From Pyronema omphalodes (Eukaryota; Ascomycota; Pezizomycetes; Pezizales; Pyronemataceae), in the NCBI GenBank assembly GCA_024516155.1, contig JAJJXM010000077.1, positions 124,001 to 188,000 on the forward strand: DNA of 64,000 nucleotides, written 5' to 3'. Below the pieces are notes generated by a model. That model did not search any database and was not told where the DNA came from. It worked only from the letters and a program-made list of their open reading frames with translations. The position numbers and the translations under genes are program-made. Position 1 is the first letter of the stretch. Each line of letters begins with the position of its first letter. Positions 1-64,000 of the stretch are shown one piece after another.

Positions 1-1344
1 AGGGAGGAGGCGATGTCGTGTATAGCGCGGGCGAGCTCTTGGCCCGGACCATATGTTGTGCGGGAGGCGCGGAGGATGGCCGCCTGGTTGTCTGTAAAGA
101 CGTGTATCCGGCGACGTCGGAGGTGGTTGTGGGAGATGATTTTGTGGCACATCTCGAGGCAGTCGTGAATTGCTCGTAGCTCGGCGTCGAACACTTCCGT
201 GGTCGTGCCCATGGGGATGGATTCTCTGACTTGACGGGGGAAACCTGAGGTGATGCAGTATCCGGCGCCTGTTTTTCCTTCGAGTTGGGAGCCGTCTGTA
301 TAGGCGATAATGTTGGTTTTGTCGTCACTCAGGTCGCGGATCAGCGAGAGGTGTTCGACGGCGGCTTCGGGTTTGGGGAGGGAGGATATCTTTATTCGTA
401 GGGGTGAGCTTATCCACGGGGTGGGATTTGGGTGTGCCGTGTCCTCGATTACGTCGTCTGGTAATATCCACTGACCGACGGAGCGGAGCATGCGAACGAG
501 GCGCGAGGGGGCTTTCTGGGTGGTGTTCCAGGGGTAGTCATAGTCGGACGGGTCACATATGGAGGTGGGGAAGTGGTTGGGCACGGGGAAGGAGGAAGGG
601 CAGCGTCTAACTACGGGGTGGGAAGGGGGAGGGAGAGGAGGCGGAGAACGTATTTGCGGCTGCGGCGTTGAAGGCGAACTGCGACGGGGGGTATGGCGGC
701 TTCGTTGTGTAGGGCCACTATGGGGGTCGATGTGAATGCGTTTAGTATGCGGCGTAGGGCGGAGTTTTGTTGCGTTTGTAGTGTGCTGGCCAGTCCTTTT
801 TGTCCATTCCACCAGATCTCAGAGCCAAAATCCGACCTAGAGGTTACACACGCTTGATAAAGTGTACGGGTCGCTGAGGGGGACAGACCTGTTTCGTGAC
901 GTACCATACTTCGGAGGGCGTTGAGGGACCTAGCGGCGGCCGTCAGTCTTATTTTTACATGTTGGGAGAAGGAAAGTTTGCGATCAAAATGTATGCCAAT
1001 CCACCGGACCACGTCCTTGCTGCCTCCTTGTGTCCCAGGGGTGACTATGGTGCCGTTAGGTAAGCGCACGTTTGTTGCTTCGCTGTGTTCATCGATTCGC
1101 GACTTATGGAAGTGCAGCATCTCCGATTTGGAATCGTCGAATGCTACCGCGTTCGTCTGCGCCCAGTTGAATGCGGTGCGAGCGGCTGCTTCCAGGGCGC
1201 GCGCATTTTGTTCTCTCGTTCGTCCATGGGCCACCAAGGCAACGTCGTCTATATAGCTAGGGGTCCACAGGGTCGGGTGTTCGGATTGTAAGGCGTCAAA
1301 GAGGGGGCGAAGGTATATGAGGAAGAGTATTGGCGACGCGGGGG
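1..1344 (-). pseudogene. LINE-C1 ORF2, C-terminal half (RT end and RNase H)
   Basis: This is the 3' half of a LINE ORF2. It starts inside RT motif B' (SPASPILF) and runs through the RT catalytic YIDDVALVAHG motif to about position 611. There the frame ends in TAG. The homologous protein resumes in the neighbouring frame (HPVV..CPSSFP) and continues open to position 1 through an RNase H domain with YTDGS, EVFDAE and FTDNQAA motifs. One frameshift near 611-616 therefore breaks it. It differs clearly from LINE-A, D and E and is closest to C2 at 43363-44821. The window edge cuts the element. Its upstream piece lies at 8144-8212, displaced by LINE-A1. No start codon belongs to this fragment. Family assignment is firm; activity is excluded. 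Confidence 0.88.
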
Positions 1345-2078
1345 TTTGTTTGTTTGTTTGTTCTCTCATTACTTGTTTGCAACCCGAAGGTTATGACAAG
1401 GGACAGATAAATACAAAAGCGAAGAAGAAAGAAATGTAAAAGCAAAAACCCAGTCTCCACCTCTACCAGTCTCCTCCTCTTGATCGTTGTGGTTGTGGGG
1501 TCTGTCCCCACTGTATACTTCGGGGGTTTCTTGTCCAAGCGCGTCTGATGTTCCAAGTGCCCTGCTTGCACAGAGGCCGCCTCGCCGGGCTCCTCCCTTT
1601 CCTCCTCCCTTCCCCTTCCCATGTTTAGCCATTTTACCGCCTTTGTTTCCTCCGCGTACAAAAGAAAAGAAAAAGATAACTCCCGCCGCCCTCCTCTGTT
1701 CCTTCCCCGTGCCCCTCTCTCTCCTTTCGCACCATTCCACTCTCCGTTCCCTTCTCACCCGTCGCACCATAAAACAACTCCAACCCGTAAGACAAACAAT
1801 TGAAAGACAAAGAAAAGAAAACAAAAGAAAACAAAAAGAAAACAAGACTCAAAACACCCGAACCCCAAGCAGACCCAAGCAACGACCCCAGCCCGATCCC
1901 GTCACCGCGTGCCCGTTCCCTTTCTCTCCGCCTATCCCTTCTCTACCTTCCCCTTCTGCTTGTCCCCTTTGTTTTTTTTTTTTTTTACAAAACAAAATCC
2001 TAAGTAAGAAAGCACTGCAAAATCAGCGCGCGCGAAAGTTCCTAAGGTACTGCGGTCAGTGTAGTCAGCGGTAGGGGT
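1345..2078 (-). other. LINE-A1 3' UTR, terminal hairpin and AAAC tail
   Basis: The non-coding 3' region is pyrimidine-rich on the plus strand and purine-rich on the element strand. In element order it has an oligo(A) tract about 95 nt after the ORF2 stop (T run at 1972-1986), a long GA-rich stretch, and a conserved module beginning GGAGGAAACAAAGGCGG. Then come the hairpin at 1372-1400 (outer stem CTTGT/ACAAG, inner stem AACC/GGTT, loop TTCG) and four AAAC units. Apparent ORFs of 60-195 codons here are composition artefacts. Confidence 0.8.
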
Positions 2079-5000
2079 CTATCCCCTTCTGCGAGGCTTC
2101 TCTAGCCGGGAGTGTGCCCAGGTCGAGGTAGCAACCTTGGTTGCAGAGATAAAAGTGGAAAGAGCCTTGGTGCCGGAGGGGGTGTCCAGAATGGTGTTTA
2201 GGTTGATCCGGGAGTGTTGTCTGAGTTTGAGGTCCTTCCTGAGTGTGGAGCGAGCGGCCTGGAATTCGGGGCAGCTCAGGAGGAGGTGTCGAGGCGTCTG
2301 CGGTGGGTGGATTGGGCAGCTGCAGCTGCGGGAGGGGTATGCGTCGGATGGAGGGTGGGCCAAGCAGTTGAGGAAGTACCCGTGGCCGGTGCGAAGACCC
2401 AGGATTGCAGTTGATATCCAGCGGGGGTTTTCGGTGTACGCAGTGTCCATTGTGCGGCGGTGTGTGGCGGTGTACGTGCGCGGTCGGGGGGAAGAGGTGA
2501 ACCAGGTGGTCCAGTCTTCGGTGTACCTCTCTCGAGCGCGGCGGCGCAGCCAAGTGAGGGATATCGGTATTCGTCGGCGTGGCGGTACTGTTGTCGCCTG
2601 TCTGGCCAGTTCGTCGGCGGCTTCGTTTCCGGGGACATTAGTGTGTCCTGGGACCCAGTGGATGGTAATTGAGGTACCGTAAGCTTGAAGGTCGTGAGCG
2701 GTGTTGTGGATGGCCCAGGCGAGCTCCTGGCTGGGGCCTCGACGGAGGTGAGAGGCTCGATGTATCGCGGCCTGGTTGTCGGTAAAAACGTGGATGTGTT
2801 TGTCGTATAGGTCGTTGCGTCGAATGTGTGTCAGGCATGTCCGGAGTCCTTCGTGGATGGCCATAACTTCCGCGTCGAAGACTTCTGTTCTGTCGCCCAT
2901 GGGCACTATGGAGTCGACAGATCGTGGCAGCCCGTGTGGGATGGTGTATCCTGCGCCTGTTATGCCGTCAAGTTGAGAGCCGTCCGTGTACAGTAGGATA
3001 GTATCCGATCGTTGGCGAAGGGCGTGGAGGAGGAGGAGGTGGTCGTCGGCAGCGTCAGCCTTCGGGGAGGAGGAGATGTCGATCGTTAATGTAGGGGCGA
3101 GGTCGTCGTCGGGGATGTTTTGGGAGGTGTCCTCGATTTCGGCGTTTGGTTGGACCCACGGGGAGAGGGTGCTGATGACGTGCAGGAGGCGGGACGGGGC
3201 TTGTCCTGGGACGTGCCACGGGTGGTCGTACTCGGTGTCCGGGTTGATGGAGGCATCATTGATACTCGGGGCGGGAAACGAGACGGGGCAGCGTGTGATG
3301 ATAGGGTGCGAAGCGGGTAAGGTGAGGGTGCGCAGGGCGTATTTCCGCTGGCGGTTGTCAAGACGTATTGTGACGGGAGGGAGTGCGGATTCATTGTGGA
3401 GGGCCAGGATCGGAGTAGAGGTGAAGGCGTTGAGAATCCTGCGGAGGGCGGTGTTCTGTTGATTCTGGAGGGTGCGGGCAAGGTCTTTTTGTTGGTTCCA
3501 CCATATCTCTGCGCCGTAGTCTGCTCTCGACTGGACACACGCCTGGTAGATTAGTCTTGTGGCAGCGGGGGACAGACCTGTTTCGTACCGTGCTAACCTA
3601 CACAGTGCGTTCAGAGTTCTTTGCGCGGCGGTTACTCGTCTAGCTACATGTTTTCTAAAGTTAAGTTTCCTATCTAAATACAGGCCTATCCACCGCACCA
3701 CATCCTTCTCTCCTCCTTGTGTTCCCGGTGTGATAACTGTACCGTTTGGTAACTTAACTTTTTCCTCCTCGGTGATGCTATCGGTGCGTGCCCAGTGGAA
3801 ATGCAGGAGCTCTGACTTGGCATCGTCAAATGCAACGGCGTTTGCGTCGGCCCACCGAAAGGCTGTTGTCGTGATGTTCTCAAGTGCGCGGGCGTTCGCT
3901 TTTCTGGTGCGTCCCTGGACGACGATCGCTACGTCGTCAATGTAGCTAGGTGTCCAGGTGTACGGGTGTACCTGTGCTAGTTCGTCGAATAATGGGCGGA
4001 GGTATAATAAGAAAAGTATGGGGGATGCAGGGGAACCTTGTGGGATGCCTGTTTGCACTGGGCGTTGCGTGTCAGTTCGCCCATCGAACGCTAGAGCGAT
4101 CGTGCGATCTGCGAGGAAAGACTGGGACCACGATACTACTGGTCGCGGGCACCCAAGCTGTCGTAATGTTTGTTGGAGGCGGTCAGCAGAGACGTTGTCA
4201 AACGCTCCACGAACATCGAGGAAGAGGGCAGAGGTTAGCATTCCGTGAGATTTCCCAATCTCGACGTCGTGCACCAGCGCCATCGCCGCGTCAATTGCTG
4301 ATCTCTGCGGGCGTCCACCTATTTGGTCTCTATGTAGTAAGTCGTGAGAGTCTGCCATCGTGCCTAGGCGAGTGGCCATTAGTTTTTCGAGGGTCTTCCC
4401 AAGGCAGTTTAGGAGCGCAATTGGGCGGTATGCCTTTGGATTGCTGTAATCCGGCTTGTTGGGTTTGGCGATAATGACTGTGGTGGCCTGGCGCCAGCAT
4501 CGCGGATGGTAGCCTACCGTCCCTAATGTGGCGTAGAGGTTGTTCATGTGTTCGGGGATGGCGAGGTATGCTTGGCGTAGGCAGGCGAATGTGAGCCCAT
4601 CGGGTCCGGGCGCCTTCTTCGGCGAGGAGGAGAATATCGCTGTTTCTACCTCTGTCGGTGTAAGGGTTGTCCACTGCAACTCGCGGCGCGGGGGGAGGAT
4701 GGACGGAGGCGGTGGTGGCGGCGGCGGGGGAAACAACTTTTGGAAGGCCTCTACCATTGCGTCGAAGGAGCTGCAGATTGTTTCTTGGCCGTTTATCATT
4801 GCGCGGAGGTTTGGTGTTAGCTGAGCACGCCGAGGGTTGGTGTACCTAAACGCCTGCCACACATCGGGTCCTTCGGCTTGGGAAAGGTATTCCTTCTACT
4901 TTGCATCTTTCGCCGTTCGGATGGTCCTGTGGTATTCGTTTCGGTGTTGTTTGTAGTTTAGGTGGGATCTATCGTCACGTTTGCGTTTCCACTTACGTCT

Positions 5001-6004
5001 TGCTTTGGTCATCTTTTTCCTTGCCTCGGTGACTTCTGTGGTCCACCATCTCTTCGATTGTGGGGTCACTTGTAGTACAGGGGTGGATGTAGTCGCGGCA
5101 TTAAGGATGGCATCACGTATTGACTCCGCCCACGCATCGAGGTTGTCTGTGGTAGGGTGGTTGCGGTATTGTGTCCATGATGGTGTGAGGGCGAAGCACG
5201 AGGCACGGAGGGTTTCGGCGAAGAGCTCCCAGTCCGTCTTTTTCCAGTTCAGTCGGTTTGTTGGGGGGGTTGTTTCAGCGTCTGGGTGGGTTGTGTGCAC
5301 TTCGAAACGTATGACTTCATGGTCAGATCCCGTAGCGTTGTCGTCGTCAATTGCCCAGTTGATTGTTTCCTCTGCCATGTGGGGCGATGCTAGGGTCAGG
5401 TCGAGGACGGAAGAACTGCGGCCTTGGTTGTAGTAGTGGGTGGGAATGTCAGGGACGGACACGAGGGTCCAGTCTCGTTGTTCGATGAGGTCAACTATTT
5501 CGGTGGCGCGGGTGGGGGAACGTGTGGAGGAGTTCCACAGGGCATGGTGAGCGTTGAGGTCACCTGTGATGATGCACCTGCGGGGAGGGGGAGGGGGGTG
5601 AGGGCTCTCGGGATGGTATAAATATTGCTTTCGGGGTGTTTTTCGTTGTACATATTAAGAAGAAAGAAAGAAGGAATTAAGTCGGTGCCTACCTCAAGGA
5701 CCTGGAGGTCAGGATCCGCGCATATATCGGTGCGCTGAGAAACCCTGAGGTATGGGTTTGTCCTGGTCACATAGGCGGCTGTTCTGTTGGTGGTTCTATC
5801 CCCACGCGGTGGCAAGACCAGAGTGAACGATGGGTGTGTGGTGGCGTATGTTATGTCGGTAATGTGAATTTCTTGAATTAGGATTATGTCGGCTGTGTTG
5901 TGTGCGCTATTCAGCAGCGCATCGAGTGCTGTTCGTTGTCGGTTCACGTTGTGGGAGACGATCCGTATGGTTGCTGCCAGTCTGTTGTAGCTAGATATGG
6001 GCAT
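2079..6004 (-). pseudogene. LINE-A1 ORF2: EN, RT and RNase H polyprotein, broken
   Basis: Read in order from the ATG at 6004. The EN domain has SHNVNR, QEIHITD, a GDLNAHH-like site and GSDHEV, matching the endonuclease/exonuclease/phosphatase family. RT follows with motif A FLDVRGAFDNV, motif B' GIPQGSPASP and motif C YIDDVAIV. RNase H has LYTDGS, EVFDAEVMAI and FTDNQAA, and a terminal Cys/His cluster reads CSCPIHPPQTPRH..SC. Two lesions are seen: a one-base change in a C run near 5581-5584 that shifts frame inside EN, and an in-frame TAG at 4896-4898 where A2 has a Trp codon. The protein normally nicks the target, primes and copies the element RNA. The first ATG overlaps ORF1 by 14 nt instead of the usual 8, because the usual ATG has become ATA. 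Confidence 0.9.
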
Positions 6005-7697
6005 TCATCTCAGTGTCTCTGTCGGCTGGGTTGGGTGGGGCGGCGGCGGGGTTTTGTGACGCTGTCCAGGCTTCTTTGAATATGCGGATGCGTACGGGGC
6101 ATTGCTTGCTGAAGCCTGGGTGGTCGAGGTCGGGGAGGTTGGCGTCCGCGCAGTTTTTGCAATGGTATCTAGTGTGCTCACAACTCTGACCTTTGCTTTG
6201 GGGGCAGTCGTTGCAGGCGTGGTCGTCCGTGGGGTGGTTCTGGCCGCAGATGCCGCAGGTGGGGCCTTGCGGTCCAGTGCAGTTGGTGTAGTGGTGGCCA
6301 AAGAGCAAGCAGCGCCGACACTGGTCGGTCCGTCGGGCAGAGTGGTACTCGGTGACTCTTCGGGGCTCGAAGAGTACCATGACTCGTTTGCGCTTCAGGA
6401 GTGCGAGCTCTTCGGCGGTACGTACCGCAATAACCACACTGGACGCTTCCTTGCCCACACGTTTCTCCGCGGTCGTCATATATCGGGGGGGTTGCGCCAG
6501 GGTGACAGATCCGTTGCTGCGTTCGATCTCCTCCTGGAGGAAGCGCATTCCGTCGGGGGAGTCGGGGTATTGGCTCGTGGGGATTCCATGAACTGCAAGC
6601 TTATACCACCGCTCGTTCAGGCGGGGTGCGGCGATGGAGGTGTTGACCTGTCGCGTCGCCGTGTGTATGGTCCCTAGGTTCTCCGTCAGCTCGGATTCAG
6701 TGGTGCCGTCTGTCATGGTCACGATGAGGTTTCCTGATGTGGCTTGTCTGATCGTGGCGACAGCCATGTGAGGCGGCGCCTGTGTCAGGGTGAGTGCAGC
6801 GTTGATCGCCCTTCCCAGTTGGGCTTTGGTATTGACGTCGATTTCCGCAGGGTGTGGGCAGGGCAGAACGATTTCCTGGGGGCGGGTGCGTTGGCGTCGG
6901 GGGTGCGGTTTTACGGGGGGGTTGCTTTTGGGGGCGTGGGCGGGGAAGGAGAGGTCAGCGACGGTTGTGCCGGAGGTCCACGGCTGGTGAGTGGTCGTGG
7001 GGGGGTTGTGGCGGCGAGTAGTGGTGGAGGTCGGTATGGCGATGTTGTGGTGGCGAAGGGCGTTTTCCAGGAGTCGGCATCGTTCTTTCCAGTATTGGAG
7101 GTCGTCGGGGGGTGAGTTGGCGGTGGTCGATTGTTCGGGGTGGGGTTGACGTTGGGGCTGTGTCGGAGGGGGCGGGCTGGGTTTTGTGATTTTGTCGAGT
7201 CTTTTGTTGATGGTGGCGATGGAATGGACAATAGGTCGGAGCGTGTCGTTGGTGTTTTTCGAAATCATGGTGGCGATGGCTGAGAGGAGGTCGTTGTCGG
7301 GCTGAGGCTGGGGGTTGGGGTTGACGTCGGAGGCAGTTATTGCGTGCTGGCTGTCGTTGAGGTTCAGGTCAGAGTCGGATTCGGAGTCGGTGTCGGGGCA
7401 GCTGTCAGTGTCCATGGCGGTCGGCATTGTTTCGATGGGGGTCCCATCGAGGTTCACGTGGGTGTTTGTTTTCGGTCGGGTGACATTTTTGCGGAGGAGG
7501 TCGAGGTCACGTCTAGAGGCGGATTTTTTGGCGGGGGGTTTGGTGACTTTTGAGGCGGTCGTTGATTTCTTAGAGGTCGCGATGGCGGAGGAGCCCGCGT
7601 GCGGGGCGTTGATCTGGGAAAGCTCGTCGGGGCTAAAAATATTCTCGGGTACCTGCATACGCGAGGGCGTGGTGGGGATGGGTGCGTTAGCGTCCAT
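5991..7697 (-). CDS. LINE-A1 ORF1: zinc-knuckle nucleic-acid-binding protein
   Basis: An intact 568-residue ORF that begins with the ATG at 7697, inside the conserved start-codon hairpin. The N-terminal half is Ser/Thr/Pro-rich and acidic (DTDSESDSD), with a short predicted helical stretch around residues 140-170 (TMISKNTND..INKRLDKI). The C-terminal half has three Cys/His clusters around residues 440-545, the first a canonical CX2CX4HX4C knuckle (CRRCLLFGHHYTNC). This matches ORF1 proteins of Tad/I/R1-type LINEs, which coat the RNA. The first ~140 residues resemble LINE-E ORF1 while the middle differs, so the copy looks mosaic. The stop lies just past the ORF2 start. Confidence 0.9.
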   Translation of the reverse strand: MDANAPIPTTPSRMQVPENIFSPDELSQINAPHAGSSAIATSKKSTTASKVTKPPAKKSASRRDLDLLRKNVTRPKTNTHVNLDGTPIETMPTAMDTDSCPDTDSESDSDLNLNDSQHAITASDVNPNPQPQPDNDLLSAIATMISKNTNDTLRPIVHSIATINKRLDKITKPSPPPPTQPQRQPHPEQSTTANSPPDDLQYWKERCRLLENALRHHNIAIPTSTTTRRHNPPTTTHQPWTSGTTVADLSFPAHAPKSNPPVKPHPRRQRTRPQEIVLPCPHPAEIDVNTKAQLGRAINAALTLTQAPPHMAVATIRQATSGNLIVTMTDGTTESELTENLGTIHTATRQVNTSIAAPRLNERWYKLAVHGIPTSQYPDSPDGMRFLQEEIERSNGSVTLAQPPRYMTTAEKRVGKEASSVVIAVRTAEELALLKRKRVMVLFEPRRVTEYHSARRTDQCRRCLLFGHHYTNCTGPQGPTCGICGQNHPTDDHACNDCPQSKGQSCEHTRYHCKNCADANLPDLDHPGFSKQCPVRIRIFKEAWTASQNPAAAPPNPADRDTEMNAHI

Positions 7698-8129
7698 CGC
7701 TTAACCGGTGGTGAGGTAAGCGATGGCGAAGAGTCACGTGAGGAGGCTCGTGCTAAGCGAGCACGAAAATTTCTCGCGAGGAAAGGGGTCCGGAGGGGGG
7801 AAAATTTGGGGGATCACCACAACCAGTGCTGCTGGTGGGGGGGGGATTTGGGGGGGGGGGGGATTTCGGTATGCCAAAACCGAAAATAAGGTCGGTTTGA
7901 TGATTGGGGGGCGGGTGGTGGAGCGGCGTTGATGAAAGTGCCCGGAATCCGGCCCGGAGGTCCCAGAATCGCGTTTTTTCCGCTGAATCTCAACGGTAAA
8001 CGGTAGCTGGGTTCCGAAAATCGAGATTCGGGGTAATTCCGAGGTAAGAAATCGATTGCCGATTCGAAAATCGGGGAAATTGTTGTTGTCGTCGCAAATG
8101 CAGGGGGGGGGTCAGCGGTTGCTGTGTGG
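7698..8129 (-). promoter_or_regulatory. LINE-A1 5' UTR and presumed internal promoter
   Basis: Begins on the element strand with ACCACACAGCAACCGCTGAC and a C run. It contains long G runs (about 7838-7861), CACGTG at 7735-7740 (38 nt before the ATG) and an inverted repeat at 7694-7726 whose 3' arm includes the start codon. LINEs need an internal promoter, so placing it here is an inference from the family. The sequence shows only that the blocks are conserved with A2, E1 and E2. Confidence 0.65.
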
Positions 8130-8143
8130 CGGTACGCCTGACG

Positions 8144-8212
8144 GGCGACGCGGGGGATCCCTGGGGAATGCCGGTTTGAATTGGACGCTGTGAATCTGTT
8201 CTGCCGTCAAAT
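8144..8212 (-). pseudogene. LINE-C1 RT fragment upstream of the A1 insertion
   Basis: Reads on the minus strand as FDGRTDSQRPIQTGIPQGSP, the RT motif B' region that directly precedes the 1-1344 fragment. The first 13 bases are the A1 target duplication. At about 8212 the sequence changes abruptly to a plus-strand LINE-B fragment, so the rest of C1 upstream (RT fingers, EN, ORF1) is missing. Confidence 0.85.
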
Positions 8213-8692
8213 AGGAGAAGGGGAGAGAGGGGAGGAGAAGAGGGGCAGGGCGGGCCCGGGTGTCTCAAAGGGCAAAGAGTCAGGAGACACCGGCGGTGGA
8301 GGGGAGAGAGGAGAGGAGAGTGGGGGCACGGGTGGCCCGGCGGCTGTTTAACTTTGCTTTGGTTTCGTTTTTGCTTTGTGGAGGAAATAAAGGAGGAAAA
8401 ATGGTTAAAAATGGGAGGGGAAGGGAGGAGGAAAGGGAGGAGCCCGGCGAGGCGGCCTCTGTGCAAGCAGGGCACTGGAACAGCAGACGCGCTTGGACAA
8501 GAAACCCCCGTAGTAACAGTGGGGACAGACCCCACAACCACAACGATCAAGAGGAGGAGACTGGTAGAGGTGCAGACTGGGTTTTTGCTTTTACATTTCT
8601 TTCTTCTTCTCTTTTGTATTTATCTGTCCCTTGTCATAACCTTTGGGTTGCAAACAAGTAATGAGAGAACAAACAAACAAACAAACAAGCGA
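8213..8692 (+). mobile_element. LINE-B 3' fragment (5'-truncated)
   Basis: Contains the last ~45 codons of the LINE-B ORF (purine-rich, GEEKRGRAGPG..GGPAAV, stop near 8350). A 3' UTR of LINE-A type follows, with a terminal hairpin at about 8629-8659 (loop TTTG) and five CAAA units ending at 8692. The left neighbour is LINE-C1 and the right neighbour is the truncated 5' edge of LINE-B0. No target duplication was found. It is a dead 5'-truncated copy or one step of a head-to-tail series. Confidence 0.82.
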
Positions 8693-8969
8693 AGGGGAAG
8701 CCACCAGTACACCGAACCCACCTCACCGACAAACAGAAGACCGGTGAACCACAAACCGAGAGCGGCATCACCGGTGCGAAGCCTGATGCACTCGAAACAT
8801 GCGACTACCGCCGCCCAGGACAAGCTTGATGCCCTCAAGCCTATGCCCCCCCTACCTCTCCTCGCGATCACGTCGACCGAAGCGCCACCGGACCTCACCC
8901 TGACAGTCCATCTGCTCAGGACACACCTCTACCCGACGCCCCAACCACTGCCCCTGCTGAGACTGACGG
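8693..8969 (+). pseudogene. LINE-B0, left piece of ORF
   Basis: Middle part of the LINE-B protein (KRRGS..NTEPTSPTNRRPVNHK..LMHSKHATTAAQDKLDALK), truncated at its 5' edge directly after the tail of the preceding fragment. It continues at 10974 after the LINE-B1 insertion. The last 14 bases (8956-8969, GCTGAGACTGACGG) are one copy of the B1 target duplication. A frame change inside this piece shows it is degenerate. Confidence 0.82.
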
Positions 8970-10967
8970 TTTGTTTGTTTGTTTGTTTGTTTGTTTGTTT
9001 GTTCTCTCATTACTTGTTTGCAACCCGAAGGTTATGACAAGGGACAGATAAATACAAAAGAGAAGAAGAAAGAAATGTAAAAGCAAAAACCCAGTCTCCA
9101 CCTCTACCAGTCTCCTCCTCTTGATCGTTGTGGTTGTGGGGTCTGTCCCCACTGTTACTACGGGGGTTTCTTGTCCAAGCGCGTCTGATGTTCCAAGTGC
9201 CCTGCTTGCACAGAGGCCGCCTCGCCGGGCTCCTCCCTTTCCTCCTCCCTTCCCCTCCCATTTTTAACCATTTTTCCTCCTTTATTTCCTCCACAAAGCA
9301 AAAACGAAACCAAAGCAAAGTTAAACATCCGCCGGGCCACCCGTGCCCCCACTCTCCTCTCCTCTCTCACCTCCTCCGCCGGTGTCTCCTGACTCTTTGC
9401 CCTTTGGGACACCCGGGCCCGCCCTGCCCCTCTTCTCCTCCACTCTCTCCCCTTCTCCTTCCTTCTTCCTCATCCGTCTCGCTGCTCCCCCTCGCCTCTC
9501 TCCCCTTCTTGTCGGTGGTGTTGTCAGTCCAAGATTGCCATTCCCAAGCACAATCTGGACGTTGATGCCTCCGCTGTTGACGACTTCTGCCCAAGTCTTC
9601 TTTGCAGAGGAGGTTGTCGTTCTGGGTTGGTGGGTATTCTTTCCCCGGCCACCATTCTTTGTTGTAGGGGTCTTGCTGGGTGTCGCTGCCGTAGGTGTCG
9701 TCTCCTTCGCTTTCGGCTTCTTCCTCTGTTTAGCCTTTGCCTCCACAGTCTTCCATCCGTCGGTCTCAGCAGGGGCAGCGCTTGGGGCGTCGGGTAGAGG
9801 TGTGTCCTGAGCAGATGGACTGTCAGGGTGAGGTTCCGGTGTCGCTTCGGTCGACGTGATCGCGAGGAGAGGTAGGGGGGACATAGGCTTGAGGGCATCA
9901 AGCTTGTCCTGGGCGGCGGTAGACGCATGTTTTGAGTGCATCAGGCTTCGCACCGGTGATGCCGCTCTCGGTTTGTGGTTCACCGGTTTTCTGTTTGTCG
10001 GTGAGGTGGGTTCGGTGTTCTGGTCGCTTCCCCTTCGCTTTCTCTTGCCAGGAGGGTTGCGAACAGCGTCCAGGACATCCTGAATGTCATGTTGGACGAC
10101 GGACAGTTGCATAGTCATCTCTTCCATCGCTGAGGAAGAGGCCGTGAGGTTCGGTGAGGGGGGCGCCGAAATGACTTGTTGCTGTTCGTCGATTTTCCTC
10201 GTCAGGGCGTCCACAGCAGCCTTGAGAGCTGCTGTTTCTGCCTGTGTAGAGTCGTATGCTGCGCGCAGCTTCGTGTTTTCGCCGGTCAGAATGTTGAATT
10301 TCGTCATCATGACGTCGAATCTGAGGCGCATCTCATCGCTGTTGTTGCGTATGGTGTCATCGAGGGTATTGAAGCGTCGCTGTGTATCCCGGTGGATCTG
10401 TTGTATCCCCAGGAAGCTGGCTCCAGTGATCTCGGCGTAGTTGTCTATAAACAGTTGATCTAGGGTGGCATAGTTGTCGTCAACTGCGACTGCCTTATTA
10501 ATTGCAGATACCATTAAGCGACGGTAGTTACTAAACCGGCTGTGTTCAGTTGTCGCCTGTTGCTGCGATGTTGAAGCCGAAGGAACCGGTGATCGTGCCA
10601 AGACCACGCTCTGGAAGGGTTTTCCAGCGAAGTTTCCATCAACTTCATCAACTTTTCCATCTCTTCCATCAAATGTAGGAGTAGATCCATCATGAGGAAG
10701 GTCGGCTAGAACATTGTACGCGTTTTCGGACCGTTTCGATCGTTGGGCGTTGTTCTGTCGTTGTTTTGGCGACATTTCGTGAGGTGGGGTAAGCCAAAAC
10801 TCGTGAAAACTCTGATTTTGCGACAAAAGTCAACAAAAACAACGTAGAATTCCCTGAAAATTCAGAGAATAACGTAATAGAGTGCTGCGAATCCGAATCC
10901 GATGAGAAAATCGGGGGTTTCGGTGCTCGTTGTTGAGAATGCAGGGGGGGGGGTCGCCGTTGCCGTT
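8970..10967 (-). mobile_element. LINE-B1, full-length one-ORF LINE
   Basis: About 2.0 kb, with a LINE-type 5' box and C run (10940-10967), ~165 bp of 5' UTR, one 484-codon ORF, a LINE-A-type 3' UTR with hairpin at 9013-9041, and an AAAC tail at 8970-9002. It is inserted into LINE-B0 with a 14-bp duplication at 8956-8969 and 10974-10987 that carries one T/C difference. It has no EN, RT or RNase H, so it must be copied in trans if it moves. Structure and duplication are seen directly; trans-mobilisation is inferred. Confidence 0.88.
9321..10775 (-). CDS. LINE-B1 ORF: coiled-coil gag-like protein (484 aa)
   Basis: I chose the ATG at 10775 (MSPKQRQNN). The frame is open further upstream but only with non-ATG codons, and LINE-B3 uses the same ATG and has the same length. 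Features in order: basic N-terminus; a helical region with heptad-like Leu/Met spacing at about 128-200 (RRFNTLDDTIRNN, DALTRKIDEQQQ); a second helix at about 215-235; a basic cluster GKRKRR (possible nuclear signal); a Pro/Thr-rich linker; a conserved TWAEVV block near residue 410; and an Arg/Gly/Glu-rich tail. There is no zinc knuckle, EN, RT or RNase H. I do not recognise the family. By position and layout it resembles an ORF1 RNA-binding protein of a LINE, but this is inference. Confidence 0.75.
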   Translation of the reverse strand: MSPKQRQNNAQRSKRSENAYNVLADLPHDGSTPTFDGRDGKVDEVDGNFAGKPFQSVVLARSPVPSASTSQQQATTEHSRFSNYRRLMVSAINKAVAVDDNYATLDQLFIDNYAEITGASFLGIQQIHRDTQRRFNTLDDTIRNNSDEMRLRFDVMMTKFNILTGENTKLRAAYDSTQAETAALKAAVDALTRKIDEQQQVISAPPSPNLTASSSAMEEMTMQLSVVQHDIQDVLDAVRNPPGKRKRRGSDQNTEPTSPTNRKPVNHKPRAASPVRSLMHSKHASTAAQDKLDALKPMSPLPLLAITSTEATPEPHPDSPSAQDTPLPDAPSAAPAETDGWKTVEAKAKQRKKPKAKETTPTAATPSKTPTTKNGGRGKNTHQPRTTTSSAKKTWAEVVNSGGINVQIVLGNGNLGLTTPPTRRGERRGGAARRMRKKEGEGERVEEKRGRAGPGVPKGKESGDTGGGGERGEESGGTGGPADV

Positions 10968-10973
10968 TGCTTT

Positions 10974-11754
10974 GCTGAGACCGACGGATGGAAGACTGTG
11001 GAGGCAAAGGCTACACAGAGGAAGAAGCAGAAAGCGAAGGAGACGACACCTACGGCAGCGACACCCAGCAAGACCCCTACAACAAAGAATGGTGGCCGGG
11101 GAAAGAATACCCTCCAACCCAGAATGACAACCTCCTCTGCAAAGAAGACTTGGGCAGAAGTCGTCAAGAGCGGAGGCATCAATGTCCAGATTGTGCTTGG
11201 GAATGGCAATCTTGGACTGACAACACAACCGACAAGAAGGGGAGAGAGGCGAGGGGAGCAGTGAGAAGGCTGAGGAAGAAGGAAGGAGAAGGGGAGAGAG
11301 GGGAGGAGAAGAGGGGCAGGGCGGGCCCGGGTGTCTCAAAGGGCAAAGAGTCAGGAGACACCGGCGGAGGAGGGGAGAGAGGAGAGGAGAGCGGGGGCAC
11401 GGGTGGCCCGGCGGCTGTTTAACTTTGCTTTGGTTTTGTTTTTGCTTTGTGGAGGAAATAAAGGCGGAAAAATGGTTAAAAATGGGAGGGGAAGGGTGGC
11501 GGATAGAGGGGACACCCGGCGCGGTGGCCTCTGTGCGAACAGGGCACTGGAACAGCAGACGCGGTTGGACAACAAGACCAACGAAGTAATAGTGGGGACA
11601 GGACCACAAAATCACAGCCTAAGGGAGGATCAGCGGAGGTAGAGACGGGACTTTGTTTTGTTTTTGCTTTTGACTTTCCATGTACTTTAAACCTGTACTC
11701 TCGTCATAACCAATAACGTTGCATACGAGTAATGAATAAACAAACAAACAAACA
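10974..11754 (+). pseudogene. LINE-B0, right piece: ORF end, 3' UTR and tail
   Basis: Resumes LINE-B0 at AETDGWKTVEAK after the B1 insertion. It runs through the TWAEVV block and then terminates early (GEQ, stop near 11264), where B1 continues AARR; the purine-rich remainder is still recognisable to about 11420. The 3' UTR is of LINE-E type (GACAACAAGACC..CACAGCCTAAGG) with a hairpin at 11700-11729 (outer stem CTCGT/ACGAG) and an AAAC tail. It abuts LINE-D1. Confidence 0.82.
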
Positions 11755-12214
11755 AATGACCTTTCTGCGCTTCAGAGGTGCCAGCTCTTCGGGTGTTTTC
11801 ACTGCGATTACCACACTCGATGCGCTCTTACCTGCACGTTTCTCCGGACTGGTCATGTAGCGGGGAGGTTGCATCAGGGTCACAGGGCTGTTGTTGCGTT
11901 CGATTTCTTCCTGGAGGAGGCGCATGACCTCAGGGGTGTCTGGGTGTAGGTCTGTGGGGATGCCGTGAACTGCGAGCTTTCACCAACGCTCGTTCAGGCG
12001 GGGTTCGGATAGGGAGGTGTGGACTGTCTGCGTGGCTGTCTGTATCGTAACTAAGTTCTCTATCAGCTCTGCCTCAGTTGTGTTGTCCGACATGGTTAGC
12101 ATAAGGTTCCCGGTCGAGGTTTGTCTCATCGTAGTTACCCCCATGTGGGGTGGAGCCCGGGACTTAGCCAACGCGGTGTTGATGGCGATTCCTACGTTAA
12201 CCCTGGTATTCACG
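11755..12214 (-). pseudogene. LINE-D1 ORF1 fragment
   Basis: Minus-strand ORF1 middle region, near-identical by eye to LINE-D2 at 56350-56800. It reads TRVNVGIAINTALAKS..PHMGV, then SEPRLNERW, a TGA where other copies have Tyr, then KLAVHGIPT and MRLLQEEIERNNSPVTLMQ. The break on the left is the LINE-B0 tail and on the right the 5' end of LINE-A2. Neither missing half is recognised nearby, so its original insertion cannot be rebuilt. Confidence 0.82.
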
Positions 12215-12220
12215 GCACAC

Positions 12221-12654
12221 ACCACACAGCAACCGCTGACCCCCCCCTGCATTTGCGACACCAACAACAATTTCCCCGATTTTCGAATCGGCAATCGACT
12301 TCTTACCTCGGAATTACCCCGAATCTCGATTTTCGGAACCCAGCTACCGTTTACCGTTGAGATTCAGCGGAAAAACGCGATTCTGGGACCTCCGGGCCGG
12401 ATTCCGGGCACTTTCATCAACGCCGCTCCACCACCCGCCCCCCAATCATCAAACCGACCTTATTTTCGGTTTTGGCATACCGAAATCCCCCCCCCCCCCC
12501 CCAAATCCCCCCCCCACCAGCAGCACTGGTTGTGGTGATCCCCCAAATTTCCCCCCCTCCGGACCCCTTTCCTCGCGAGAAATTTTCGTGCTCGCTTAGC
12601 AAGAGCCTCCTCACGTGACTCTTCGCCATCGCTTACCTCACCACCGGTTAAGCG
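12221..12654 (+). promoter_or_regulatory. LINE-A2 5' UTR
   Basis: Shows the 5' box followed by seven to eight C and TGCATTTG, a CAACAACAA block, C runs at 12488-12513, CACGTG at 12612-12617 and the start-codon hairpin at 12626-12658. The hairpin arms are CCATCGCTTA and TAAGCGATGG, and ORF1 ATG 12655-12657 lies in the 3' arm. Promoter function is inferred from the needs of LINEs. Confidence 0.65.
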
Positions 12655-14341
12655 ATGGACGCTAACGCACCCATCCCCGCCACGCCCTCGCGTATGCAGG
12701 TACCCGAGAATATTTTTAGCCCCGACGAGCTTTCCCGAATCAACGCCCCGCACGCTGGCTCCTCCGCCATCGCGACCTCTAAGAAATCAACGACCGTCTC
12801 CGGAAAAGTCACCAAACGCCCCACCAAAAAATCCGACTCTAGACTTGGCCTCGACCTCCTCCGCAAAAATGCCACCCGACCGGAAACAAACACCCCCGTG
12901 AACCTCGATGGGACCCCCGCCGAAACAATGCCGACCGCTATGGACACTGACAGCTGCCCCGACACCGACTCCGAATCCGACTCTGACCTGAACCTCAACG
13001 ACAGCCAGCACGCAATAACTACTTCCGACGTCAACCTCGCGACCTTATCCGAACTGATCAAGACGACCATCATGGATCTCCTCCGCCCGATGAACCAACG
13101 CCTCGAAACAGTTACCAAACGCATCGACAAACTACACCGAACCAACACCCAGCCCCGAACCGACCACCTCGCCGACAACCCCCCGACCGCCCCCGACACC
13201 GCACCCGCCACCACGCCCACCGCCAACGACATACACCATTGGATGGCGAGATGCCACATGCTCGAAGGAATCTTGCGCAGCAACAACATCGCCATCCCCC
13301 TCGAAGCACCCCGGACTACAACCCGCCCCTCCAACGCACCCTCGGCGCCGTGGGCGGACCCCTCCAAGACCAGAACTCTCCTCAAAGCCAACCCCCCCCA
13401 CCAACCCCACACCCGCCACTAAACCGCACCCCCGACGCCAACGCACCCGCCCCCAGGAAATCGTTCTGCCCTGCCCACACCCTGCGGAAATCGACGTCAA
13501 TACCAAAGCCCAACTGGGAAGGGCGATCAACGCTGCACTCACCCAGACACAGGCGCCGCCTCACATGGCTGTCGCCACGATCAGACAAGCCACATCAGGA
13601 AACCTCATCGTGACCATGACAGACGGCACCACTGAATCCGAGCTGACCGAGAACCTAGGGACCATACACACGGCGACGCGACAGGTCAACACCTCCATCG
13701 CCGCACCCCGCCTGAACGAGCGGTGGTATAAGCTTGCAGTTCATGGAATCCCCACGAGCCAATACCCCGACTCCCCCGACGGAATGCGCTTCCTCCAGGA
13801 GGAGATCGAACGCAGCAACGGATCTGTCACCCTGGCGCAACCCCCCCGATATATGACGACCGCGGAGAAACGTGTGGGCAAGGAAGCGTCCAGTGTGGTT
13901 ATTGCGGTACGTACCGCCGAAGAGCTCGCACTCCTGAAGCGCAAACGAGTCATGGTACTCTTCGAGCCCCGAAGAGTCACCGAGTACCACTCTGCCCGAC
14001 GGACCGACCAGTGTCGGCGCTGCTTGCTCTTTTGCCACCACTACACCAACTGCACTGGACCGCAAGGCCCCACCTGCGGCATCTGCGGCCAGAACCACCC
14101 CACGGACGACCACGCCTGCAACGACTGCCCCCAAAGCAAAGGTAAGAGTTGTGAGCACACTAGATACCATTGCAAAAACTGCGCGGACGCCAACCTCCCC
14201 GACCTCGACCACCCAGGCTTCAGCAAGCAATGCCCCGTACGCATCCGCATATTCAAAGAAGCCTGGACAGCGTCACAAAACCCCGCCGCCGCCCCACCCA
14301 ACCCAGCCGACAGAGACACTGAGATGAACGCCCATGTCTAG
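12655..14341 (+). pseudogene. LINE-A2 ORF1, one frameshift, mosaic
   Basis: ATG at 12655 inside the hairpin. The frame holds to about 13390. There a run of eight C (13392-13399; seven in E2) shifts it to HQPHTRH and a stop at 13420-13422. The homologous frame resumes at once (frame of 13565) and runs to the TAG at 14339-14341, through the three Cys/His clusters (CRRCLLFCHHYTNC; one Gly is Cys here). Up to ~13418 the sequence matches LINE-E ORF1, and from ~13420 (AAACCGCACCCCCGACGCC) it matches LINE-A1, so the copy is a chimera. The zinc-knuckle half is open. Confidence 0.87.
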
Positions 14342-17300
14342 CTACAACAGACTGGCAGCAACCATACGGATCGTCTCCCACAACGTGAACCGACAACGAA
14401 CAGCACTCGATGCGCTGCTGAATAGCGCACACAACACAGCCGACATAATCGTCATACAAGAAATTCACATTACCGACATAACATACGCCGCCACACACCC
14501 ATCGTTCACACTGGTCTTGCCACCGCGTGGGGACAGAACCACCAACAGAACTGCCGCCTATGTGACCAGGACAAACCCATACCTCAGGGTTTCTCAGCGC
14601 ACCGATATATGCGCGGATCCTGACCTCCAGGTCCTTGAGGTAGGCACCGACTTAATTCCTTCTTTCTTTCTTCTTAATATGTACAACGAAAAACACCCCG
14701 AAAGCAATATTTATACGATCCCGAGAGCCCTCACCCCCCCTCCCCCTCCCCCGCAGGTGCATCATCACAGGTGACCTCAACGCTCACCATGCCCTGTGGA
14801 ACTCCTCCACACGTTCCCCCACCCGCGCCACCGAAATAGTTGACCTCATCGAACAACGAGACTGGACCCTCGTGTCCGTCCCTGACATTCCCACCTACTA
14901 CTACAACCAAGGCCGCAGTTCTTCCGTCCTCGACCTGACCCTAGCATCGCCCGACATGGCAGAGGAAACAATCAACTGGGCAATTGACGACGACAACGCT
15001 ACGGGATCTGACCATGAAGTCATACGTTTCGAAGTGCACACAACCCACCCAGACGCTGAAACAACCCCCCCAACAAACCGACTGAACTGGAAAAAGACGG
15101 ATTGGGAGCTCTTCGCCGAAACCCTCCGTGCCTCGTGCTTAGCCCTCACACCATCATGGACACAATACCGCAACCACCCTACCACAGACAACCTCGATGC
15201 GTGGGCGGAGTCAATACGTGATGCCATCCTTAATGCCGCGACTACGTCCACCCCCGTACTACAAGTGACCCCACAATCGAAGAGATGGTGGACCGCAGAA
15301 GTCACCGAGGCAAGGAAAAAGATGACCAAAGCAAGACGTAAGTGGAAACGCAAACGTGACGATAGATCCCACCTAAACTACAAACAACACCGAAACGAAT
15401 ACCACAGGACCATTCGAATGGCGAAAGATGCAAAGTGGAAGGAATATCTTTCCAAAGCCGAAGGACCCGATGTGTGGCAGGCGTTTAGGTACACCAACCC
15501 TCGGCGCGCTCAGCTAACACCAAACCTCCGCGCAATGATAAACGGCCAAGAAACAATCTGCAGCTCCTTCGACGCAAAGGTAGAGGCCTTCCAAAAGTTG
15601 TTTCCCCCGCCGCCGCCACCACCGCCTCCGTCCGTCCTCCCCCCGCGCCGCGAGTTGCAGTGGACAACCTTTACACCGACAGACGTAGAAACAGCGATAT
15701 TCTCCTCCTCGCCGACGAAGGCGCCCGGACCCGATGGGCTCACATTCGCCTGCCTGCGCCAAGCATACCTTGCCATCCCCAAACACATGAACAACCTCTA
15801 CGCCACATTAGGGACGGTAGGCTACCATCCGCGATGCTGGCGCCAGGCCACCACAGTCATTATCGCCAAACCTAACAAGCCGGATTACAGCAATCCAAAG
15901 GCATACCGTCCGATTGCGCTCCTAAACTGCCTTGGGAAGACCCTCGAAAAACTAATGGCCACCCGCCTAGGCACGATGGCAGACTCTCACGACTTACTAC
16001 ATAGGGACCAAATAGGTGGACGCCCGCAGAGATCAGCAATTGACGCGGCGATGGCGCTGGTGCACGACGTCGAGATTGGGAAATCTCACGGAATGCTAAC
16101 CTCTGCCCTCTTCCTCGATGTTCGTGGAGCGTTCGACAACGTCTCTGCCGACCGCCTCCAACAAACATTACGACAGCTTGGGTGCCCGCGACCAGTAGTA
16201 TCGTGGTGCCAGTCTTTCCTCGCAGATCGCACGATCGCTCTAGCGTTCGACGGGCGAACTGACACGCAACGCCCAGTGCAAACAGGCATCCCACAAGGTT
16301 CCCCTGCATCCCCCATACTTTTCTTATTATACCTCCGCCCATTATTCGACGAACTAGCGCAGGTACACCCGTACGCCTGGACACCTAGCTACATTGACGA
16401 CGTAGCGATCGTCGTCCAGGGACGCACCAGAAAAGCGAACGCCCGCGCACTTGAGAACATTACGACAACAGCCTTTCGGTGGGCCGACGCAAACGCCGTT
16501 GCATTTGACGATGCCAAGTCAGAGCTCCTGCATTTCCACTGGGCACGCACCGACAGCATCACTGAGGAGGAAAAAGTTAAGTTACCAAACGGTACAGTTA
16601 TCACACCGGGAACACAAGGAGGAGAGAAGGATGTTGTGAGGTGTATAGGCCTGTATTTAGATAGGAAACTTAACTTTAGAAAACATGTAGCTAGACGAGT
16701 AACCGCCGCGCAAAGAACTCTGAACGCACTGTGTAGGTTAGCACGGTACGAGACAGGTCTGTCCCCCGCTGCTACAAGACTAATCTACCAGGCGTGTGTC
16801 CAGTCGAGAGCAGACTACGGCGCAGAGATATGGTGGAACCAACAAAAAGACCTTGCCCGCACCCTCCAGAATCAACAGAACACCGCCCTCCGCAGGATTC
16901 TCAACGCTTTCACCTCTACTCCGATCCTGGCCCTCCACAATGAATCCGCACTCCCCCCCGTCACAATACGTCTTGACAACCGCCAGCGGAAATACGCCCT
17001 GCGCACCCTCACTTTACCCGCTTCGCACCCTATCATCACACGCTGCCCCGTCTCGTTTCCCGCCCCGAGTATCGAGGATGCCTCCATCAACCCGGACACC
17101 GAGTACGACCACCCGTGGCACGTCCCAGGACAAGCCCCGTCCCGCCTCCTGCACGTCATCAGCACCCTCTCCCCGTGGGTCCAACCAAACGCCGAAATCG
17201 AGGACACCTCCCAAAACATCCCCGACGACGACCTCGCCCCTACATTAACGATCGACATCTCCTCCTCCCCGAAGGCTGAAGCTGCCGACGACCACCTCCT

Positions 17301-18255
17301 CCTCCTCCACGCCCTTCGCCAACGATCGGACACTATCCTGCTGTACACGGACGGCTCCCAACTTGACGGCATAACAGGCGCAGGATACACCATCCCCCAC
17401 GGGCTGCCACGTCCTGTCGACTCCATAGTGCCCATGGGCGACAGAACAGAAGTCTTCGACGCGGAAGTTATGGCCATCCACGAAGGACTCCGGACATGCC
17501 TGACACATATTCGACGCAACGACCTATACGACAAACACATCCACGTTTTTACCGACAACCAAGCCGCGATACGTCGAGCCTCTCACCTCCGTCGAGGCCC
17601 CGGCCAGAAGCTCGCCTGGGCCATCCACAACACCGCTCACGACCTTCACGATTACGGTACCTCAATTACCATCCACTGGGTTCCAGGACACACTAGCGTC
17701 CCCGGAAACGAAGCCGCCGACGAACTGGCCCGACAGGCGACAACAGTACCGCCACGCCGACAAATACCGATATCCCTCACTTGGCTGCGCCGCCGCACTC
17801 GAGAGAGGTACACCGAAGACTGGGCTACCTGGTTCACCTCTTCCCCCCGACCGCGCACGTACGCCGCCACACACCGCCGCAAAATGGACACTGCGTACAC
17901 CGAAAACCCCCGCTGGATATCATCTGCAATCCTGGGTCTTCGCACCGGCCACGGGTACTTCCACAACTGCTTGGCCCACCCTCCATCCGACGCATACCCC
18001 TCCCGCAGCTGCAGCTGCCCAATCCATCCACCGCAGACGCCTCGACACCTCCTCCTGAGCTGCCCGGACTTCCAGGCCGCTCGCTCCACACTCAGGAAGG
18101 ACCTCAAACTCAGACAACACTCCCGGATCAACCTAAACACCATTCTGGACACCCCCTCCGGCACCAAGGCTCTTTCCACCTTTCTCTCTGCAACCAAGGT
18201 TGCTACCTCGACCTGGGCACACTCCCGGCTAGAGAAGCCTCGCAGAAGGGGATAG
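14334..18255 (+). pseudogene. LINE-A2 ORF2: EN-RT-RNase H, one frameshift
   Basis: ATG at 14334 overlaps the ORF1 stop by 8 nt. EN runs SHNVNRQRTALD..QEIHITD and is in frame to about 14740, where a C run (7, 5 and 5 C against 6, 5 and 5 in A3) shifts it. The frame that contains 14872-18255 then carries 1127 further codons without a break: GSDHEV, the Pro-rich linker, RT motif A FLDVRGAFDNV, B' GIPQGSPASP, motif C YIDDVAIV (near codon 506 of this segment), RNase H LYTDGS (~823), FTDNQAA (~892) and NEAADE (~944), and a C-terminal CSCPIHPPQTPRHLLLSC cluster. Every catalytic motif is present. A one-base correction or a sequencing error in the C run would make it complete. Confidence 0.92.
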
Positions 18256-18343
18256 ACCGCTACCGCTGACTACACTGACCGCAGTACCTTAGGAACTTTC
18301 GCGCGCGCTGATTTTGCAGTGCTTTCTTACTCAGGATTTCTGT

Positions 18344-18379
<36 letters not shown>

Positions 18380-19089
18380 ACAAGCAAAAGGGGAAGGTAG
18401 AAGAGGGATAGGCGGAGAGAAAGGGAACGGGCACGCGGTGACGGGATCGGGCTGGGGTCGTTGCTTGGGTCTGCTTGGGGTTCGGGTGTTTTAAGTTTTC
18501 TTTTCTTTGTCTTTCAATTGTTTGTCTTACGGGTTGGAGTTGTTTTATGGTACGGCGGGTGAGAAGGGAACGGATGGTGGAATGGTGCACAGGAAGGGAG
18601 ATGACGGGGACGGCAGGCGAGAGAGGGCAGACGAGTTTCCTTTGTACTTTCCTTTGTTTGGGTGCGACGATGTTTTTCTTATGTTCGGAGGGCGGGAGGA
18701 GTGCGAGGCGTTGCGAAAGGAGGGAGAGGGGCACGGGGAAGGGGCAGAGGAGGACGACGGGAGTTACCTTTTTCTTTTGTACGCGGAGGAAACAAAGGCG
18801 GTAAAATGGCTAAACATGGGAAGGGGAAGGGAGGAGGAAAGGGAGGAGCCCGGCGAGGCGGCCTCTGTGCAAGCAGGGCACTTGGAACATCAGACGCGCT
18901 TGGACAAGAAACCCCCGTAGTAACAGTGGGGACAGACCCCACAACCACAACGATCAAGAGGAGGAGACTGGTAGAGGTGGAGACTGGGTTTTTGCTTTTA
19001 CATTTCTTTCTTCTTCTCTTTTGTATTTATCTGTCCCTTGTCATAACCTTCGGGTTGCAAACAAGTAATGAGAGAACAAACAAACAAAC
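18256..19089 (+). other. LINE-A2 3' UTR with internal oligo(A), hairpin and tail
   Basis: Starts with a ~90-nt conserved leader, then 28 A at 18349-18376, then ~630 bp of G/A-rich sequence. The A-type 3' module follows with a hairpin at 19037-19065: outer stem CTTGT/ACAAG, inner AACC-TTCG-GGTT. GAGAA and CAAA units end the element. The oligo(A) in the middle suggests that the distal module was joined downstream of an older poly(A) end. Confidence 0.8.
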
Positions 19090-20445
19090 CGCCCTGCCCC
19101 TCTTCTCCTCCCCTCTCTCCCCTTCTCCTTCCTTCTTCCTCAGCCTTCTTGCTGCTCCCCCTCGCCTCTCTCCCCTTCTTGTCGGTGGTGTTGTCAGTCC
19201 AAGATTGCCATTCCCAAGCACAATCTGGACGTTGATGCCTCCGCTCTTGACTACTTCTGCCCAAGTCTTCTTTGCAGAGGAGGTTGTCGTTCTGGGTTGG
19301 TGGGTATTCTTTCCCCGGCCACCATTCTTTGTTGTAGGGGTCTTGCTGGGTGGCGCTGCCGTAGGTGTCGTCTCCTTCGCTTTCTGCTTCTTCCTCTGTG
19401 TAGCCTTTGCCTCCACAGTCTTCCATCCGTTCGTCTCAGCAGGGGCAGTGCTTGGGGCGTCGGGTAAAGGTGTGTCCTGAGCAGATGAACTGTCAGGGTG
19501 AGGTTCCGGTGTCGCATCGGTTGACGTGATTGCGAGGAGAGGTAGGGGGGACATAGGCTTGAGGGCATCAAGCTTGTCCTGGGCGGCGGTAGTCGCATGT
19601 TTCGAGTGCATCAGGTTTCGCACCGGTGATGCGGCTCTCGGTTTGTGGTTCACCGGTCTTCTGTTTGTCGGTGAGGTGGGTTCGGTGTTCTGGTCACTTC
19701 CCCTTCGCTTTCTCTTGCCAGGAGGGTTGCGAACAGCGTCCAGGACATCCTGAATGTCATGTTGGACGACGGACAGTTGCATAGACATCTCTTCCATCGC
19801 TGAGGAAGAGGCCGTAAGGTTCGGTGTGGGGGGCGCCGAAATGACTTGTTGCTGTTCGTCGATTTTCTTCGTCAGGGCGTCCACAGCAGCCTTGAGAGCT
19901 GCTGTTTCTTTCTGTGTAGAGTTGTATGCTGCGCGCAGCTTCGTGTTTTCGTCCAGCAGAATGCTGAATTTCGACATCATGACGTCGAATCTGTGGCGCA
20001 TCTCATCGCTGTTGTTGCGTATGGTGTCATCGAGGGTATTGAAGCGTCGCTGTGTATCCCGGTGGATCTGTTGTATCCCCAGGAAGTTGGCTCCAGTGAG
20101 TTCGGCGTAGTTGTCTATGAACAGTTGATCTAGGGTGGCATAGTCGTCATCAACTGCAACTGCCTCGTTAATTGCAGATACGAAGAAGCGACGGTAGGTT
20201 CTGAACCGGCTGTGTTCAGTTGTCGCCTGTTGCTGCTGTCTTGAAGCCGAAGGAACCGGTGATCCTGCCAAGACCACGCTCTGGAAGGGCTTTCCAGCGA
20301 AGTTTCCATCAACTTCATCAACTTTTCCATCTCTTCCATCCAAAGTAGGAGTAGATCCATCATGAGGAAGGTCGGCTAGAACATTGTACGCGTTTTCGGA
20401 CCGTTTCGATCGTCGGGCGTTGTTCTGTCGTTGTTTTGGCGACAT
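19090..20445 (-). CDS. LINE-B2 ORF, partial coiled-coil protein
   Basis: ATG at 20445, the same start as B1 and B3. About 452 codons of the 484 expected are open to the LINE-A2 junction: coiled-coil region, KRKRR basic cluster and TWAEVV block, with the Arg/Glu-rich tail cut off. Reading past the junction runs into the A2 tail and stops. A third copy without a stop in this ORF supports real coding. Function as in B1: inferred RNA-binding ORF1-like protein. Confidence 0.7.
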
Positions 20446-20640
20446 TTCGTGAGGTGGGGTAAGCCAAAACTCGTGAAAACTCTGATTTTGCGACAAAAGT
20501 CAACAAAAACAACGTAGAATTCCCTGAAAATTCAGAGAATAACGTAATAGAGTGCTGCGAATCCGAATCCGATGAGAAAACCGGGGGTTTCGGTGCTCGT
20601 TGTTGAGAATGCAGGGGGGGGGTCGCCGTTGCCGTGTGGT
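19090..20640 (-). mobile_element. LINE-B2, 3' end missing
   Basis: Shares 5' box, 5' UTR and ORF start with B1 and B3. The left (3') end is replaced by the LINE-A2 tail inside the purine-rich ORF end. The 5' end abuts LINE-E1 RT sequence with about ten extra bases (20641-20652) in between. Its 3' tail type cannot be known. Confidence 0.85.
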
Positions 20641-20652
20641 GTTCGCTGATAT

Positions 20653-22642
20653 GAACAGGATCGGTGATGCTGGGGAACCCTGGGGGATTTCCGTTTTAAT
20701 TGGGCGTTGGCGATCTGTTTGTCCGTCGAAGGATAGAGCGGTCGTCCTTTCGGCGAGGAAGGTTTCGCACCATGTTCGGATTTGTCGGGGGCAGCCTAGC
20801 TGGTGTAGTGTCTGCTGAAGGCGGTCGGCGGAGACATTATCGAAAGCTCCGCGTACGTCTAGGAAAAGTGCTGTGGTGGTAAGTTTCTGGTGCTTACCCA
20901 TTTCGATGTCGTGGACGAGTGCCATTGCGGCGTCGATGGCGGATCGCTGCGGGCGGCCTCCTATTTGGTCTGGGTGTAGCAGTTCCCGGGTCTCCGCCAG
21001 TTGTCCGAGCCGAGTCGCCATCAATTTCTCTAACGTTTTTCCAAGGCAGTTTAGCAGGGCGATTGGGCGGTACGCCTTTGGATTTGCGTAGTCGGGTTTG
21101 TTAGGTTTCGGTATGATTACCCTCGTGGCCTATCTCCACCCGCGGGGATGGTACCCTACAGTGCCCAGCGTCGAGTATAGGTTGGTCAGGTATGTGGGGA
21201 CGGCCAGGTATACTTGCCGGAGACAGCCAAAGGTTATCCCGTCGGGTCCTGGGGCTTTCGAGGGGGAAGAGGTAAATATGGCTTGTTTGACCTCCAACGG
21301 CGAGAAGGTCTTCCACGCTATCTCTCTGCGACAGGGGAGGGTGGACGGGGGGGGTGGGGGAGGTGGTGGGGGGAATAGCATCTGAAATGCCTCTACTTTC
21401 CTGTCGAACGAACTGCAGAGTTCCTCCCTACCGTTGATTGTGGCGCGGATATTCGGAGTGAGTTGGGCACGGCGCGGGTTTGTGTATTTGAAGGCCCTCC
21501 AGACGTCTGGTCCTTCTGCCTGAGCTAGATATGCTTTCCACATCGCATCTTTGGCATGTCTTATCTGACGGTGATACATGTTTCGTAGGCGGCGGTAAAT
21601 GGTGTGGTTAGTGTCTGAGCCTGTTGATTTCCACCGTCTTTTCGCGCGGGTCATGTCCTTTCTGGCGGTGGTGACTTCCACTGTCCACCAACGTTTCGAT
21701 CGGGGGGTGACTTGTAGTGCGGGGGTGGAGGCGCGGGCTGCATCGAGGATATGTTCTCTCGCGTGGCGTGCCCAGGCGTCGAGGTTTTCGGGTGTGGGGT
21801 TGGAGGCGTATTGACTCCACTGTGTTGTCGATGTGGAGATGGATGCTTGGAGGGTCGTGGAGAACAAGGCCCAGTCTGTTTTCCGCCAGTTGAGGCGTTC
21901 CGGTGGGGGGGTAGGTTCTATGTCTGGGTGCACAGTTTGGATGTCGAAGCGAATCACTTCGTGGTCCGACCCGGTGGCTAGTTCATCGTCTATGGCCCAG
22001 GTCCCTACCGCTTCCATCATGGCTGGCGAGGCCAGGGTCAAGTCTATAACGGAGGATCTAGTCCCCCGTCGGTAGTAGTGTGTCGGGGTGTCTGGGACGG
22101 AAACCAATCTCCAGTTTTCCTGTTCTATTAGGTGCACCAGTTCACTGGCACGTTTGGGTGTGCGTGTTGCGGAGTTCCATAGAGCGTGGTGGGCGTTGAG
22201 GTCACCTGTTATAACGCATCTGCGGGTGAGGGAAAGGGGTGATAGGGAGCGGGGAATTGTGTAGGTTTGGGTTTCGGGGTCACGTTCATTATAGATATTT
22301 AAAAGGAAAAACGCGGGGATGAGATCTGTACCTACCTCGAGGACCTGGAGGTCCGGGTCTGTACATATGTCTGTGCGTTGTGATACTTTCAGGTAGGGGT
22401 TTGTGCGGTTGATATACGCCGCCGTCCTGTTGGAGGCTCTGTCACCGCGGGGGGGGCAGGACCAACGTGAAGGCGGGGTGGGTGGTGGCGAAGGTGGGGT
22501 CAGTGATGTTGATTTCCTGTAGTAGGATGATGTCTGCTGTTGTGCAGGCGCTGTTTAGGAGGGAGTCGAGGGCTGGGCGTTGGCGGTTCATGTTATGGGA
22601 AATTATTCGGATTGTCGTTGCCAATGGGTTGTAATTAGACAT
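20653..22642 (-). pseudogene. LINE-E1 ORF2, N-terminal part (EN and half RT)
   Basis: ATG at 22642 overlaps the ORF1 stop by 8 nt. EN begins SHNMNRQRPALDSLLNS and QEINITDP. A run of eight G on the plus strand (22449-22456; seven C in E2) shifts the frame after LPPPR. The frame of 21130-22137 carries GSDHEVIRF and the RT start KAPGPDGITF. A TAG at 21130-21132, where E2 keeps CAG, ends it, and the same frame continues with FLDVRGAFDNV and IPQGSPASPILF to the LINE-B2 junction. Two lesions plus truncation: not functional. Confidence 0.87.
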
Positions 22643-24326
22643 GTTGGATCATGTCGGTGTCTTTGTCTGTAGGGTTGGGTGAGGTAGAGGCGGCGGGTTG
22701 GGTTGCCTCTCTGGCTTCCTTGTGGATGCGGAGGCGGGTCGGGCATTGTTTGTGAAAGGCGGGATGGTCGTGTTCGGGGATGCCAGCCTCGACGCAGTTT
22801 CTGCATTCGTACTTAGTGTGTGAGCACGACTTACCGTTTCTCGTCGGGCATTCGGTGCAGTTGTGGTTCTCTGTGGGGTGGTCTTTTCCGCAGAGGGCGC
22901 AGGTCGGTCCGGAGGGTCCAGTGCAGGTTGCGTGGTGGTGGCCGTAGAGGTGGCACCGTCGACATTGATCGGTTTTCCTCGCGGTGAAGTATTCGGTGAC
23001 TCTTCGTGCTTCGAAGAGGACCAGTACCTTACGGCGTTTGAGGAGGGCCAACTCGTCGGGCGTGTGCACCGCGATTACCACACTGGAGGCCGTCTTGCCA
23101 GCACGTTTTTCTGCCGTCGTCATGTACCGCGGGTTCTGGGCCAGGGTGACCGGGTTGTTGCTCCGTTCGATTTCTTCTCGGAGGAGGCGCATTCCTTCCC
23201 CAGTGTCGGGGTAGATGTCTGTGGGGATGCCGTGGACGGCGAGTTTATACCATCGTTCGTTGATGTGGGGGTTGTCGCGAGAGGGGTGTACCGTTTGGGC
23301 AGCGCGTTGGATTGTTTCTAAGTGTGCGGTTAGCTCTTCGGTGGTGGTAGCAGGGTTCAGTGTCAAGATGATATTTCCCGCTTGGTTTTTGCGGACCGTA
23401 GTGACTCCCATGTGAGAGGGGGCTTTGGCCTCTAGCAGTGCTTTGTTCACTGCGAAGCCCACTTCTACTCTCGTGTGGACCTGGAGGACACTGGGGTTGG
23501 GGCAGGGCAGGATGATTTCCTGGGGGCGGGTTCGGGGCTGTCGTTTGACGACGGGGCGAGTAGTGGCGGGTGTGGGGTTGGTGGTGGGGTTGGCTTTGAG
23601 TAGAGTTTTGGTCTTGGAGGGGTCCGCCCACGGCGCCGAGGGTGCGTTGGAGGGGCGGGTTGTAGTCCGGGGTGCGTCGAGGGGGATGGCGATGTTGTTG
23701 CTGCGCAAGATTCCTTCGAGCATGTGGCATCTCGCCATCCAGTGGTGTATGTCGTTGGCGATGGGCGTGGTGGCGGGTGCGGTGTCGGGGGCGGTCGGGG
23801 GGTTGTCGGCGAGGTGGTCGGTTCGGGGCTGGGTGTTGGTTCGGTGTAGTTTGTCGATGCGTTTGGTTCCAGTTTCGAGGAGTTGGTTCATTGGGCGGAG
23901 GAGGTCCATGATGTTCGTCTTGATCAGTTCGGATAAGGTCGCGAGGTTGACGTCGGAAGTAGTTATTGCGTGCTGGCTGTCGTTGAGGTTCAGGTCGGAG
24001 TCGGATTCGGAGTCGGTGTCGGGGCAGCTGTCAGTGTCCATAGCGGTCGGCATTGTTTCGACGGGGGTCCCATCGAGGTGCACGGGGGTGTTTGTTTCCG
24101 GTCGGATGGCAGTCTTGCGGAGGAGGTCGAGGTCAAGTCTAGAGTCGGATTTTTTGGTGGGGCGTTTGGTGACTTTTCCGGAGACGGTCGTTGATTTCTT
24201 AGAGGTCGCGATGGCGGAGGAGCCAGCGTGCGGGGCGTTGATGCGGGAAAGCTCGTCGGGGCTAAAAATATTCTCAGGTACCTGCATACGCCAGGGCGTG
24301 GCAGGGATGGGTGCGTTAGCGTCCAT
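22635..24326 (-). CDS. LINE-E1 ORF1: zinc-knuckle protein (563 aa)
   Basis: Intact 563-codon ORF, the same length as in E2, with ATG 24326 in the start-codon hairpin. Features: acidic DTDSCPDTDSESDSD region (~100-120), helix LLRPMNQLLETGTKRIDKL (~140-160), Pro-rich linker, a conserved domain with RWYKLAVHGIPTDIYPDTGE, and three Cys/His clusters at ~435-540 beginning CRRCHLYGHHHATC (CX2CX4HX4C). It would bind element RNA in the LINE particle, as known for Tad/I-type ORF1 proteins. Confidence 0.9.
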   Translation of the reverse strand: MDANAPIPATPWRMQVPENIFSPDELSRINAPHAGSSAIATSKKSTTVSGKVTKRPTKKSDSRLDLDLLRKTAIRPETNTPVHLDGTPVETMPTAMDTDSCPDTDSESDSDLNLNDSQHAITTSDVNLATLSELIKTNIMDLLRPMNQLLETGTKRIDKLHRTNTQPRTDHLADNPPTAPDTAPATTPIANDIHHWMARCHMLEGILRSNNIAIPLDAPRTTTRPSNAPSAPWADPSKTKTLLKANPTTNPTPATTRPVVKRQPRTRPQEIILPCPNPSVLQVHTRVEVGFAVNKALLEAKAPSHMGVTTVRKNQAGNIILTLNPATTTEELTAHLETIQRAAQTVHPSRDNPHINERWYKLAVHGIPTDIYPDTGEGMRLLREEIERSNNPVTLAQNPRYMTTAEKRAGKTASSVVIAVHTPDELALLKRRKVLVLFEARRVTEYFTARKTDQCRRCHLYGHHHATCTGPSGPTCALCGKDHPTENHNCTECPTRNGKSCSHTKYECRNCVEAGIPEHDHPAFHKQCPTRLRIHKEAREATQPAASTSPNPTDKDTDMIQHV

Positions 24327-24757
24327 CGCTTAACCGGTGGTACGGTAAGCGATGGCGAAGAGTCACGTGAGGAGGCTCTTGCTAAGCGAGCACGAAAATT
24401 TTTCGCGAGGAAAGGGGTCCGGAGGGGGGGAAATTTGGGGGATCACCACAACCAGTGCTGCTGGTGGGGAGGGGATTTGGGGGGGGGGGGGGATTTCGGT
24501 ATGCCGAAACCGAAAATAAGGTCGGTTTGATGATTGGGGGGCGGGTGGTGGAGCGGCGTTGATGAAAGTGCCCGGAATCCGGCCCGGATGTCCCAGAATC
24601 GCGTTTTTCCGCTGAATCTCAACGGTAAACGGTAGCTGGGTTCCGAAAATCGAGATTCGGGGTAATTCCGAGGTAAGAAGTCGATTGCCGATTCGAAAAT
24701 CGGGGCAATTGTTGTTGTTGTCGCAAATGCAGGGGGGGGTCAGCGGTTGCTGTGTGG
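24327..24757 (-). promoter_or_regulatory. LINE-E1 5' UTR
   Basis: Same block order as A1: start-codon hairpin 24323-24355 (arms CCATCGCTTA/TAAGCGATGG), CACGTG 24364-24369, G runs near 24480-24492, and the 5' box ending at GTGTGGT. Confidence 0.62.
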
Positions 24758-25192
24758 TGTTCTGGGTTGTACCCGAGGAGGATATCTTTTGGCGGAAGGG
24801 GTGGAGAGTAGACCAGGAGAGAGAGGAGCGCGGGGAAGGGCCAGCAGGGGCCGGTGGGAGTAATCATTTCATTCGTAGCGGAGGAAACAAAGGCGGGAAA
24901 AGAAAACTAAAAATGGGAAGGGGAAGGGAGGAGGAAAGGGAGGAACCCGGCGAGGTGGCCTCTGTGCAAGCAGGGCACTGGAACAAGAGTCGCGATACGG
25001 ACAACACACCCCAGCAGTAACAGTGGGGACAGACCCGACAACCACAACGATCAAGAGGAGGAGGATGGTAGGGGCGGAGACTGGGTTTGTGCTTTTGCGT
25101 TTCTTTCTTCTTCTCTTTTGTACTTATCTGTCCCTTGTCATAACCTTAAGGTTGCAAACAAGTAATGAATAAACCAACAAACAAACAAACTT
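24758..25192 (+). mobile_element. F: LINE-D-type 3' UTR fragment
   Basis: Matches, on the opposite strand, the 3' UTR of LINE-D2 (44824-45262): a GTAC..GGAGGAGGAT block, a GGAGAGTAG block, a GGAAACAAAGGCGG module, a hairpin at 25134-25162 (loop TTAA), and AATAAACC with three CAAA units. It is non-coding and 5'-truncated, or interrupted by LINE-E1. Its tail lies inside the Gag-G coding sequence. Confidence 0.82.
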
Positions 25193-26852
25193 TCTTATCC
25201 TTTTTCTCCTTAAATTGGTCTTTGTGCTGCACCTCCTTAGGGCGCACATTTTCCTTATGTGTATTTTTATCCTTTGTACGATCCTCTCGTACCTCCACAG
25301 TCCTCTTCTTCGAACCCTTCAATTCCTCTTCTAATTCTTCAACAACATGTGCAGCATCGTTTACTGCATCAATCATCTCTTCGTCATCCGTTGGGATACC
25401 ACCACATCTCTGATAAACCATTTTTTTAATTGCAGGTGTCATCGTCTCCTCGATGACATTCCTGTACATACGGCCAATTGCCCCAACCTTCATATTCGGA
25501 TCGTCCAACTTGGTGATGTAATCGTCTATGTCTCCATCGTATTGGAGTTCCGTAATCCTCTTGACGTCTTTTTGGGCCTCTCGCCTATCCTCAAATCTTG
25601 TCTCCATTGCTGTTGAAAATTCAACCCAAGTATCCCTTAAACCCTGTCGTTGAATACTTTTCCTTCTTTCCTGGTGCCAGCTGAATGCCTTATGCATCAG
25701 CAGGCTCCCTACCCACTTAACCTGATCATCTTCATCTGGAAATGTTTTTGTGTAATTTTCAATATAATCTTCAACCGACATCCACCATGTCCTGAACAAT
25801 GTTTTATGCTTCCCACTAAAGAACTGTGGTGCCTTCATTTCCGGCATCTTTGGTCTCTCATGTCCAGCAGGTTCTGATTGTTGTAATTTTTTAACCAGTG
25901 ACTCCAAAAATGCCTCTGTTGCATTCTTTGCCTCTGGATTTCGTGCTTTCTGTTTTTCTTTGCGCTCCTGGCACTTCCTTTCCAATGCTCATCTGATATA
26001 CTCATCATCTGAATCGTCGTCGTCTGAAGGGTCAGATGGGGGTGGTGGAGGTGGTGGAAGTCTCCCACCAGGTGGCTTTCCTCCACCGTTTCCTTGACCA
26101 ATGTCAAGAGATCCATCCTCCGATCGTGGCAACGGATATTCTGGCGCTTTGCCAAGGGAAGGGGGTTTGGGGGTCCTTTCCTCATGTATAGCCTCAGTGA
26201 GAGACTTAGCATCATAATTTTCCTTCTCCTGAATTTTAGACATAACAAGGCTGATGACCTTGTTGACCAACTGCAATCTCTCCTCCTCCCTTTGTTCCTC
26301 GTAGTCGAGTAGGCGCTGTTGATGTGTTTCCTCAGCTATGCAAAGCGCTTGGATACGCCTGTCCCGTTGCTCATCGTCCTGTTGTCTAATGGCATCCCGA
26401 GTGTTCTTCTCGAATGCCCATCTTTCGATTGCTCTGTTAATTTCTCTCTGCCTCTGACCACAGGCTTCGACAATGGCATTCGTCGTTTGAATGCCCTGAT
26501 TCAGTCTGTCAGCAGCTGCTTGATTCGCTGCTTCCTTTGACTTTGCATCTGTAGCAAGGTCACCAATTGTCCTCCACACTTGACCAGCAAATTCATTGCT
26601 GGCTTGAACTAGTCGCGTAACAGTGTGGAGGTTGACCTCCTGGTCCAAGTTCCCCTTTTTCGCCAAAATATCGTAGGCTTTCTGCATGCCTTGAGCAATT
26701 TCCTGATATAGCCCCTTCATCTGTTGCAACTGTTCATTCATTGCAGCACCTTCTCCGGCTGCCTCAATCAACTTCCTGATATCTCCTTCTGTAGCATCCA
26801 TCCTTTCCATCATTAAAACTACCCATTGAGGAACATCGCCTGTGTTGATCGT
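25193..26852 (-). pseudogene. Gag-G: LTR-retrotransposon Gag, C-terminal part
   Basis: One reading frame from the LINE-C2 junction down to the F tail, interrupted by a single in-frame TGA (25989-25991) between DDEYIR and ALERKCQE. The N-terminal segment is helical (MERMDATEGDIRKL, QMKGLYQEIAQGMQKA), followed by a Pro-rich stretch. The C-terminal segment has a Gypsy-type capsid fold signature (FFSGKHKTLFRTWWMSVEDY..FSWHQERR..FEDRREAQ). Its first residues lie at 59323-59449, 32 kb away, separated by LINE-C2. Pol is not present. Its composition is AT-richer than the LINEs, which fits an independent and older element. The capsid assignment is good; the exact family is not resolved. Confidence 0.8.
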
Positions 26853-26866
26853 TGTCCCATGATGGA

Positions 26867-27053
26867 AATCACAACGTCGACCTTACGCAGCTACCACGAC
26901 CCCCCCCAGCCTTTTCAACAACCACGCCGAAATCGCAAGATTTTATCGCGGATTATTGTTCGGCAGCCCCGAATTACCTATTCGCAGCCTTTCCAGATCA
27001 TGCCCTCTCTTTTTCGTTGAGTTTTCATCGAAAAGGAGTTTTCGGGCCCCTGA
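26867..27053 (+). promoter_or_regulatory. LINE-C2 5' UTR, first part
   Basis: A divergent version of the LINE 5' end: ACGCAGCTACCACGACCCCC with a run of eight C, a CAACAACCA block, and ATCGCGGATT. It lines up with the ACACAGCAACCGCTGACC box of the other families. The last 13 bases (TTCGGGCCCCTGA, 27041-27053) are the target duplication of LINE-A3. The UTR continues at 33971. Confidence 0.7.
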
Positions 27054-27879
27054 TTGTTTGTTTGTTTGTTCTCTCATTACTTGTTTGCAACCCGAAGGTT
27101 ATGACAAGGGACAGATAAATACAAAAGAGAAGAAGAAAGAAATGTAAAAGCAAAAACCCAGTCTCCACCTCTACCAGTCTCCTCCTCTTGATCGTTGTGG
27201 TTGTGGGGTCTGTCCCCACTGTTACTACGGGGGTTTCTTGTCCAAGCGCGTCTGATGTTCCAAGTGCCCTGCTTGCACAGAGGCCGCCTCGCCGGGCTCC
27301 TCCATTTCCTCCTCCCTTCTCCTTCCCATGTTTAGCCATTTTACCGCCTTTGTTTCCTCCGCGTACAAAAGAAAAAGGTAACTCCCGCCGTCCTCCTCTG
27401 CCCCTTCCCCGTGCCCCTCTCTCTCCTTTCGCAACGCCTCGCACTCCTCCCGCCCTCCGAACATAAGAAAAACATCGTCACACCCAAACAAAGGAAAGTA
27501 CAAAAGAAACTCGTCTGCCCTCTCTCGCCTGCCGTCCCCGTCATCTCCCTTCCTGTGCACCATTCCACCATCCGTTCCCTTCTCACCCGCCGTACCATAA
27601 AACAACTGCAACCCGTAAGACAAACAATTGAAAGACAAAGAAAAGAAAACTCAAAACACCCGAACCCCAAGCAGACCCAAGCAACGACCCCAGCCCGATC
27701 CCGTCACCGCGTGCCCGTTCCCTTTCTCTCCGCCTATCCCTCTTCTACCTTCCCCTTTTGCTTGTCCCTTTTTTTTTTTTTTTTTCACAAAACAGAAATC
27801 CTAAGTAAGAAAGCACTGCAAAATCAGCGCGCGCGAAAGTTCCTAAGGTACTGCGGTCAGTGTAGTCAGCGGTAGGGGT
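27054..27879 (-). other. LINE-A3 3' UTR, hairpin and tail
   Basis: Same order as A2: leader, oligo(A) (T17 at 27769-27785 on the plus strand), GA-rich body, 3' module, hairpin 27080-27108 with TTCG loop, and AAAC units. No gene. Confidence 0.8.
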
Positions 27880-30800
27880 CTATCCCCTTCTGCGAGGCTT
27901 CTCTAGCCGGGAGTGTGCCCAGGTCGAGGTAGCAACCTTGGTTGCAGAGATAAAGGTGGAAAGAGCCTTGGTGCCGGAGGGGGTGTCCAGAATGGTGTTT
28001 AGGTTGATCCGGGAGTGTCGTCTGAGTTTGAGGTCCTTCCTGAGTGTGGAGCGAGCGGCCTGGAATTCGGGGCAGCTCAGGAGGAGGTGTCGAGGCGTCT
28101 GCGGTGGATGGATTGGGCAGCTGCAGCTGCGGGAGGGGTATGCGTCGGATGGAGGGTGGGCCAAGCAGTTGAGGAAGTACCCGTGGCCGGTGCGAAGACC
28201 CAGGATTGCAGTTGATATCCAGCGGGGGTTTTCGGTGTACGCAGTGTCCATTTTGCGGCGGTGTGTGGCGGCGTACGTGCGCGGTCGGGGGGAAGAGGTG
28301 AACCAGGTAGCCCAGTCTTCGGTGTACCTCTCTCGAGCGCGGCGGCGCAGCCAAGTGAGGGATATCGGTATTTGTCGGCGTGGCGGTACTGTTGTCGCCT
28401 GTCGGGCCGTTTCGTCGGCGGCTTCGTTTCCGGGGACGCTAGTGTGTCCTGGGACCCAGTGGATGGTAATTGAGGTACCGTAAGCGTGAAGGTCGTGAGC
28501 GGTGTCGTGGATGGCCCAGGCGAGCTCCTGGCCGGGGCCTCGACGGAGGTGAGAGGCTCGACGTATCGCGGCTTGGTTGTCGGTAAAAAGGTGGATGTGT
28601 TTGTCGTATAGGTCGCTGCGTCGAATATGTGTCAGGCATGTCCGGAGTCCTCCGTGGATGGCCATAACTTCCGCGTCGAAGACTTCTGTTCTGTCGCCCA
28701 TGGGCACTATGGAGTCGACAGGTCGTGGCAGCCCGTGGGGGATGGTGTATCCTGCGCCTGTTATGCCCTCAAGTTGAGAGCCGTCCGTGTACAGTAGGAT
28801 AGTATCCGATCGTTGGCGAAGGGCGTGGAGGAGGAGGAGGTGGTCGTCGGCAGCTTCAGCCTTCGGGGAGGAGGAGATGTCGATCGTTAATGTAGGGGCG
28901 AGGTCGTCGTCGGGGATGTTTTGGGAGGTGTCCTCGATTTCGGCGTTTGGTTGGACCCACGGGGAGAGGGTGCTGATGACGTGCAGGAGGCGGGACGGGG
29001 CTTGTCCTGGGACGTGCCACGGGTGGTCGTACTCGGTGTCCGGGTTGATGGAGGCATCCTCGATACTCGGGGCGGGAAACGAGACGGGGCAGCGTGTGAT
29101 GATCGGGTGCGAAGCGGGTAAAGTCAGGGTGCGCAGGGCGTATTTCCGCTGGCGGTTGTCAAGACGTATTGTGACGGGGGGGAGTGCGGATTCATTGTGG
29201 AGGGCCAGGATCGGAGTAGAGGTGAAAGCGTTGAGAATCCTGCGGAGGGCGGTGTTCTGTTGATTCTGGAGGGTGCGGGCAAGGTCTTTTTGTTGGTTCC
29301 ACCATATCTCTGCGCCGTAGTCTGCTCTCGACTGGACACACGCCTGGTAGATTAGTCTCGTAGCAGCGGGGGACAGACCTGTTTCGTACCGTGCTAACCT
29401 ACACAGTGCGTTCAGAGTTCTTTGCGCGGCGGTTACTCGTCTAGCTACATGTTTTCTAAAGTTAAGTTTCCTATCTAAATACAGGCCTATCCACCTCACA
29501 ACATCCTTCTCTCCTCCTTGTGTTCCCGGTGTGATAACTGTACCGTTTGGTAACTTAACTTTTTCCTCCTCAGTGATGCTGTCGGTGCGTGCCCAGTGGA
29601 AATGCAGGAGCTCTGACTTGGCATCGTCAAATGCAACGGCGTTTGCGTCGGCCCACCGAAAGGCTGTTGTCGTAATGTTCTCAAGTGCGCGGGCGTTCGC
29701 TTTTCTGGTGCGTCCCTGGACGACGATCGCTACATCGTCAATGTAGCTAGGTGTCCAGGCGTACGGGTGTACCTGCGCTAGTTCGTCGAATAATGGGCGG
29801 AGGTATAATAAGAAAAGTATGGGGGATGCAGGGGAACCTTGTGGGATGCCTGTTTGCACTGGGCGTTGCGTGTCAGTTCGCCCATCGAACGCTAGAGCGA
29901 TCGTGCGATCTGCGAGGAAAGACTGGCACCACGATACTACTGGTCGCGGGCACCCAAGCTGTCGTAATGTTTGTTGGAGGCGGTCAGCAGAGACGTTGTC
30001 GAACGCTGACCGAACATCGAGGAAGAGGGCAGAGGTTAGCATTCCGTGAGATTTCCCAATCTCGACGTCGTGCACCAGCGCCATCGCCGCGTCAATTGCT
30101 GATCTCTGCGGGCATCCACCTATTTGGTCCCTATGTAGTAAGTCGTGAGAGTCTGCCATCGTGCCTAGGCGAGTGGCCATTAGTTTTTCGAGGGTCTTCC
30201 CAAGGCAGTTTAGGAGCGCAATCGGACGGTATGCCTTTGGATTGCTGTAATCCGGCTTGTTAGGTTTGGCGATAATGACTGTGGTGGCCTGGCGCCAGCA
30301 TCGCGGATGGTAGCCTACCGTCCCTAATGTGGCGTAGAGGTTGTTCATGTGTTCGGGGATGGCAAGGTATGCTTGGCGCAGGCAGGCGAATGTGAGCCCA
30401 TCGGGTCCGGGCGCCTTCTTCGGCGAGGAGGAGAATATCGCTGTTTCTACCTCTGTTGGTGTAAAGGTTGTCCACTGCAACTCGCGGCGCGGGGGGAGGA
30501 CGGACGGAGGCGGTGGTGGCGGCGGCGGGGGGAAACAACTTTTGGAAGGCCTCTACCTTTGCGTCGAAGGAGCTGCAGATTGTTTCTTGGCCGTTTATCA
30601 TTGCGCGGAGGTTTGGTGTTAGCTGAGCACGCCGAGGGTTGGTGTACCTAAACGCCTGCCACACATCGGGTCCTTCGGCTTGGGAAAGATATTCCTTCCA
30701 CTTTGCATCTTTCGCCGTTCAAATGGTCCTGTGGTATTCGTTTCGGTGTTGTTTGTAGTTTAGGTGGGATCTATCGTCACGTTTGCGTTTCCACTTACGT

Positions 30801-31801
30801 CTTGCTTTGGTCATCTTTTTCCTCGCCTCGGTGACTTCTGCGGTCCACCATCTTTGCGATTGTGGGGTCACTTGTAGTACGGGGGTGGACGTAGTCGCGG
30901 CATTAAGGATGGCATCACGTATTGACTCCGGCCACGCATCGAGGTTGTCTGTGGTAGGGTGGTTGCGGTAATGTGTCCATGATGGTGTGAGGGCTAAGCA
31001 CGAGGCACGGAGGGTCTCGGCGAAGAGCTCCCAATCCGTCTTTTTCCAGTTCAGTCGGTTTGTTGGGGGGGTTGTTTCAGCGTCTGGGTGGGTTGTGTGC
31101 ACTTCGAAACTTATGACTTCATGGTCAGATCCCGTAGCGTTGTCGTCGTCAATTGCCCAGTTGATTGTTTCCTCTGCCATGTGGGGCGATGCTAGGGTCA
31201 GGTCGAGGACGGAAGAACTGCGGCCTTGGTTGTAGTAGTAGGTGGGAATGTCAGGGACGGACACGAGGGTCCAGTCTCGTTGTTCGATGAGGTCAACTAT
31301 TTCGGTGGCGCGGATGGGGGAACGTGTGGAGGAGTTCCACAGGGCATGGTGAGCGTTGAGGTCACCTGTAATGATGCACCTGCGGGGGAGGGGGAGGGGG
31401 GTGAGGGCTCTCGGGATGGTATAAATATTGCTTTCGGGGTGTTTTTCGTTGTACATATTAAGAAGAAAGAAAGAAGGAATTAAGTCGGTGCCTACCTCAA
31501 GGACCTGGAGGTCAGGATCCGCGCATATATCGGTGCGCTGAGAAACCCTGAGGTATGGGTTTGTCCTGTTCACATAGGCGGCTGTTCTGTTGGTGGTTCT
31601 ATCCCCACCCGGTGGCAAGACCAGTGTGAACGATGGGTGTGTGGTGGCGTATGTTATGTCGGTAATGTGAATTTCTTGTATTAGGATTATGTCGGCTGTG
31701 TTGTGTGCGCTATTCAGCAGCGCATCGAGTGCTGTTCGTTGTCGGTTCACGTTGTGGGAGACGATCCGTATGGTTGCTGCCAGTCTGTTGTAGCTAGACA
31801 T
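27880..31801 (-). pseudogene. LINE-A3 ORF2: EN-RT-RNase H, two lesions
   Basis: ATG at 31801 overlaps ORF1 by 8 nt. EN is complete in one frame over 360 codons (SHNVNRQR, QEIHITD, CIITGDLNAHHALW, GSDHEV), so this copy keeps the C run that is altered in A1 and A2. A TGA at 30719-30721 (Arg in A2) stops it. The frame goes on to the proline run, where a one-base change near 30532 shifts it. The frame of 27880-30480 then carries RT (FLDVRSAFDNV with Gly to Ser, GIPQGSPASP, YIDDVAIV) and RNase H (LYTDGS, FTDNQAA), ending at the CSCPIHPPQTPRH cluster. Confidence 0.91.
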
Positions 31802-33510
31802 GGGCGTTCATCTCAGTGTCTCTGTCGGCTGGGTTGGGTGGGGTGGCGGCGGGGTTTTGTGACGCTGTCCAGGCTTCTTTGAATATGCGGATGCGTACGG
31901 GGCATTGCTTGCTGAAGCCTGGGTGGTCGAGGTCGGGGAGGTTGGCGTCCGCGCAGTTTTTGCAATGGTATTTAGTGTGCTCACAACTCTTACCTTTGCT
32001 TTGGGGGCAGTCGTTGCAGGCGTGGTCGTCCGTGGGGTGGTTCTGGCCGCAGATGCCGCAGGTGGGGCCTTGCGGTCCAGTGCAGTTGGTGTAGTGGTGG
32101 CCAAAGAGCAAGCAGCGCCGACACTGGTCGGTCCGTCGGGCAGAGTGGTACTCGGTGACTCTTCGGGGCTCGAAGAGTACCATGACTCGTTTGCGCTTCA
32201 GGAGTGCGAGCTCTTCGGCGGTACGTACCGCAATAACCACACTGGACGCTTCCTTGCCCACACGTTTCTCCGCGGTCGTCATATATCGGGGGGGTTTCGC
32301 CAGGGTGACAGGTCCGTTGCTGCGTTCGATCTCCTCCTGGAGGAAGCGCATTCCGTCGGGGGAGTCGGGGTATTGGCTCGTGGGGATTCCATGAACTGCG
32401 AGCTTATACCACCGCTCGTTCAGGCGGGGTGCGGCGATGGAGGTGTTGACCTGTCGCGTCGCTGTGTGTATGGTCCCTAGGTTCTCGGTCAGCTCGGATT
32501 CAGTGGTGCCGTCTGTCATGGTCACGATGAGGTTTCCTGATGTGGCTTGTCTGATCGTGGCGACAGCCATGTGAGGCGGCGCCTGTGTCTGGGTGAGTGC
32601 AGCGTTGATCGCCCTTCCCAGTTGGGCTTTGGTATTGACGTCGATTTCCGCAGGGTGTGGGAAGGGTATGACGACGGACTGGGGGCGGGTGCGTTGGCGT
32701 CGGGGGTGCGGTTTTGCGGGGGGGGTTGTTTTTGGGGGCGTGGGCGGGGGAGAAGAGGTCAGTGACGGTTGTGCCGGAGGTCCACGGCTGGTGAGTGGTC
32801 GTGGGGGGGTTGTGGCGGCGAGTAGTGGTGGAGGTCGGTATGGCGATGTTGTGGTGGCGAAGGGCGTTTTCCAGGAGTCGGCATCGTTCTTTCCAGTATT
32901 GGAGGTCGTCGGGGGGTGAGTTGGCGGTGGTCGTTTGTTCGGGGTGGGGTTGACGTTGGGGCTGTGTCGGAGGGGGCGGGCTGGGTTTTGTGATTTTGTC
33001 GAGTCTTTTGTTGATGGTGTCAATGGAATGGACAATAGGTCGGAGCGCGTCGTTGGTGTTTTTCGAAATCATAGTGGCGATGGCTGAGAGGAGGTTGTTG
33101 TCGGGCTGAGGCTGGGGGTAGTCGTCGTCGTCGCCGAGTTCGATGTCGGAATCGGCGGGTGGAGGCAGGGAGGGGGTAGCTTCGAGGTCAGAGGGGGCGA
33201 TGCGTTTCTTTTCTTCAACGGCGCGGCGGAGGACTTCAATGCCGGCGACGCTCTTCGCGTATGGGGCACTGGCGCGTTTGTTGATTCTGGAGGTCGTCGT
33301 TTGTTTTCTGCGAGAGGGGGCAATGGTGGAGGATGTACCGGCGTGAGGGGCATCTGCGCGAGAGAGGGGGTCGGTTGACATGCCGGTGTTGGGGTCAATG
33401 GTGATGATGCGGTGGTTTGGGGTTGTCGGAACTGGGGTGGTAGGGCTGCAGGTGTCAACGGGTACCTGCATAAGCGAGGAGGTTGGCGGGAGGGACGGAT
33501 TAGCGTCCAT
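31794..33510 (-). pseudogene. LINE-A3 ORF1, one frameshift, D-type N-terminus
   Basis: I chose ATG 33510 (MDANPSLPPTSSLMQVPVDT); the open frame upstream has only a GTG start. The first ~105 codons match LINE-D2 ORF1 (VDTCSPTTPVPTTPNH, TGMSTDPLSRADAPHAGTSS), then the sequence becomes LINE-A type (PQPQPDNNLLSAIATMISKN). A run of eight C (plus-strand G run near 32718-32725; seven in A1) shifts the frame. The second half is open over the conserved domain and the three Cys/His clusters to TAG at 31794. Confidence 0.87.
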
Positions 33511-33948
33511 GTGAGCGTCGGAGTTCGCCGGGGGCGAATACGTCACGACACGTGTGGAGGCTCTGCTTAAGCGAGCGAAAATTTATCGCGAGAATAGGGG
33601 TCCGAAAGGGGGGAAATTTTGAGGTTCATCACAACCAGTGCTGCTGGCGTTTGGGGAATTGGGGGGGGGGGGGGGGGGGGGGAGTTCGATGCGGCGAAAC
33701 CGAAAATGCCGTTTGTTTGATGATTGGGGGGCGCGTGAGGGTGCGGCGTTGATGAAAACACCCGGTAGCCGGTCCGGGGGTCCCAGAATTCCAGTTTTCC
33801 GCTGAAGCTCAACGGATAATGGGAATTCGGGCCTGGAAATCGGGATTCGGGGTAAACTGAGTGCGAAAAAGCTAATTCCGCCGGAAAAACCGGAGAATTT
33901 GAGGTTGTTGTCAAAAATGCAGGGGGGGGTCAGCGGTTGCTGTGTGGT
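33511..33948 (-). promoter_or_regulatory. LINE-A3 5' UTR (D-type)
   Basis: Resembles the LINE-D2 leader rather than A1 or A2. CACGTG lies at 33549-33554, 39 nt before the ATG. A run of over 20 G on the plus strand (about 33661-33682) could form G-quadruplexes as DNA or slow polymerases. It ends at the 5' box AGCGGTTGCTGTGTGGT. Confidence 0.6.
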
Positions 33949-33970
33949 TCGGTATACTTCGGGCCCCTGA

Positions 33971-34084
33971 GAAAAGCCCCGCGAACCGGTTCCATCAACA
34001 CCACCCTCCACCCACATCAAAAACCATCATTTTAATCGCGGATTCCTTGTCGGTACCGCAGAAACAGCTTATTCCGAGCTTCCG
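33971..34084 (+). other. LINE-C2 5' UTR, second part
   Basis: Continues the C2 leader after the LINE-A3 insertion up to the ORF1 ATG. It has no CACGTG and no start-codon hairpin, unlike A, D and E. Nothing else is recognised in it. Confidence 0.6.
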
Positions 34085-34516
34085 ATGCCTACCCGATCCT
34101 CCGCTGTTGAGAAACAGCCCCTCCCCCCCGACAAAGCACCCCCTTGAGCGCTCGCGAAAGAAAAACGCGCTAACGTGGAGCCGCAAGGGTCCGACGCGTC
34201 TGACACGGAAATGCACGTCGACACGTGCTCTGACGTCAGCGATGACTCTAGCGACGAAGACGCGTCTTCCCGCGAGAGCTCCCCCACCCCCGTCGCGCGC
34301 AACACCAGCAACGCTCCACCCAAAACCCCCCACAATAAGAAAACCCTCCCTGATAACAACGACACCCCCGACGTATTGACCAACCCCGACCCCAAATACA
34401 CCGTTCAACGCAACACCGACAAATCGAAAAAAACGCCCCGCTGCCTCCACCGCCCATACTATCACCCACATTGCCGCCGACTCCACCCCACTCCCCGCGA
34501 CTCTTCTCCATCAAAC
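34085..34516 (+). pseudogene. LINE-C2 ORF1, N-terminal fragment
   Basis: ATG 34085 (MPTRSSAVEKQPLPPD), an in-frame TGA at 34145-34147, then open in the same frame: VEPQGSDASDTEMHVDTC, a Ser/Asp-rich stretch (SDVSDDSSDEDASS) and a Lys/Pro-rich linker, up to the LINE-E2 5' end. The acidic Ser-rich N-terminus parallels the other ORF1 proteins although the sequence differs. The zinc-knuckle part is elsewhere (41256-41370, inverted) or deleted. Confidence 0.72.
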
Positions 34517-34950
34517 ACCACACAGCAACCGCTGACCCCCCCCTGCATTTGTGACAACAACAACAATTTCCCCGATTTTCGAATCGGTAATCAATTTCTT
34601 ACCTCGGAATTACGCCGAATCTCGATTTTCGGACCCCAGCTACCGTTTACCGTTGAGATTCAGCGGAAAAAACGCGATTCTGGGACCTCCGGGCCGGATT
34701 CCGGGCACTTTCATCAACGCCGCTCCACCACCCGCCCTCCAATCATCAAACCGACCATATTTTCGGTTTCGGCATACCGAAATCCCCCCCCCCCCCCCAA
34801 ATCCCCCCCCCACCAGCAGCACTGGTTGTGGTGATACCCCAAATTTCCCCCCTTTCGGACCCCTTTCCTCGCGAGAAATTTTCGTGCTCGCTTAGCAAGA
34901 GCCTCCTCACGTGACTCCTCGCCATCGCTTACCGTACCACCGGTTAAGCG
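34517..34950 (+). promoter_or_regulatory. LINE-E2 5' UTR
   Basis: 5' box, CAACAACAA block, C runs around 34786-34808, CACGTG 34909-34914, and start-codon hairpin 34922-34954 (CCATCGCTTACCG / CGGTTAAGCGATGG with one bulged T). Confidence 0.65.
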
Positions 34951-36642
34951 ATGGACGCTAACGCACCCATCCCTGCCATGCCCTCGCGTATGCAGGTACC
35001 CGAGAATATTTTTAGCCCCGACGAGCTTTCCCGAATCAACGCCCCGCACGCTGGCTCCTCCGCCATCGCGACCTCTAAGAAATCAACGACCGTCACCGGA
35101 AAAATCATCAAACGCTCCACCAAAAAATCCGACTCTAGAATTGACCTCGACCTCCTCCGCAAAAATGCCACCCAACCAAAAACAAACACCCCCGTGAACC
35201 TTGATGGGACCCCCGTCGAAACAATGCCGACCGCTACGGACACCGACAACTACCCCAACACCGACTCCGACTCCGACTCTGACCTGGACCTCAACGACAG
35301 CCAACACGGAGTAACTACATCCGACGTCACCCCCGCGACCTTATCCGAATTGATCAAGACGAACATCATGGATCTCCTCCGCCCAATGAATCAACGCCTC
35401 GAAACTGTGACCAAACGCATCGACAAACTACACCGAACCAACACCCAGCCGCGAACCAACCACCTCGCCGACAACCCCCCGACCGCCCCCGACACCGCAC
35501 CCGCCACCAAGCCCATCACCAACGACATACACCATTGGATAGCGAGATGCCACAGACTCGAAGAAGTCTTACGCAGCAACAACATCGCCATCCCCCTCGA
35601 CGCACCCCGGACTGCAACCCGCCCCTCCAACACACCCTCGACGCCGTGGGCGGACCCCTCCAAGACCAAAACTCTCCTCAAAGCCAACCCCCCCACCAAC
35701 CCCACACCCGCCACTACTCGCCCCGTCGTCAAACGACAGCCCCGAACCCGCCCCCAGGAAATCGTTCTGCGCTGCCCCAACCCCCGTGTCCTGCCGGTCC
35801 ACACGAGAGTAGAAGTGGGCTTCGCAGTGAACAAAGCACTGCTGGAGGCCAAAGCCCCCTCTCATATGGGAGTCACTACGGTCCGCAAAAACCAAGCGGG
35901 AAATATCATCTTGACACTGAACCCTGCTACCACTGCCGAAGAGCTAACCGCACACTTAGAAACAATTCAACGCGCTGCCCAAACGGTACACCCCTCTCTC
36001 GACAGCCCTCGCATCAACGAAAGATGGTATAAACTCGCCGTCCACGGCATCCCCACGGACATCTACCCCGACACTGAGGAAGGAATGCGCCTCCTCCGGG
36101 AAGAAATCGAACGGAGCAACAACCCGGTCACCCTGGCCCAGACTCCGCGGTACATGACGACGGCAGAAAAGCGCGCTGTCAAGACGGCCTCCAGTGTAGT
36201 AATTGCAGTGCGCACGCCCGACGAGTTGGCCCTCCTCAAACGCCATAAGGTGCTGGTCCTCTTCGAAGCGCGAAGCGTGACCGAATACTTCACCGCGAGG
36301 AAAACCGATCAATGTCGACGGTGCCAACTCTACGGCCACCACCACGCAACCTGCACTGGACCCCCCGGACCGATCTGCGCCCTCTGTGGAAAAGAACACC
36401 CCACGGAGAACCACAACTGCACCGAATGCCCGACGAGAAACGGTAAGTCGTGCTCACACACTAAGTACGAATGCAGAAACTGCGTCGAGGCTGGCATCCC
36501 CGAACATGACCATCCCGCCTTTCACAAACAATGCCCGACTCGCCTCCGCATCCACAAGGAAGCCAGAGAGGCAACCCAACCCGCCGCCTCTACCTCACCC
36601 AACCCTACAGACAAAGACACCGACATGATCCAACATGTCTAA
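34951..36642 (+). CDS. LINE-E2 ORF1: zinc-knuckle protein (563 aa)
   Basis: Intact, with ATG in the hairpin and a stop overlapping the ORF2 ATG (ATGTCTAA, 36635-36642). Acidic DSDSDLDLNDS region at ~108-118, helix LLRPMNQRLETVTKRIDKL, conserved block RWYKLAVHGIPTDIYPDTEE, and three Cys/His clusters starting CRRCQLYGHHHATC and CALCGKEHPTENHNC, then CRNCVEAGIPEHDHPAFHKQC. Same length as E1, with scattered substitutions. The role is RNA binding and particle formation, by analogy to Tad/I-type ORF1. Confidence 0.91.
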   Translation: MDANAPIPAMPSRMQVPENIFSPDELSRINAPHAGSSAIATSKKSTTVTGKIIKRSTKKSDSRIDLDLLRKNATQPKTNTPVNLDGTPVETMPTATDTDNYPNTDSDSDSDLDLNDSQHGVTTSDVTPATLSELIKTNIMDLLRPMNQRLETVTKRIDKLHRTNTQPRTNHLADNPPTAPDTAPATKPITNDIHHWIARCHRLEEVLRSNNIAIPLDAPRTATRPSNTPSTPWADPSKTKTLLKANPPTNPTPATTRPVVKRQPRTRPQEIVLRCPNPRVLPVHTRVEVGFAVNKALLEAKAPSHMGVTTVRKNQAGNIILTLNPATTAEELTAHLETIQRAAQTVHPSLDSPRINERWYKLAVHGIPTDIYPDTEEGMRLLREEIERSNNPVTLAQTPRYMTTAEKRAVKTASSVVIAVRTPDELALLKRHKVLVLFEARSVTEYFTARKTDQCRRCQLYGHHHATCTGPPGPICALCGKEHPTENHNCTECPTRNGKSCSHTKYECRNCVEAGIPEHDHPAFHKQCPTRLRIHKEAREATQPAASTSPNPTDKDTDMIQHV

Positions 36643-39600
36643 TTACAACCAATTGGCAACGACAATCCGAATAGTTTCCCATAATATGAATCGCCAACGC
36701 CCAGCCCTCGACTCCGTCCTAAACAGCGCCTGCACAACAGCAGACATCATCCTGCTACAGGAAATCGACATCACCGACCCCGCCTTCGCCACCACCCACC
36801 CCGCCTTCACGTTGGTCCTGCCCCCCCGCGGTGACAGAGCCTCCAACAGGACAGCGGCGTATATCAATCGCACAAACCCTTACCTGAAAGTATCACAACG
36901 CACAGACATATGTACAGACCCGGACCTCCAGGTCCTCGAGGTAGGTACAGATCTCATCCCCGCGTTTTTCCTTTTAAATATTTATAATGAACGTGACCCC
37001 GAAACCCAAACCTACACAATTCCCCGCTCCCTATCACCCCTTTCCTTCCCACGCAGATGCGTTATAACAGGTGACCTCAACGCTCACCACGCTCTATGGA
37101 ACTCCGCAACACGCACACCCAAACGTGCCAGTGAACTGGTACACCTTATAGAACAGGAAAATTGGAGATTGGTTTCAGTCCCAGACACCCCGACACACTA
37201 CTACCAACAGCGGACTAGATCCTCCGTTATCGACTTGACCCTGGCCTCGCCAGCCATGATGGAAGAGGTAGGAAACTGGGCCATAGACGATGTATTAGCC
37301 ACCGGGTCGGACCACGAAGTAATTCGCTTCGACATCCAAACTGTGCACCCAGACATAGAACCTGCCCCCCCACCGGAACGTCTCAACTGGCGGAAAACAG
37401 ACTGGGCCTTGTTCTCCACGACCCTCCAAGCATCCATCTCCGCATCGACAACACAGTGGAGTCAATACGCCTCCAACCCCACACCCGAAAACCTCGACGT
37501 CTGGGCGCGCCACGCGAGAGAACATATCCTCGATGCAGCTCGCGCCTCCACCCCCGTACTACAAGTCACCCCCCGATCGAAACCTTGGTGGACGGTGGAA
37601 GTCACCACCGCCAGAAAGGATATGACCCGCGCAAAAAGAAGGTGGAAATCAACGGGCTCAGACACTAACCGCACCATTTACCGCCGCCTACGAAACAAGT
37701 ATCACCGTCAGACAAGATATGCCAAGGATGCGATGTGGAAAGAGTATCTGGCTCAGGCAGAAGGACCGGACGTCTGGCGGGCCTTCAAATACACAAACCC
37801 GCGCCGTGCCCAACTCACCCCGAATATCCGCGCCACAATCAACGGTAGGCAGGAACTCTGCAGTTCGTTCGACAGGAAAGTAGAGGCATTTCAGATGTTA
37901 TTCCCCCCACCACCTCCCCCGCCCCCCCCCATCCACCCTCCCCTGTCGCAGAGAGACAACGTGGACGACCTTCTGGCCGTCGGAGGTCAAACAAGCCATC
38001 TTTACCTCTTCCCCCTCGAAAGCCCCAGGACCCGACGGGATAACCTTTGGTTGTCTCCGCCAAGGGTGTCTCGCCGTCCCCACATACCTAACCTATCTAT
38101 ACTCGACGCTGGGCACTGTAGGGTACCATCCCTGCGGGTGGAGACAGGGCACGACGGTAATTAAACCGAAACCTAACAAACCCGACTACGCAAATCCAAA
38201 GGCGTACCGCCCAATCGCCCTGCTGAACTGCCTTGGAAAAACGTTAGAGAAATGAATGGCGACTCGGCTCGGACAACTCGCGGAGACCCGGGAACTGTTA
38301 CACCGAGACCAAGTAGGAGGCCGCCCGCAGCGATCCGCCATCGACGCCGCAACAGCGCTCGTCCACGACATTGAAATGGGTAAACAACAGAAACTTATCA
38401 CCACAGCACTTTTCCTAGACGTACGCGGAGCTTTCGACAATGTCTCCGCCGATCGCCTTCAGCAGACACTACACCAGCTAGGCTGCCCCCGACAAATCCG
38501 AACATGGTGCGAAACCTTCCTCGCCGAAAGGATGACCGCTCTATCCTTCGACGGACAAACAGATCGCCAACGCCCAATTAAAACGGGAATCCCCCAGGGT
38601 TCCCCAGCATCACCGATCCTGTTCCTCCTGTACTTAAGACCGCTCTTCGACGCACTAATGCAGGAACACCCGTTCGCGTGGACCCCCAGTTACATGGATG
38701 ACGTCGCAATCGTTGTACAGATTCGAACCCGGAAAGAAAACGCGCGCCTCCTGGAAAAAGTCACCAAAACAGCATTCACTTGGGCAGCTTCCAACGCTGT
38801 GGCCTTCGACGACTCAAAGACGGAACTCCTTCTTTTCCACTGGGCGAGGTCAGATACAATCACAGACAATGAGAAAGTAAAACTACCGAACGGTACGATA
38901 GTGAGCCCTGGGACGCAGGGAGGAGAAAAAGATGTCGTACGATGGATTGGTATGTACCTAGACAGACGCCTTACCTTTAAAGCACATGTACGTAGAAAAA
39001 CAGCCGCCGCACAAAGAACGCTCACCGCGCTATGCCGATTAGCAAGATATGAAACTGGTCTGTCTGCCCTCGCGACCCGACTAATTTTCCAGGCATGCGT
39101 CCAAACCCGTGCGGACTTTGGCGCGGAGATATGGTGGACGCGACAGAGAGACCTTGCCTCGAAACTACAAACCCAACAAAATTCAGCCCTACGCCGCATA
39201 CTCAACGCGTTTAACTCGACTCCCACACTGGCGCTCCATAACGAGACCGCACTACCTCCGGTACCGATACGCCTGGACCACAAGCAACGCCAATACGCAC
39301 TCCGCGTCCTCACTCTCCCTCCGACACATCCGATCGCACGCCGGTGTCCCACATCCTTCCCCATACCGAGCCTACAATCCGCCGCTATTGAGATCGCAAA
39401 CGATTACGACCACCCGTGGCACAACACCACACGACAGCCCACGCGCCTCCTCAGCGCTCTACACTCTCTCTCGCCTTGGCTCCCTCTCAACGCAGCGGTC
39501 GGAGACACCTCCCTCCCCGTTCCGCTCGACGCCGACGAAAACCTCTTAACCGTCGACATCCCCACAGCCCCGAAACCCGAGACAGCGCACGCCCACCTCC

Positions 39601-40577
39601 TACTCCTCGACAACCTCAGACGACGCCGCAATGTCATCATCGCCTACACGGACGGGTCGCAGACCGCGTCTGGCACCGGCGCCGGATACACCATCACCAT
39701 TGGACTACCCACCACCATTAACGCCATCGTACCTATGGGAGACACAGCTGAAGTGTTCGATGCAGAGGTGCGCGCAATTCAAGAATGCCTCTTAACGTGC
39801 TTGAAATACATCGCTCGCCTCAACCTCCACAACCGTCGACTGCACATCTTTAGCGACAACAAAGCTGCGCTCCAACGTGCCTCACACCTCCGACGCGGCC
39901 CCGGCCAGGAAATAGCCCACACTATACATGAGACAGCCGAAGCCCTACTACAACACGACGTCACAGTCACCCTCCACTGGATCCCCGGTCACTCCGACAT
40001 ACCCGGCAGCGATGCCGCAGACCGCCTGGCTAAACAAGCCACCGAATCCCTCCCCCGTGCGAATCTACCCATTACACTCACCCGGCTACGCAAGAAAGCA
40101 CGCGAGAAGACCGTCGCCGAGTGGACACACTGGTACTCCTCCTCCGATCGACCACACACATACTCTGCCCCGCACCGGAGACGCATGGATCCCATCTACG
40201 TCGACAACCCCCGGTGGCTCTCTACCGCGATCCTTGGTCTCCGTACAGGACACGGATACTTTCTGGACTACCTGGCACACCCGCCGACAGACTCCTACCC
40301 ATCGCGACATTGTAGCTGCCCGCTACACCCCCCTCAGACCCCTCGGCACCTGCTCCTCAGCTGCCCTGACCACCGGGACGCCCGGACAACACTTCGACAG
40401 GATCTCAAACTCCACAGGAATTCCCAGATCAATTTGGACAACATCCTCTACACCCCCTCCGGCACAAAGGCTCTCTCTTCGTTTATCTCCGCGACAAAGG
40501 TCGCTACTTCGGTATGGGCTCATGCCAGGTTAAGTAGGACTCGCAGGCGAGACCACCCCCGTTTCATTGACAGCTAA
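36635..40577 (+). pseudogene. LINE-E2 ORF2: EN-RT-RNase H, two lesions
   Basis: ATG 36635. EN is complete (SHNMNRQR, QEIDITDP, CVITGDLNAHHALW, GSDHEVIRFD). A frame change in the proline/C-run region (~37915-37930) leads to PPIHPPLSQRDN and a later stop. RT resumes downstream; a TGA at 38252-38254 sits where A copies read EKLMATRL. From 38256 the frame is open for 773 codons: FLDVRGAFDNV, GIPQGSPASP, YMDDVAIV (Ile to Met in the catalytic motif), RNase H AYTDGS, FSDNKAA and SDAADR, and a CSCPLHPPQTPRHLLLSC cluster. Its C-terminus is slightly longer than in the A copies. Confidence 0.89.
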
Positions 40578-41206
40578 TAAGCAGTACCGCTTGACTTCTC
40601 CGTGCGTTATAGATTCGTCCTTCTCTTTTGACATCATGTATTCCTTCTTATTTTCTTTGCTTTTCTGTTTCCTTTGTTATCGCGGGCGGAGTTGGATGGG
40701 AGAAGACAGTGGAAGGAGAAGGGACCGGGGTAGGAAGGGGGGACGGGATTGCGCGACGAGAGTTTTTCCTTTGATTATTTCCTTTCTTTTGTTTTGTTTT
40801 TAAGGGCGGAAGGGGTATACGGGATTGCACGAGGAGAGAGAGGCGCGATGGGAAGGGGCAGAGTGGGCCGGCGGAGGTTATCTTTTTCTTTTTGCTCGTG
40901 GAGGAAATAAAGGCGGGGAAAACGGCTAAAACATGGGAGGGGAAGGGTGGAGGAAAGAGAGGACACCCGGCGCGGCGGCCTCTGTGCGAACAGGGCACTG
41001 GAACAGCAGACGCGGTTGGACAACAGGACCAACTAAGTAATAGCGGGGACAGGACCACAAAATCACAGCCTAAGGGAGGATCAGCGGAGGTAGAGACGGG
41101 ACTTTGTTTTGTTTTTGCTTTTGACTTTCCATGTACTATAAACCTGTACCCTCGTCATAACCAATAAGGTTGCATACGAGTAATGAATAAACAAACAAAC
41201 AAACAA
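40578..41206 (+). other. LINE-E2 3' UTR, hairpin and tail
   Basis: Lacks the internal oligo(A) of LINE-A. It contains a T-rich start, purine-rich blocks, the GGAGGAAATAAAGGCGG module, and an E-specific end (AGGACCACAAAATCACAGCC). The hairpin at 41151-41180 has outer stem CTCGT/ACGAG and inner AACC/GGTT with loop AATAA. AAAC units follow. Confidence 0.8.
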
Positions 41207-41255
41207 ACTCCCACCCAGATGCATCATCACTGGGGACCTAAACGCACACCACCCC
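41207..41255 (+). pseudogene. LINE-C2 endonuclease scrap
   Basis: Reads RCIITGDLNAHH, a catalytic segment of the LINE EN domain, directly after the LINE-E2 tail and ending abruptly at 41255. It belongs to LINE-C2 by position; the similarity to the homologous site in A, D and E is clear. Confidence 0.75.
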
Positions 41256-41370
41256 TTAATTGCAGTTCGTGCAGCTGTATACGGTTTGGATACAGGTTCG
41301 ACCATGTTTGGAAGGGCAGTCTACACAGGTGTGGTTGTCAGTAGAGTGTGTGCCTGCGCACATCACACAG
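41256..41370 (-). pseudogene. Inverted ORF1 zinc-knuckle scrap
   Basis: On the minus strand it reads TCVMCAGTHSTDNHTCVDC, then SKHGRTC and YSCTNCN, the second and third Cys/His clusters of a LINE ORF1. It lies opposite to the surrounding LINE-C2 pieces, so it is an inverted internal fragment, probably of C2 itself. Confidence 0.75.
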
Positions 41371-43362
41371 GTTTGTTCGTTGTTTGTTTGTTTGTTTATT
41401 CATTACTCGTATGCAACCTTATTGGTTATGACGAGGGTACAGGTTTATAGTACATGGAAAGTCAAAAGCAAAAACAAAACAAAGTCCCGTCTCTACCTTC
41501 GCTGATCCTCCCTTAGGCTGTGATTTTGTGGTCCTGTCCCCACTATTACTTCGGTGGTCCTGTTGTCCAACCGCGTCTGCTGTTCCAGTGCCCTGCTTGC
41601 ACAGAGGCCGCCTTGCCGGGCTCCTCCCTTTCCTCCTCCCTTCCCCTCCCATTTTTAACCATTTTTCCTGCTTTATTTCCTCCACAAAGCAAAAACGAAA
41701 CCAAAGCAAAGTTAAACAGCCGCCGGGCCACCCGTGCCCCCACTCTCCTCTCCTCTCTCACCTCCTCCGCCGGTGTCTCCTGACTCTTTGCCCTTTGAGA
41801 CACCCAGGCCCGCCCTGCCCCTCTTCTCCTCCCCTCTCTCCCCTTCTCCTTCCTTCTTCCTCAGCCTTCTCACTGCTCCCCCTCGCCTCTCTCCCCTTCT
41901 TGTCGGTGGTGTTGTCAGTCCAAGATTGCCATTCCCAAGCACAATCTGGACGTTGATGCCTCCGCTCTTGACGACTTCTGCCCAAGTCTTCTTTGCAGAG
42001 GAGGTTGTCGTTCTGGGTTGGTGGGTATTCTTTTCCCGGCCACCATTCTTTGTTGTAGGGGTCTTGCTGGGTGTCACTGCCGTAGGTGTCGTCTCCTTCG
42101 CTTTCTGCTTCTTCCTCTGTGTAGCCTTTGCCTCCACAGTCTTCCATCCGTCGGTCTCAGCAGGGGCAGTGCTTGGGGCGTCGGGTAGAGGTGTGTCCCG
42201 AGCAGATGGACTGTCAGGGTGAGTTTCCGGTGTCGCTTCGGTCGACGTGATCGCGGGGAGAGGTAGGGGGGACATAGGCTTGAGGGCATCAAGCTTGTCC
42301 TGGGCGGCGGTAGTCGCATGTTTCGAGTGCATCAGGCTTCGCAGCGGTGATGCCGTTCTCGGTTTGTGGTTCACCGGTCTTCTGTTTGTCGGTGAGGTGG
42401 GTTCGGTGTTCTGGTCGCTTCCCCTTCGCTTTCTCTTGCCAGGAGGGTTGCGAACAGCGTCTAGGACATCCTGAATGTCATGTTGGACGACGGACAGTTG
42501 CATAGTCATCTCTTCCATCGCTGAGGAAGAGGCCGTAAGGTTCGGTGAGGGGGGTGCCGAAATGACTTGTTGCTGTTTGTCGATTTTCTTCGTCAGGGCG
42601 TCCACAGCAGCCTTGAGAGCTGCTGTTTCTGCCTGTGTAGAGTCGTATGCTGCGCGCAGCTTCGTGTTCTCGCCGGTCAGCATGTCGAATGTCGTCATCA
42701 TGACGTCGAATCTGTGGCGCATCTCATCGCTGTTGTTGCGTATGGTGTCATCGAGGGTGTTGAAGCGTCGCTGTGTGTCCTGGTGGAACTGTTGTATCCC
42801 CAGGAAGCTGGCTCCAGTGAATTCGGCGTAGTTGTCTATAAACAGTTGATCTAGGGTGGCATAGTTGTCGTCAACTGCGACTGCCTCATTAATTGCAGAT
42901 ACCATTATGCGACGGTAGTTACTAAGCCGGCTGTGTTCAGTTGTCGCCTGTTGCTGCGATGTTGAAGCCGAAGGGACTGGTGATCGTGCCAAGACCACGC
43001 TCTGGAAGGGCTTTCCAGGGAAGTTTCCATCAACTTCATCAACTTTTCCATCTCTTCCATCCAGAGTAGGAGTAGATCCATCATGAGGAAGGTCGGCTAG
43101 AACATTGTACGCGTTTTCGGACCGTTTCGATCGTCGGGAGTTGTTCTGTCGTTGTTTTGGCGACATTTCGTGAGGTGGGGTAAGTCAAAACTCGTGAAAA
43201 CTCTGATTTTGCGACAAAAGTCAACAAAAACAACGTAGAATTCCCTGAAAATTCAGAGAATAACGTAATAGAGTGCTGCGAATCCGAATCCGATGAGAAA
43301 ATCGGGGGTTTCGGTGCTCGTTGTTGAGAATGCAGGGGGGGGGGTCGCCGTTGCCGTGTGGT
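41371..43362 (-). mobile_element. LINE-B3, full-length one-ORF LINE with E-type tail
   Basis: About 2.0 kb with the same 5' UTR and 484-codon ORF as B1. Its 3' UTR changes to LINE-E sequence after the CTCTGTGCAAGCAGGGCAC block, and the hairpin at 41406-41435 has the E-type outer stem (CTCGT/ACGAG on the element strand). It is inserted in LINE-C2 between the inverted zinc-knuckle scrap and RT. No duplication was found. Confidence 0.88.
41712..43166 (-). CDS. LINE-B3 ORF: coiled-coil gag-like protein (484 aa)
   Basis: Intact, starting at ATG 43166 (MSPKQRQNNSRRS) and the same length as B1. A TGA just upstream in frame (GGTAAGTCAAAA on the plus strand) confirms this start. It has the coiled-coil region at ~128-200, the second helix MEEMTMQLSVVQHDIQDVL, GKRKRR, a Pro/Thr linker, TWAEVVKSGG, and the Arg/Glu/Gly-rich end GGTGGPAAV. 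Differences from B1 are scattered substitutions with no frame change. No enzyme motif is seen. Likely an RNA-binding, self-associating protein; the function is not established. Confidence 0.78.
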   Translation of the reverse strand: MSPKQRQNNSRRSKRSENAYNVLADLPHDGSTPTLDGRDGKVDEVDGNFPGKPFQSVVLARSPVPSASTSQQQATTEHSRLSNYRRIMVSAINEAVAVDDNYATLDQLFIDNYAEFTGASFLGIQQFHQDTQRRFNTLDDTIRNNSDEMRHRFDVMMTTFDMLTGENTKLRAAYDSTQAETAALKAAVDALTKKIDKQQQVISAPPSPNLTASSSAMEEMTMQLSVVQHDIQDVLDAVRNPPGKRKRRGSDQNTEPTSPTNRRPVNHKPRTASPLRSLMHSKHATTAAQDKLDALKPMSPLPLPAITSTEATPETHPDSPSARDTPLPDAPSTAPAETDGWKTVEAKATQRKKQKAKETTPTAVTPSKTPTTKNGGREKNTHQPRTTTSSAKKTWAEVVKSGGINVQIVLGNGNLGLTTPPTRRGERRGGAVRRLRKKEGEGERGEEKRGRAGLGVSKGKESGDTGGGGERGEESGGTGGPAAV

Positions 43363-44821
43363 GTCGTAGCTCTCGTTGCACACGGGCGTACCAGAGAAGA
43401 AAATGCCCGCGAACTGGAAGTCGCGGCTCACACCGCCTTCGACTGGGCCCGAGCAAATGCTGTAGCATTCGACGATTCGAAATCGGAGCTGCTGCACTTT
43501 CACCGTTCCGCACAGACACACTCACCGACGCCATAAACGTACGCTTACCAAACGGAACCATCATTGCCCCAGGGACGAAAGGAGGACTGACGGATGTCGT
43601 TCGGTGGATTGGAATATATTTTGACAGAAAACTCTCCTTCTCATATCATGTAAAAACAAGACTGACGGCCGCCGCTAGGTCCCTCAACGCCCTCGGAAGC
43701 CTTGTACGTCACGAAACAGGTTTGTCCCCGTCTGCGACGAGAACACTTTACATAGCGTGTGTGCTAGCTGGGTCCGACTTTGGTTCCGACATCTGGTGGA
43801 CGGGGCAAAAAAGCCTCGCCAATTTACTAAAAACGCAACAAATCTCTGCCCTCCGCCGAATTCTGAACGCTTTCGCCTCGACACCAATCGTAGCCCTACA
43901 CAATGAAGCAGCTATCCCCCCGGTTTCAGTCCGCCTGCACCACCGCACTCGCAAATACGTCCTCCGTCTTCTCTCTCTCCCCCCCAATCACCCCGTCGTC
44001 AAACGCCGCCCCTCCTCCTTCCCCATCCCCGATCACTTCCACTCCTCAATCTGCAGTCCAAACGAATATGACTATCAATGGCGATCACCAGGCGCGGCCC
44101 CCTCCCGTCTCGTCACCATGCTCCGCTCCGTCAGCAAGTGGGTGCTACCTGACGACACCATTAAAAACACATCGCAACCCAGCCCCGCCCCATGGGAACG
44201 CCCCCGCCTCAAAATCAACATCACCTCCCTCCCGAAGCCAGAGGCAGCTACAGAACACACCACACTGCTCCAGACCCTCCGCGCAGACCCCCGCAACATT
44301 ATCGCATACACTGACGGTTCACAACTAACCGGAAGAACCAGAGCGGGATATTGCATCACCCACGGCCTACCTCGCCGAGTGGAAGAACTTATCCCAATGG
44401 GCGATACAACCGAAGTATTTGACGCTGAGCTTGGAGCGATACACGACTGCCTTACGGCCTGCCAAAAAACCATCACCCTCAACAGACACACCCGCCGCAA
44501 AATACACATATTTACAGACAATCAAGCAGCCATCCTCCGCGCCTCCCGCTCCTCCTACGGCCCCGGCCAAGGACTGGCCCTCTAGATCCTCATGACGGTG
44601 TCCGCTCTTCGCCGCTCCGGATCGTCCGTAACTCTACATTGGGTCCCCGGTCACACAGACATCCCCGGGAACGACACAGCCGATCTCCTGGCAAAAACGG
44701 CTACCTCCCTTAACCCCACCGCGCCACCCCCAATTTCCCTCTCCTGGATTAGACGCCAGGTACGAGAGCAGTATGTTACCGACTGGGTGGACTGGTACTC
44801 TTCATCACCAAAACCCAAGAC
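43363..44821 (+). pseudogene. LINE-C2 ORF2: RT end and RNase H, broken
   Basis: Starts just inside RT motif C (VALVAHGRTREENAREL; the catalytic Asp pair has been cut off by LINE-B3). It shifts frame near 43536, continues KDVVRWIGIYFD-like (LTDVVRWIGIYFDRKLSF), and then enters RNase H with AYTDGS, EVFDAELGAI and FTDNQAAI. A TAG lies at 44583-44585, followed in frame by LHWVPGHTDIPGNDTADLLA. It is interrupted at SSPKPKT by LINE-D2 and continues at 58060. Confidence 0.87.
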
Positions 44822-44822
44822 C

Positions 44823-45610
44823 TTTGTTTGTTTGTTTGTTTGTTTGTTTATTCATTACTTGCTTGCAACCTTAAGGTTATGACAAGGGACAGATTAAGTA
44901 CAAAAGAGAAGCAGAAAGAAACGCAAAAGCAAAAACCCAGTCTCCGCCTCTACCATCCTCCTCCTCTTGATCGTTGTGGTTGTGGGGTCTGTCCCCACCG
45001 TTACTCCGGGGGTGTGTTGTCCATATCGCGACTATTGTTCCAGTGCCCTGCTTGCACAGAGGCCACCTCGCCGGGTTCCTCCCTTTCCTCCTCCCTTCCC
45101 CTTCCCATTTTTAGTTTTCTTTTCCCGCCTTTGTTTCCTGCGCTACAAATGAAATGATTACTCCCACCGGCCCCTGCTGGCCCTGCCCCGCGCTTCTCTC
45201 TCTCCTGGACTACTCTCCACTCCTTCCGCCCGTTGAAACAGAAGAAATCCTCCTCCGGTACAAAGAAAACACAAAGATAAAGAAAATTCAGCTCTCCCCG
45301 CTGCCCTCCCCCTCGCCGTCTCGCTTCCTCCCACCCGTTTCTCCCCCCATTCCCCTCTCTCCCCGTCGTCGCCTTACATCTCCCTTCATCGTTCTTCCCG
45401 CTCCCTTCGATCCTGTTCTCCCCGGAAATGCAAAGTACTCAAACAAACGCGATAAGGGAATAAAACATAAAGGAAACGTAAAGAAACCAAGACGAGAATT
45501 AAAAACCTGAATAAGAACCAACGTAAAAATGAAAAGAAAATTTGGACGAAACGGAAAGTGTTGCAAGCTGAGGCTTGAGCGCGCGAGAGGTGTTTATCAC
45601 TGTGGTCAGC
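44823..45610 (-). other. LINE-D2 3' UTR, hairpin and tail
   Basis: No gene. Element-strand order: leader with T/A-rich stretch, purine-rich body, GTACCGGAGGAGGATTTCTT block (shared with F), GGAAACAAAGGCGG module, hairpin 44858-44886 (outer stem CTTGT/GCAAG with one wobble pair, inner AACC-TTAA-GGTT), and AAAC units. Confidence 0.78.
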
Positions 45611-47028
45611 TTACTCAACGAAAGAGGTGGTCTGCTCCCTTCTGCGAGCGTTGTTTAACCGGGTATGGGCCCAGACCGCGGTAGCGACCTTGGTCACGGA
45701 GATGAAATCAGAGAGAGCCTGCGTGCCGGGTTTGGTGTTGAGGATGGATTCCATGTTGAGTCGAGCGTAGCGGGTGAGTTTGAGGTCCTGTCGGAGGGTT
45801 GCGCGAGCGTCCTGGAACTCGGGGCAACTTAGGAGGAGGTGTCGAGGTGTCTGAGGAGGGTGGATGGGGCAGTTGCATGAGCGTGCCGGGTATGCGTTGA
45901 ACGGGGGTTGGGCGAGGCAGCTTAGGAAGTACCCATGTCCTGTCCGGAGTCCGAGGATGGCTGTGGATATCCAGCGGGGATGATTGGTGTAGGCGGTGTC
46001 CATGCGCCTCCGGTGTTGGGCTGCGTACGTCTTAGGCCTGGGAGAGGAGTTGTACCACTCCTGCCATTCGCTTGTGTGGCGTTCGCGGGTGAGTTGTCGT
46101 AGCCATGTTATGGTGATGGGAGGTAGTCGGCGAGGTTGTATCGTTGTGGCTTGACGGGCCAGGTCGTCGGCGATTTCGTTACCGGGGACGCTGGCGTGTC
46201 CGGTGATCCAGTGGACGGTGATGGAGATGCCGTATTCGCTGAGGTTGCGAGCGACTGCGTGAATGTTCCGAGCGACTTCTTGTCCGGGACCGCGGCGTAG
46301 GTGGGAGGTTCTGTGAGCGTCAGCCTGGCTGTCCGTGAAGACGTGGATAGTTCTATCGGATAGGGAGTGTTGTAGGGTGTATTTCAGACATGTGCGAAGG
46401 CCCTCGAGGATGGCGGTGACCTCTGCATCGAAGACTTCGGTCATGTCTCCCATGGGGACGATGGATCTTACTGGTCGGCGCAGGCCGCCAGGTCTGGTGC
46501 ACCCTGCTCCCATCGTGCCGTTGATCTTGGAGCCATCCGTGTAGAGTAGGATGCTGTCTTTGCGGCGGCGGAGGGTGTGCAGCAGGAGGAGGTGTTCGTC
46601 GACTACGTCGTCGTTCGGGGAGGTGGGGATGTCGGTGGTAATTGAGGTGGCTGACTCGTTGTCGGGTACGTTCTGTGAGGTGTCCTCGATCTCGGCGTTG
46701 GGCGCGATCCATGGGGAGAGGGTGTGGAGGGTGTGGACGAGGCGAGTCGGGGGGCGTACGGCCAGATGCCATGGGTGGTCGTACTCTTTGTCGGTGTTGA
46801 TGGAGGCTTCGTCGGCTCCTGGAGCGGGAAAGGAGACGGGGCATCGTTCGACGATTGGGTGTGAGGTCGGGAGGGTGAGGATTCGAAGAGCGTACTTCCG
46901 CTGATGGTTGTTAAGCCGGGTCGTTACTGGGGGAAGCGCTGTTTCGTTATGGAGGGCCAGGATGGGTGTGGAGGCGAATGCGTTGAGGATCCGGCGGAGT
47001 GCTGCGTTTTGCTGTGTTTGAAGGATGT
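45611..47028 (-). pseudogene. LINE-D2 ORF2, C-terminal half (RNase H)
   Basis: Continues the D2 ORF2 frame after Gyp-Y: ILQTQQNAALRRILNAFAST, then RT connection sequence, then RNase H LLYTDGS, EVFDAEVTAI, FTDSQAD (Asn to Ser) and GNEIADDLA, ending with CNCPIHPPQTPRHLLLSC. A short deletion follows YTDGSKINGTMGAG, where the other copies have YTIPHGL. The stop is at 45611. It is open from 47028 to the stop as far as I can read it. Confidence 0.84.
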
Positions 47029-47557
47029 TGTCAGGGAACTAGGAACGGACGTTCAAAGAACACACTGAACACTACCGGCAAGAGGGACTAGGCGGGTTCC
47101 AGGACGGGGAACGGAAAGACAAGGACCGAAGTGCTCGTCAGACGGACGGCACACGAAACAGGAACAGGGACAAGGACAAGAATGACGTGGGACTGGAAGG
47201 AGAAGTCTTTATTAAGAGCAAGGGAAAGACACAAGACGTTCGATGGAGAACTCGACCACGGGGAGGCAAGCCTCCTTATGTACAAAGGGGCGGCCAGCAC
47301 TCTTGCTGGGCCGTCATCCAACATCGCTACATGAAAGCTTCCGTTCTCCATCAATTCACCTGCGACGCCACAGCTCTCCAGCTCATGGTACGTCATCCAT
47401 CATCAATCAGTCTATCAACCACAACGGCACGGCACACACAACAACACAACGACAACACAACACAACACGGCAAGACAACGGCACGATGTCGACAACAACA
47501 ACGACAACATAATGATGACGCAACAACACAACGGCTCGTCAGCCGTGTGCCGTGACA
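47029..47557 (-). repeat. Gyp-Y 3' LTR
   Basis: 529 bp. On the element strand it contains CATAAGG (TATA-like), GTTCTCCATCGAACGTC (possible transcript start region) and AATAAAG (polyadenylation-like). The polypurine tract, AACGGGGGGGTAC on the minus strand (47558-47570), abuts it. Confidence 0.93.
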
Positions 47558-47568
47558 GTACCCCCCCG

Positions 47569-50500
47569 TTAGGCTCGAGTTCCTACGAGAGGAGAAGGTT
47601 TGTCTGGGTATAACTGATGGAATTTTTCAGCGGCCTCAGTTTCGGATAGGTTTGTTTCCGGTTCCCAGGTTGGAGAGTCATGGCCGGTCCACTTGACGAG
47701 GTACTGCAGGTTTCCTCTTGACCAACGGCTATCCAGAATTTCATCCACGAACCATTCTTCTTCGCCGTCTACTACTACCTGTAGGGGCGGTGGGATAATC
47801 TGGCCAGGGAGGGGGTCCGAAGGGGCTGGGTTTAGTAGGGACACGGGGAAGGTCCTATGATGTTTCATTGTTTCCGGTATATCCAATTCATAGGCGTGGG
47901 ATCCAATGGGCCGTAACACGGTGAAGGGCCCTAGGTGTTTGTTTTCCAGTTTCTTTGAGGGGCGGCGGGTTCTGAGGTTGCGGGCGTCCAGCCATACCAG
48001 GTCTCCTGGTTTGAAGACCGGCGCGGGGAGTCGGGAATCGTCGGCGGCCTCTATGTGGCGGGCTTGGGCGTATTTCATTTCAGAGCGTAAGACGTCATGG
48101 AAGTGTGACATCCTTTCCGCTACCTCGTTCGCTTTCACTTCTTCAGGATTGTCTGTCCTGATTTCCAATTCGAAGGAGCATTTGGGGTGTCGGCCGTATA
48201 TAGCGTAGAACGGAGACAGCGACGTTGTATCCGATACTTGGTTATTTGCAGCAAATTGTGCCAGTGGTAAAAGTTTCTTCCAATCGTCTTGTAAGTAACA
48301 GACGTACGCGCGGAGATATTGCTCCGTAACCGCGTTGATTCTTTCCGTTTGGCCGTCGGTTTGGGGGTGGAAGGCCGTGCTCGTGGCAATTTCGATACCC
48401 ATGCAATTTGCCAGGTGTTTCCAGAAGTGGGCCACAACTTGCGGACCGCGGTCGGACACTACTGTGTCTGGCAGGCCGTGTAGTTTGAATACGTTTTCCA
48501 GGAAGAGTTGCGCGAAGCCTTCTGCGTCTATCGTGGAGTGACAGGGCACTAAGTGCCGCTGTTTCGTGAGTCGGCAAACGATCGCACATATTGCGTCGAA
48601 GCCTTCTGATGTCGGTAGTCCAGTCACAAAGTCCACAGATATATTCTGCCAAGGGTGGTGCGGGACCGGTAGGGGTTTCAAGGTTCCATAGGGTGCGTGG
48701 CGGGTAGCTTTTGTTCTTTTACAAGTGTGGCAATTTCGGACGAATTGGTCCACATCTTTTCTCATAGAAGGCCAGTAATAATTCCTGGCGAGGAGTTCGA
48801 AAGTCTTTGCACGGCCCGGGTGTCCCATGGTGGGGGGGTCGTGGTGATCTTGTAGTAGTTTCAATCGTAATTTGTCCAGCGCGGGGACATAGAGGCAGTC
48901 TCGGTAGTACAATCTGTTTTCCAACACGGAGCAATCGGCGAGTGATATGTCCTTACAGATTTGTGTACCGTCTTCCAGCATTCCCAGCACTCGGTTGGGG
49001 AATGAATCTGTCTTGTAGCCCTCTGTAAACAGGAGGTCCACTTCGGAGGGTGCAAGTTTCATGGGCGGGGTCATGCACAACTGGAAGTTTTGTGGCTTTA
49101 GAACAGCTTGCTGGTTCGCTAGTATGCCTTCGTCTCCCTCTCCCGGGAGGTCGGCGGCTCGTCTTGTCAGGGCGTCCGGTTTTCCTCCCAACGTTCCCGG
49201 TCGATAGGTGATCACAAAGTTGAACCGACACAGGAATTCGGACCAGCGTGCTTGTCGTCTGTTTAGCAGCTTTGTCGTCATAAAGTATTCGAGATTCTTG
49301 TGGTCTGTCAATACTTTTATGGGGAAGGCGGAGCCCTCCAAGTGGGGACGCCATTCCTCGAAACAACGAATTATTGCCAGTAGTTCTTTGTCATATATCT
49401 CATAGTTGCATTCTGCCGGGGAATGCTTTTTGGAATAAAACGCGACGGGGTGTAACACGTTATCGTCGTCGTATTGTGATAAAACACCAGCAGACACATA
49501 GTCAGATGCGTCTGTTTCTACTACAATCGGTTTCTCGTAGTCGAAGTGCTTGAGAATCGGTGCTGATGTAAATGTGTCCTTCAGTCGGTCGAAGGCGCTT
49601 TGCTGATCTTTACCCCAGGTAAAGGGGATTGCTTTACCATCTTTCTTTCTGGTCAGAGCCGTCAGAGGGGAGACCACTTTTGAGTAGTCTTTGATAAATC
49701 TTCGGTAGAAATTCGCGAAACCCAGGAACTCTTGGACCTGTTTCAAGTTGGTTGGTTCCTTCCAATCTCTCACTGTGGCTACTTTGGAATCCATCATGCG
49801 CGCGCCGTCGCGGCCGATGTTGTAGCCCAGGTACTGTACTTCTGCCTTAGCAAACTTACACTTCTCTGGCTTCAAGTGCAGTTTTTCTTGCTTGAGTCGT
49901 TCCAAGATCTTTCGGACGTGTGCGGTGTGATCGGGCTTTGTTTCAGAGAATACGAGAATATCGTCCAAGTATGCCGTACAAAACTGGTCCAGGTATGGTC
50001 TCAGGACATCATTTATAAATGCCTGGAAATCGGCAGGCGCGTTGGTGAGCCCAAAGGGCATCACTTTCGACTCGAATAGGCCGTACCTTGTGCGGAAGGC
50101 CGTCTTCCATTCTTCGCCGTCTGCCATTCTGATAAGGTTATAAGCGCTGCGGACATCTAGGGTCGTAAAGTATTGAGCTTTGGAAAGATTCATCATCGTT
50201 TCCTGTATCAATGGCAGCGGGTACCGGTTCTTCTCGGTACCTTCATTCAGTCTTCGGTAATCCACGCATAGGCGTAGGGATCCGTCTGATTTTTTCACGA
50301 ATAATATCGGCGAGGCGGCTGATGATTGGGAGCGTTGTATAAATCCTTTCTCCAAATTCTCATCGAGCCACGCTTTCAGCGTCTGCAACTCGTTGCGTGA
50401 CAGCGAGTATAACGGACCAAAGGGGGGGACGAATCCCTCTTTCTGTGGGATCTTGTGGTCGTAGGGTCGGTGTGGGGGAAGTTCCTTCGCGTTGACTTCC

Positions 50501-51303
50501 TTGAATAAATCGAGGTAGTCATGATACTCTTCGGGGATCATGTCTTGCAGTTCCTCATCCGTGAGGGGGGGCTTGTCTTGTAGGGCGACGGTGATCTCGT
50601 CCAACGATAGCGAGAACACTGTCAGGCTTTCGTCTTCTACCATTTCTTTGAAGTCGGAGATGGTTAGACTTGAGATCGCTATTGGGGGTTCGTCCGGGGG
50701 GTCGGGGACCGAGTCTTCTAACTCCGGCATGGGGGTTGTGTCGGGCTCGTGGACAGCGGGAGGGGGCCTCGAGTCCAGGACCTCGACACCGGTTGTGCTT
50801 ACAGGCAACGGGGTGCAGTTCCTTAGGCAGTATTGGGAGTCGAAGCTTACAGTGTTGGAACTGAAGCTTATTGTTACGTCCTGTTTCTTCAACCAGGGGA
50901 TGCCCAACACCACCGGGTAGTGACCCAACTTGGTGACGAACATGGGAAGGGTTTCCGAGTGACCATTGATGTTACACTCTACTTGGGCGAGGTGTGTAAC
51001 TTTTCCTGAGGATATGGGGCGGCCGTCGATAACTTCGACCGTTCGGGCGGTGGATAGGGCGGTTAGGGGGAGTTTGTGATGGCGGGCGAAATTGCGGTCA
51101 ACAAAGGCGATACCAGTGGCGCCGCAGTCAACGAGCGCTACTGTTTTCACGGAGCGGTTATTGGAAAACAAGGAGCAAGAGAGAACAAGGTGTTTGCATT
51201 CTAACTTTCCAGTAAAACTTGCGCCCGATAATAGCAATGTATCAGCAATAATTTTCCCACCAGCGGCAGAGCCATCTTCTTGCAGCTGGTTTATTCTTTT
51301 CCC
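47569..51303 (-). CDS. Gyp-Y Pol: protease, RT, RNase H, integrase, chromodomain
   Basis: 1222 codons are open after the first possible start codon, and the frame is open back to 51315. It has no ATG near its beginning and is entered by a -1 shift from gag. Rough positions counted from 51237: protease with VDCGAT (~36-41; Cys where DSG/DTG is usual); RT with LDVRSAYNLI and YLDDILVFS (~430); RNase H with VVETDASD (~590) and KELLAI; integrase zinc domain HH..H..CHTCKR (~795-835) and catalytic DFVTG, SDRGPQ and Glu in GQTERIN; C-terminal chromodomain EEWFVDEILDSR..YLVKWTGHDSPTWEP (~1150-1195). All domains look intact. The chromodomain normally steers integration to histone-marked chromatin. Confidence 0.94.
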   Translation of the reverse strand, partial: GKRINQLQEDGSAAGGKIIADTLLLSGASFTGKLECKHLVLSCSLFSNNRSVKTVALVDCGATGIAFVDRNFARHHKLPLTALSTARTVEVIDGRPISSGKVTHLAQVECNINGHSETLPMFVTKLGHYPVVLGIPWLKKQDVTISFSSNTVSFDSQYCLRNCTPLPVSTTGVEVLDSRPPPAVHEPDTTPMPELEDSVPDPPDEPPIAISSLTISDFKEMVEDESLTVFSLSLDEITVALQDKPPLTDEELQDMIPEEYHDYLDLFKEVNAKELPPHRPYDHKIPQKEGFVPPFGPLYSLSRNELQTLKAWLDENLEKGFIQRSQSSAASPILFVKKSDGSLRLCVDYRRLNEGTEKNRYPLPLIQETMMNLSKAQYFTTLDVRSAYNLIRMADGEEWKTAFRTRYGLFESKVMPFGLTNAPADFQAFINDVLRPYLDQFCTAYLDDILVFSETKPDHTAHVRKILERLKQEKLHLKPEKCKFAKAEVQYLGYNIGRDGARMMDSKVATVRDWKEPTNLKQVQEFLGFANFYRRFIKDYSKVVSPLTALTRKKDGKAIPFTWGKDQQSAFDRLKDTFTSAPILKHFDYEKPIVVETDASDYVSAGVLSQYDDDNVLHPVAFYSKKHSPAECNYEIYDKELLAIIRCFEEWRPHLEGSAFPIKVLTDHKNLEYFMTTKLLNRRQARWSEFLCRFNFVITYRPGTLGGKPDALTRRAADLPGEGDEGILANQQAVLKPQNFQLCMTPPMKLAPSEVDLLFTEGYKTDSFPNRVLGMLEDGTQICKDISLADCSVLENRLYYRDCLYVPALDKLRLKLLQDHHDPPTMGHPGRAKTFELLARNYYWPSMRKDVDQFVRNCHTCKRTKATRHAPYGTLKPLPVPHHPWQNISVDFVTGLPTSEGFDAICAIVCRLTKQRHLVPCHSTIDAEGFAQLFLENVFKLHGLPDTVVSDRGPQVVAHFWKHLANCMGIEIATSTAFHPQTDGQTERINAVTEQYLRAYVCYLQDDWKKLLPLAQFAANNQVSDTTSLSPFYAIYGRHPKCSFELEIRTDNPEEVKANEVAERMSHFHDVLRSEMKYAQARHIEAADDSRLPAPVFKPGDLVWLDARNLRTRRPSKKLENKHLGPFTVLRPIGSHAYELDIPETMKHHRTFPVSLLNPAPSDPLPGQIIPPPLQVVVDGEEEWFVDEILDSRWSRGNLQYLVKWTGHDSPTWEPETNLSETEAAEKFHQLYPDKPSPLVGTRA
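51270..51303 (-). promoter_or_regulatory. Predicted -1 ribosomal frameshift signal (gag to pol)
   Basis: On the element strand, slippery heptamer G GGA AAA (51297-51303) in the gag frame, then GAATAA with the gag stop, then a 6-bp stem ACCAGC/GCTGGT around a ~20-nt loop. Spacing of 6 nt is typical for such signals. A -1 slip leads directly into the pol frame (VGKRINQL). Confidence 0.7.
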
Positions 51304-52891
51304 GACACCTCTTCTTCATTATCCAATAATTCCACGCTCGCCACTTTGACATTTGTCTTGGCGGGGCACGACGCAGCCATGTGGCCAAGGCCACCGCAGT
51401 AGAGGCAACGTCCTTCTGACAGGCCGGTCGCGCGCTCCTGTGCCGACAGTTGCTGACGGGGTCCCTGGGCGGGGGTTTGCTTGCTGGAGGAGGCGGTGGT
51501 GGCTTGGGTAGCGGGGGTAGGGCGACTGGTGGCGGGGGTGGCGGCGGTAGTGGGTTTGACTTGGCCGCGGTTGGTACGCAGCTTGCGGAGGTTCTCAAGT
51601 GCTCTCAATTGGGAATCCAATTTTTGGCACTGGTCAACGAATTCGTGCATCGTAGCGGTGGGAGGGGCGCCAACCAACTTTTCGTGCAGCTCGAGGGACA
51701 GGCCGTTACGCAGAGCATCCATGGTGGCGGCTTCATCCCAGCCTAACTCTGCGACCAGGCGGGAGAACTCTGCATAATAGTCCGAAAATTCGCGGTTGTT
51801 TTGTCGGAGATTTTGTAGTTTGAAACGAGCCGTTGCGCGCTCGTCCGGGTCTCCAAAGGTACGCTGTAAAATTTTAATGACGTCCTCGACGTCGTTGAGG
51901 GCCCAGCGGTTGCCATTTTCCTTGATATAAGGAAGAATCTGATCCAAGGCGCGTCCGCGGAGGCGGCGCATGGCATAAGAAATCCGTTTATGATGGGTTG
52001 GGAAGCGTAGTTCGTCGCTCACCAACTTGATGCGAAGCAAGGAGACAAAGCGGCGGAGGTCCTCCCTGTTGGACCCGTCGAAGGTTGGCGGATCCGAGAT
52101 TTTGTCTCCGGTCACGCGGATGCCAGGGGAGGCGAGTAGCGCGTTGATGAGTTCACCCTGGCGGGTGAGCTCCTTCTCGTAGTAGTGAATTTTATTCGTA
52201 TCAGCTTGTTCCTCCGGGGTTGGGAGGATTTCGGGGTCTCGGGGGGGGGGGGTCTTGGAATTGGTGCGATTATCGCGGGGGCGGGGGTGCGGCTGCGGCT
52301 GTGGTAGGGGGTGCGGCGGTTCGCGGCACTGTTTCTGGGCCATTTGGATAAACCTGGACGGAGCCAGTCTGGATAACTACAGGGGGGATGGGGGCAGGGG
52401 TTGAAGCTTCCGGAGCGCGGGAGGCGACAGGGCTGGAGACCCGAGTGCTGTTACGGGAGCCGGGGGTTTCCGCGAGGTCGTTTAAGAGATAGCCCGTGGG
52501 GTGGTCTTGGGCGTCTATGATGGATTGCGCCAGTTGTTTGGTGAAAGTAAGCGGTTCATGGCCGTCAGGGAACTGGGTCATGGAGGCAGCGTTCACGATT
52601 TGCTGCCAGTGTCCTTCGTCGATAAGTTTAACGTGCATTCTGGCGGGCTCGGAGGATTGGCTTGAGTCTGATGGTGTGGCGGACGTGCTCCTGGTAAGTG
52701 TAGTCCTGGAGTTCCCAGCGGACCACAAGGTAGCAGTGATTTTCTGCTCTTCGGATGGTTCTTCGCACTGCGCCAGCGAATCGGTCGGAAATCCCAAAGG
52801 TTTCGTTTAGGGTGTGCGTTTCCAGGGCTTGTTTTAAGGCGTAGGTCCAAGCAGAACCGGTGGGGTTCATGCGTGTTGGTCGAATAATCAT
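51291..52891 (-). pseudogene. Gyp-Y Gag, three overlapping frames
   Basis: The ATG at 52891 is only 14 bp from the 5' LTR. An 87-codon frame (MIIRPTRMNPTGSAW..) ends at 52628, a second open frame (52797-52270) carries KLIDEGHWQQIVNAA, and a third (52343-51291, 350 codons) carries the capsid region and a CX2CX4HX4C zinc knuckle (CLYCGGLGHMAASC). Continuous similarity would need two frame changes. One is possibly at the 11-base C run (about 52240-52250), so Gag is probably broken by indels. Programmed shifting or splicing cannot be excluded. The last frame ends in TAA 51291-51293. Confidence 0.75.
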
Positions 52892-52894
52892 TCG

Positions 52895-52903
52895 ATCGAA
52901 CGT
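52895..52903 (-). promoter_or_regulatory. Candidate self-priming primer-binding site of Gyp-Y
   Basis: Directly inside the 5' LTR the element strand reads TTACGTTCGATCG, which does not begin with TGG as a tRNA-type site would. Its ACGTTCGAT is complementary to ATCGAACGT of the LTR transcript (53113-53121), just after a TATA-like motif. This is the arrangement known for Tf1/sushi elements, which prime with their own mRNA 5' end. Confidence 0.55.
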
Positions 52904-52905
52904 AA

Positions 52906-53434
52906 TGTCAGGGAACTAGGAACGGACGTTCAAAGAACACACTGAACACTACCGGCAAGAGGGACTAGGCGGGTTCCAGGACGGGGAACGGAAAGACAAG
53001 GACCGAAGTGCTCGTCAGACGGACGGCACACGAAACAGGAACAGGGACAAGGACAAGAATGACGTGGGACTGGAAGGAGAAGTCTTTATTAAGAGCAAGG
53101 GAAAGACACAAGACGTTCGATGGAGAACTCGACAACGGGGAGGCAAGCCTCCTTATGTACAAAGGGGCGGCCAGCACTCTTGCTGGGCCGTCATCCAACA
53201 TCGCTACATGAAAGCTTCCGTTCTCCATCAATTCACCTGCGTCGCCACAGCTCTCCAGCTCATGGTACGTCATCCATCATCAATCAGTCTATCAACCACA
53301 ACGGCACGGCACACACAACAACACAACGACAACACAACACAACACGGCAAGACAACGGCACGATGTCGACAACAACAACGACAACATAATGATGACGCAA
53401 CAACACAACGGCTCGTCAGCCGTGTGCCGTGACG
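52906..53434 (-). repeat. Gyp-Y 5' LTR
   Basis: 529 bp, matching the left LTR except for three visible substitutions (GACAACGG against GACCACGG, TGCGTCGCC against TGCGACGCC, and the last base). The last-base change removes the perfect TG..CA end in this copy. Confidence 0.93.
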
Positions 53435-53439
53435 GATGT

Positions 53440-55963
53440 TGGCTAGGTCTCTCTGATTGTTGCACCATATCTCCGCGCCAAAGTCTGCTCTGGACTGGAC
53501 ACACGCCTGGTATATCAGTCTCGTTGCGGAAGGGGTCAGACCTGTCTCGTATCGTGCGAGCCTACACAGTGCGTTAAGGGTTCTTCGTGCTGCCGTTGCT
53601 CTCTTATTTACATGTTGTCTAAAGGTAAGTTTTCTGTCTAAGTACATGCCAATCCACCGTACTACGTCCTTCTCTCCTCCCTGCGTACCCGGTGTGACCA
53701 CTGTCCCATTCGGCAGCTTAACCTTCTCTTCTTCGGTGATGGTATTGGCGCGGGCCCAGTGAAAATGGAGTAGTTCTGACTTGGAGTCGTCGAAAGCTAC
53801 CGCGTTCGTGTCGGCCCATCTGAAAGCTGTCGCTGTGACCTTTTCCAGTGCGCGTGCGTTGTCTTTGCGCGTTCTGCCTTGTACGACTATAGCTACGTCG
53901 TCTATGTAGCTAGGCGTCCATGCGTAGGGGTGTACCTGTTCCAGCTCGTCGAATAGCGGGCGTAGGTATAGCAAGAACAGTATGGGGGATGCGGGGGAAC
54001 CTTGCGGGTTTCCGGTCTTGACCGGGCGTTGTTTGTCGGTTTGGCCATCAAAAGCGAGGGCCATTGTGTGGTCCTCGAGGAAGGACTTGCACCACGAGAT
54101 CACCGGTTTCGGGCAGCCGAGTTGGCGGAGGGTTTGTTGCAACCTGTCGGCAGAGACATTGTTAAATGCCCCACGGACGTCTAGAAAGAGTGCAGTCGTT
54201 ATCATGCCGTTAGTTTTTCCCATCTCTGCGTCGTGTACTAATGCCATCGCTGCGTCCACCGCGGATCGCTGAGGGCGTCCTCCGATTTGGTCCCTGTGTA
54301 ACAGACCATGGGTGTCTGCCAGAACCCCCAAGCGTGTTGCCATCAGCTTCTCGAGGACTTTACCTAGGCAATTTAGGAGGGCGATCGGTCTGTACGCCTT
54401 CGGGTTACTGTAGTCGGGCTTATTGGGCTTTGGGATGGTGACCGTTGTGGCTTGTCGCCAACAGCGCGGGTGGTATCCTGTCGTGCCCAGCATGGCGTAG
54501 AGTGTGTTGATTTGGTCGGGGATAGCTAGGTATACTTGCCTGAGGCAGGCGAACGTAATTCCGTCAGGCCCGGGTGCCTTCTTCGGCGAGGAGGTGAAGA
54601 TGGCGGTTTTGATTTCAGTCGGTGCGAAGGTGTTCCACTGTAGTTCTCGGCGGGGGTTGAGGGAGGACGGGGGAGGGGGCGGGGGTGGTGGAGGGAATAG
54701 TTTCTGGAAGGCCCCGATTTTTGATTCGAACGAGCTACATTCTGTTTCCTGTCCGTTCATTGTCGCTCGGATGTTGGGGGTTAGCTGGGCCCGACGAGGG
54801 TTTGTGTACCTGAACGCTTGCCACACGTCTGGTCCTTCCGCTTGGGCCAGGTATTCCTTCCATTTTGCGTCCTTTGCATGTCGTATTGTGCGATGGTCGG
54901 CGTTTCGTAGTTGCTTGTACGCTGTGTGGTAGTCGTCGGTCCTGGTGCGTTTCTATTGACGGCGAGCCAGGGTCATTTGTTTCCGGGCGGCTGCTACCTC
55001 CGGGGTCCACCATTTCTTTGATCGGGGGGTCATCTGTAGGACAGGGGTGGAGGTTTTGGCCGCTTGTACAATGTTGTCGCTGAGGGTGTTGGCCCACTCG
55101 TCGAGGTTCTCTGGGGTGGGGTTGGTGTGGTACTGAGCCCAGAGCTCTGTGGCTTCGTCGCAGGAGGCGCGGAGGGTGGTCGCAAAGAGGTCCCAGTCGG
55201 TTTTCTTCCAGTTTAGTCGCTGCGTTGGGAGGGTGGCTTCTGAGTCCCGGTGTGTTGTTTGCACTTCGAAGCGGAGCACTTCGTGGTCGGATCCCGTTGC
55301 TATATCGTCGTCGACCGCCCAGTTAACGACTTCGTCCGCCATGTGGGGCGACGACAGTGTCAAGTCAACCACGGAAGAGCTCCGTCCTTGGTTGTAGAAG
55401 TGGGTAGGAACATCCGGGACTGAGATTAGGGCCCAGTTCTGCTGTTCTATTAGGTGCACGAGCTCGGAGGCTCGCTTTGGGGAACGTGTGGTAGAGTTCC
55501 ACAGGGCATGGTGAGCGTTGAGATCACCGGTGATTATGCACCTGCGGGGGAGGGAGACAGGTGTAAGGGCGCGGGGGAGGGTGTACAGTTGGGTATCAGG
55601 GTGTCGTTCATTATAGATATATCACAAAAAGAAAGCGGGGATAAGGTCTGTGCCCACCTCGAGGACTTGCAGATCAGGGTCGGCGCATACATCGGTGCGC
55701 TGGGATACCCGGAGGTATGGGTTGGTTTTAGTCACGTAGGCTGCTGTCCTGTTGGTGTCCCTTCCTCCCCGCGGTGGTAATACCAGCGTGAAAGAGGGGT
55801 GAGTTATGGAGTATGTGGGGTCAGTAATATTTATTTCTTGTAGCAGAATAATGTCTGCTGAGTTACAGGCGCTGTTCAAAAGCGCGTCGAGTGCCGTTCG
55901 CTGGCGGTTCATGTTGTGAGAGATGATCCGAACGGTTTCTGCCAATGCATTGTAATTATACAT
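53440..55963 (-). pseudogene. LINE-D2 ORF2, N-terminal half (EN and RT)
   Basis: ATG 55963 overlaps the ORF1 stop (ATGTATAA). EN starts SHNMNRQRTALD and QEINITDP. The frame breaks at 55622 (AFFL, stop) by a small insertion, and the EN end and linker are open from ~55560. A TAG lies at 54953-54955 after LARRQ, then the same frame carries RT: KAPGPDGITF, FLDVRGAFNNV (Asp kept, next Asn variant), GNPQGSPASP (Ile to Asn in motif B') and YIDDVAIV, up to the Gyp-Y LTR. At least two lesions plus the LTR insertion. Confidence 0.88.
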
Positions 55964-57618
55964 GGGCGACCATCTCGGTGTCTTTGTCGCTGGGGTTTGT
56001 GGTGGCGGGGGCGGTTTGCTGTGAGGCTGCCCAGGCTTCGCGAAGGATGCGGGCTCGGGTTGGGCATTGTTTGCTGAATCCGGGCTGGTCGTGCGCATCG
56101 AGGCCTTCGTCTACGCAATTCTTACACTGGTATTGGGTGTGTTCGCAGCTTTTACCTTTTTTCTGGGGGCAGTCATTGCATGTGTGGGCGTCCGTGGGAT
56201 GGTCCTGGCCGCAGAGGGCGCATACTGGTCCTCTATCTCCTGTGCAGTTGGAGTGGTGGTGGCCGAAGAGGAGGCACCGCCGACACTGGTCGGTCTTTCT
56301 CGCGGAGTGGAATTCGGTGATTCTTCGGGGTTCGAAGAGTACCATGACCTTTCTGCACTTCAGAAGTGCCAGCTCTTCGGGTGTTTTCACTGCGATTACC
56401 ACACTCGATGCGCTCTTACCTGCACGTTTCTCCGGACTGGTCATGTAGCGGGGAGGTTGCATCAGGGTCACAGGGCTGTTGTGGCGTTCGATTTCTTCCT
56501 GGAGGAGGCGCATGCCCTCAGGGGTGTCTGGGTATAGGTCTGTGGGGATGCCGTGAACTGCGAGCTTGTACCAACGCTCGTTCAGGCGGGGTTCGGATAG
56601 GGAGGTGTGGACTGTCTGCGTGGCTGTCTGTATCGTAACTAAGTTCTCTATCAGCTCTGCGTCAGTTGTGTTGTCCTACATGGTTAGCATAAGGTTCCCG
56701 GTCGAGGTTTGTCTTATCGTAGTTACCCCCATGTGGGGTGGCGCCCGGGACTTAGCCAACGCGGTGTTGATGGCGATTCCTACGTTAACCCTGGTATTCA
56801 CGTTGAGTTCAGAGGGGTTGGTGCACGGTACGATGATGGACTGGGGGCGCGGTCGGGTTGGTCGTTGGGTTGGGCGTGCAGGCGGGGTTTGTCGAGGGGC
56901 GTGGTCGGAGGAGCGTGGTCGGAGGAGAGGAGGTCGCTGGCTGCGTTTCCGCTGGTCCAGGGTGCTGCTGGTTTGTTCGTCGCTGGTGGGCTCTGACGGC
57001 GGGGGGTGGTGGTGGTCGGTAGGGGGATATTAGCTGGGGTTGTTGCGGCGAAAGTTGGTTGGGTTTGGTGATTTTGTCGATTCGTCTGTTGATGGTGTCG
57101 ATGGATTGTACTATGGGGCGAAGGGCGTCGTTGGTGGTTTTCGAGATCATGGCGGCGATGGTGGCGAGGAATTCGTCGCTTGGCTGGAGTGTTGATTCGT
57201 ATTCCTCTTCGTCGTTAAGGTCGGTGTCGGAGTCGATGTTGATGGGGTCTGGTAGGGTGGGGGTATTGTCGAGGCTGCGTATGTCGGGGTTGTTATCGAG
57301 GCGAGCGAAGGCGGCGCGTTTCATGTCCCCGGCAGTGCGTCGGAGGATGTGGATGTCGGATTTGGAGACTCTGCTGAGGCGGGCGGTGTGGCGGGTAGAA
57401 GAGGAGGTGGGCTTTCTGCGGGAGGGAGCGATGGTGAAGGACGTGCCTGCGTGAGGGGCGTCTGCGCGGGCGAGGGGGTCGGTGGACATCGCAGAGGTGG
57501 GGTCGATGGCTATGATTTGGTGTCTTGGGGTTGTCGGGACTTGGGTGGCAGGGCTGCAGGTGTCAACTGGTACCTGCATAAGCGAGGGGTTCGGCGGGAG
57601 GGGCGAATTAGCGTCCAT
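55956..57618 (-). pseudogene. LINE-D2 ORF1, broken zinc-knuckle protein
   Basis: ATG 57618 (MDANSPLPPNPSLMQVPVDT). The N-terminal part is open to 56809, with acidic DSDTDLNDEEEYE and helix SKTTNDALRPIVQSIDTINR. A frameshift near 56809 follows, and the conserved domain (NTRVNVGIAINTALAKS) is interrupted by TAG (~56677) where D1 has Ser (TCG). After that it is open through MRLLQEEIERHNSPV and Cys/His clusters CRRCLLFGHHHSNC and CALCGQDHPTDAHTC to TAA 55956. Confidence 0.87.
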
Positions 57619-58044
57619 CGCTAAATCGGGATCGCCGTAACCGAAGGCTACGGGTCACGTGAGAGGCTCTGGTTGAGCGAGAGAAAATTTTCGCGAAGAG
57701 AGGGGGTCCGAAAGGGGGGACATTTTGGGGTCCATCACAACCAGTGCTGCTGGCGAAAGGGGAATTTGGGGAGGGGGGGAATTCGGTATGCCGAAACCGA
57801 ATATGAGGTTTGTATGATGATTGGAGGGCGGGTGGTGGGGCGGCGTGGATGGAAAGGCCCGTTGGCCGGTCCGGAGGTCCCTGAATCGCGTTTTTCCGCT
57901 GAAACTCAACAGTAAACGGGAATTCGGGCCTGGAAATCGGGATTCGGGGTAAACTGAGTGCGATGATGCGATTTCCGTCGGCAGAGCCGGGAAATTTGAG
58001 GTTGTTGTCGAAAATGCAGGGGGGGGTCAGCGGTTGCTGTGTGG
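57619..58044 (-). promoter_or_regulatory. LINE-D2 5' UTR
   Basis: CACGTG at 57656-57661, 38 nt before the ATG. The start-codon inverted repeat of A and E is not conserved here. Short C/G runs and the AGCGGTTGCTGTGTGGT end match the other families. Confidence 0.6.
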
Positions 58045-58059
58045 TGTGTAAGTCCCAAA

Positions 58060-58546
58060 AAAACCCAAGACGTACGACGCCCCCCACCGCAAAAGACTCG
58101 ATAACGCATACACTACCGTCCCGCGAAAGATATTGACGGCCATACTGGGACTCCGCACAGGCCATGGCTATTTTCTGGACTGCCTAGCACACCCACCCAC
58201 CATTAAATACCCTTCCCGCTCCTGCCATTGCCCACTACACCCCCCACAAACCCCTAAACACCTAATCCTTTCATGCCCAAACTTTAACACACAGCGGACT
58301 GAACTGCGCCACACACTGCACATCCCCCGACGACGCCAACTGACTCTCCCCACGATCTTGTATACGACCGCCGGCACGAAAGCTCTGTCCACCATGATCT
58401 CGGACACCAAGGTGGCGACCGCCGAATGGGCACACGCGAAGTTGAGTACTCACCCCGCAGACGAGGACACCCCTCGTACACTGACGTCTGGCTGGGGGAG
58501 GCTGCTGGAGCTAACGGACGAGCACGCGGAAACCCACGATAACTAA
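58060..58546 (+). pseudogene. LINE-C2 ORF2, final segment
   Basis: Resumes after LINE-D2 with PKT, then YDAPHRKRLDNAYTTVPR-like sequence and ILGLRTGHGYFLDCLAHPP, the CHCPLHPPQTPKHLILSC cluster and a unique C-terminal end (TSGWGRLLELTDEHAETHDN), stop at 58544-58546. It is open throughout. This is the same element as 43363-44821. Confidence 0.85.
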
Positions 58547-59308
58547 CGAAAAAGAATAAAAAAAAAAAAAAAAAAAAAAATATAAATAAAATAAAAAGAA
58601 AATAATGGGAATGACGACGGGAGGAAGGGCAGGCGAGAGGGAGGAGACACAGGGGATGAGGAGCGAGGCAAAGGGGGCAGGAGGAGCAACGGGGGGAAGA
58701 GGAGGGGTTACTTTTCCTGTTTTGTTTTGTTTCTTTGGGGGAGGTCAAGGGGAACGTGAGATGGGCGGGGAGGCGAAGATGAAAGGCGCGCGGGAAAGGA
58801 GATCGGAGACGGTGACGAGTGAGAGGTGATGATGCGCGGAGGTAGAGAAGGAGAAGAGGCGCGGACGGGAGGGAGCAGCGGAGAGGGATGAGAGGGGGAG
58901 AGCAGAGGAGTTGAGGACGCGGACGGAGAGAGGGGAGAGAGGGGAGGCGAGAAGGCGGTGGCCCGGAGGAGTTACTCTTTCTTTTGTTCTGTTTTTGCTT
59001 TGTGGAGGAAATAAAGGCGGAAAAATGGTTAAAAATGGGAGGGGAAGGGTGGAGGAAATGGGGGATCGACCCGGCGAGGTGGCCTCCGAGCGCACAGGGC
59101 TCCTTGGATCTGACGACGCTAGATGAAATACTGCACGACGAGACTTGGGAGACTACACTCCCACCCACATTGACAGCTCTGGGGCTTACCCAGTGGGGAC
59201 CTGGCATCACCCCCAGGTTCTTAACATTGTATTTAATTTGTAGATTCCGCCATAACCTTACGGTTGGATGCTTGTATGAATAAATAAATAAATAAATAAA
59301 TAAATAAA
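58547..59308 (+). other. LINE-C2 3' UTR, hairpin and AAAT tail
   Basis: Oligo(A) of about 23 at 58558-58580, G/A-rich body, GGAGGAAATAAAGGCGG module near 59003, then a C-specific end with a CATAACC-TTAC-GGTTGG hairpin (59250-59266) and seven or eight TAAA units to 59308. No gene is seen. Confidence 0.8.
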
Positions 59309-59322
59309 TGTCCCATGATGGA

Positions 59323-59449
59323 CCCTTGCTGGTCCCCGAGTAGTAACCTCATCCCATGAACGAGGACGAGTAATGCTGATGGTGTTGCCCATAGGAGCAT
59401 CGAGGCCGTCATCGTGACCGGCCAGTCCAGCGATTCTGCGTGACGCCAT
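59323..59449 (-). pseudogene. Gag-G, N-terminal part
   Basis: ATG 59449 (MASRRIAGLAGHDDGLD), then PMGNTISITRPRSWDEV, GPARVHHGT, up to the right target duplication of LINE-C2. The same frame is taken up at 26852 (INTGDVPQWVVLMMERMD). The two parts give one Gag reading frame apart from the TGA noted at 25989. Confidence 0.83.
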
Positions 59450-60096
59450 TGCTTTTAGATTGGGTTGTTCTGTAATTTGTTTTTTGGAGGGTTTGGATTG
59501 TCGTATTGCCCTGGAAGAGGGTCTTCCGTATGCGTGTCGATTAATAAACTTGGTAGCTTGTTCGCTTAAGTTTATTGTGTGAACCTGGGCACAGTCCTAA
59601 CTATGCAGAGGCTTTTCCGGTTGTATCTCAAGTAGTCTGTTCTGGTGTAGACAGACGTTCCGTTCTCAAGAACTAATAGAACTTATTCCAAAGATAAGCT
59701 AGGAAGAGAATTAAGCGATCACAGGCCGAATAAACTTAAGGGTCGTCTTCGGAGGTATTCGTTGGTGTAGATGTGGTATCGTCACGAATGATCAATGGAT
59801 GCTGATGGAGGAGACAGAGGGAAGACATAGGGTCTTTTATAGACTTTCGTCTACAAATTGGCCCAGCCTCCCTTGGGGAACCAACTGCCAAACTGAGCTT
59901 AGGAGATAAGACATGGGTCAAAGCTGTGACGCATCTGCTGAGGCTTTATTAGGTACGCCACGCAGATATCGATATCTGAGGTAGGCGACACACAAAGGTA
60001 CATCAGTTCCTTCGTTGGTACCTATCAAGGTAGGCAGGCTGTCTCCTTGGTAGCGTGGCCGGTTGGGAGGGAGAAGTGCACCTAACGGGTGGAACT
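59450..60096 (-). promoter_or_regulatory. Upstream region of Gag-G (possible LTR/leader)
   Basis: No gene. On the minus strand CTATAAAAGACC (59831-59842) is a TATA-like box ~385 bp before the gag ATG. An inverted repeat AATAAACTT/AAGTTTATT lies at 59543-59576, and a perfect 16-bp palindrome CAGATATCGATATCTG at 59963-59978. A second LTR is not in the window, so LTR borders cannot be fixed. Confidence 0.45.
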
Positions 60097-60153
60097 CCAC
60101 CATCAACTTAGTTAGGAGGCGGCGCACGCCGCCTCCAACTAATTTGATGGTGG
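60097..60153. repeat. Long imperfect hairpin
   Basis: Arms CCACCATCAA..TTAGTT..GGAGGCGG and CCGCCTCC..AACTAA..TTGATGGTGG around a short GCGCACG-like loop, ~25 bp per arm with a mismatch. It lies at the border of the satellite. A small foldback element or a structural boundary is possible. Confidence 0.7.
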
Positions 60154-60180
60154 CCCGCAGGGCAGCCGCCCGGCTTCAAA

Positions 60181-61130
60181 AACTTTTTTACTCAAACAAC
60201 ATCTTTTAAAAATAAAAAAAATTATTCCATCGCTTTTGCGATGAATAAAAAGCTGTTAAATATACTTATTCGCGTCACAATGTTTTGAAAAAAAAAAAAC
60301 AAAAAATTGGTGACTGGAAACAGCACCAATGTCGTAAGCGAGCGGTGCTGCTCCGCTGGGGCGTCGCCCCGCTCCAAATCTTTTGGATCAAAAACAACAT
60401 CTTTGAAAAATAAAAAAAATTATTCCATCGCTTTTGCGATGAATAAAAACCTGTTAAATATACTTATTCGCGTGACAATGTTTTGAAAAAAAAAAAAAAA
60501 AAAAATTGGTGACTGGAAACAGCACCAATGTCGTAAGCGAGCGGTGCTGCTCCGCTGGGGCGTCGCCCCGCTCCAAATCTTTTGGATCAAAAACAACATC
60601 TTTTAAAAATAAAAAAAATTATTCCATCGCTTTTGCGATGAATAAAAAGCTGTTGAATATACTTATTCGCGTGACAATGTTTTGAAAAAAAAAAAAAAAA
60701 AATTGGTGACTGGAAACAGCACCAATGTCGTAAGCGAGCGGTGCTGCTCCGCTGGGGCGTCGCCCCGCTCCAAATCTTTTGGATCAAAAACAACATCTTT
60801 TAAAAATAAAAAAAATTATTCCATCGCTTTTGCGATGAATAAAAAGCTGTTAAATATACTTATTCGCGTGACAATGTTTTGAAAAAAAAAAAAAAAAAAA
60901 TTGGTGACTGGAAACAGCACCAATGTTGTAAGCGAGCGGTGCTGCTCCGCTGGGGCGTCGCCCCGCTCCAAATCTTTTGGATCAAAAACAACATCTTTTA
61001 AAAATAAAAAAAATTGTTCCATCGCTTTTGCCATGAATTAAAAGCAGTTAAATATACTTATTCGCGTGACCATGTTTTAAAAAAAAAAAAAAAAAAATTG
61101 GTGACTGGAAACAGCACCAATGTTGTAAGC
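60181..61130. repeat. ~198-bp tandem satellite, about five units
   Basis: The block GGTGACTGG recurs at about 60309, 60508, 60705, 60903 and 61100, a spacing of 197-199. Each unit carries a CCATCGC-TTTT-GCGATG hairpin, an A run of variable length, an ATTGGTG..CTG-GAAA-CAG..CACCAAT hairpin, an AGCGG/CCGCT foldback and GGGGCG/CGCCCC. The last unit is degenerate and merges into the spliced gene. Confidence 0.9.
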
Positions 61131-61277
61131 GAGTGGTTGTGCTCTGCTGGGGCGTTGCTGGCGCCAAGCAATCAGACGTCCAACGAGAAATCTGTGGAGT
61201 CTGATCAACCAAGTCTTGTGTCACCCAACAACTCCTGTGTCACCATTGCTCCCCATATCAGCAGCATCTTCAACATC

Positions 61278-62422
61278 ATGAACATCACTGCAATGCAACA
61301 TCCAGTCAATCAGCAGGGTATGCCAGAGGCAGACAATATGTATGTCAGAGAGCTCATGGACATCATACTAGCACAAGCACAGCGGATCTCTAAGAGATGT
61401 GGTGAATATAGCGCTGATCAGCTTCTGTTGGCTGCTGGCTTCTATATTCCTGGTGAGTTGCCTTGGCTTCAGACCAGAAAGCCCAATGCCTGGAACCTCT
61501 TTCTACATCATGAAAAAGATAATGCTCCAGAGGAGCTACTCCAACAGAATGCAGGTGTGGCATACAATAAGAGCCGTCCAGGTCTCAAGGGTGACTACCA
61601 ACAATACATGAAGCAGCGATGGGATACAGAACCAGAGCTGCGTCAAAAGTATGAAAGGTTGGCAAAGGGATCTACTGGAGCTACTTCTGTTGATGATAGC
61701 GAACTGGATTCAGGGCATACTGATATTCATGAGGAGTCAGAGGTGCGTCTGAAGTCACACAAGGAAATACAGAAACAAAGTCTGAAGAATCTCAAAAAGC
61801 AGGTAAGTTATATTCCGGAGTATCTAACTATATATCACTGTTTATACTGATGGTTAAATCCTCAGCTAGTCCTGCTTGAGCGTCAGCAAATCCATACAAT
61901 CTGCATGGCAGTACCCTCTGAGAATCTTGGTCCAGTTTTATTCACATCAATGGGAAAGGGATATGAATATTATGCATTGATGTGCAAGCAAGGAGGGAGT
62001 GCAGGGGAGTTTGAGATGATGTGCAAGGGTGGCAAGATTGCTGAGAAGGCAATTGAGGTAGTAAAGGTAGCTGCTAAAGAGGGCCGCGTGAAGGATGCGT
62101 TAAGATCGGAAGCTGCCTTACTGATTCTCAAAGCAATCAGTATGTTCTTCAATATTTCTGACTGATATTAGTAGTAATCTAATGGGTGGCAGATGGAACC
62201 ACTAGGATGAAAATTCCTGGACTCACGGCTATTCCTCGAAAGCCTGGTGGGCTCAACGTAGCTATGAAACTGCGGAAATTGCATTGGGAGATACCCTCAA
62301 CGTGGATACACCGGGAGGAGGAGGACATCGAGGCAAAACTGATCAGTACCCATAAGTCCGAGCTACGGGAGGTAGTTGATGGATTTCGACGTGGTACACT
62401 GAAGGCAGTTAGACACCCATAG
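61278..62422 (+). CDS. Three-exon gene, unknown function (HMG-like region)
   Basis: Exons 61278-61802, 61866-62139 and 62193-62422. Introns start GTAAGT and GTATGT and end in AG, and the frame is kept across both (phases 0 and 1), giving 342 residues. I chose ATG 61278 as the first in-frame ATG outside the satellite. The frame is open upstream into the satellite, so the true start may lie in a lost exon. The region KPNAWNLFLHHEK..GDYQQYMKQRWDTEPELRQKYERLAKG resembles an HMG-box-like fold, but weakly. Exon 2 has SMGKGYEYYALM; exon 3 is basic and Trp-rich. It is AT-richer than the LINEs and unrelated to them. I do not recognise a named family. Confidence 0.65.
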
Positions 62423-62564
62423 CAACTGAATGGAGTTGAGGAGTGGAGGGGTGGGAAATGTTGATTAAATTGTTAAATGAAAAGTTGGTCGAAATGAGCT
62501 GTAAAGTATAGATTCTTGAATAGAATGTATACAAAGAGCAATTAGAATTTCCGATGGGCGAGGA
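62423..62564. other. Gap between spliced gene and minisatellite
   Basis: AT-rich, with no gene, repeat or clear signal; it probably holds the 3' end of the preceding gene. Confidence 0.5.
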
Positions 62565-64000
62565 GGAGGAGACGAAGCGGCGAAGGGAGGTCGATAGTTG
62601 TAGATAGCTGAGTATTGTGGAGGAATAGCGGCGGCGGGGGGTCGATAGTTGTAAATAGCAAGGCGGAGGAGGGAGGTCGATAGTTGTGAATAGCTGAGTG
62701 TTGTGGAGGAATAGCGGCGGCGGGAGGTCGATAGTTGTAAATAGCAAGGCGGCGGAGGGAGGTCGATAGTTGTAAATAGCAAGGCGGCGGAGGGAGGTCG
62801 AAAGTTGTAAATAGCTGAGTGTTGTGGAGGAATAGCGGCGGCGGGAGGTCGATAGTTGTAAATAGCAAGGCGGCGGAGGGAGGTCGATAGTTGTAAATAG
62901 CAAAGCGGCGGAGGGAGGTCGATAGTTGTAGATAGCTGAGTGTTGTGGAGGAATAGCGGCGGCGGGAGGTCGATAGTTGTAAATAGCAAGGCGGCGGAGG
63001 GAGGTCGATAGTTGTAAATAGCAAAGCGGCGGAGGGAGGTCGATAGTTGTAGATAGCTGAGTGTTGTGGAGGAATAGCGGCGGCGGGAGGTCGATAGTTG
63101 TAAATAGCAAGGCGGCGGAGGGAGGTCGATAGTTGTAAATAGCAAAGCGGCGGAGGGAGGTCGATAGTTGTAGATAGCTGAGTGTTGTGGAGGAATAGCG
63201 GCGGCGGGAGGTCGATAGTTGTAAATAGCAAGGCGGCGGAGGGAGGTCGATAGTTGTGAATAGCTGAGTGTTGTGGAGGAATAGCGAAGCGGCGGAGGGA
63301 GGTCGATAATTGTGAATAGCTGCGTGTTGTGGAGGAATAGGAAAGCGGCGGAGGGAGGTCGATGATTGTGAATAGCTGAGTGTTGTGGAGGAATAGCAAA
63401 GCGGCGGTTGTGAATAGCTGAGTGTTGTGGAGGGAGGTCGAAAGTTGTGAATAGCTGAGTGTTGTGGAGGAATAGCAAAGCGGCGGAGGGAGGTCGATGA
63501 TTGCGAATAGCTGAGTGTTGTGGAGGAATAGCAAAGCGGCGGAGGGAGGTCGAAAGTTGTGAATAGCTGAGTGTTGTGGAGGAATAGCAAAGCGGCGGAG
63601 GGGGGTCGATGATTGCGAATAGCTGAGTGTTGTGGAGGAATAGCAAAGCGGCGGAGGGAGGTCGATGATTGCGAATAGCTGAGTGTTGTGGAGGAATAGC
63701 AAAGCGGAGGAGGGAGGTCGATGATTGCGAATAGCTGAGTGTTGTGGAGGAATAGCAAAGCGGCGGAGGGAGGTCGATGATTGTGAATAGCTGAGTGTTG
63801 TGGAGGAATAGCAAAGCGGCGGAGGGAGGTCGATGATTGTGAATAGCTGAGTGTTGTGGAGGAATAGCGAAGCGGCGGAGGGAGGTCGATGATTGCGAAT
63901 AGCTGAGTGTTGTGGAGGAATAGCAAAGCGGCGGAGGGAGGTCGATGATTGCGAATAGCTGAGTGTTGTGGAGGAATAGCAAAGCGGCGGTTGTGAATAG
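62565..64000. repeat. 56-bp-type minisatellite, runs off the window
   Basis: The right half is a regular unit built from GCTGAGTGTTGTGGAGGAAT, AGCAAAGCGGCGGAGGGAGG and TCGATGATTGCGAATA (56 bp). The left half mixes this with ~35-bp short units (GCAAGGCGGCGGAGGGAGG..AGTTGTAAATA) in a higher-order pattern. The minus strand is open in all three frames for 386-505 codons, a by-product of a stop-free unit whose length is not a multiple of three. Confidence 0.92.

Follow-up and report, generated by a model that had tools for sequence, protein, structure and literature searches.

The question raised by this locus is how a transposable element that encodes one protein and no reverse transcriptase (RT) moves, and whether that protein matters to it. 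The locus is a 64-kb stretch of the Pyronema omphalodes genome (hereafter the window), where copies of the element, which we call B, lie among LINEs of the types A1 and A2 (Table 1).

Table 1. Positions of B elements, their parts and neighbouring LINEs in the window
Feature	Position	Strand	Basis
B1, complete B element, type I ORF and alpha tail, ~2.0 kb	8970..10966	-	
B1 ORF, 484 codons	9321..10775	-	
B1 3' UTR: B-common stretch after the stop, then alpha tail with (AAAC)n	8970..9320	-	
Alpha-tail 3' hairpin in B1: outer stem CUUGU/ACAAG, inner stem UAACC/GGUUG, loop UUCG	9013..9041	-	
B1 target duplication, 5' copy	10973..10987	+	sequence; 9 nt exact
B1 target duplication, 3' copy	8955..8969	+	sequence; 9 nt exact
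B3, complete B element, type I ORF and beta tail	41371..43363	-	
B3 ORF, 484 codons	41712..43166	-	
B2, B element, 3' end lost to a LINE-A1 3' end	19090..20641	-	
Older B copy hosting the B1 insertion, left part	8687..8969	+	
Older B copy hosting the B1 insertion, right part, beta tail	10973..11756	+	
B copy, 5'-truncated, alpha tail	8213..8687	+	
LINE-A1 copy, presumed partner, alpha tail	12219..19089	+	
LINE-A1 ORF2 part with RT and RNase H	14956-18255	+	
LINE-A2 copy, presumed partner, beta tail	34515..41207	+	
Further LINE-A copy, alpha tail	27051..33946	-	

Structure of the B elements

The initial annotation described B1 and B3 as intact copies with LINE-like ends, each encoding a 484-codon protein of identical start and end, and B2 as open until it is cut. 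The ORF coordinates and the matches of LINE-A DNA to both ends agree with this description; B1 and B3 are complete and measure about 2 kb, and the B2 ORF is uninterrupted from an ATG at 20445 to its junction with the LINE 3' end at approximately 19089. Aligned over 1998 nt, B1 and B3 share 94.3% identity; their tails differ (alpha and beta, respectively), each matching that of a different LINE.

When B1, B3 and one type II copy were compared with LINE-A DNA, matches were found at the two ends only, the 5'-end match covering 42-76 nt at 74-83% identity. Queries with LINE ORF1, EN and RT/RNase H detected no remnant in these three elements (best E value 0.21), so that the absence of EN, RT and RNase H, as claimed before, was confirmed for them. 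B carries a single intact ORF1-like frame and no ORF2. The elements tested encode no RT and in this respect are not LINEs. SINEs are non-coding, whereas the B ORF encodes a protein under selection (see below). For a SINE-type head derived from a small RNA gene with a Pol III promoter, the Rfam search of 8900-11300 gave no match. A CCGAT...ATCGG motif forms a candidate 5' hairpin common to B and LINE-A, which we do not claim as a structure; its z-score in LINE-A1 was -0.76, and the folded B fragment held only part of the stem.

Copy number and insertion sites

The genome-wide count proposed in the initial annotation gave 378 B 5' ends (at most one mismatch) and 393 junctions of the stop codon with the 3' UTR (at most two mismatches), and the reversed patterns gave 0 in both cases. 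LINE-A 5' ends numbered 173, that is, B 5' ends were about twice as common. Across 33 complete B copies, the marker-to-marker length was 1937-1963 nt. A repeat of at least 9 nt was common to both flanks in 17 of these 33 elements (16 without L026, where the flank repeat is a self-match with an adjacent B), compared with 2.5% of mispaired flanks, and was absent in 16, so that about half have no clear target duplication by this test. B therefore bears the target-site duplications of LINE-mobilised non-autonomous elements. The duplication that had been called clear for B1 is indeed present, at 15 nt, but it includes one mismatch and is exact over 9 nt.

A telomere pattern of four TTAGGG units gave 357 matches, compared with 373 for the reversed control; the matches listed (the first ~100 of 357) were on contigs C19, C42, C51, C106 and C117. 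The median distance of 60 B copies to a contig end was 47 kb, as measured on contigs of known length of at least 290 kb only, whereas ~166 kb would be expected under a uniform distribution. However, LINE-A copies occupy the same islands as B copies and assemblies break in repeats, and we therefore do not read the proximity to contig ends as telomeric.

The B protein and its relatives

AlphaFold predicted one long helix at residues 118-201 (with confidence over residues ~131-200), the remainder of the chain being mostly disordered. The helix showed a heptad periodicity peak of 3.52, a value that 6.1% of shuffled sequences also reached. The helix is probably a coiled coil, but the trimer proposed in the initial annotation did not emerge from the structure prediction, and given the shuffles we do not claim one. 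By build only, the predicted protein may be called Gag-like, in that a helix precedes a basic region that is long and disordered.

Pfam returned nothing for the B1 and B3 proteins at the curated cut-off. A protein database search, which cannot return proteins longer than ~850 aa, gave 160 hits at E values of up to 1, many of them partial; all named organisms among the 120 listed were P. omphalodes, the remaining listed hits being JGI entries, and 40 weaker hits fell outside the listing. No Pfam domain was found among these 120 homologues. A Pfam scan of 50 homologues at E values of up to 0.01 returned 17 weak, scattered families, the commonest being Mis12 (6 of 50, best E value 0.00038), and B1 gave none. 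Full-length homologues at ~50% identity have kept a similar length (481-486 aa in P0009, P0012 and P0042, for example) and the motifs. No relative was confirmed in IMG/VR as a search beyond the fungus, and none was found in PDB. BLASTP detected no similarity to ORF1 of the LINE-A1 and LINE-A2 types, and a comparison of profiles with hhalign gave a probability of 0.2%, where the LINE-A profile is thin, consisting of four sequences only, because the search with the LINE-A ORF1 protein gave a single hit. On these comparisons, which covered two LINE types, A1 and A2, their ORF1 is no relative of the B protein.

B could nevertheless have arisen in the manner of HAL1, by internal deletion from a two-ORF LINE that carried the B ORF as its ORF1 and that is now extinct, rare or unassembled, and we give this origin real, if less than even, weight. 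Both B ends are LINE-A-like, the protein is broadly built like a LINE ORF1 (a helix and a basic region), and HAL1 and TRE5-A.2 are described as ORF1-only derivatives. On the other hand, the three elements tested hold no ORF2 remnant, and the B protein has no likeness to the LINE-A1 and LINE-A2 ORF1, even with profiles (of four LINE-A sequences). No two-ORF element with the B ORF as its ORF1 was found within the scope of these searches, and the 120 listed homologues, from a search limited to proteins of up to ~850 aa, lack Pfam domains. Moreover, the distance from the stop codon to the tail is 313-317 nt in 31 of 35 listed type I tails; the other four, at 122-572 nt, are read as nested copies.

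Selection on the B ORF

The ORF was open in 137 of 159 listed copies, a ranked list that is biased towards intact copies close to B1 and that supplied most of the ORFs analysed here. In a sample of 42 colinear copies drawn independently of the ORF, 22 were scored open, 7 had stops and 13 were unscored (one of the latter is open in L023). Many copies are thus open; many broken ones, along with a dN/dS near one, had been named in the initial annotation as grounds against its reading.

In type I copies, the ratio of nonsynonymous to synonymous changes (N/S) was 0.76 for singletons and 0.37 for shared variants (p = 0.005), and in codons 185-491 it was 0.90 for private and 0.25 for shared variants (p = 0.0015); private changes thus behave as nearly neutral and shared ones as constrained. 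Over the tests, this contrast gave p = 0.0015-0.006, with the proviso that recombination among B copies can generate shared variants as well as some tail changes. Type II showed 0.50 for singletons and 0.32 for shared variants (no separate significance test). Between types I and II, dN/dS was 0.14, 0.19 and 0.20 in codons 200-240, 240-280 and 280-320, where 0.51-0.69 of synonymous sites differ, and about 1 in codons 40-80 and 120-160. The earlier expectation of a low dN/dS therefore holds between subfamilies in conserved blocks but not within type I as a whole, where the value is 0.57. The low N/S of shared variants and the low dN/dS in conserved blocks show that the B protein is maintained by purifying selection, in line with the earlier proposal that an ORF kept open means that its protein matters.

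It is very improbable that the ORF is open merely through youth, with an idle protein and a few master copies spreading the family. The mean pairwise distance within type I is indeed just 4.1%, and a random substitution yields a stop codon in only 2.5% of cases, both of which would allow a young ORF to stay open. However, neither the depletion of amino acid changes among shared variants nor the constraint between two types so diverged at synonymous sites is expected of an idle protein, and the ~50%-identical homologues have kept their length and motifs.

Selection could also act through a service to others, such that the B protein helps LINE-A or represses competitors and B is retained within a multipartite element. 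The twofold excess of B over LINE-A 5' ends is compatible with such a role, and the rapid evolution of the coiled-coil region is what a conflict would produce. However, LINE-A is itself equipped with an ORF1, in which Cys and His are conserved (motifs that we take to be RRM-like and zinc-knuckle-like), and a helper acting in trans is not expected to yield selection on each lineage's own ORF. We regard a helper role as unlikely.

Three 3' tails and their exchange

B copies bear one of three tails, alpha, beta or gamma, each 98-100% identical to that of a different LINE, so that B shares its 3' end with LINEs. Specifically, the B1 and LINE-A1 alpha tails are identical at 174 of 174 aligned positions, the B3 and LINE-A2 beta tails at 169 of 173, and B gamma tails match the tail of the one gamma LINE copy fetched (L045) at 161-162 of 162. 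Identity between tail classes is only 38-63%; the stem is common and the loop differs. For type II, the fragment that was folded did not extend far enough to include the 3' hairpin. Just upstream of the tail, the 3' UTRs of B1 and B3 are identical at 105 of 107 positions, whereas either is 81% identical to that of its LINE.

On a quick tree of 34 elements, in which 13 of 31 inner branches are weakly supported, at least five tail changes are needed. Beta arises three times, although it is represented by three elements and three random rows would also need ~2.9 changes. Shuffled tails required 12.3 changes on average, compared with the 5 seen; tails are mostly inherited, and exchange is therefore occasional. 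A fresh choice of tail at each transposition was considered and rejected, as the tails are clustered on the tree. Among 40 gamma tails listed, 15 follow a scored ORF, namely 7 of type II, 2 of type III and 6 of the type I group; among these six, the sequence of L020 makes its type I assignment secure, and in L026 a gamma tail follows a further type I body. Taken together, these sequences indicate recurrent tail change in B lineages.

B copies might have acquired their different tails solely from one another, through DNA recombination or gene conversion, without exchange with LINEs. L020, where a type I ORF precedes a gamma tail, has both its ORF end and its tail in the type II version as judged by eye, as such recombination would produce. 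However, recombination between B copies alone is insufficient because each of the three B tails matches a different LINE and these LINE tails share just 38-62% identity, and we consider it quite improbable as the only source.

A model for B mobility

We consider it probable, from the sequence evidence above, that B is a LINE parasite with a Gag-like protein only, that its RT is supplied by LINEs, that its protein mainly serves its own RNA, and that it follows LINEs through tail exchange. B would be a non-autonomous non-LTR element whose product is one Gag-like protein and nothing else, and whose RNA has LINE-like ends. The ORF2 protein of a LINE would bind the B 3' hairpin and copy B RNA into the nicked target, that is, by target-primed reverse transcription. 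Such use of another element's enzyme, already proposed in the initial annotation, is in keeping with target duplications and tail sharing as well as with the intact LINE-A ORF2s, whose 1308-codon frame is without a stop in 24 of 42 listed copies. Selection suggests a B protein that works in cis, chiefly on its own message; it probably coats this RNA and delivers it to the LINE machinery. Exchange of the 3' tail would let B lineages track different LINEs, and the simplest route would be a template switch of RT between LINE RNA and B RNA within the common 3' UTR.

A further reading, which falls a little short of an even chance in our judgement, is that B never had a host ORF1 and instead combines an unrelated RNP protein for its own RNA, a replaceable coiled coil and exchangeable LINE tails with which it hops between hosts. 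If this is true, one parasite lineage moves between host LINEs, and B is the retroelement counterpart of a satellite virus, with its own coat and a borrowed polymerase.

In autonomous LINEs, which carry an ORF1 or Gag protein as well as RT, the role of the former on its own RNA is hard to isolate. In B the two are parted in nature, in hundreds of copies and with three natural tails on nearly one body. It thereby opens two questions to testing: whether proteins of the ORF1 type work in cis, and by what means a parasite keeps pace with its host LINE after a change in the host's tail specificity.

Comparison with known systems

The initial annotation regarded B as a candidate for an undescribed system. 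This cannot be upheld for its kind, because ORF1-only LINE parasites are known in HAL1 and TRE5-A.2, besides HeT-A. According to PMC5391098, TRE5-A.2 of Dictyostelium lacks all of ORF2, has an activity similar to that of the full element, and apparently owes its mobility to the TRE5-A.1 ORF2 protein acting in trans. It is non-autonomous and misses ORF2 entirely, like B; on this description, however, it has its partner's ORF1, and unlike it B draws on three LINEs for its tails. The mammalian HAL1 (half-L1) is described as non-autonomous, with ORF1p only and several origins (PMC5753468). It resembles B in these first two respects, but its ORF1 is that of L1, whereas no such parent was found for B, whose protein lacks the homology to a partner's ORF1 seen in HAL1 and TRE5-A.2 (A1 and A2 types compared).

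HeT-A of Drosophila, with which B had been likened from the start, is presented in PMC4700185 as having one structural-protein ORF, a borrowed enzyme and the highest abundance of its set. B resembles it in its single ORF, for a protein that is Gag-like by build, in its abundance and probably in the borrowed enzyme. As described, HeT-A is telomeric and related to the two-ORF TAHRE, whereas B has internal target duplications and no two-ORF relative was found in our search. The variable coiled-coil segment of B parallels L1 ORF1p, whose coiled coil is reported to change over evolution (PMC7449397, PMC3600994). SINEs with stringent LINE tails (PMC4176376, PMC3747384, PMC5135761) are short and end in a LINE 3' tail with a stem-loop, like B. 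In this literature, two zebrafish LINEs are reported to read the stem generally and the loop specifically, which parallels the common stem and differing loops of the B tails.

Copies of B and Their Structure

The window belongs to a fungal assembly of 60.8 Mb, and the ORFs of B1 and B3, two copies of the LINE-like element B, are listed in the table together with other features of the window. The reading frame of the third copy, B2, was open up to a junction with a LINE-A1 3' end at ~19089, and B1 was nested in an older, oppositely oriented B copy.

Coordinates of B features and surrounding elements in the window
Feature	Position	Strand	Details
B1 target duplication	10973-10987 and 8955-8969		15 nt, one mismatch
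B1 ORF	9321-10775	minus	484 codons
Gag-like ORF	25146-26813		Retrotrans_gag match below cut-off; neighbouring ORF without confident family
B3 ORF	41712-43166	minus	484 codons
Ty3-type LTR retrotransposon genes	47569-52343		pol: RT, RNase H, integrase, chromodomain; gag: weak zinc-knuckle match
Tandem array	60194-61155		198-nt A+T-rich unit, 4.9 copies, 97% matches
Nested tandem arrays	62577-63990		periods 56, 86, 121, 135; three minus-strand frames open to window end

In the three B elements tested, likeness to LINE-A was confined to the 3' end and to a 5' stretch of 42-76 nt with 74-83% identity, and no ORF1, EN, RT or RNase H sequence was found between these ends. The 33 complete elements measured 1937-1963 nt between the 5' marker and the last base of the 3' tail motif, and 17 of them had flank repeats of at least 9 nt (16 without a self-match at locus L026), the value for mispaired flanks being 2.5%. 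A search of the window and of loci L009-L040 for the alpha and beta tail classes gave 62 tails resembling one or the other; a type I ORF preceded 35 of them (31 alpha and 4 beta, with some loci overlapping and a few tails double-counted). The tail lay 313-317 nt past the stop codon in 31 of these 35 cases, and the other four, as well as the sole type II-assigned tail, all at other distances, were read as nested copies and set aside.

Several arrangements were seen besides. A short hairpin may lie near the 5' end that LINE-A and B share (CCGATT/AATCGG at 12270-12295 in LINE-A1), as at other 5' ends of both elements. At L026:3816-7760, two B elements stand head to tail, the second, with a gamma tail, beginning right after the (AAAC)n of the first, which has an alpha tail. 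At L032:1265-1311, ~40 nt resembling antisense B lie between a type II B 5' end and a likely target duplication, which by eye would be a template-jump trace.

Copy Number and Subfamilies

Genome-wide, allowing up to 1 mismatch, there were 378 matches to the B 5' end and 173 to the LINE-A 5' end; allowing up to 2, there were 393 to the B stop/3' UTR junction. The reversed-pattern control of each had 0. The near-equal numbers of B 5' and 3' ends argue against general 5' truncation, an argument qualified by the unequal lengths and allowed mismatches of the two patterns. When DNA ends alone were used, a colinear stop junction was listed for 42 of the first 100 listed B 5' ends; 22 of these copies were open, 7 had stops and 13 were outside the scored ORF set, one of the latter (C46:46344) being open in locus L023.

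Searches with three subfamily proteins listed 159 distinct near-full-length B ORFs, of which 137 were stop-free in a ranked list that favours intact copies. Of the 159, 12 were of type II and 14 of type III (at least 86% identity to the database homologue P0001); the remaining 133 were assigned to type I, 88 at 90% identity or more to B1 and 45 by default, being neither II nor III. A fourth subfamily, resembling homologue P0016, was low-copy. B copies were crowded in islands near the ends of contigs C155, C211, C162, C187, C151 and C193, on most of which LINE-A copies occupy the same islands; this may be a subtelomere, centromere or assembly effect.

Three Tails and Their Exchange

Aligned B elements shared a common 3' UTR stretch followed by one of three tails, which we compared over the last 162-178 aligned positions. 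The alpha tail of B1 matched LINE-A1 at 174/174 positions, the beta tail of B3 matched LINE-A2 at 169/173, and gamma tails matched the LINE at L045, a single copy recognised because C-terminal matches of ORF2 type lie 745 nt ahead of its tail, at 161/162 (type II), 162/162 (type III) and 162/162 (type I). Identity between classes was 38-63%. Directly upstream of the tail, B1 and B3 were 98% identical, against 81% for each versus its own LINE; gamma B elements and the L045 LINE had 89-92% identity in this stretch. By coordinates, a scored ORF preceded 15 of 40 listed gamma tails (7 type II, 2 type III and 6 counted as type I, with L020 secure by sequence), the other 25 being without assignment.

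A quick tree was built from 34 full-length bodies, 20 of them with an alpha, 3 with a beta and 11 with a gamma tail; 13 of its 31 inner branches are weak. On it, tail class required at least 5 changes compared with a shuffled mean of 12.3. Beta had three origins and gamma two changes; when weak branches are disregarded, 3 and 2 are still required, respectively. Random labels for the three beta rows would give 2.9 changes, indicating no clustering of beta whatsoever. The tails are thus inherited, yet exchanged repeatedly. As for a B partner in such exchange, the tail change at L020 seems by eye to have come by recombination from a type II or III B element and not from a LINE. For mosaic L1 families, strand switching by L1 reverse transcriptase is among the sources proposed (PMC3600994); a catalogue of chimeric L1 insertions with other RNAs also exists (PMC13174262).

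Alpha, beta and gamma tails had a 3' hairpin in common with a fourth LINE tail, located at 44849. Across these four sequences, the inner stem UAACC/GGUUG was invariant, 2 of the 5 outer-stem pairs carried changes in both strands, and 97.5% of hairpin cells were paired in register versus 27-38% when slid; with only four sequences, the covariation score was reached by shuffles in 39 of 500. Alpha folded with an unremarkable energy (z -1.05, -1.18), beta with a somewhat unusual one (z -2.35). The loops differ (UUCG, AAUAA, UUAC, UUAA). In zebrafish LINEs, according to PMC4176376, recognition by the ORF2 protein is general for the stem and specific for the loop; by analogy, tail exchange would switch the LINE that copies B.

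The B Protein and Its Selection

AlphaFold on a 50-sequence alignment (mean pLDDT 54, pTM 0.32) predicted a helix at residues 118-201, whose block means were 87-95 over 131-200 and 62-75 ahead of that. Helices at 71-113 and 214-239 were weaker, and most of the remainder was disordered. Net charge was +14 over residues 241-420. Pfam gave no family at the curated cut-off for B1 or B3, and no similarity to LINE-A ORF1 was detected by BLASTP (B1 against A2 ORF1; homologue P0009 against A1 ORF1) or by profile comparison with a LINE-A side of only 4 sequences.

Among 25 intact type I ORFs, N/S was 0.76 for singletons (52 synonymous, 124 nonsynonymous) and 0.37 for variants in at least 2 copies (51 and 59; Fisher p = 0.005), the values for codons 185-491 being 0.90 and 0.25 (p = 0.0015). 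In 11 type II ORFs they were 0.50 and 0.32, and pooling both types gave p = 0.006; note that copies were picked by similarity to B1 or homologue P0008, or as neighbours of such copies, that recombination may inflate shared variants and that assembly errors would add singletons. This contrast is the one expected when inserted copies decay almost neutrally and purifying selection acts between generations. If broken copies freely used the protein of intact ones, a weak contrast would be expected, so action of the protein mainly in cis is inferred as the simplest reading.

Pairwise dN/dS was 0.57 within type I, 0.42 within type II and 0.45 between them, the last falling to 0.14-0.20 over codons 200-320 and to 0.10 over codons 400-440, reaching ~1 in codons 40-80 and 120-160, and being 0.28-0.55 in most other windows. 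Much of the C-terminal half is thus conserved and the preceding helix region replaced or scrambled between subfamilies, and the 50-homologue alignment gave the same picture. Synonymous differences between types I and II were 0.10-0.19 in codons 400-480 and 0.38-0.84 in codons 1-400; given this closeness, the ORF end may have been exchanged along with the tail.

Comparison with Known Elements

Judged by titles and the start of abstracts, no description fitting B was found in literature on Pyronema retrotransposons or transposable elements, among the matches listed on Tad/ORF1 in fungi, or among those listed on ORF1-only, gag-only or lacks-ORF2 elements, nor in passages of the P. confluens genome paper. 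The kind of element already exists, since TRE5-A.2, HAL1 and HeT-A are ORF1-only elements taking their enzyme from another element. B differs from these in that its protein has no relationship to the ORF1 of LINE-A1 or LINE-A2, the partners compared, that it has three partners, that tails have been exchanged repeatedly on a single body, and that it outnumbers its presumed hosts.
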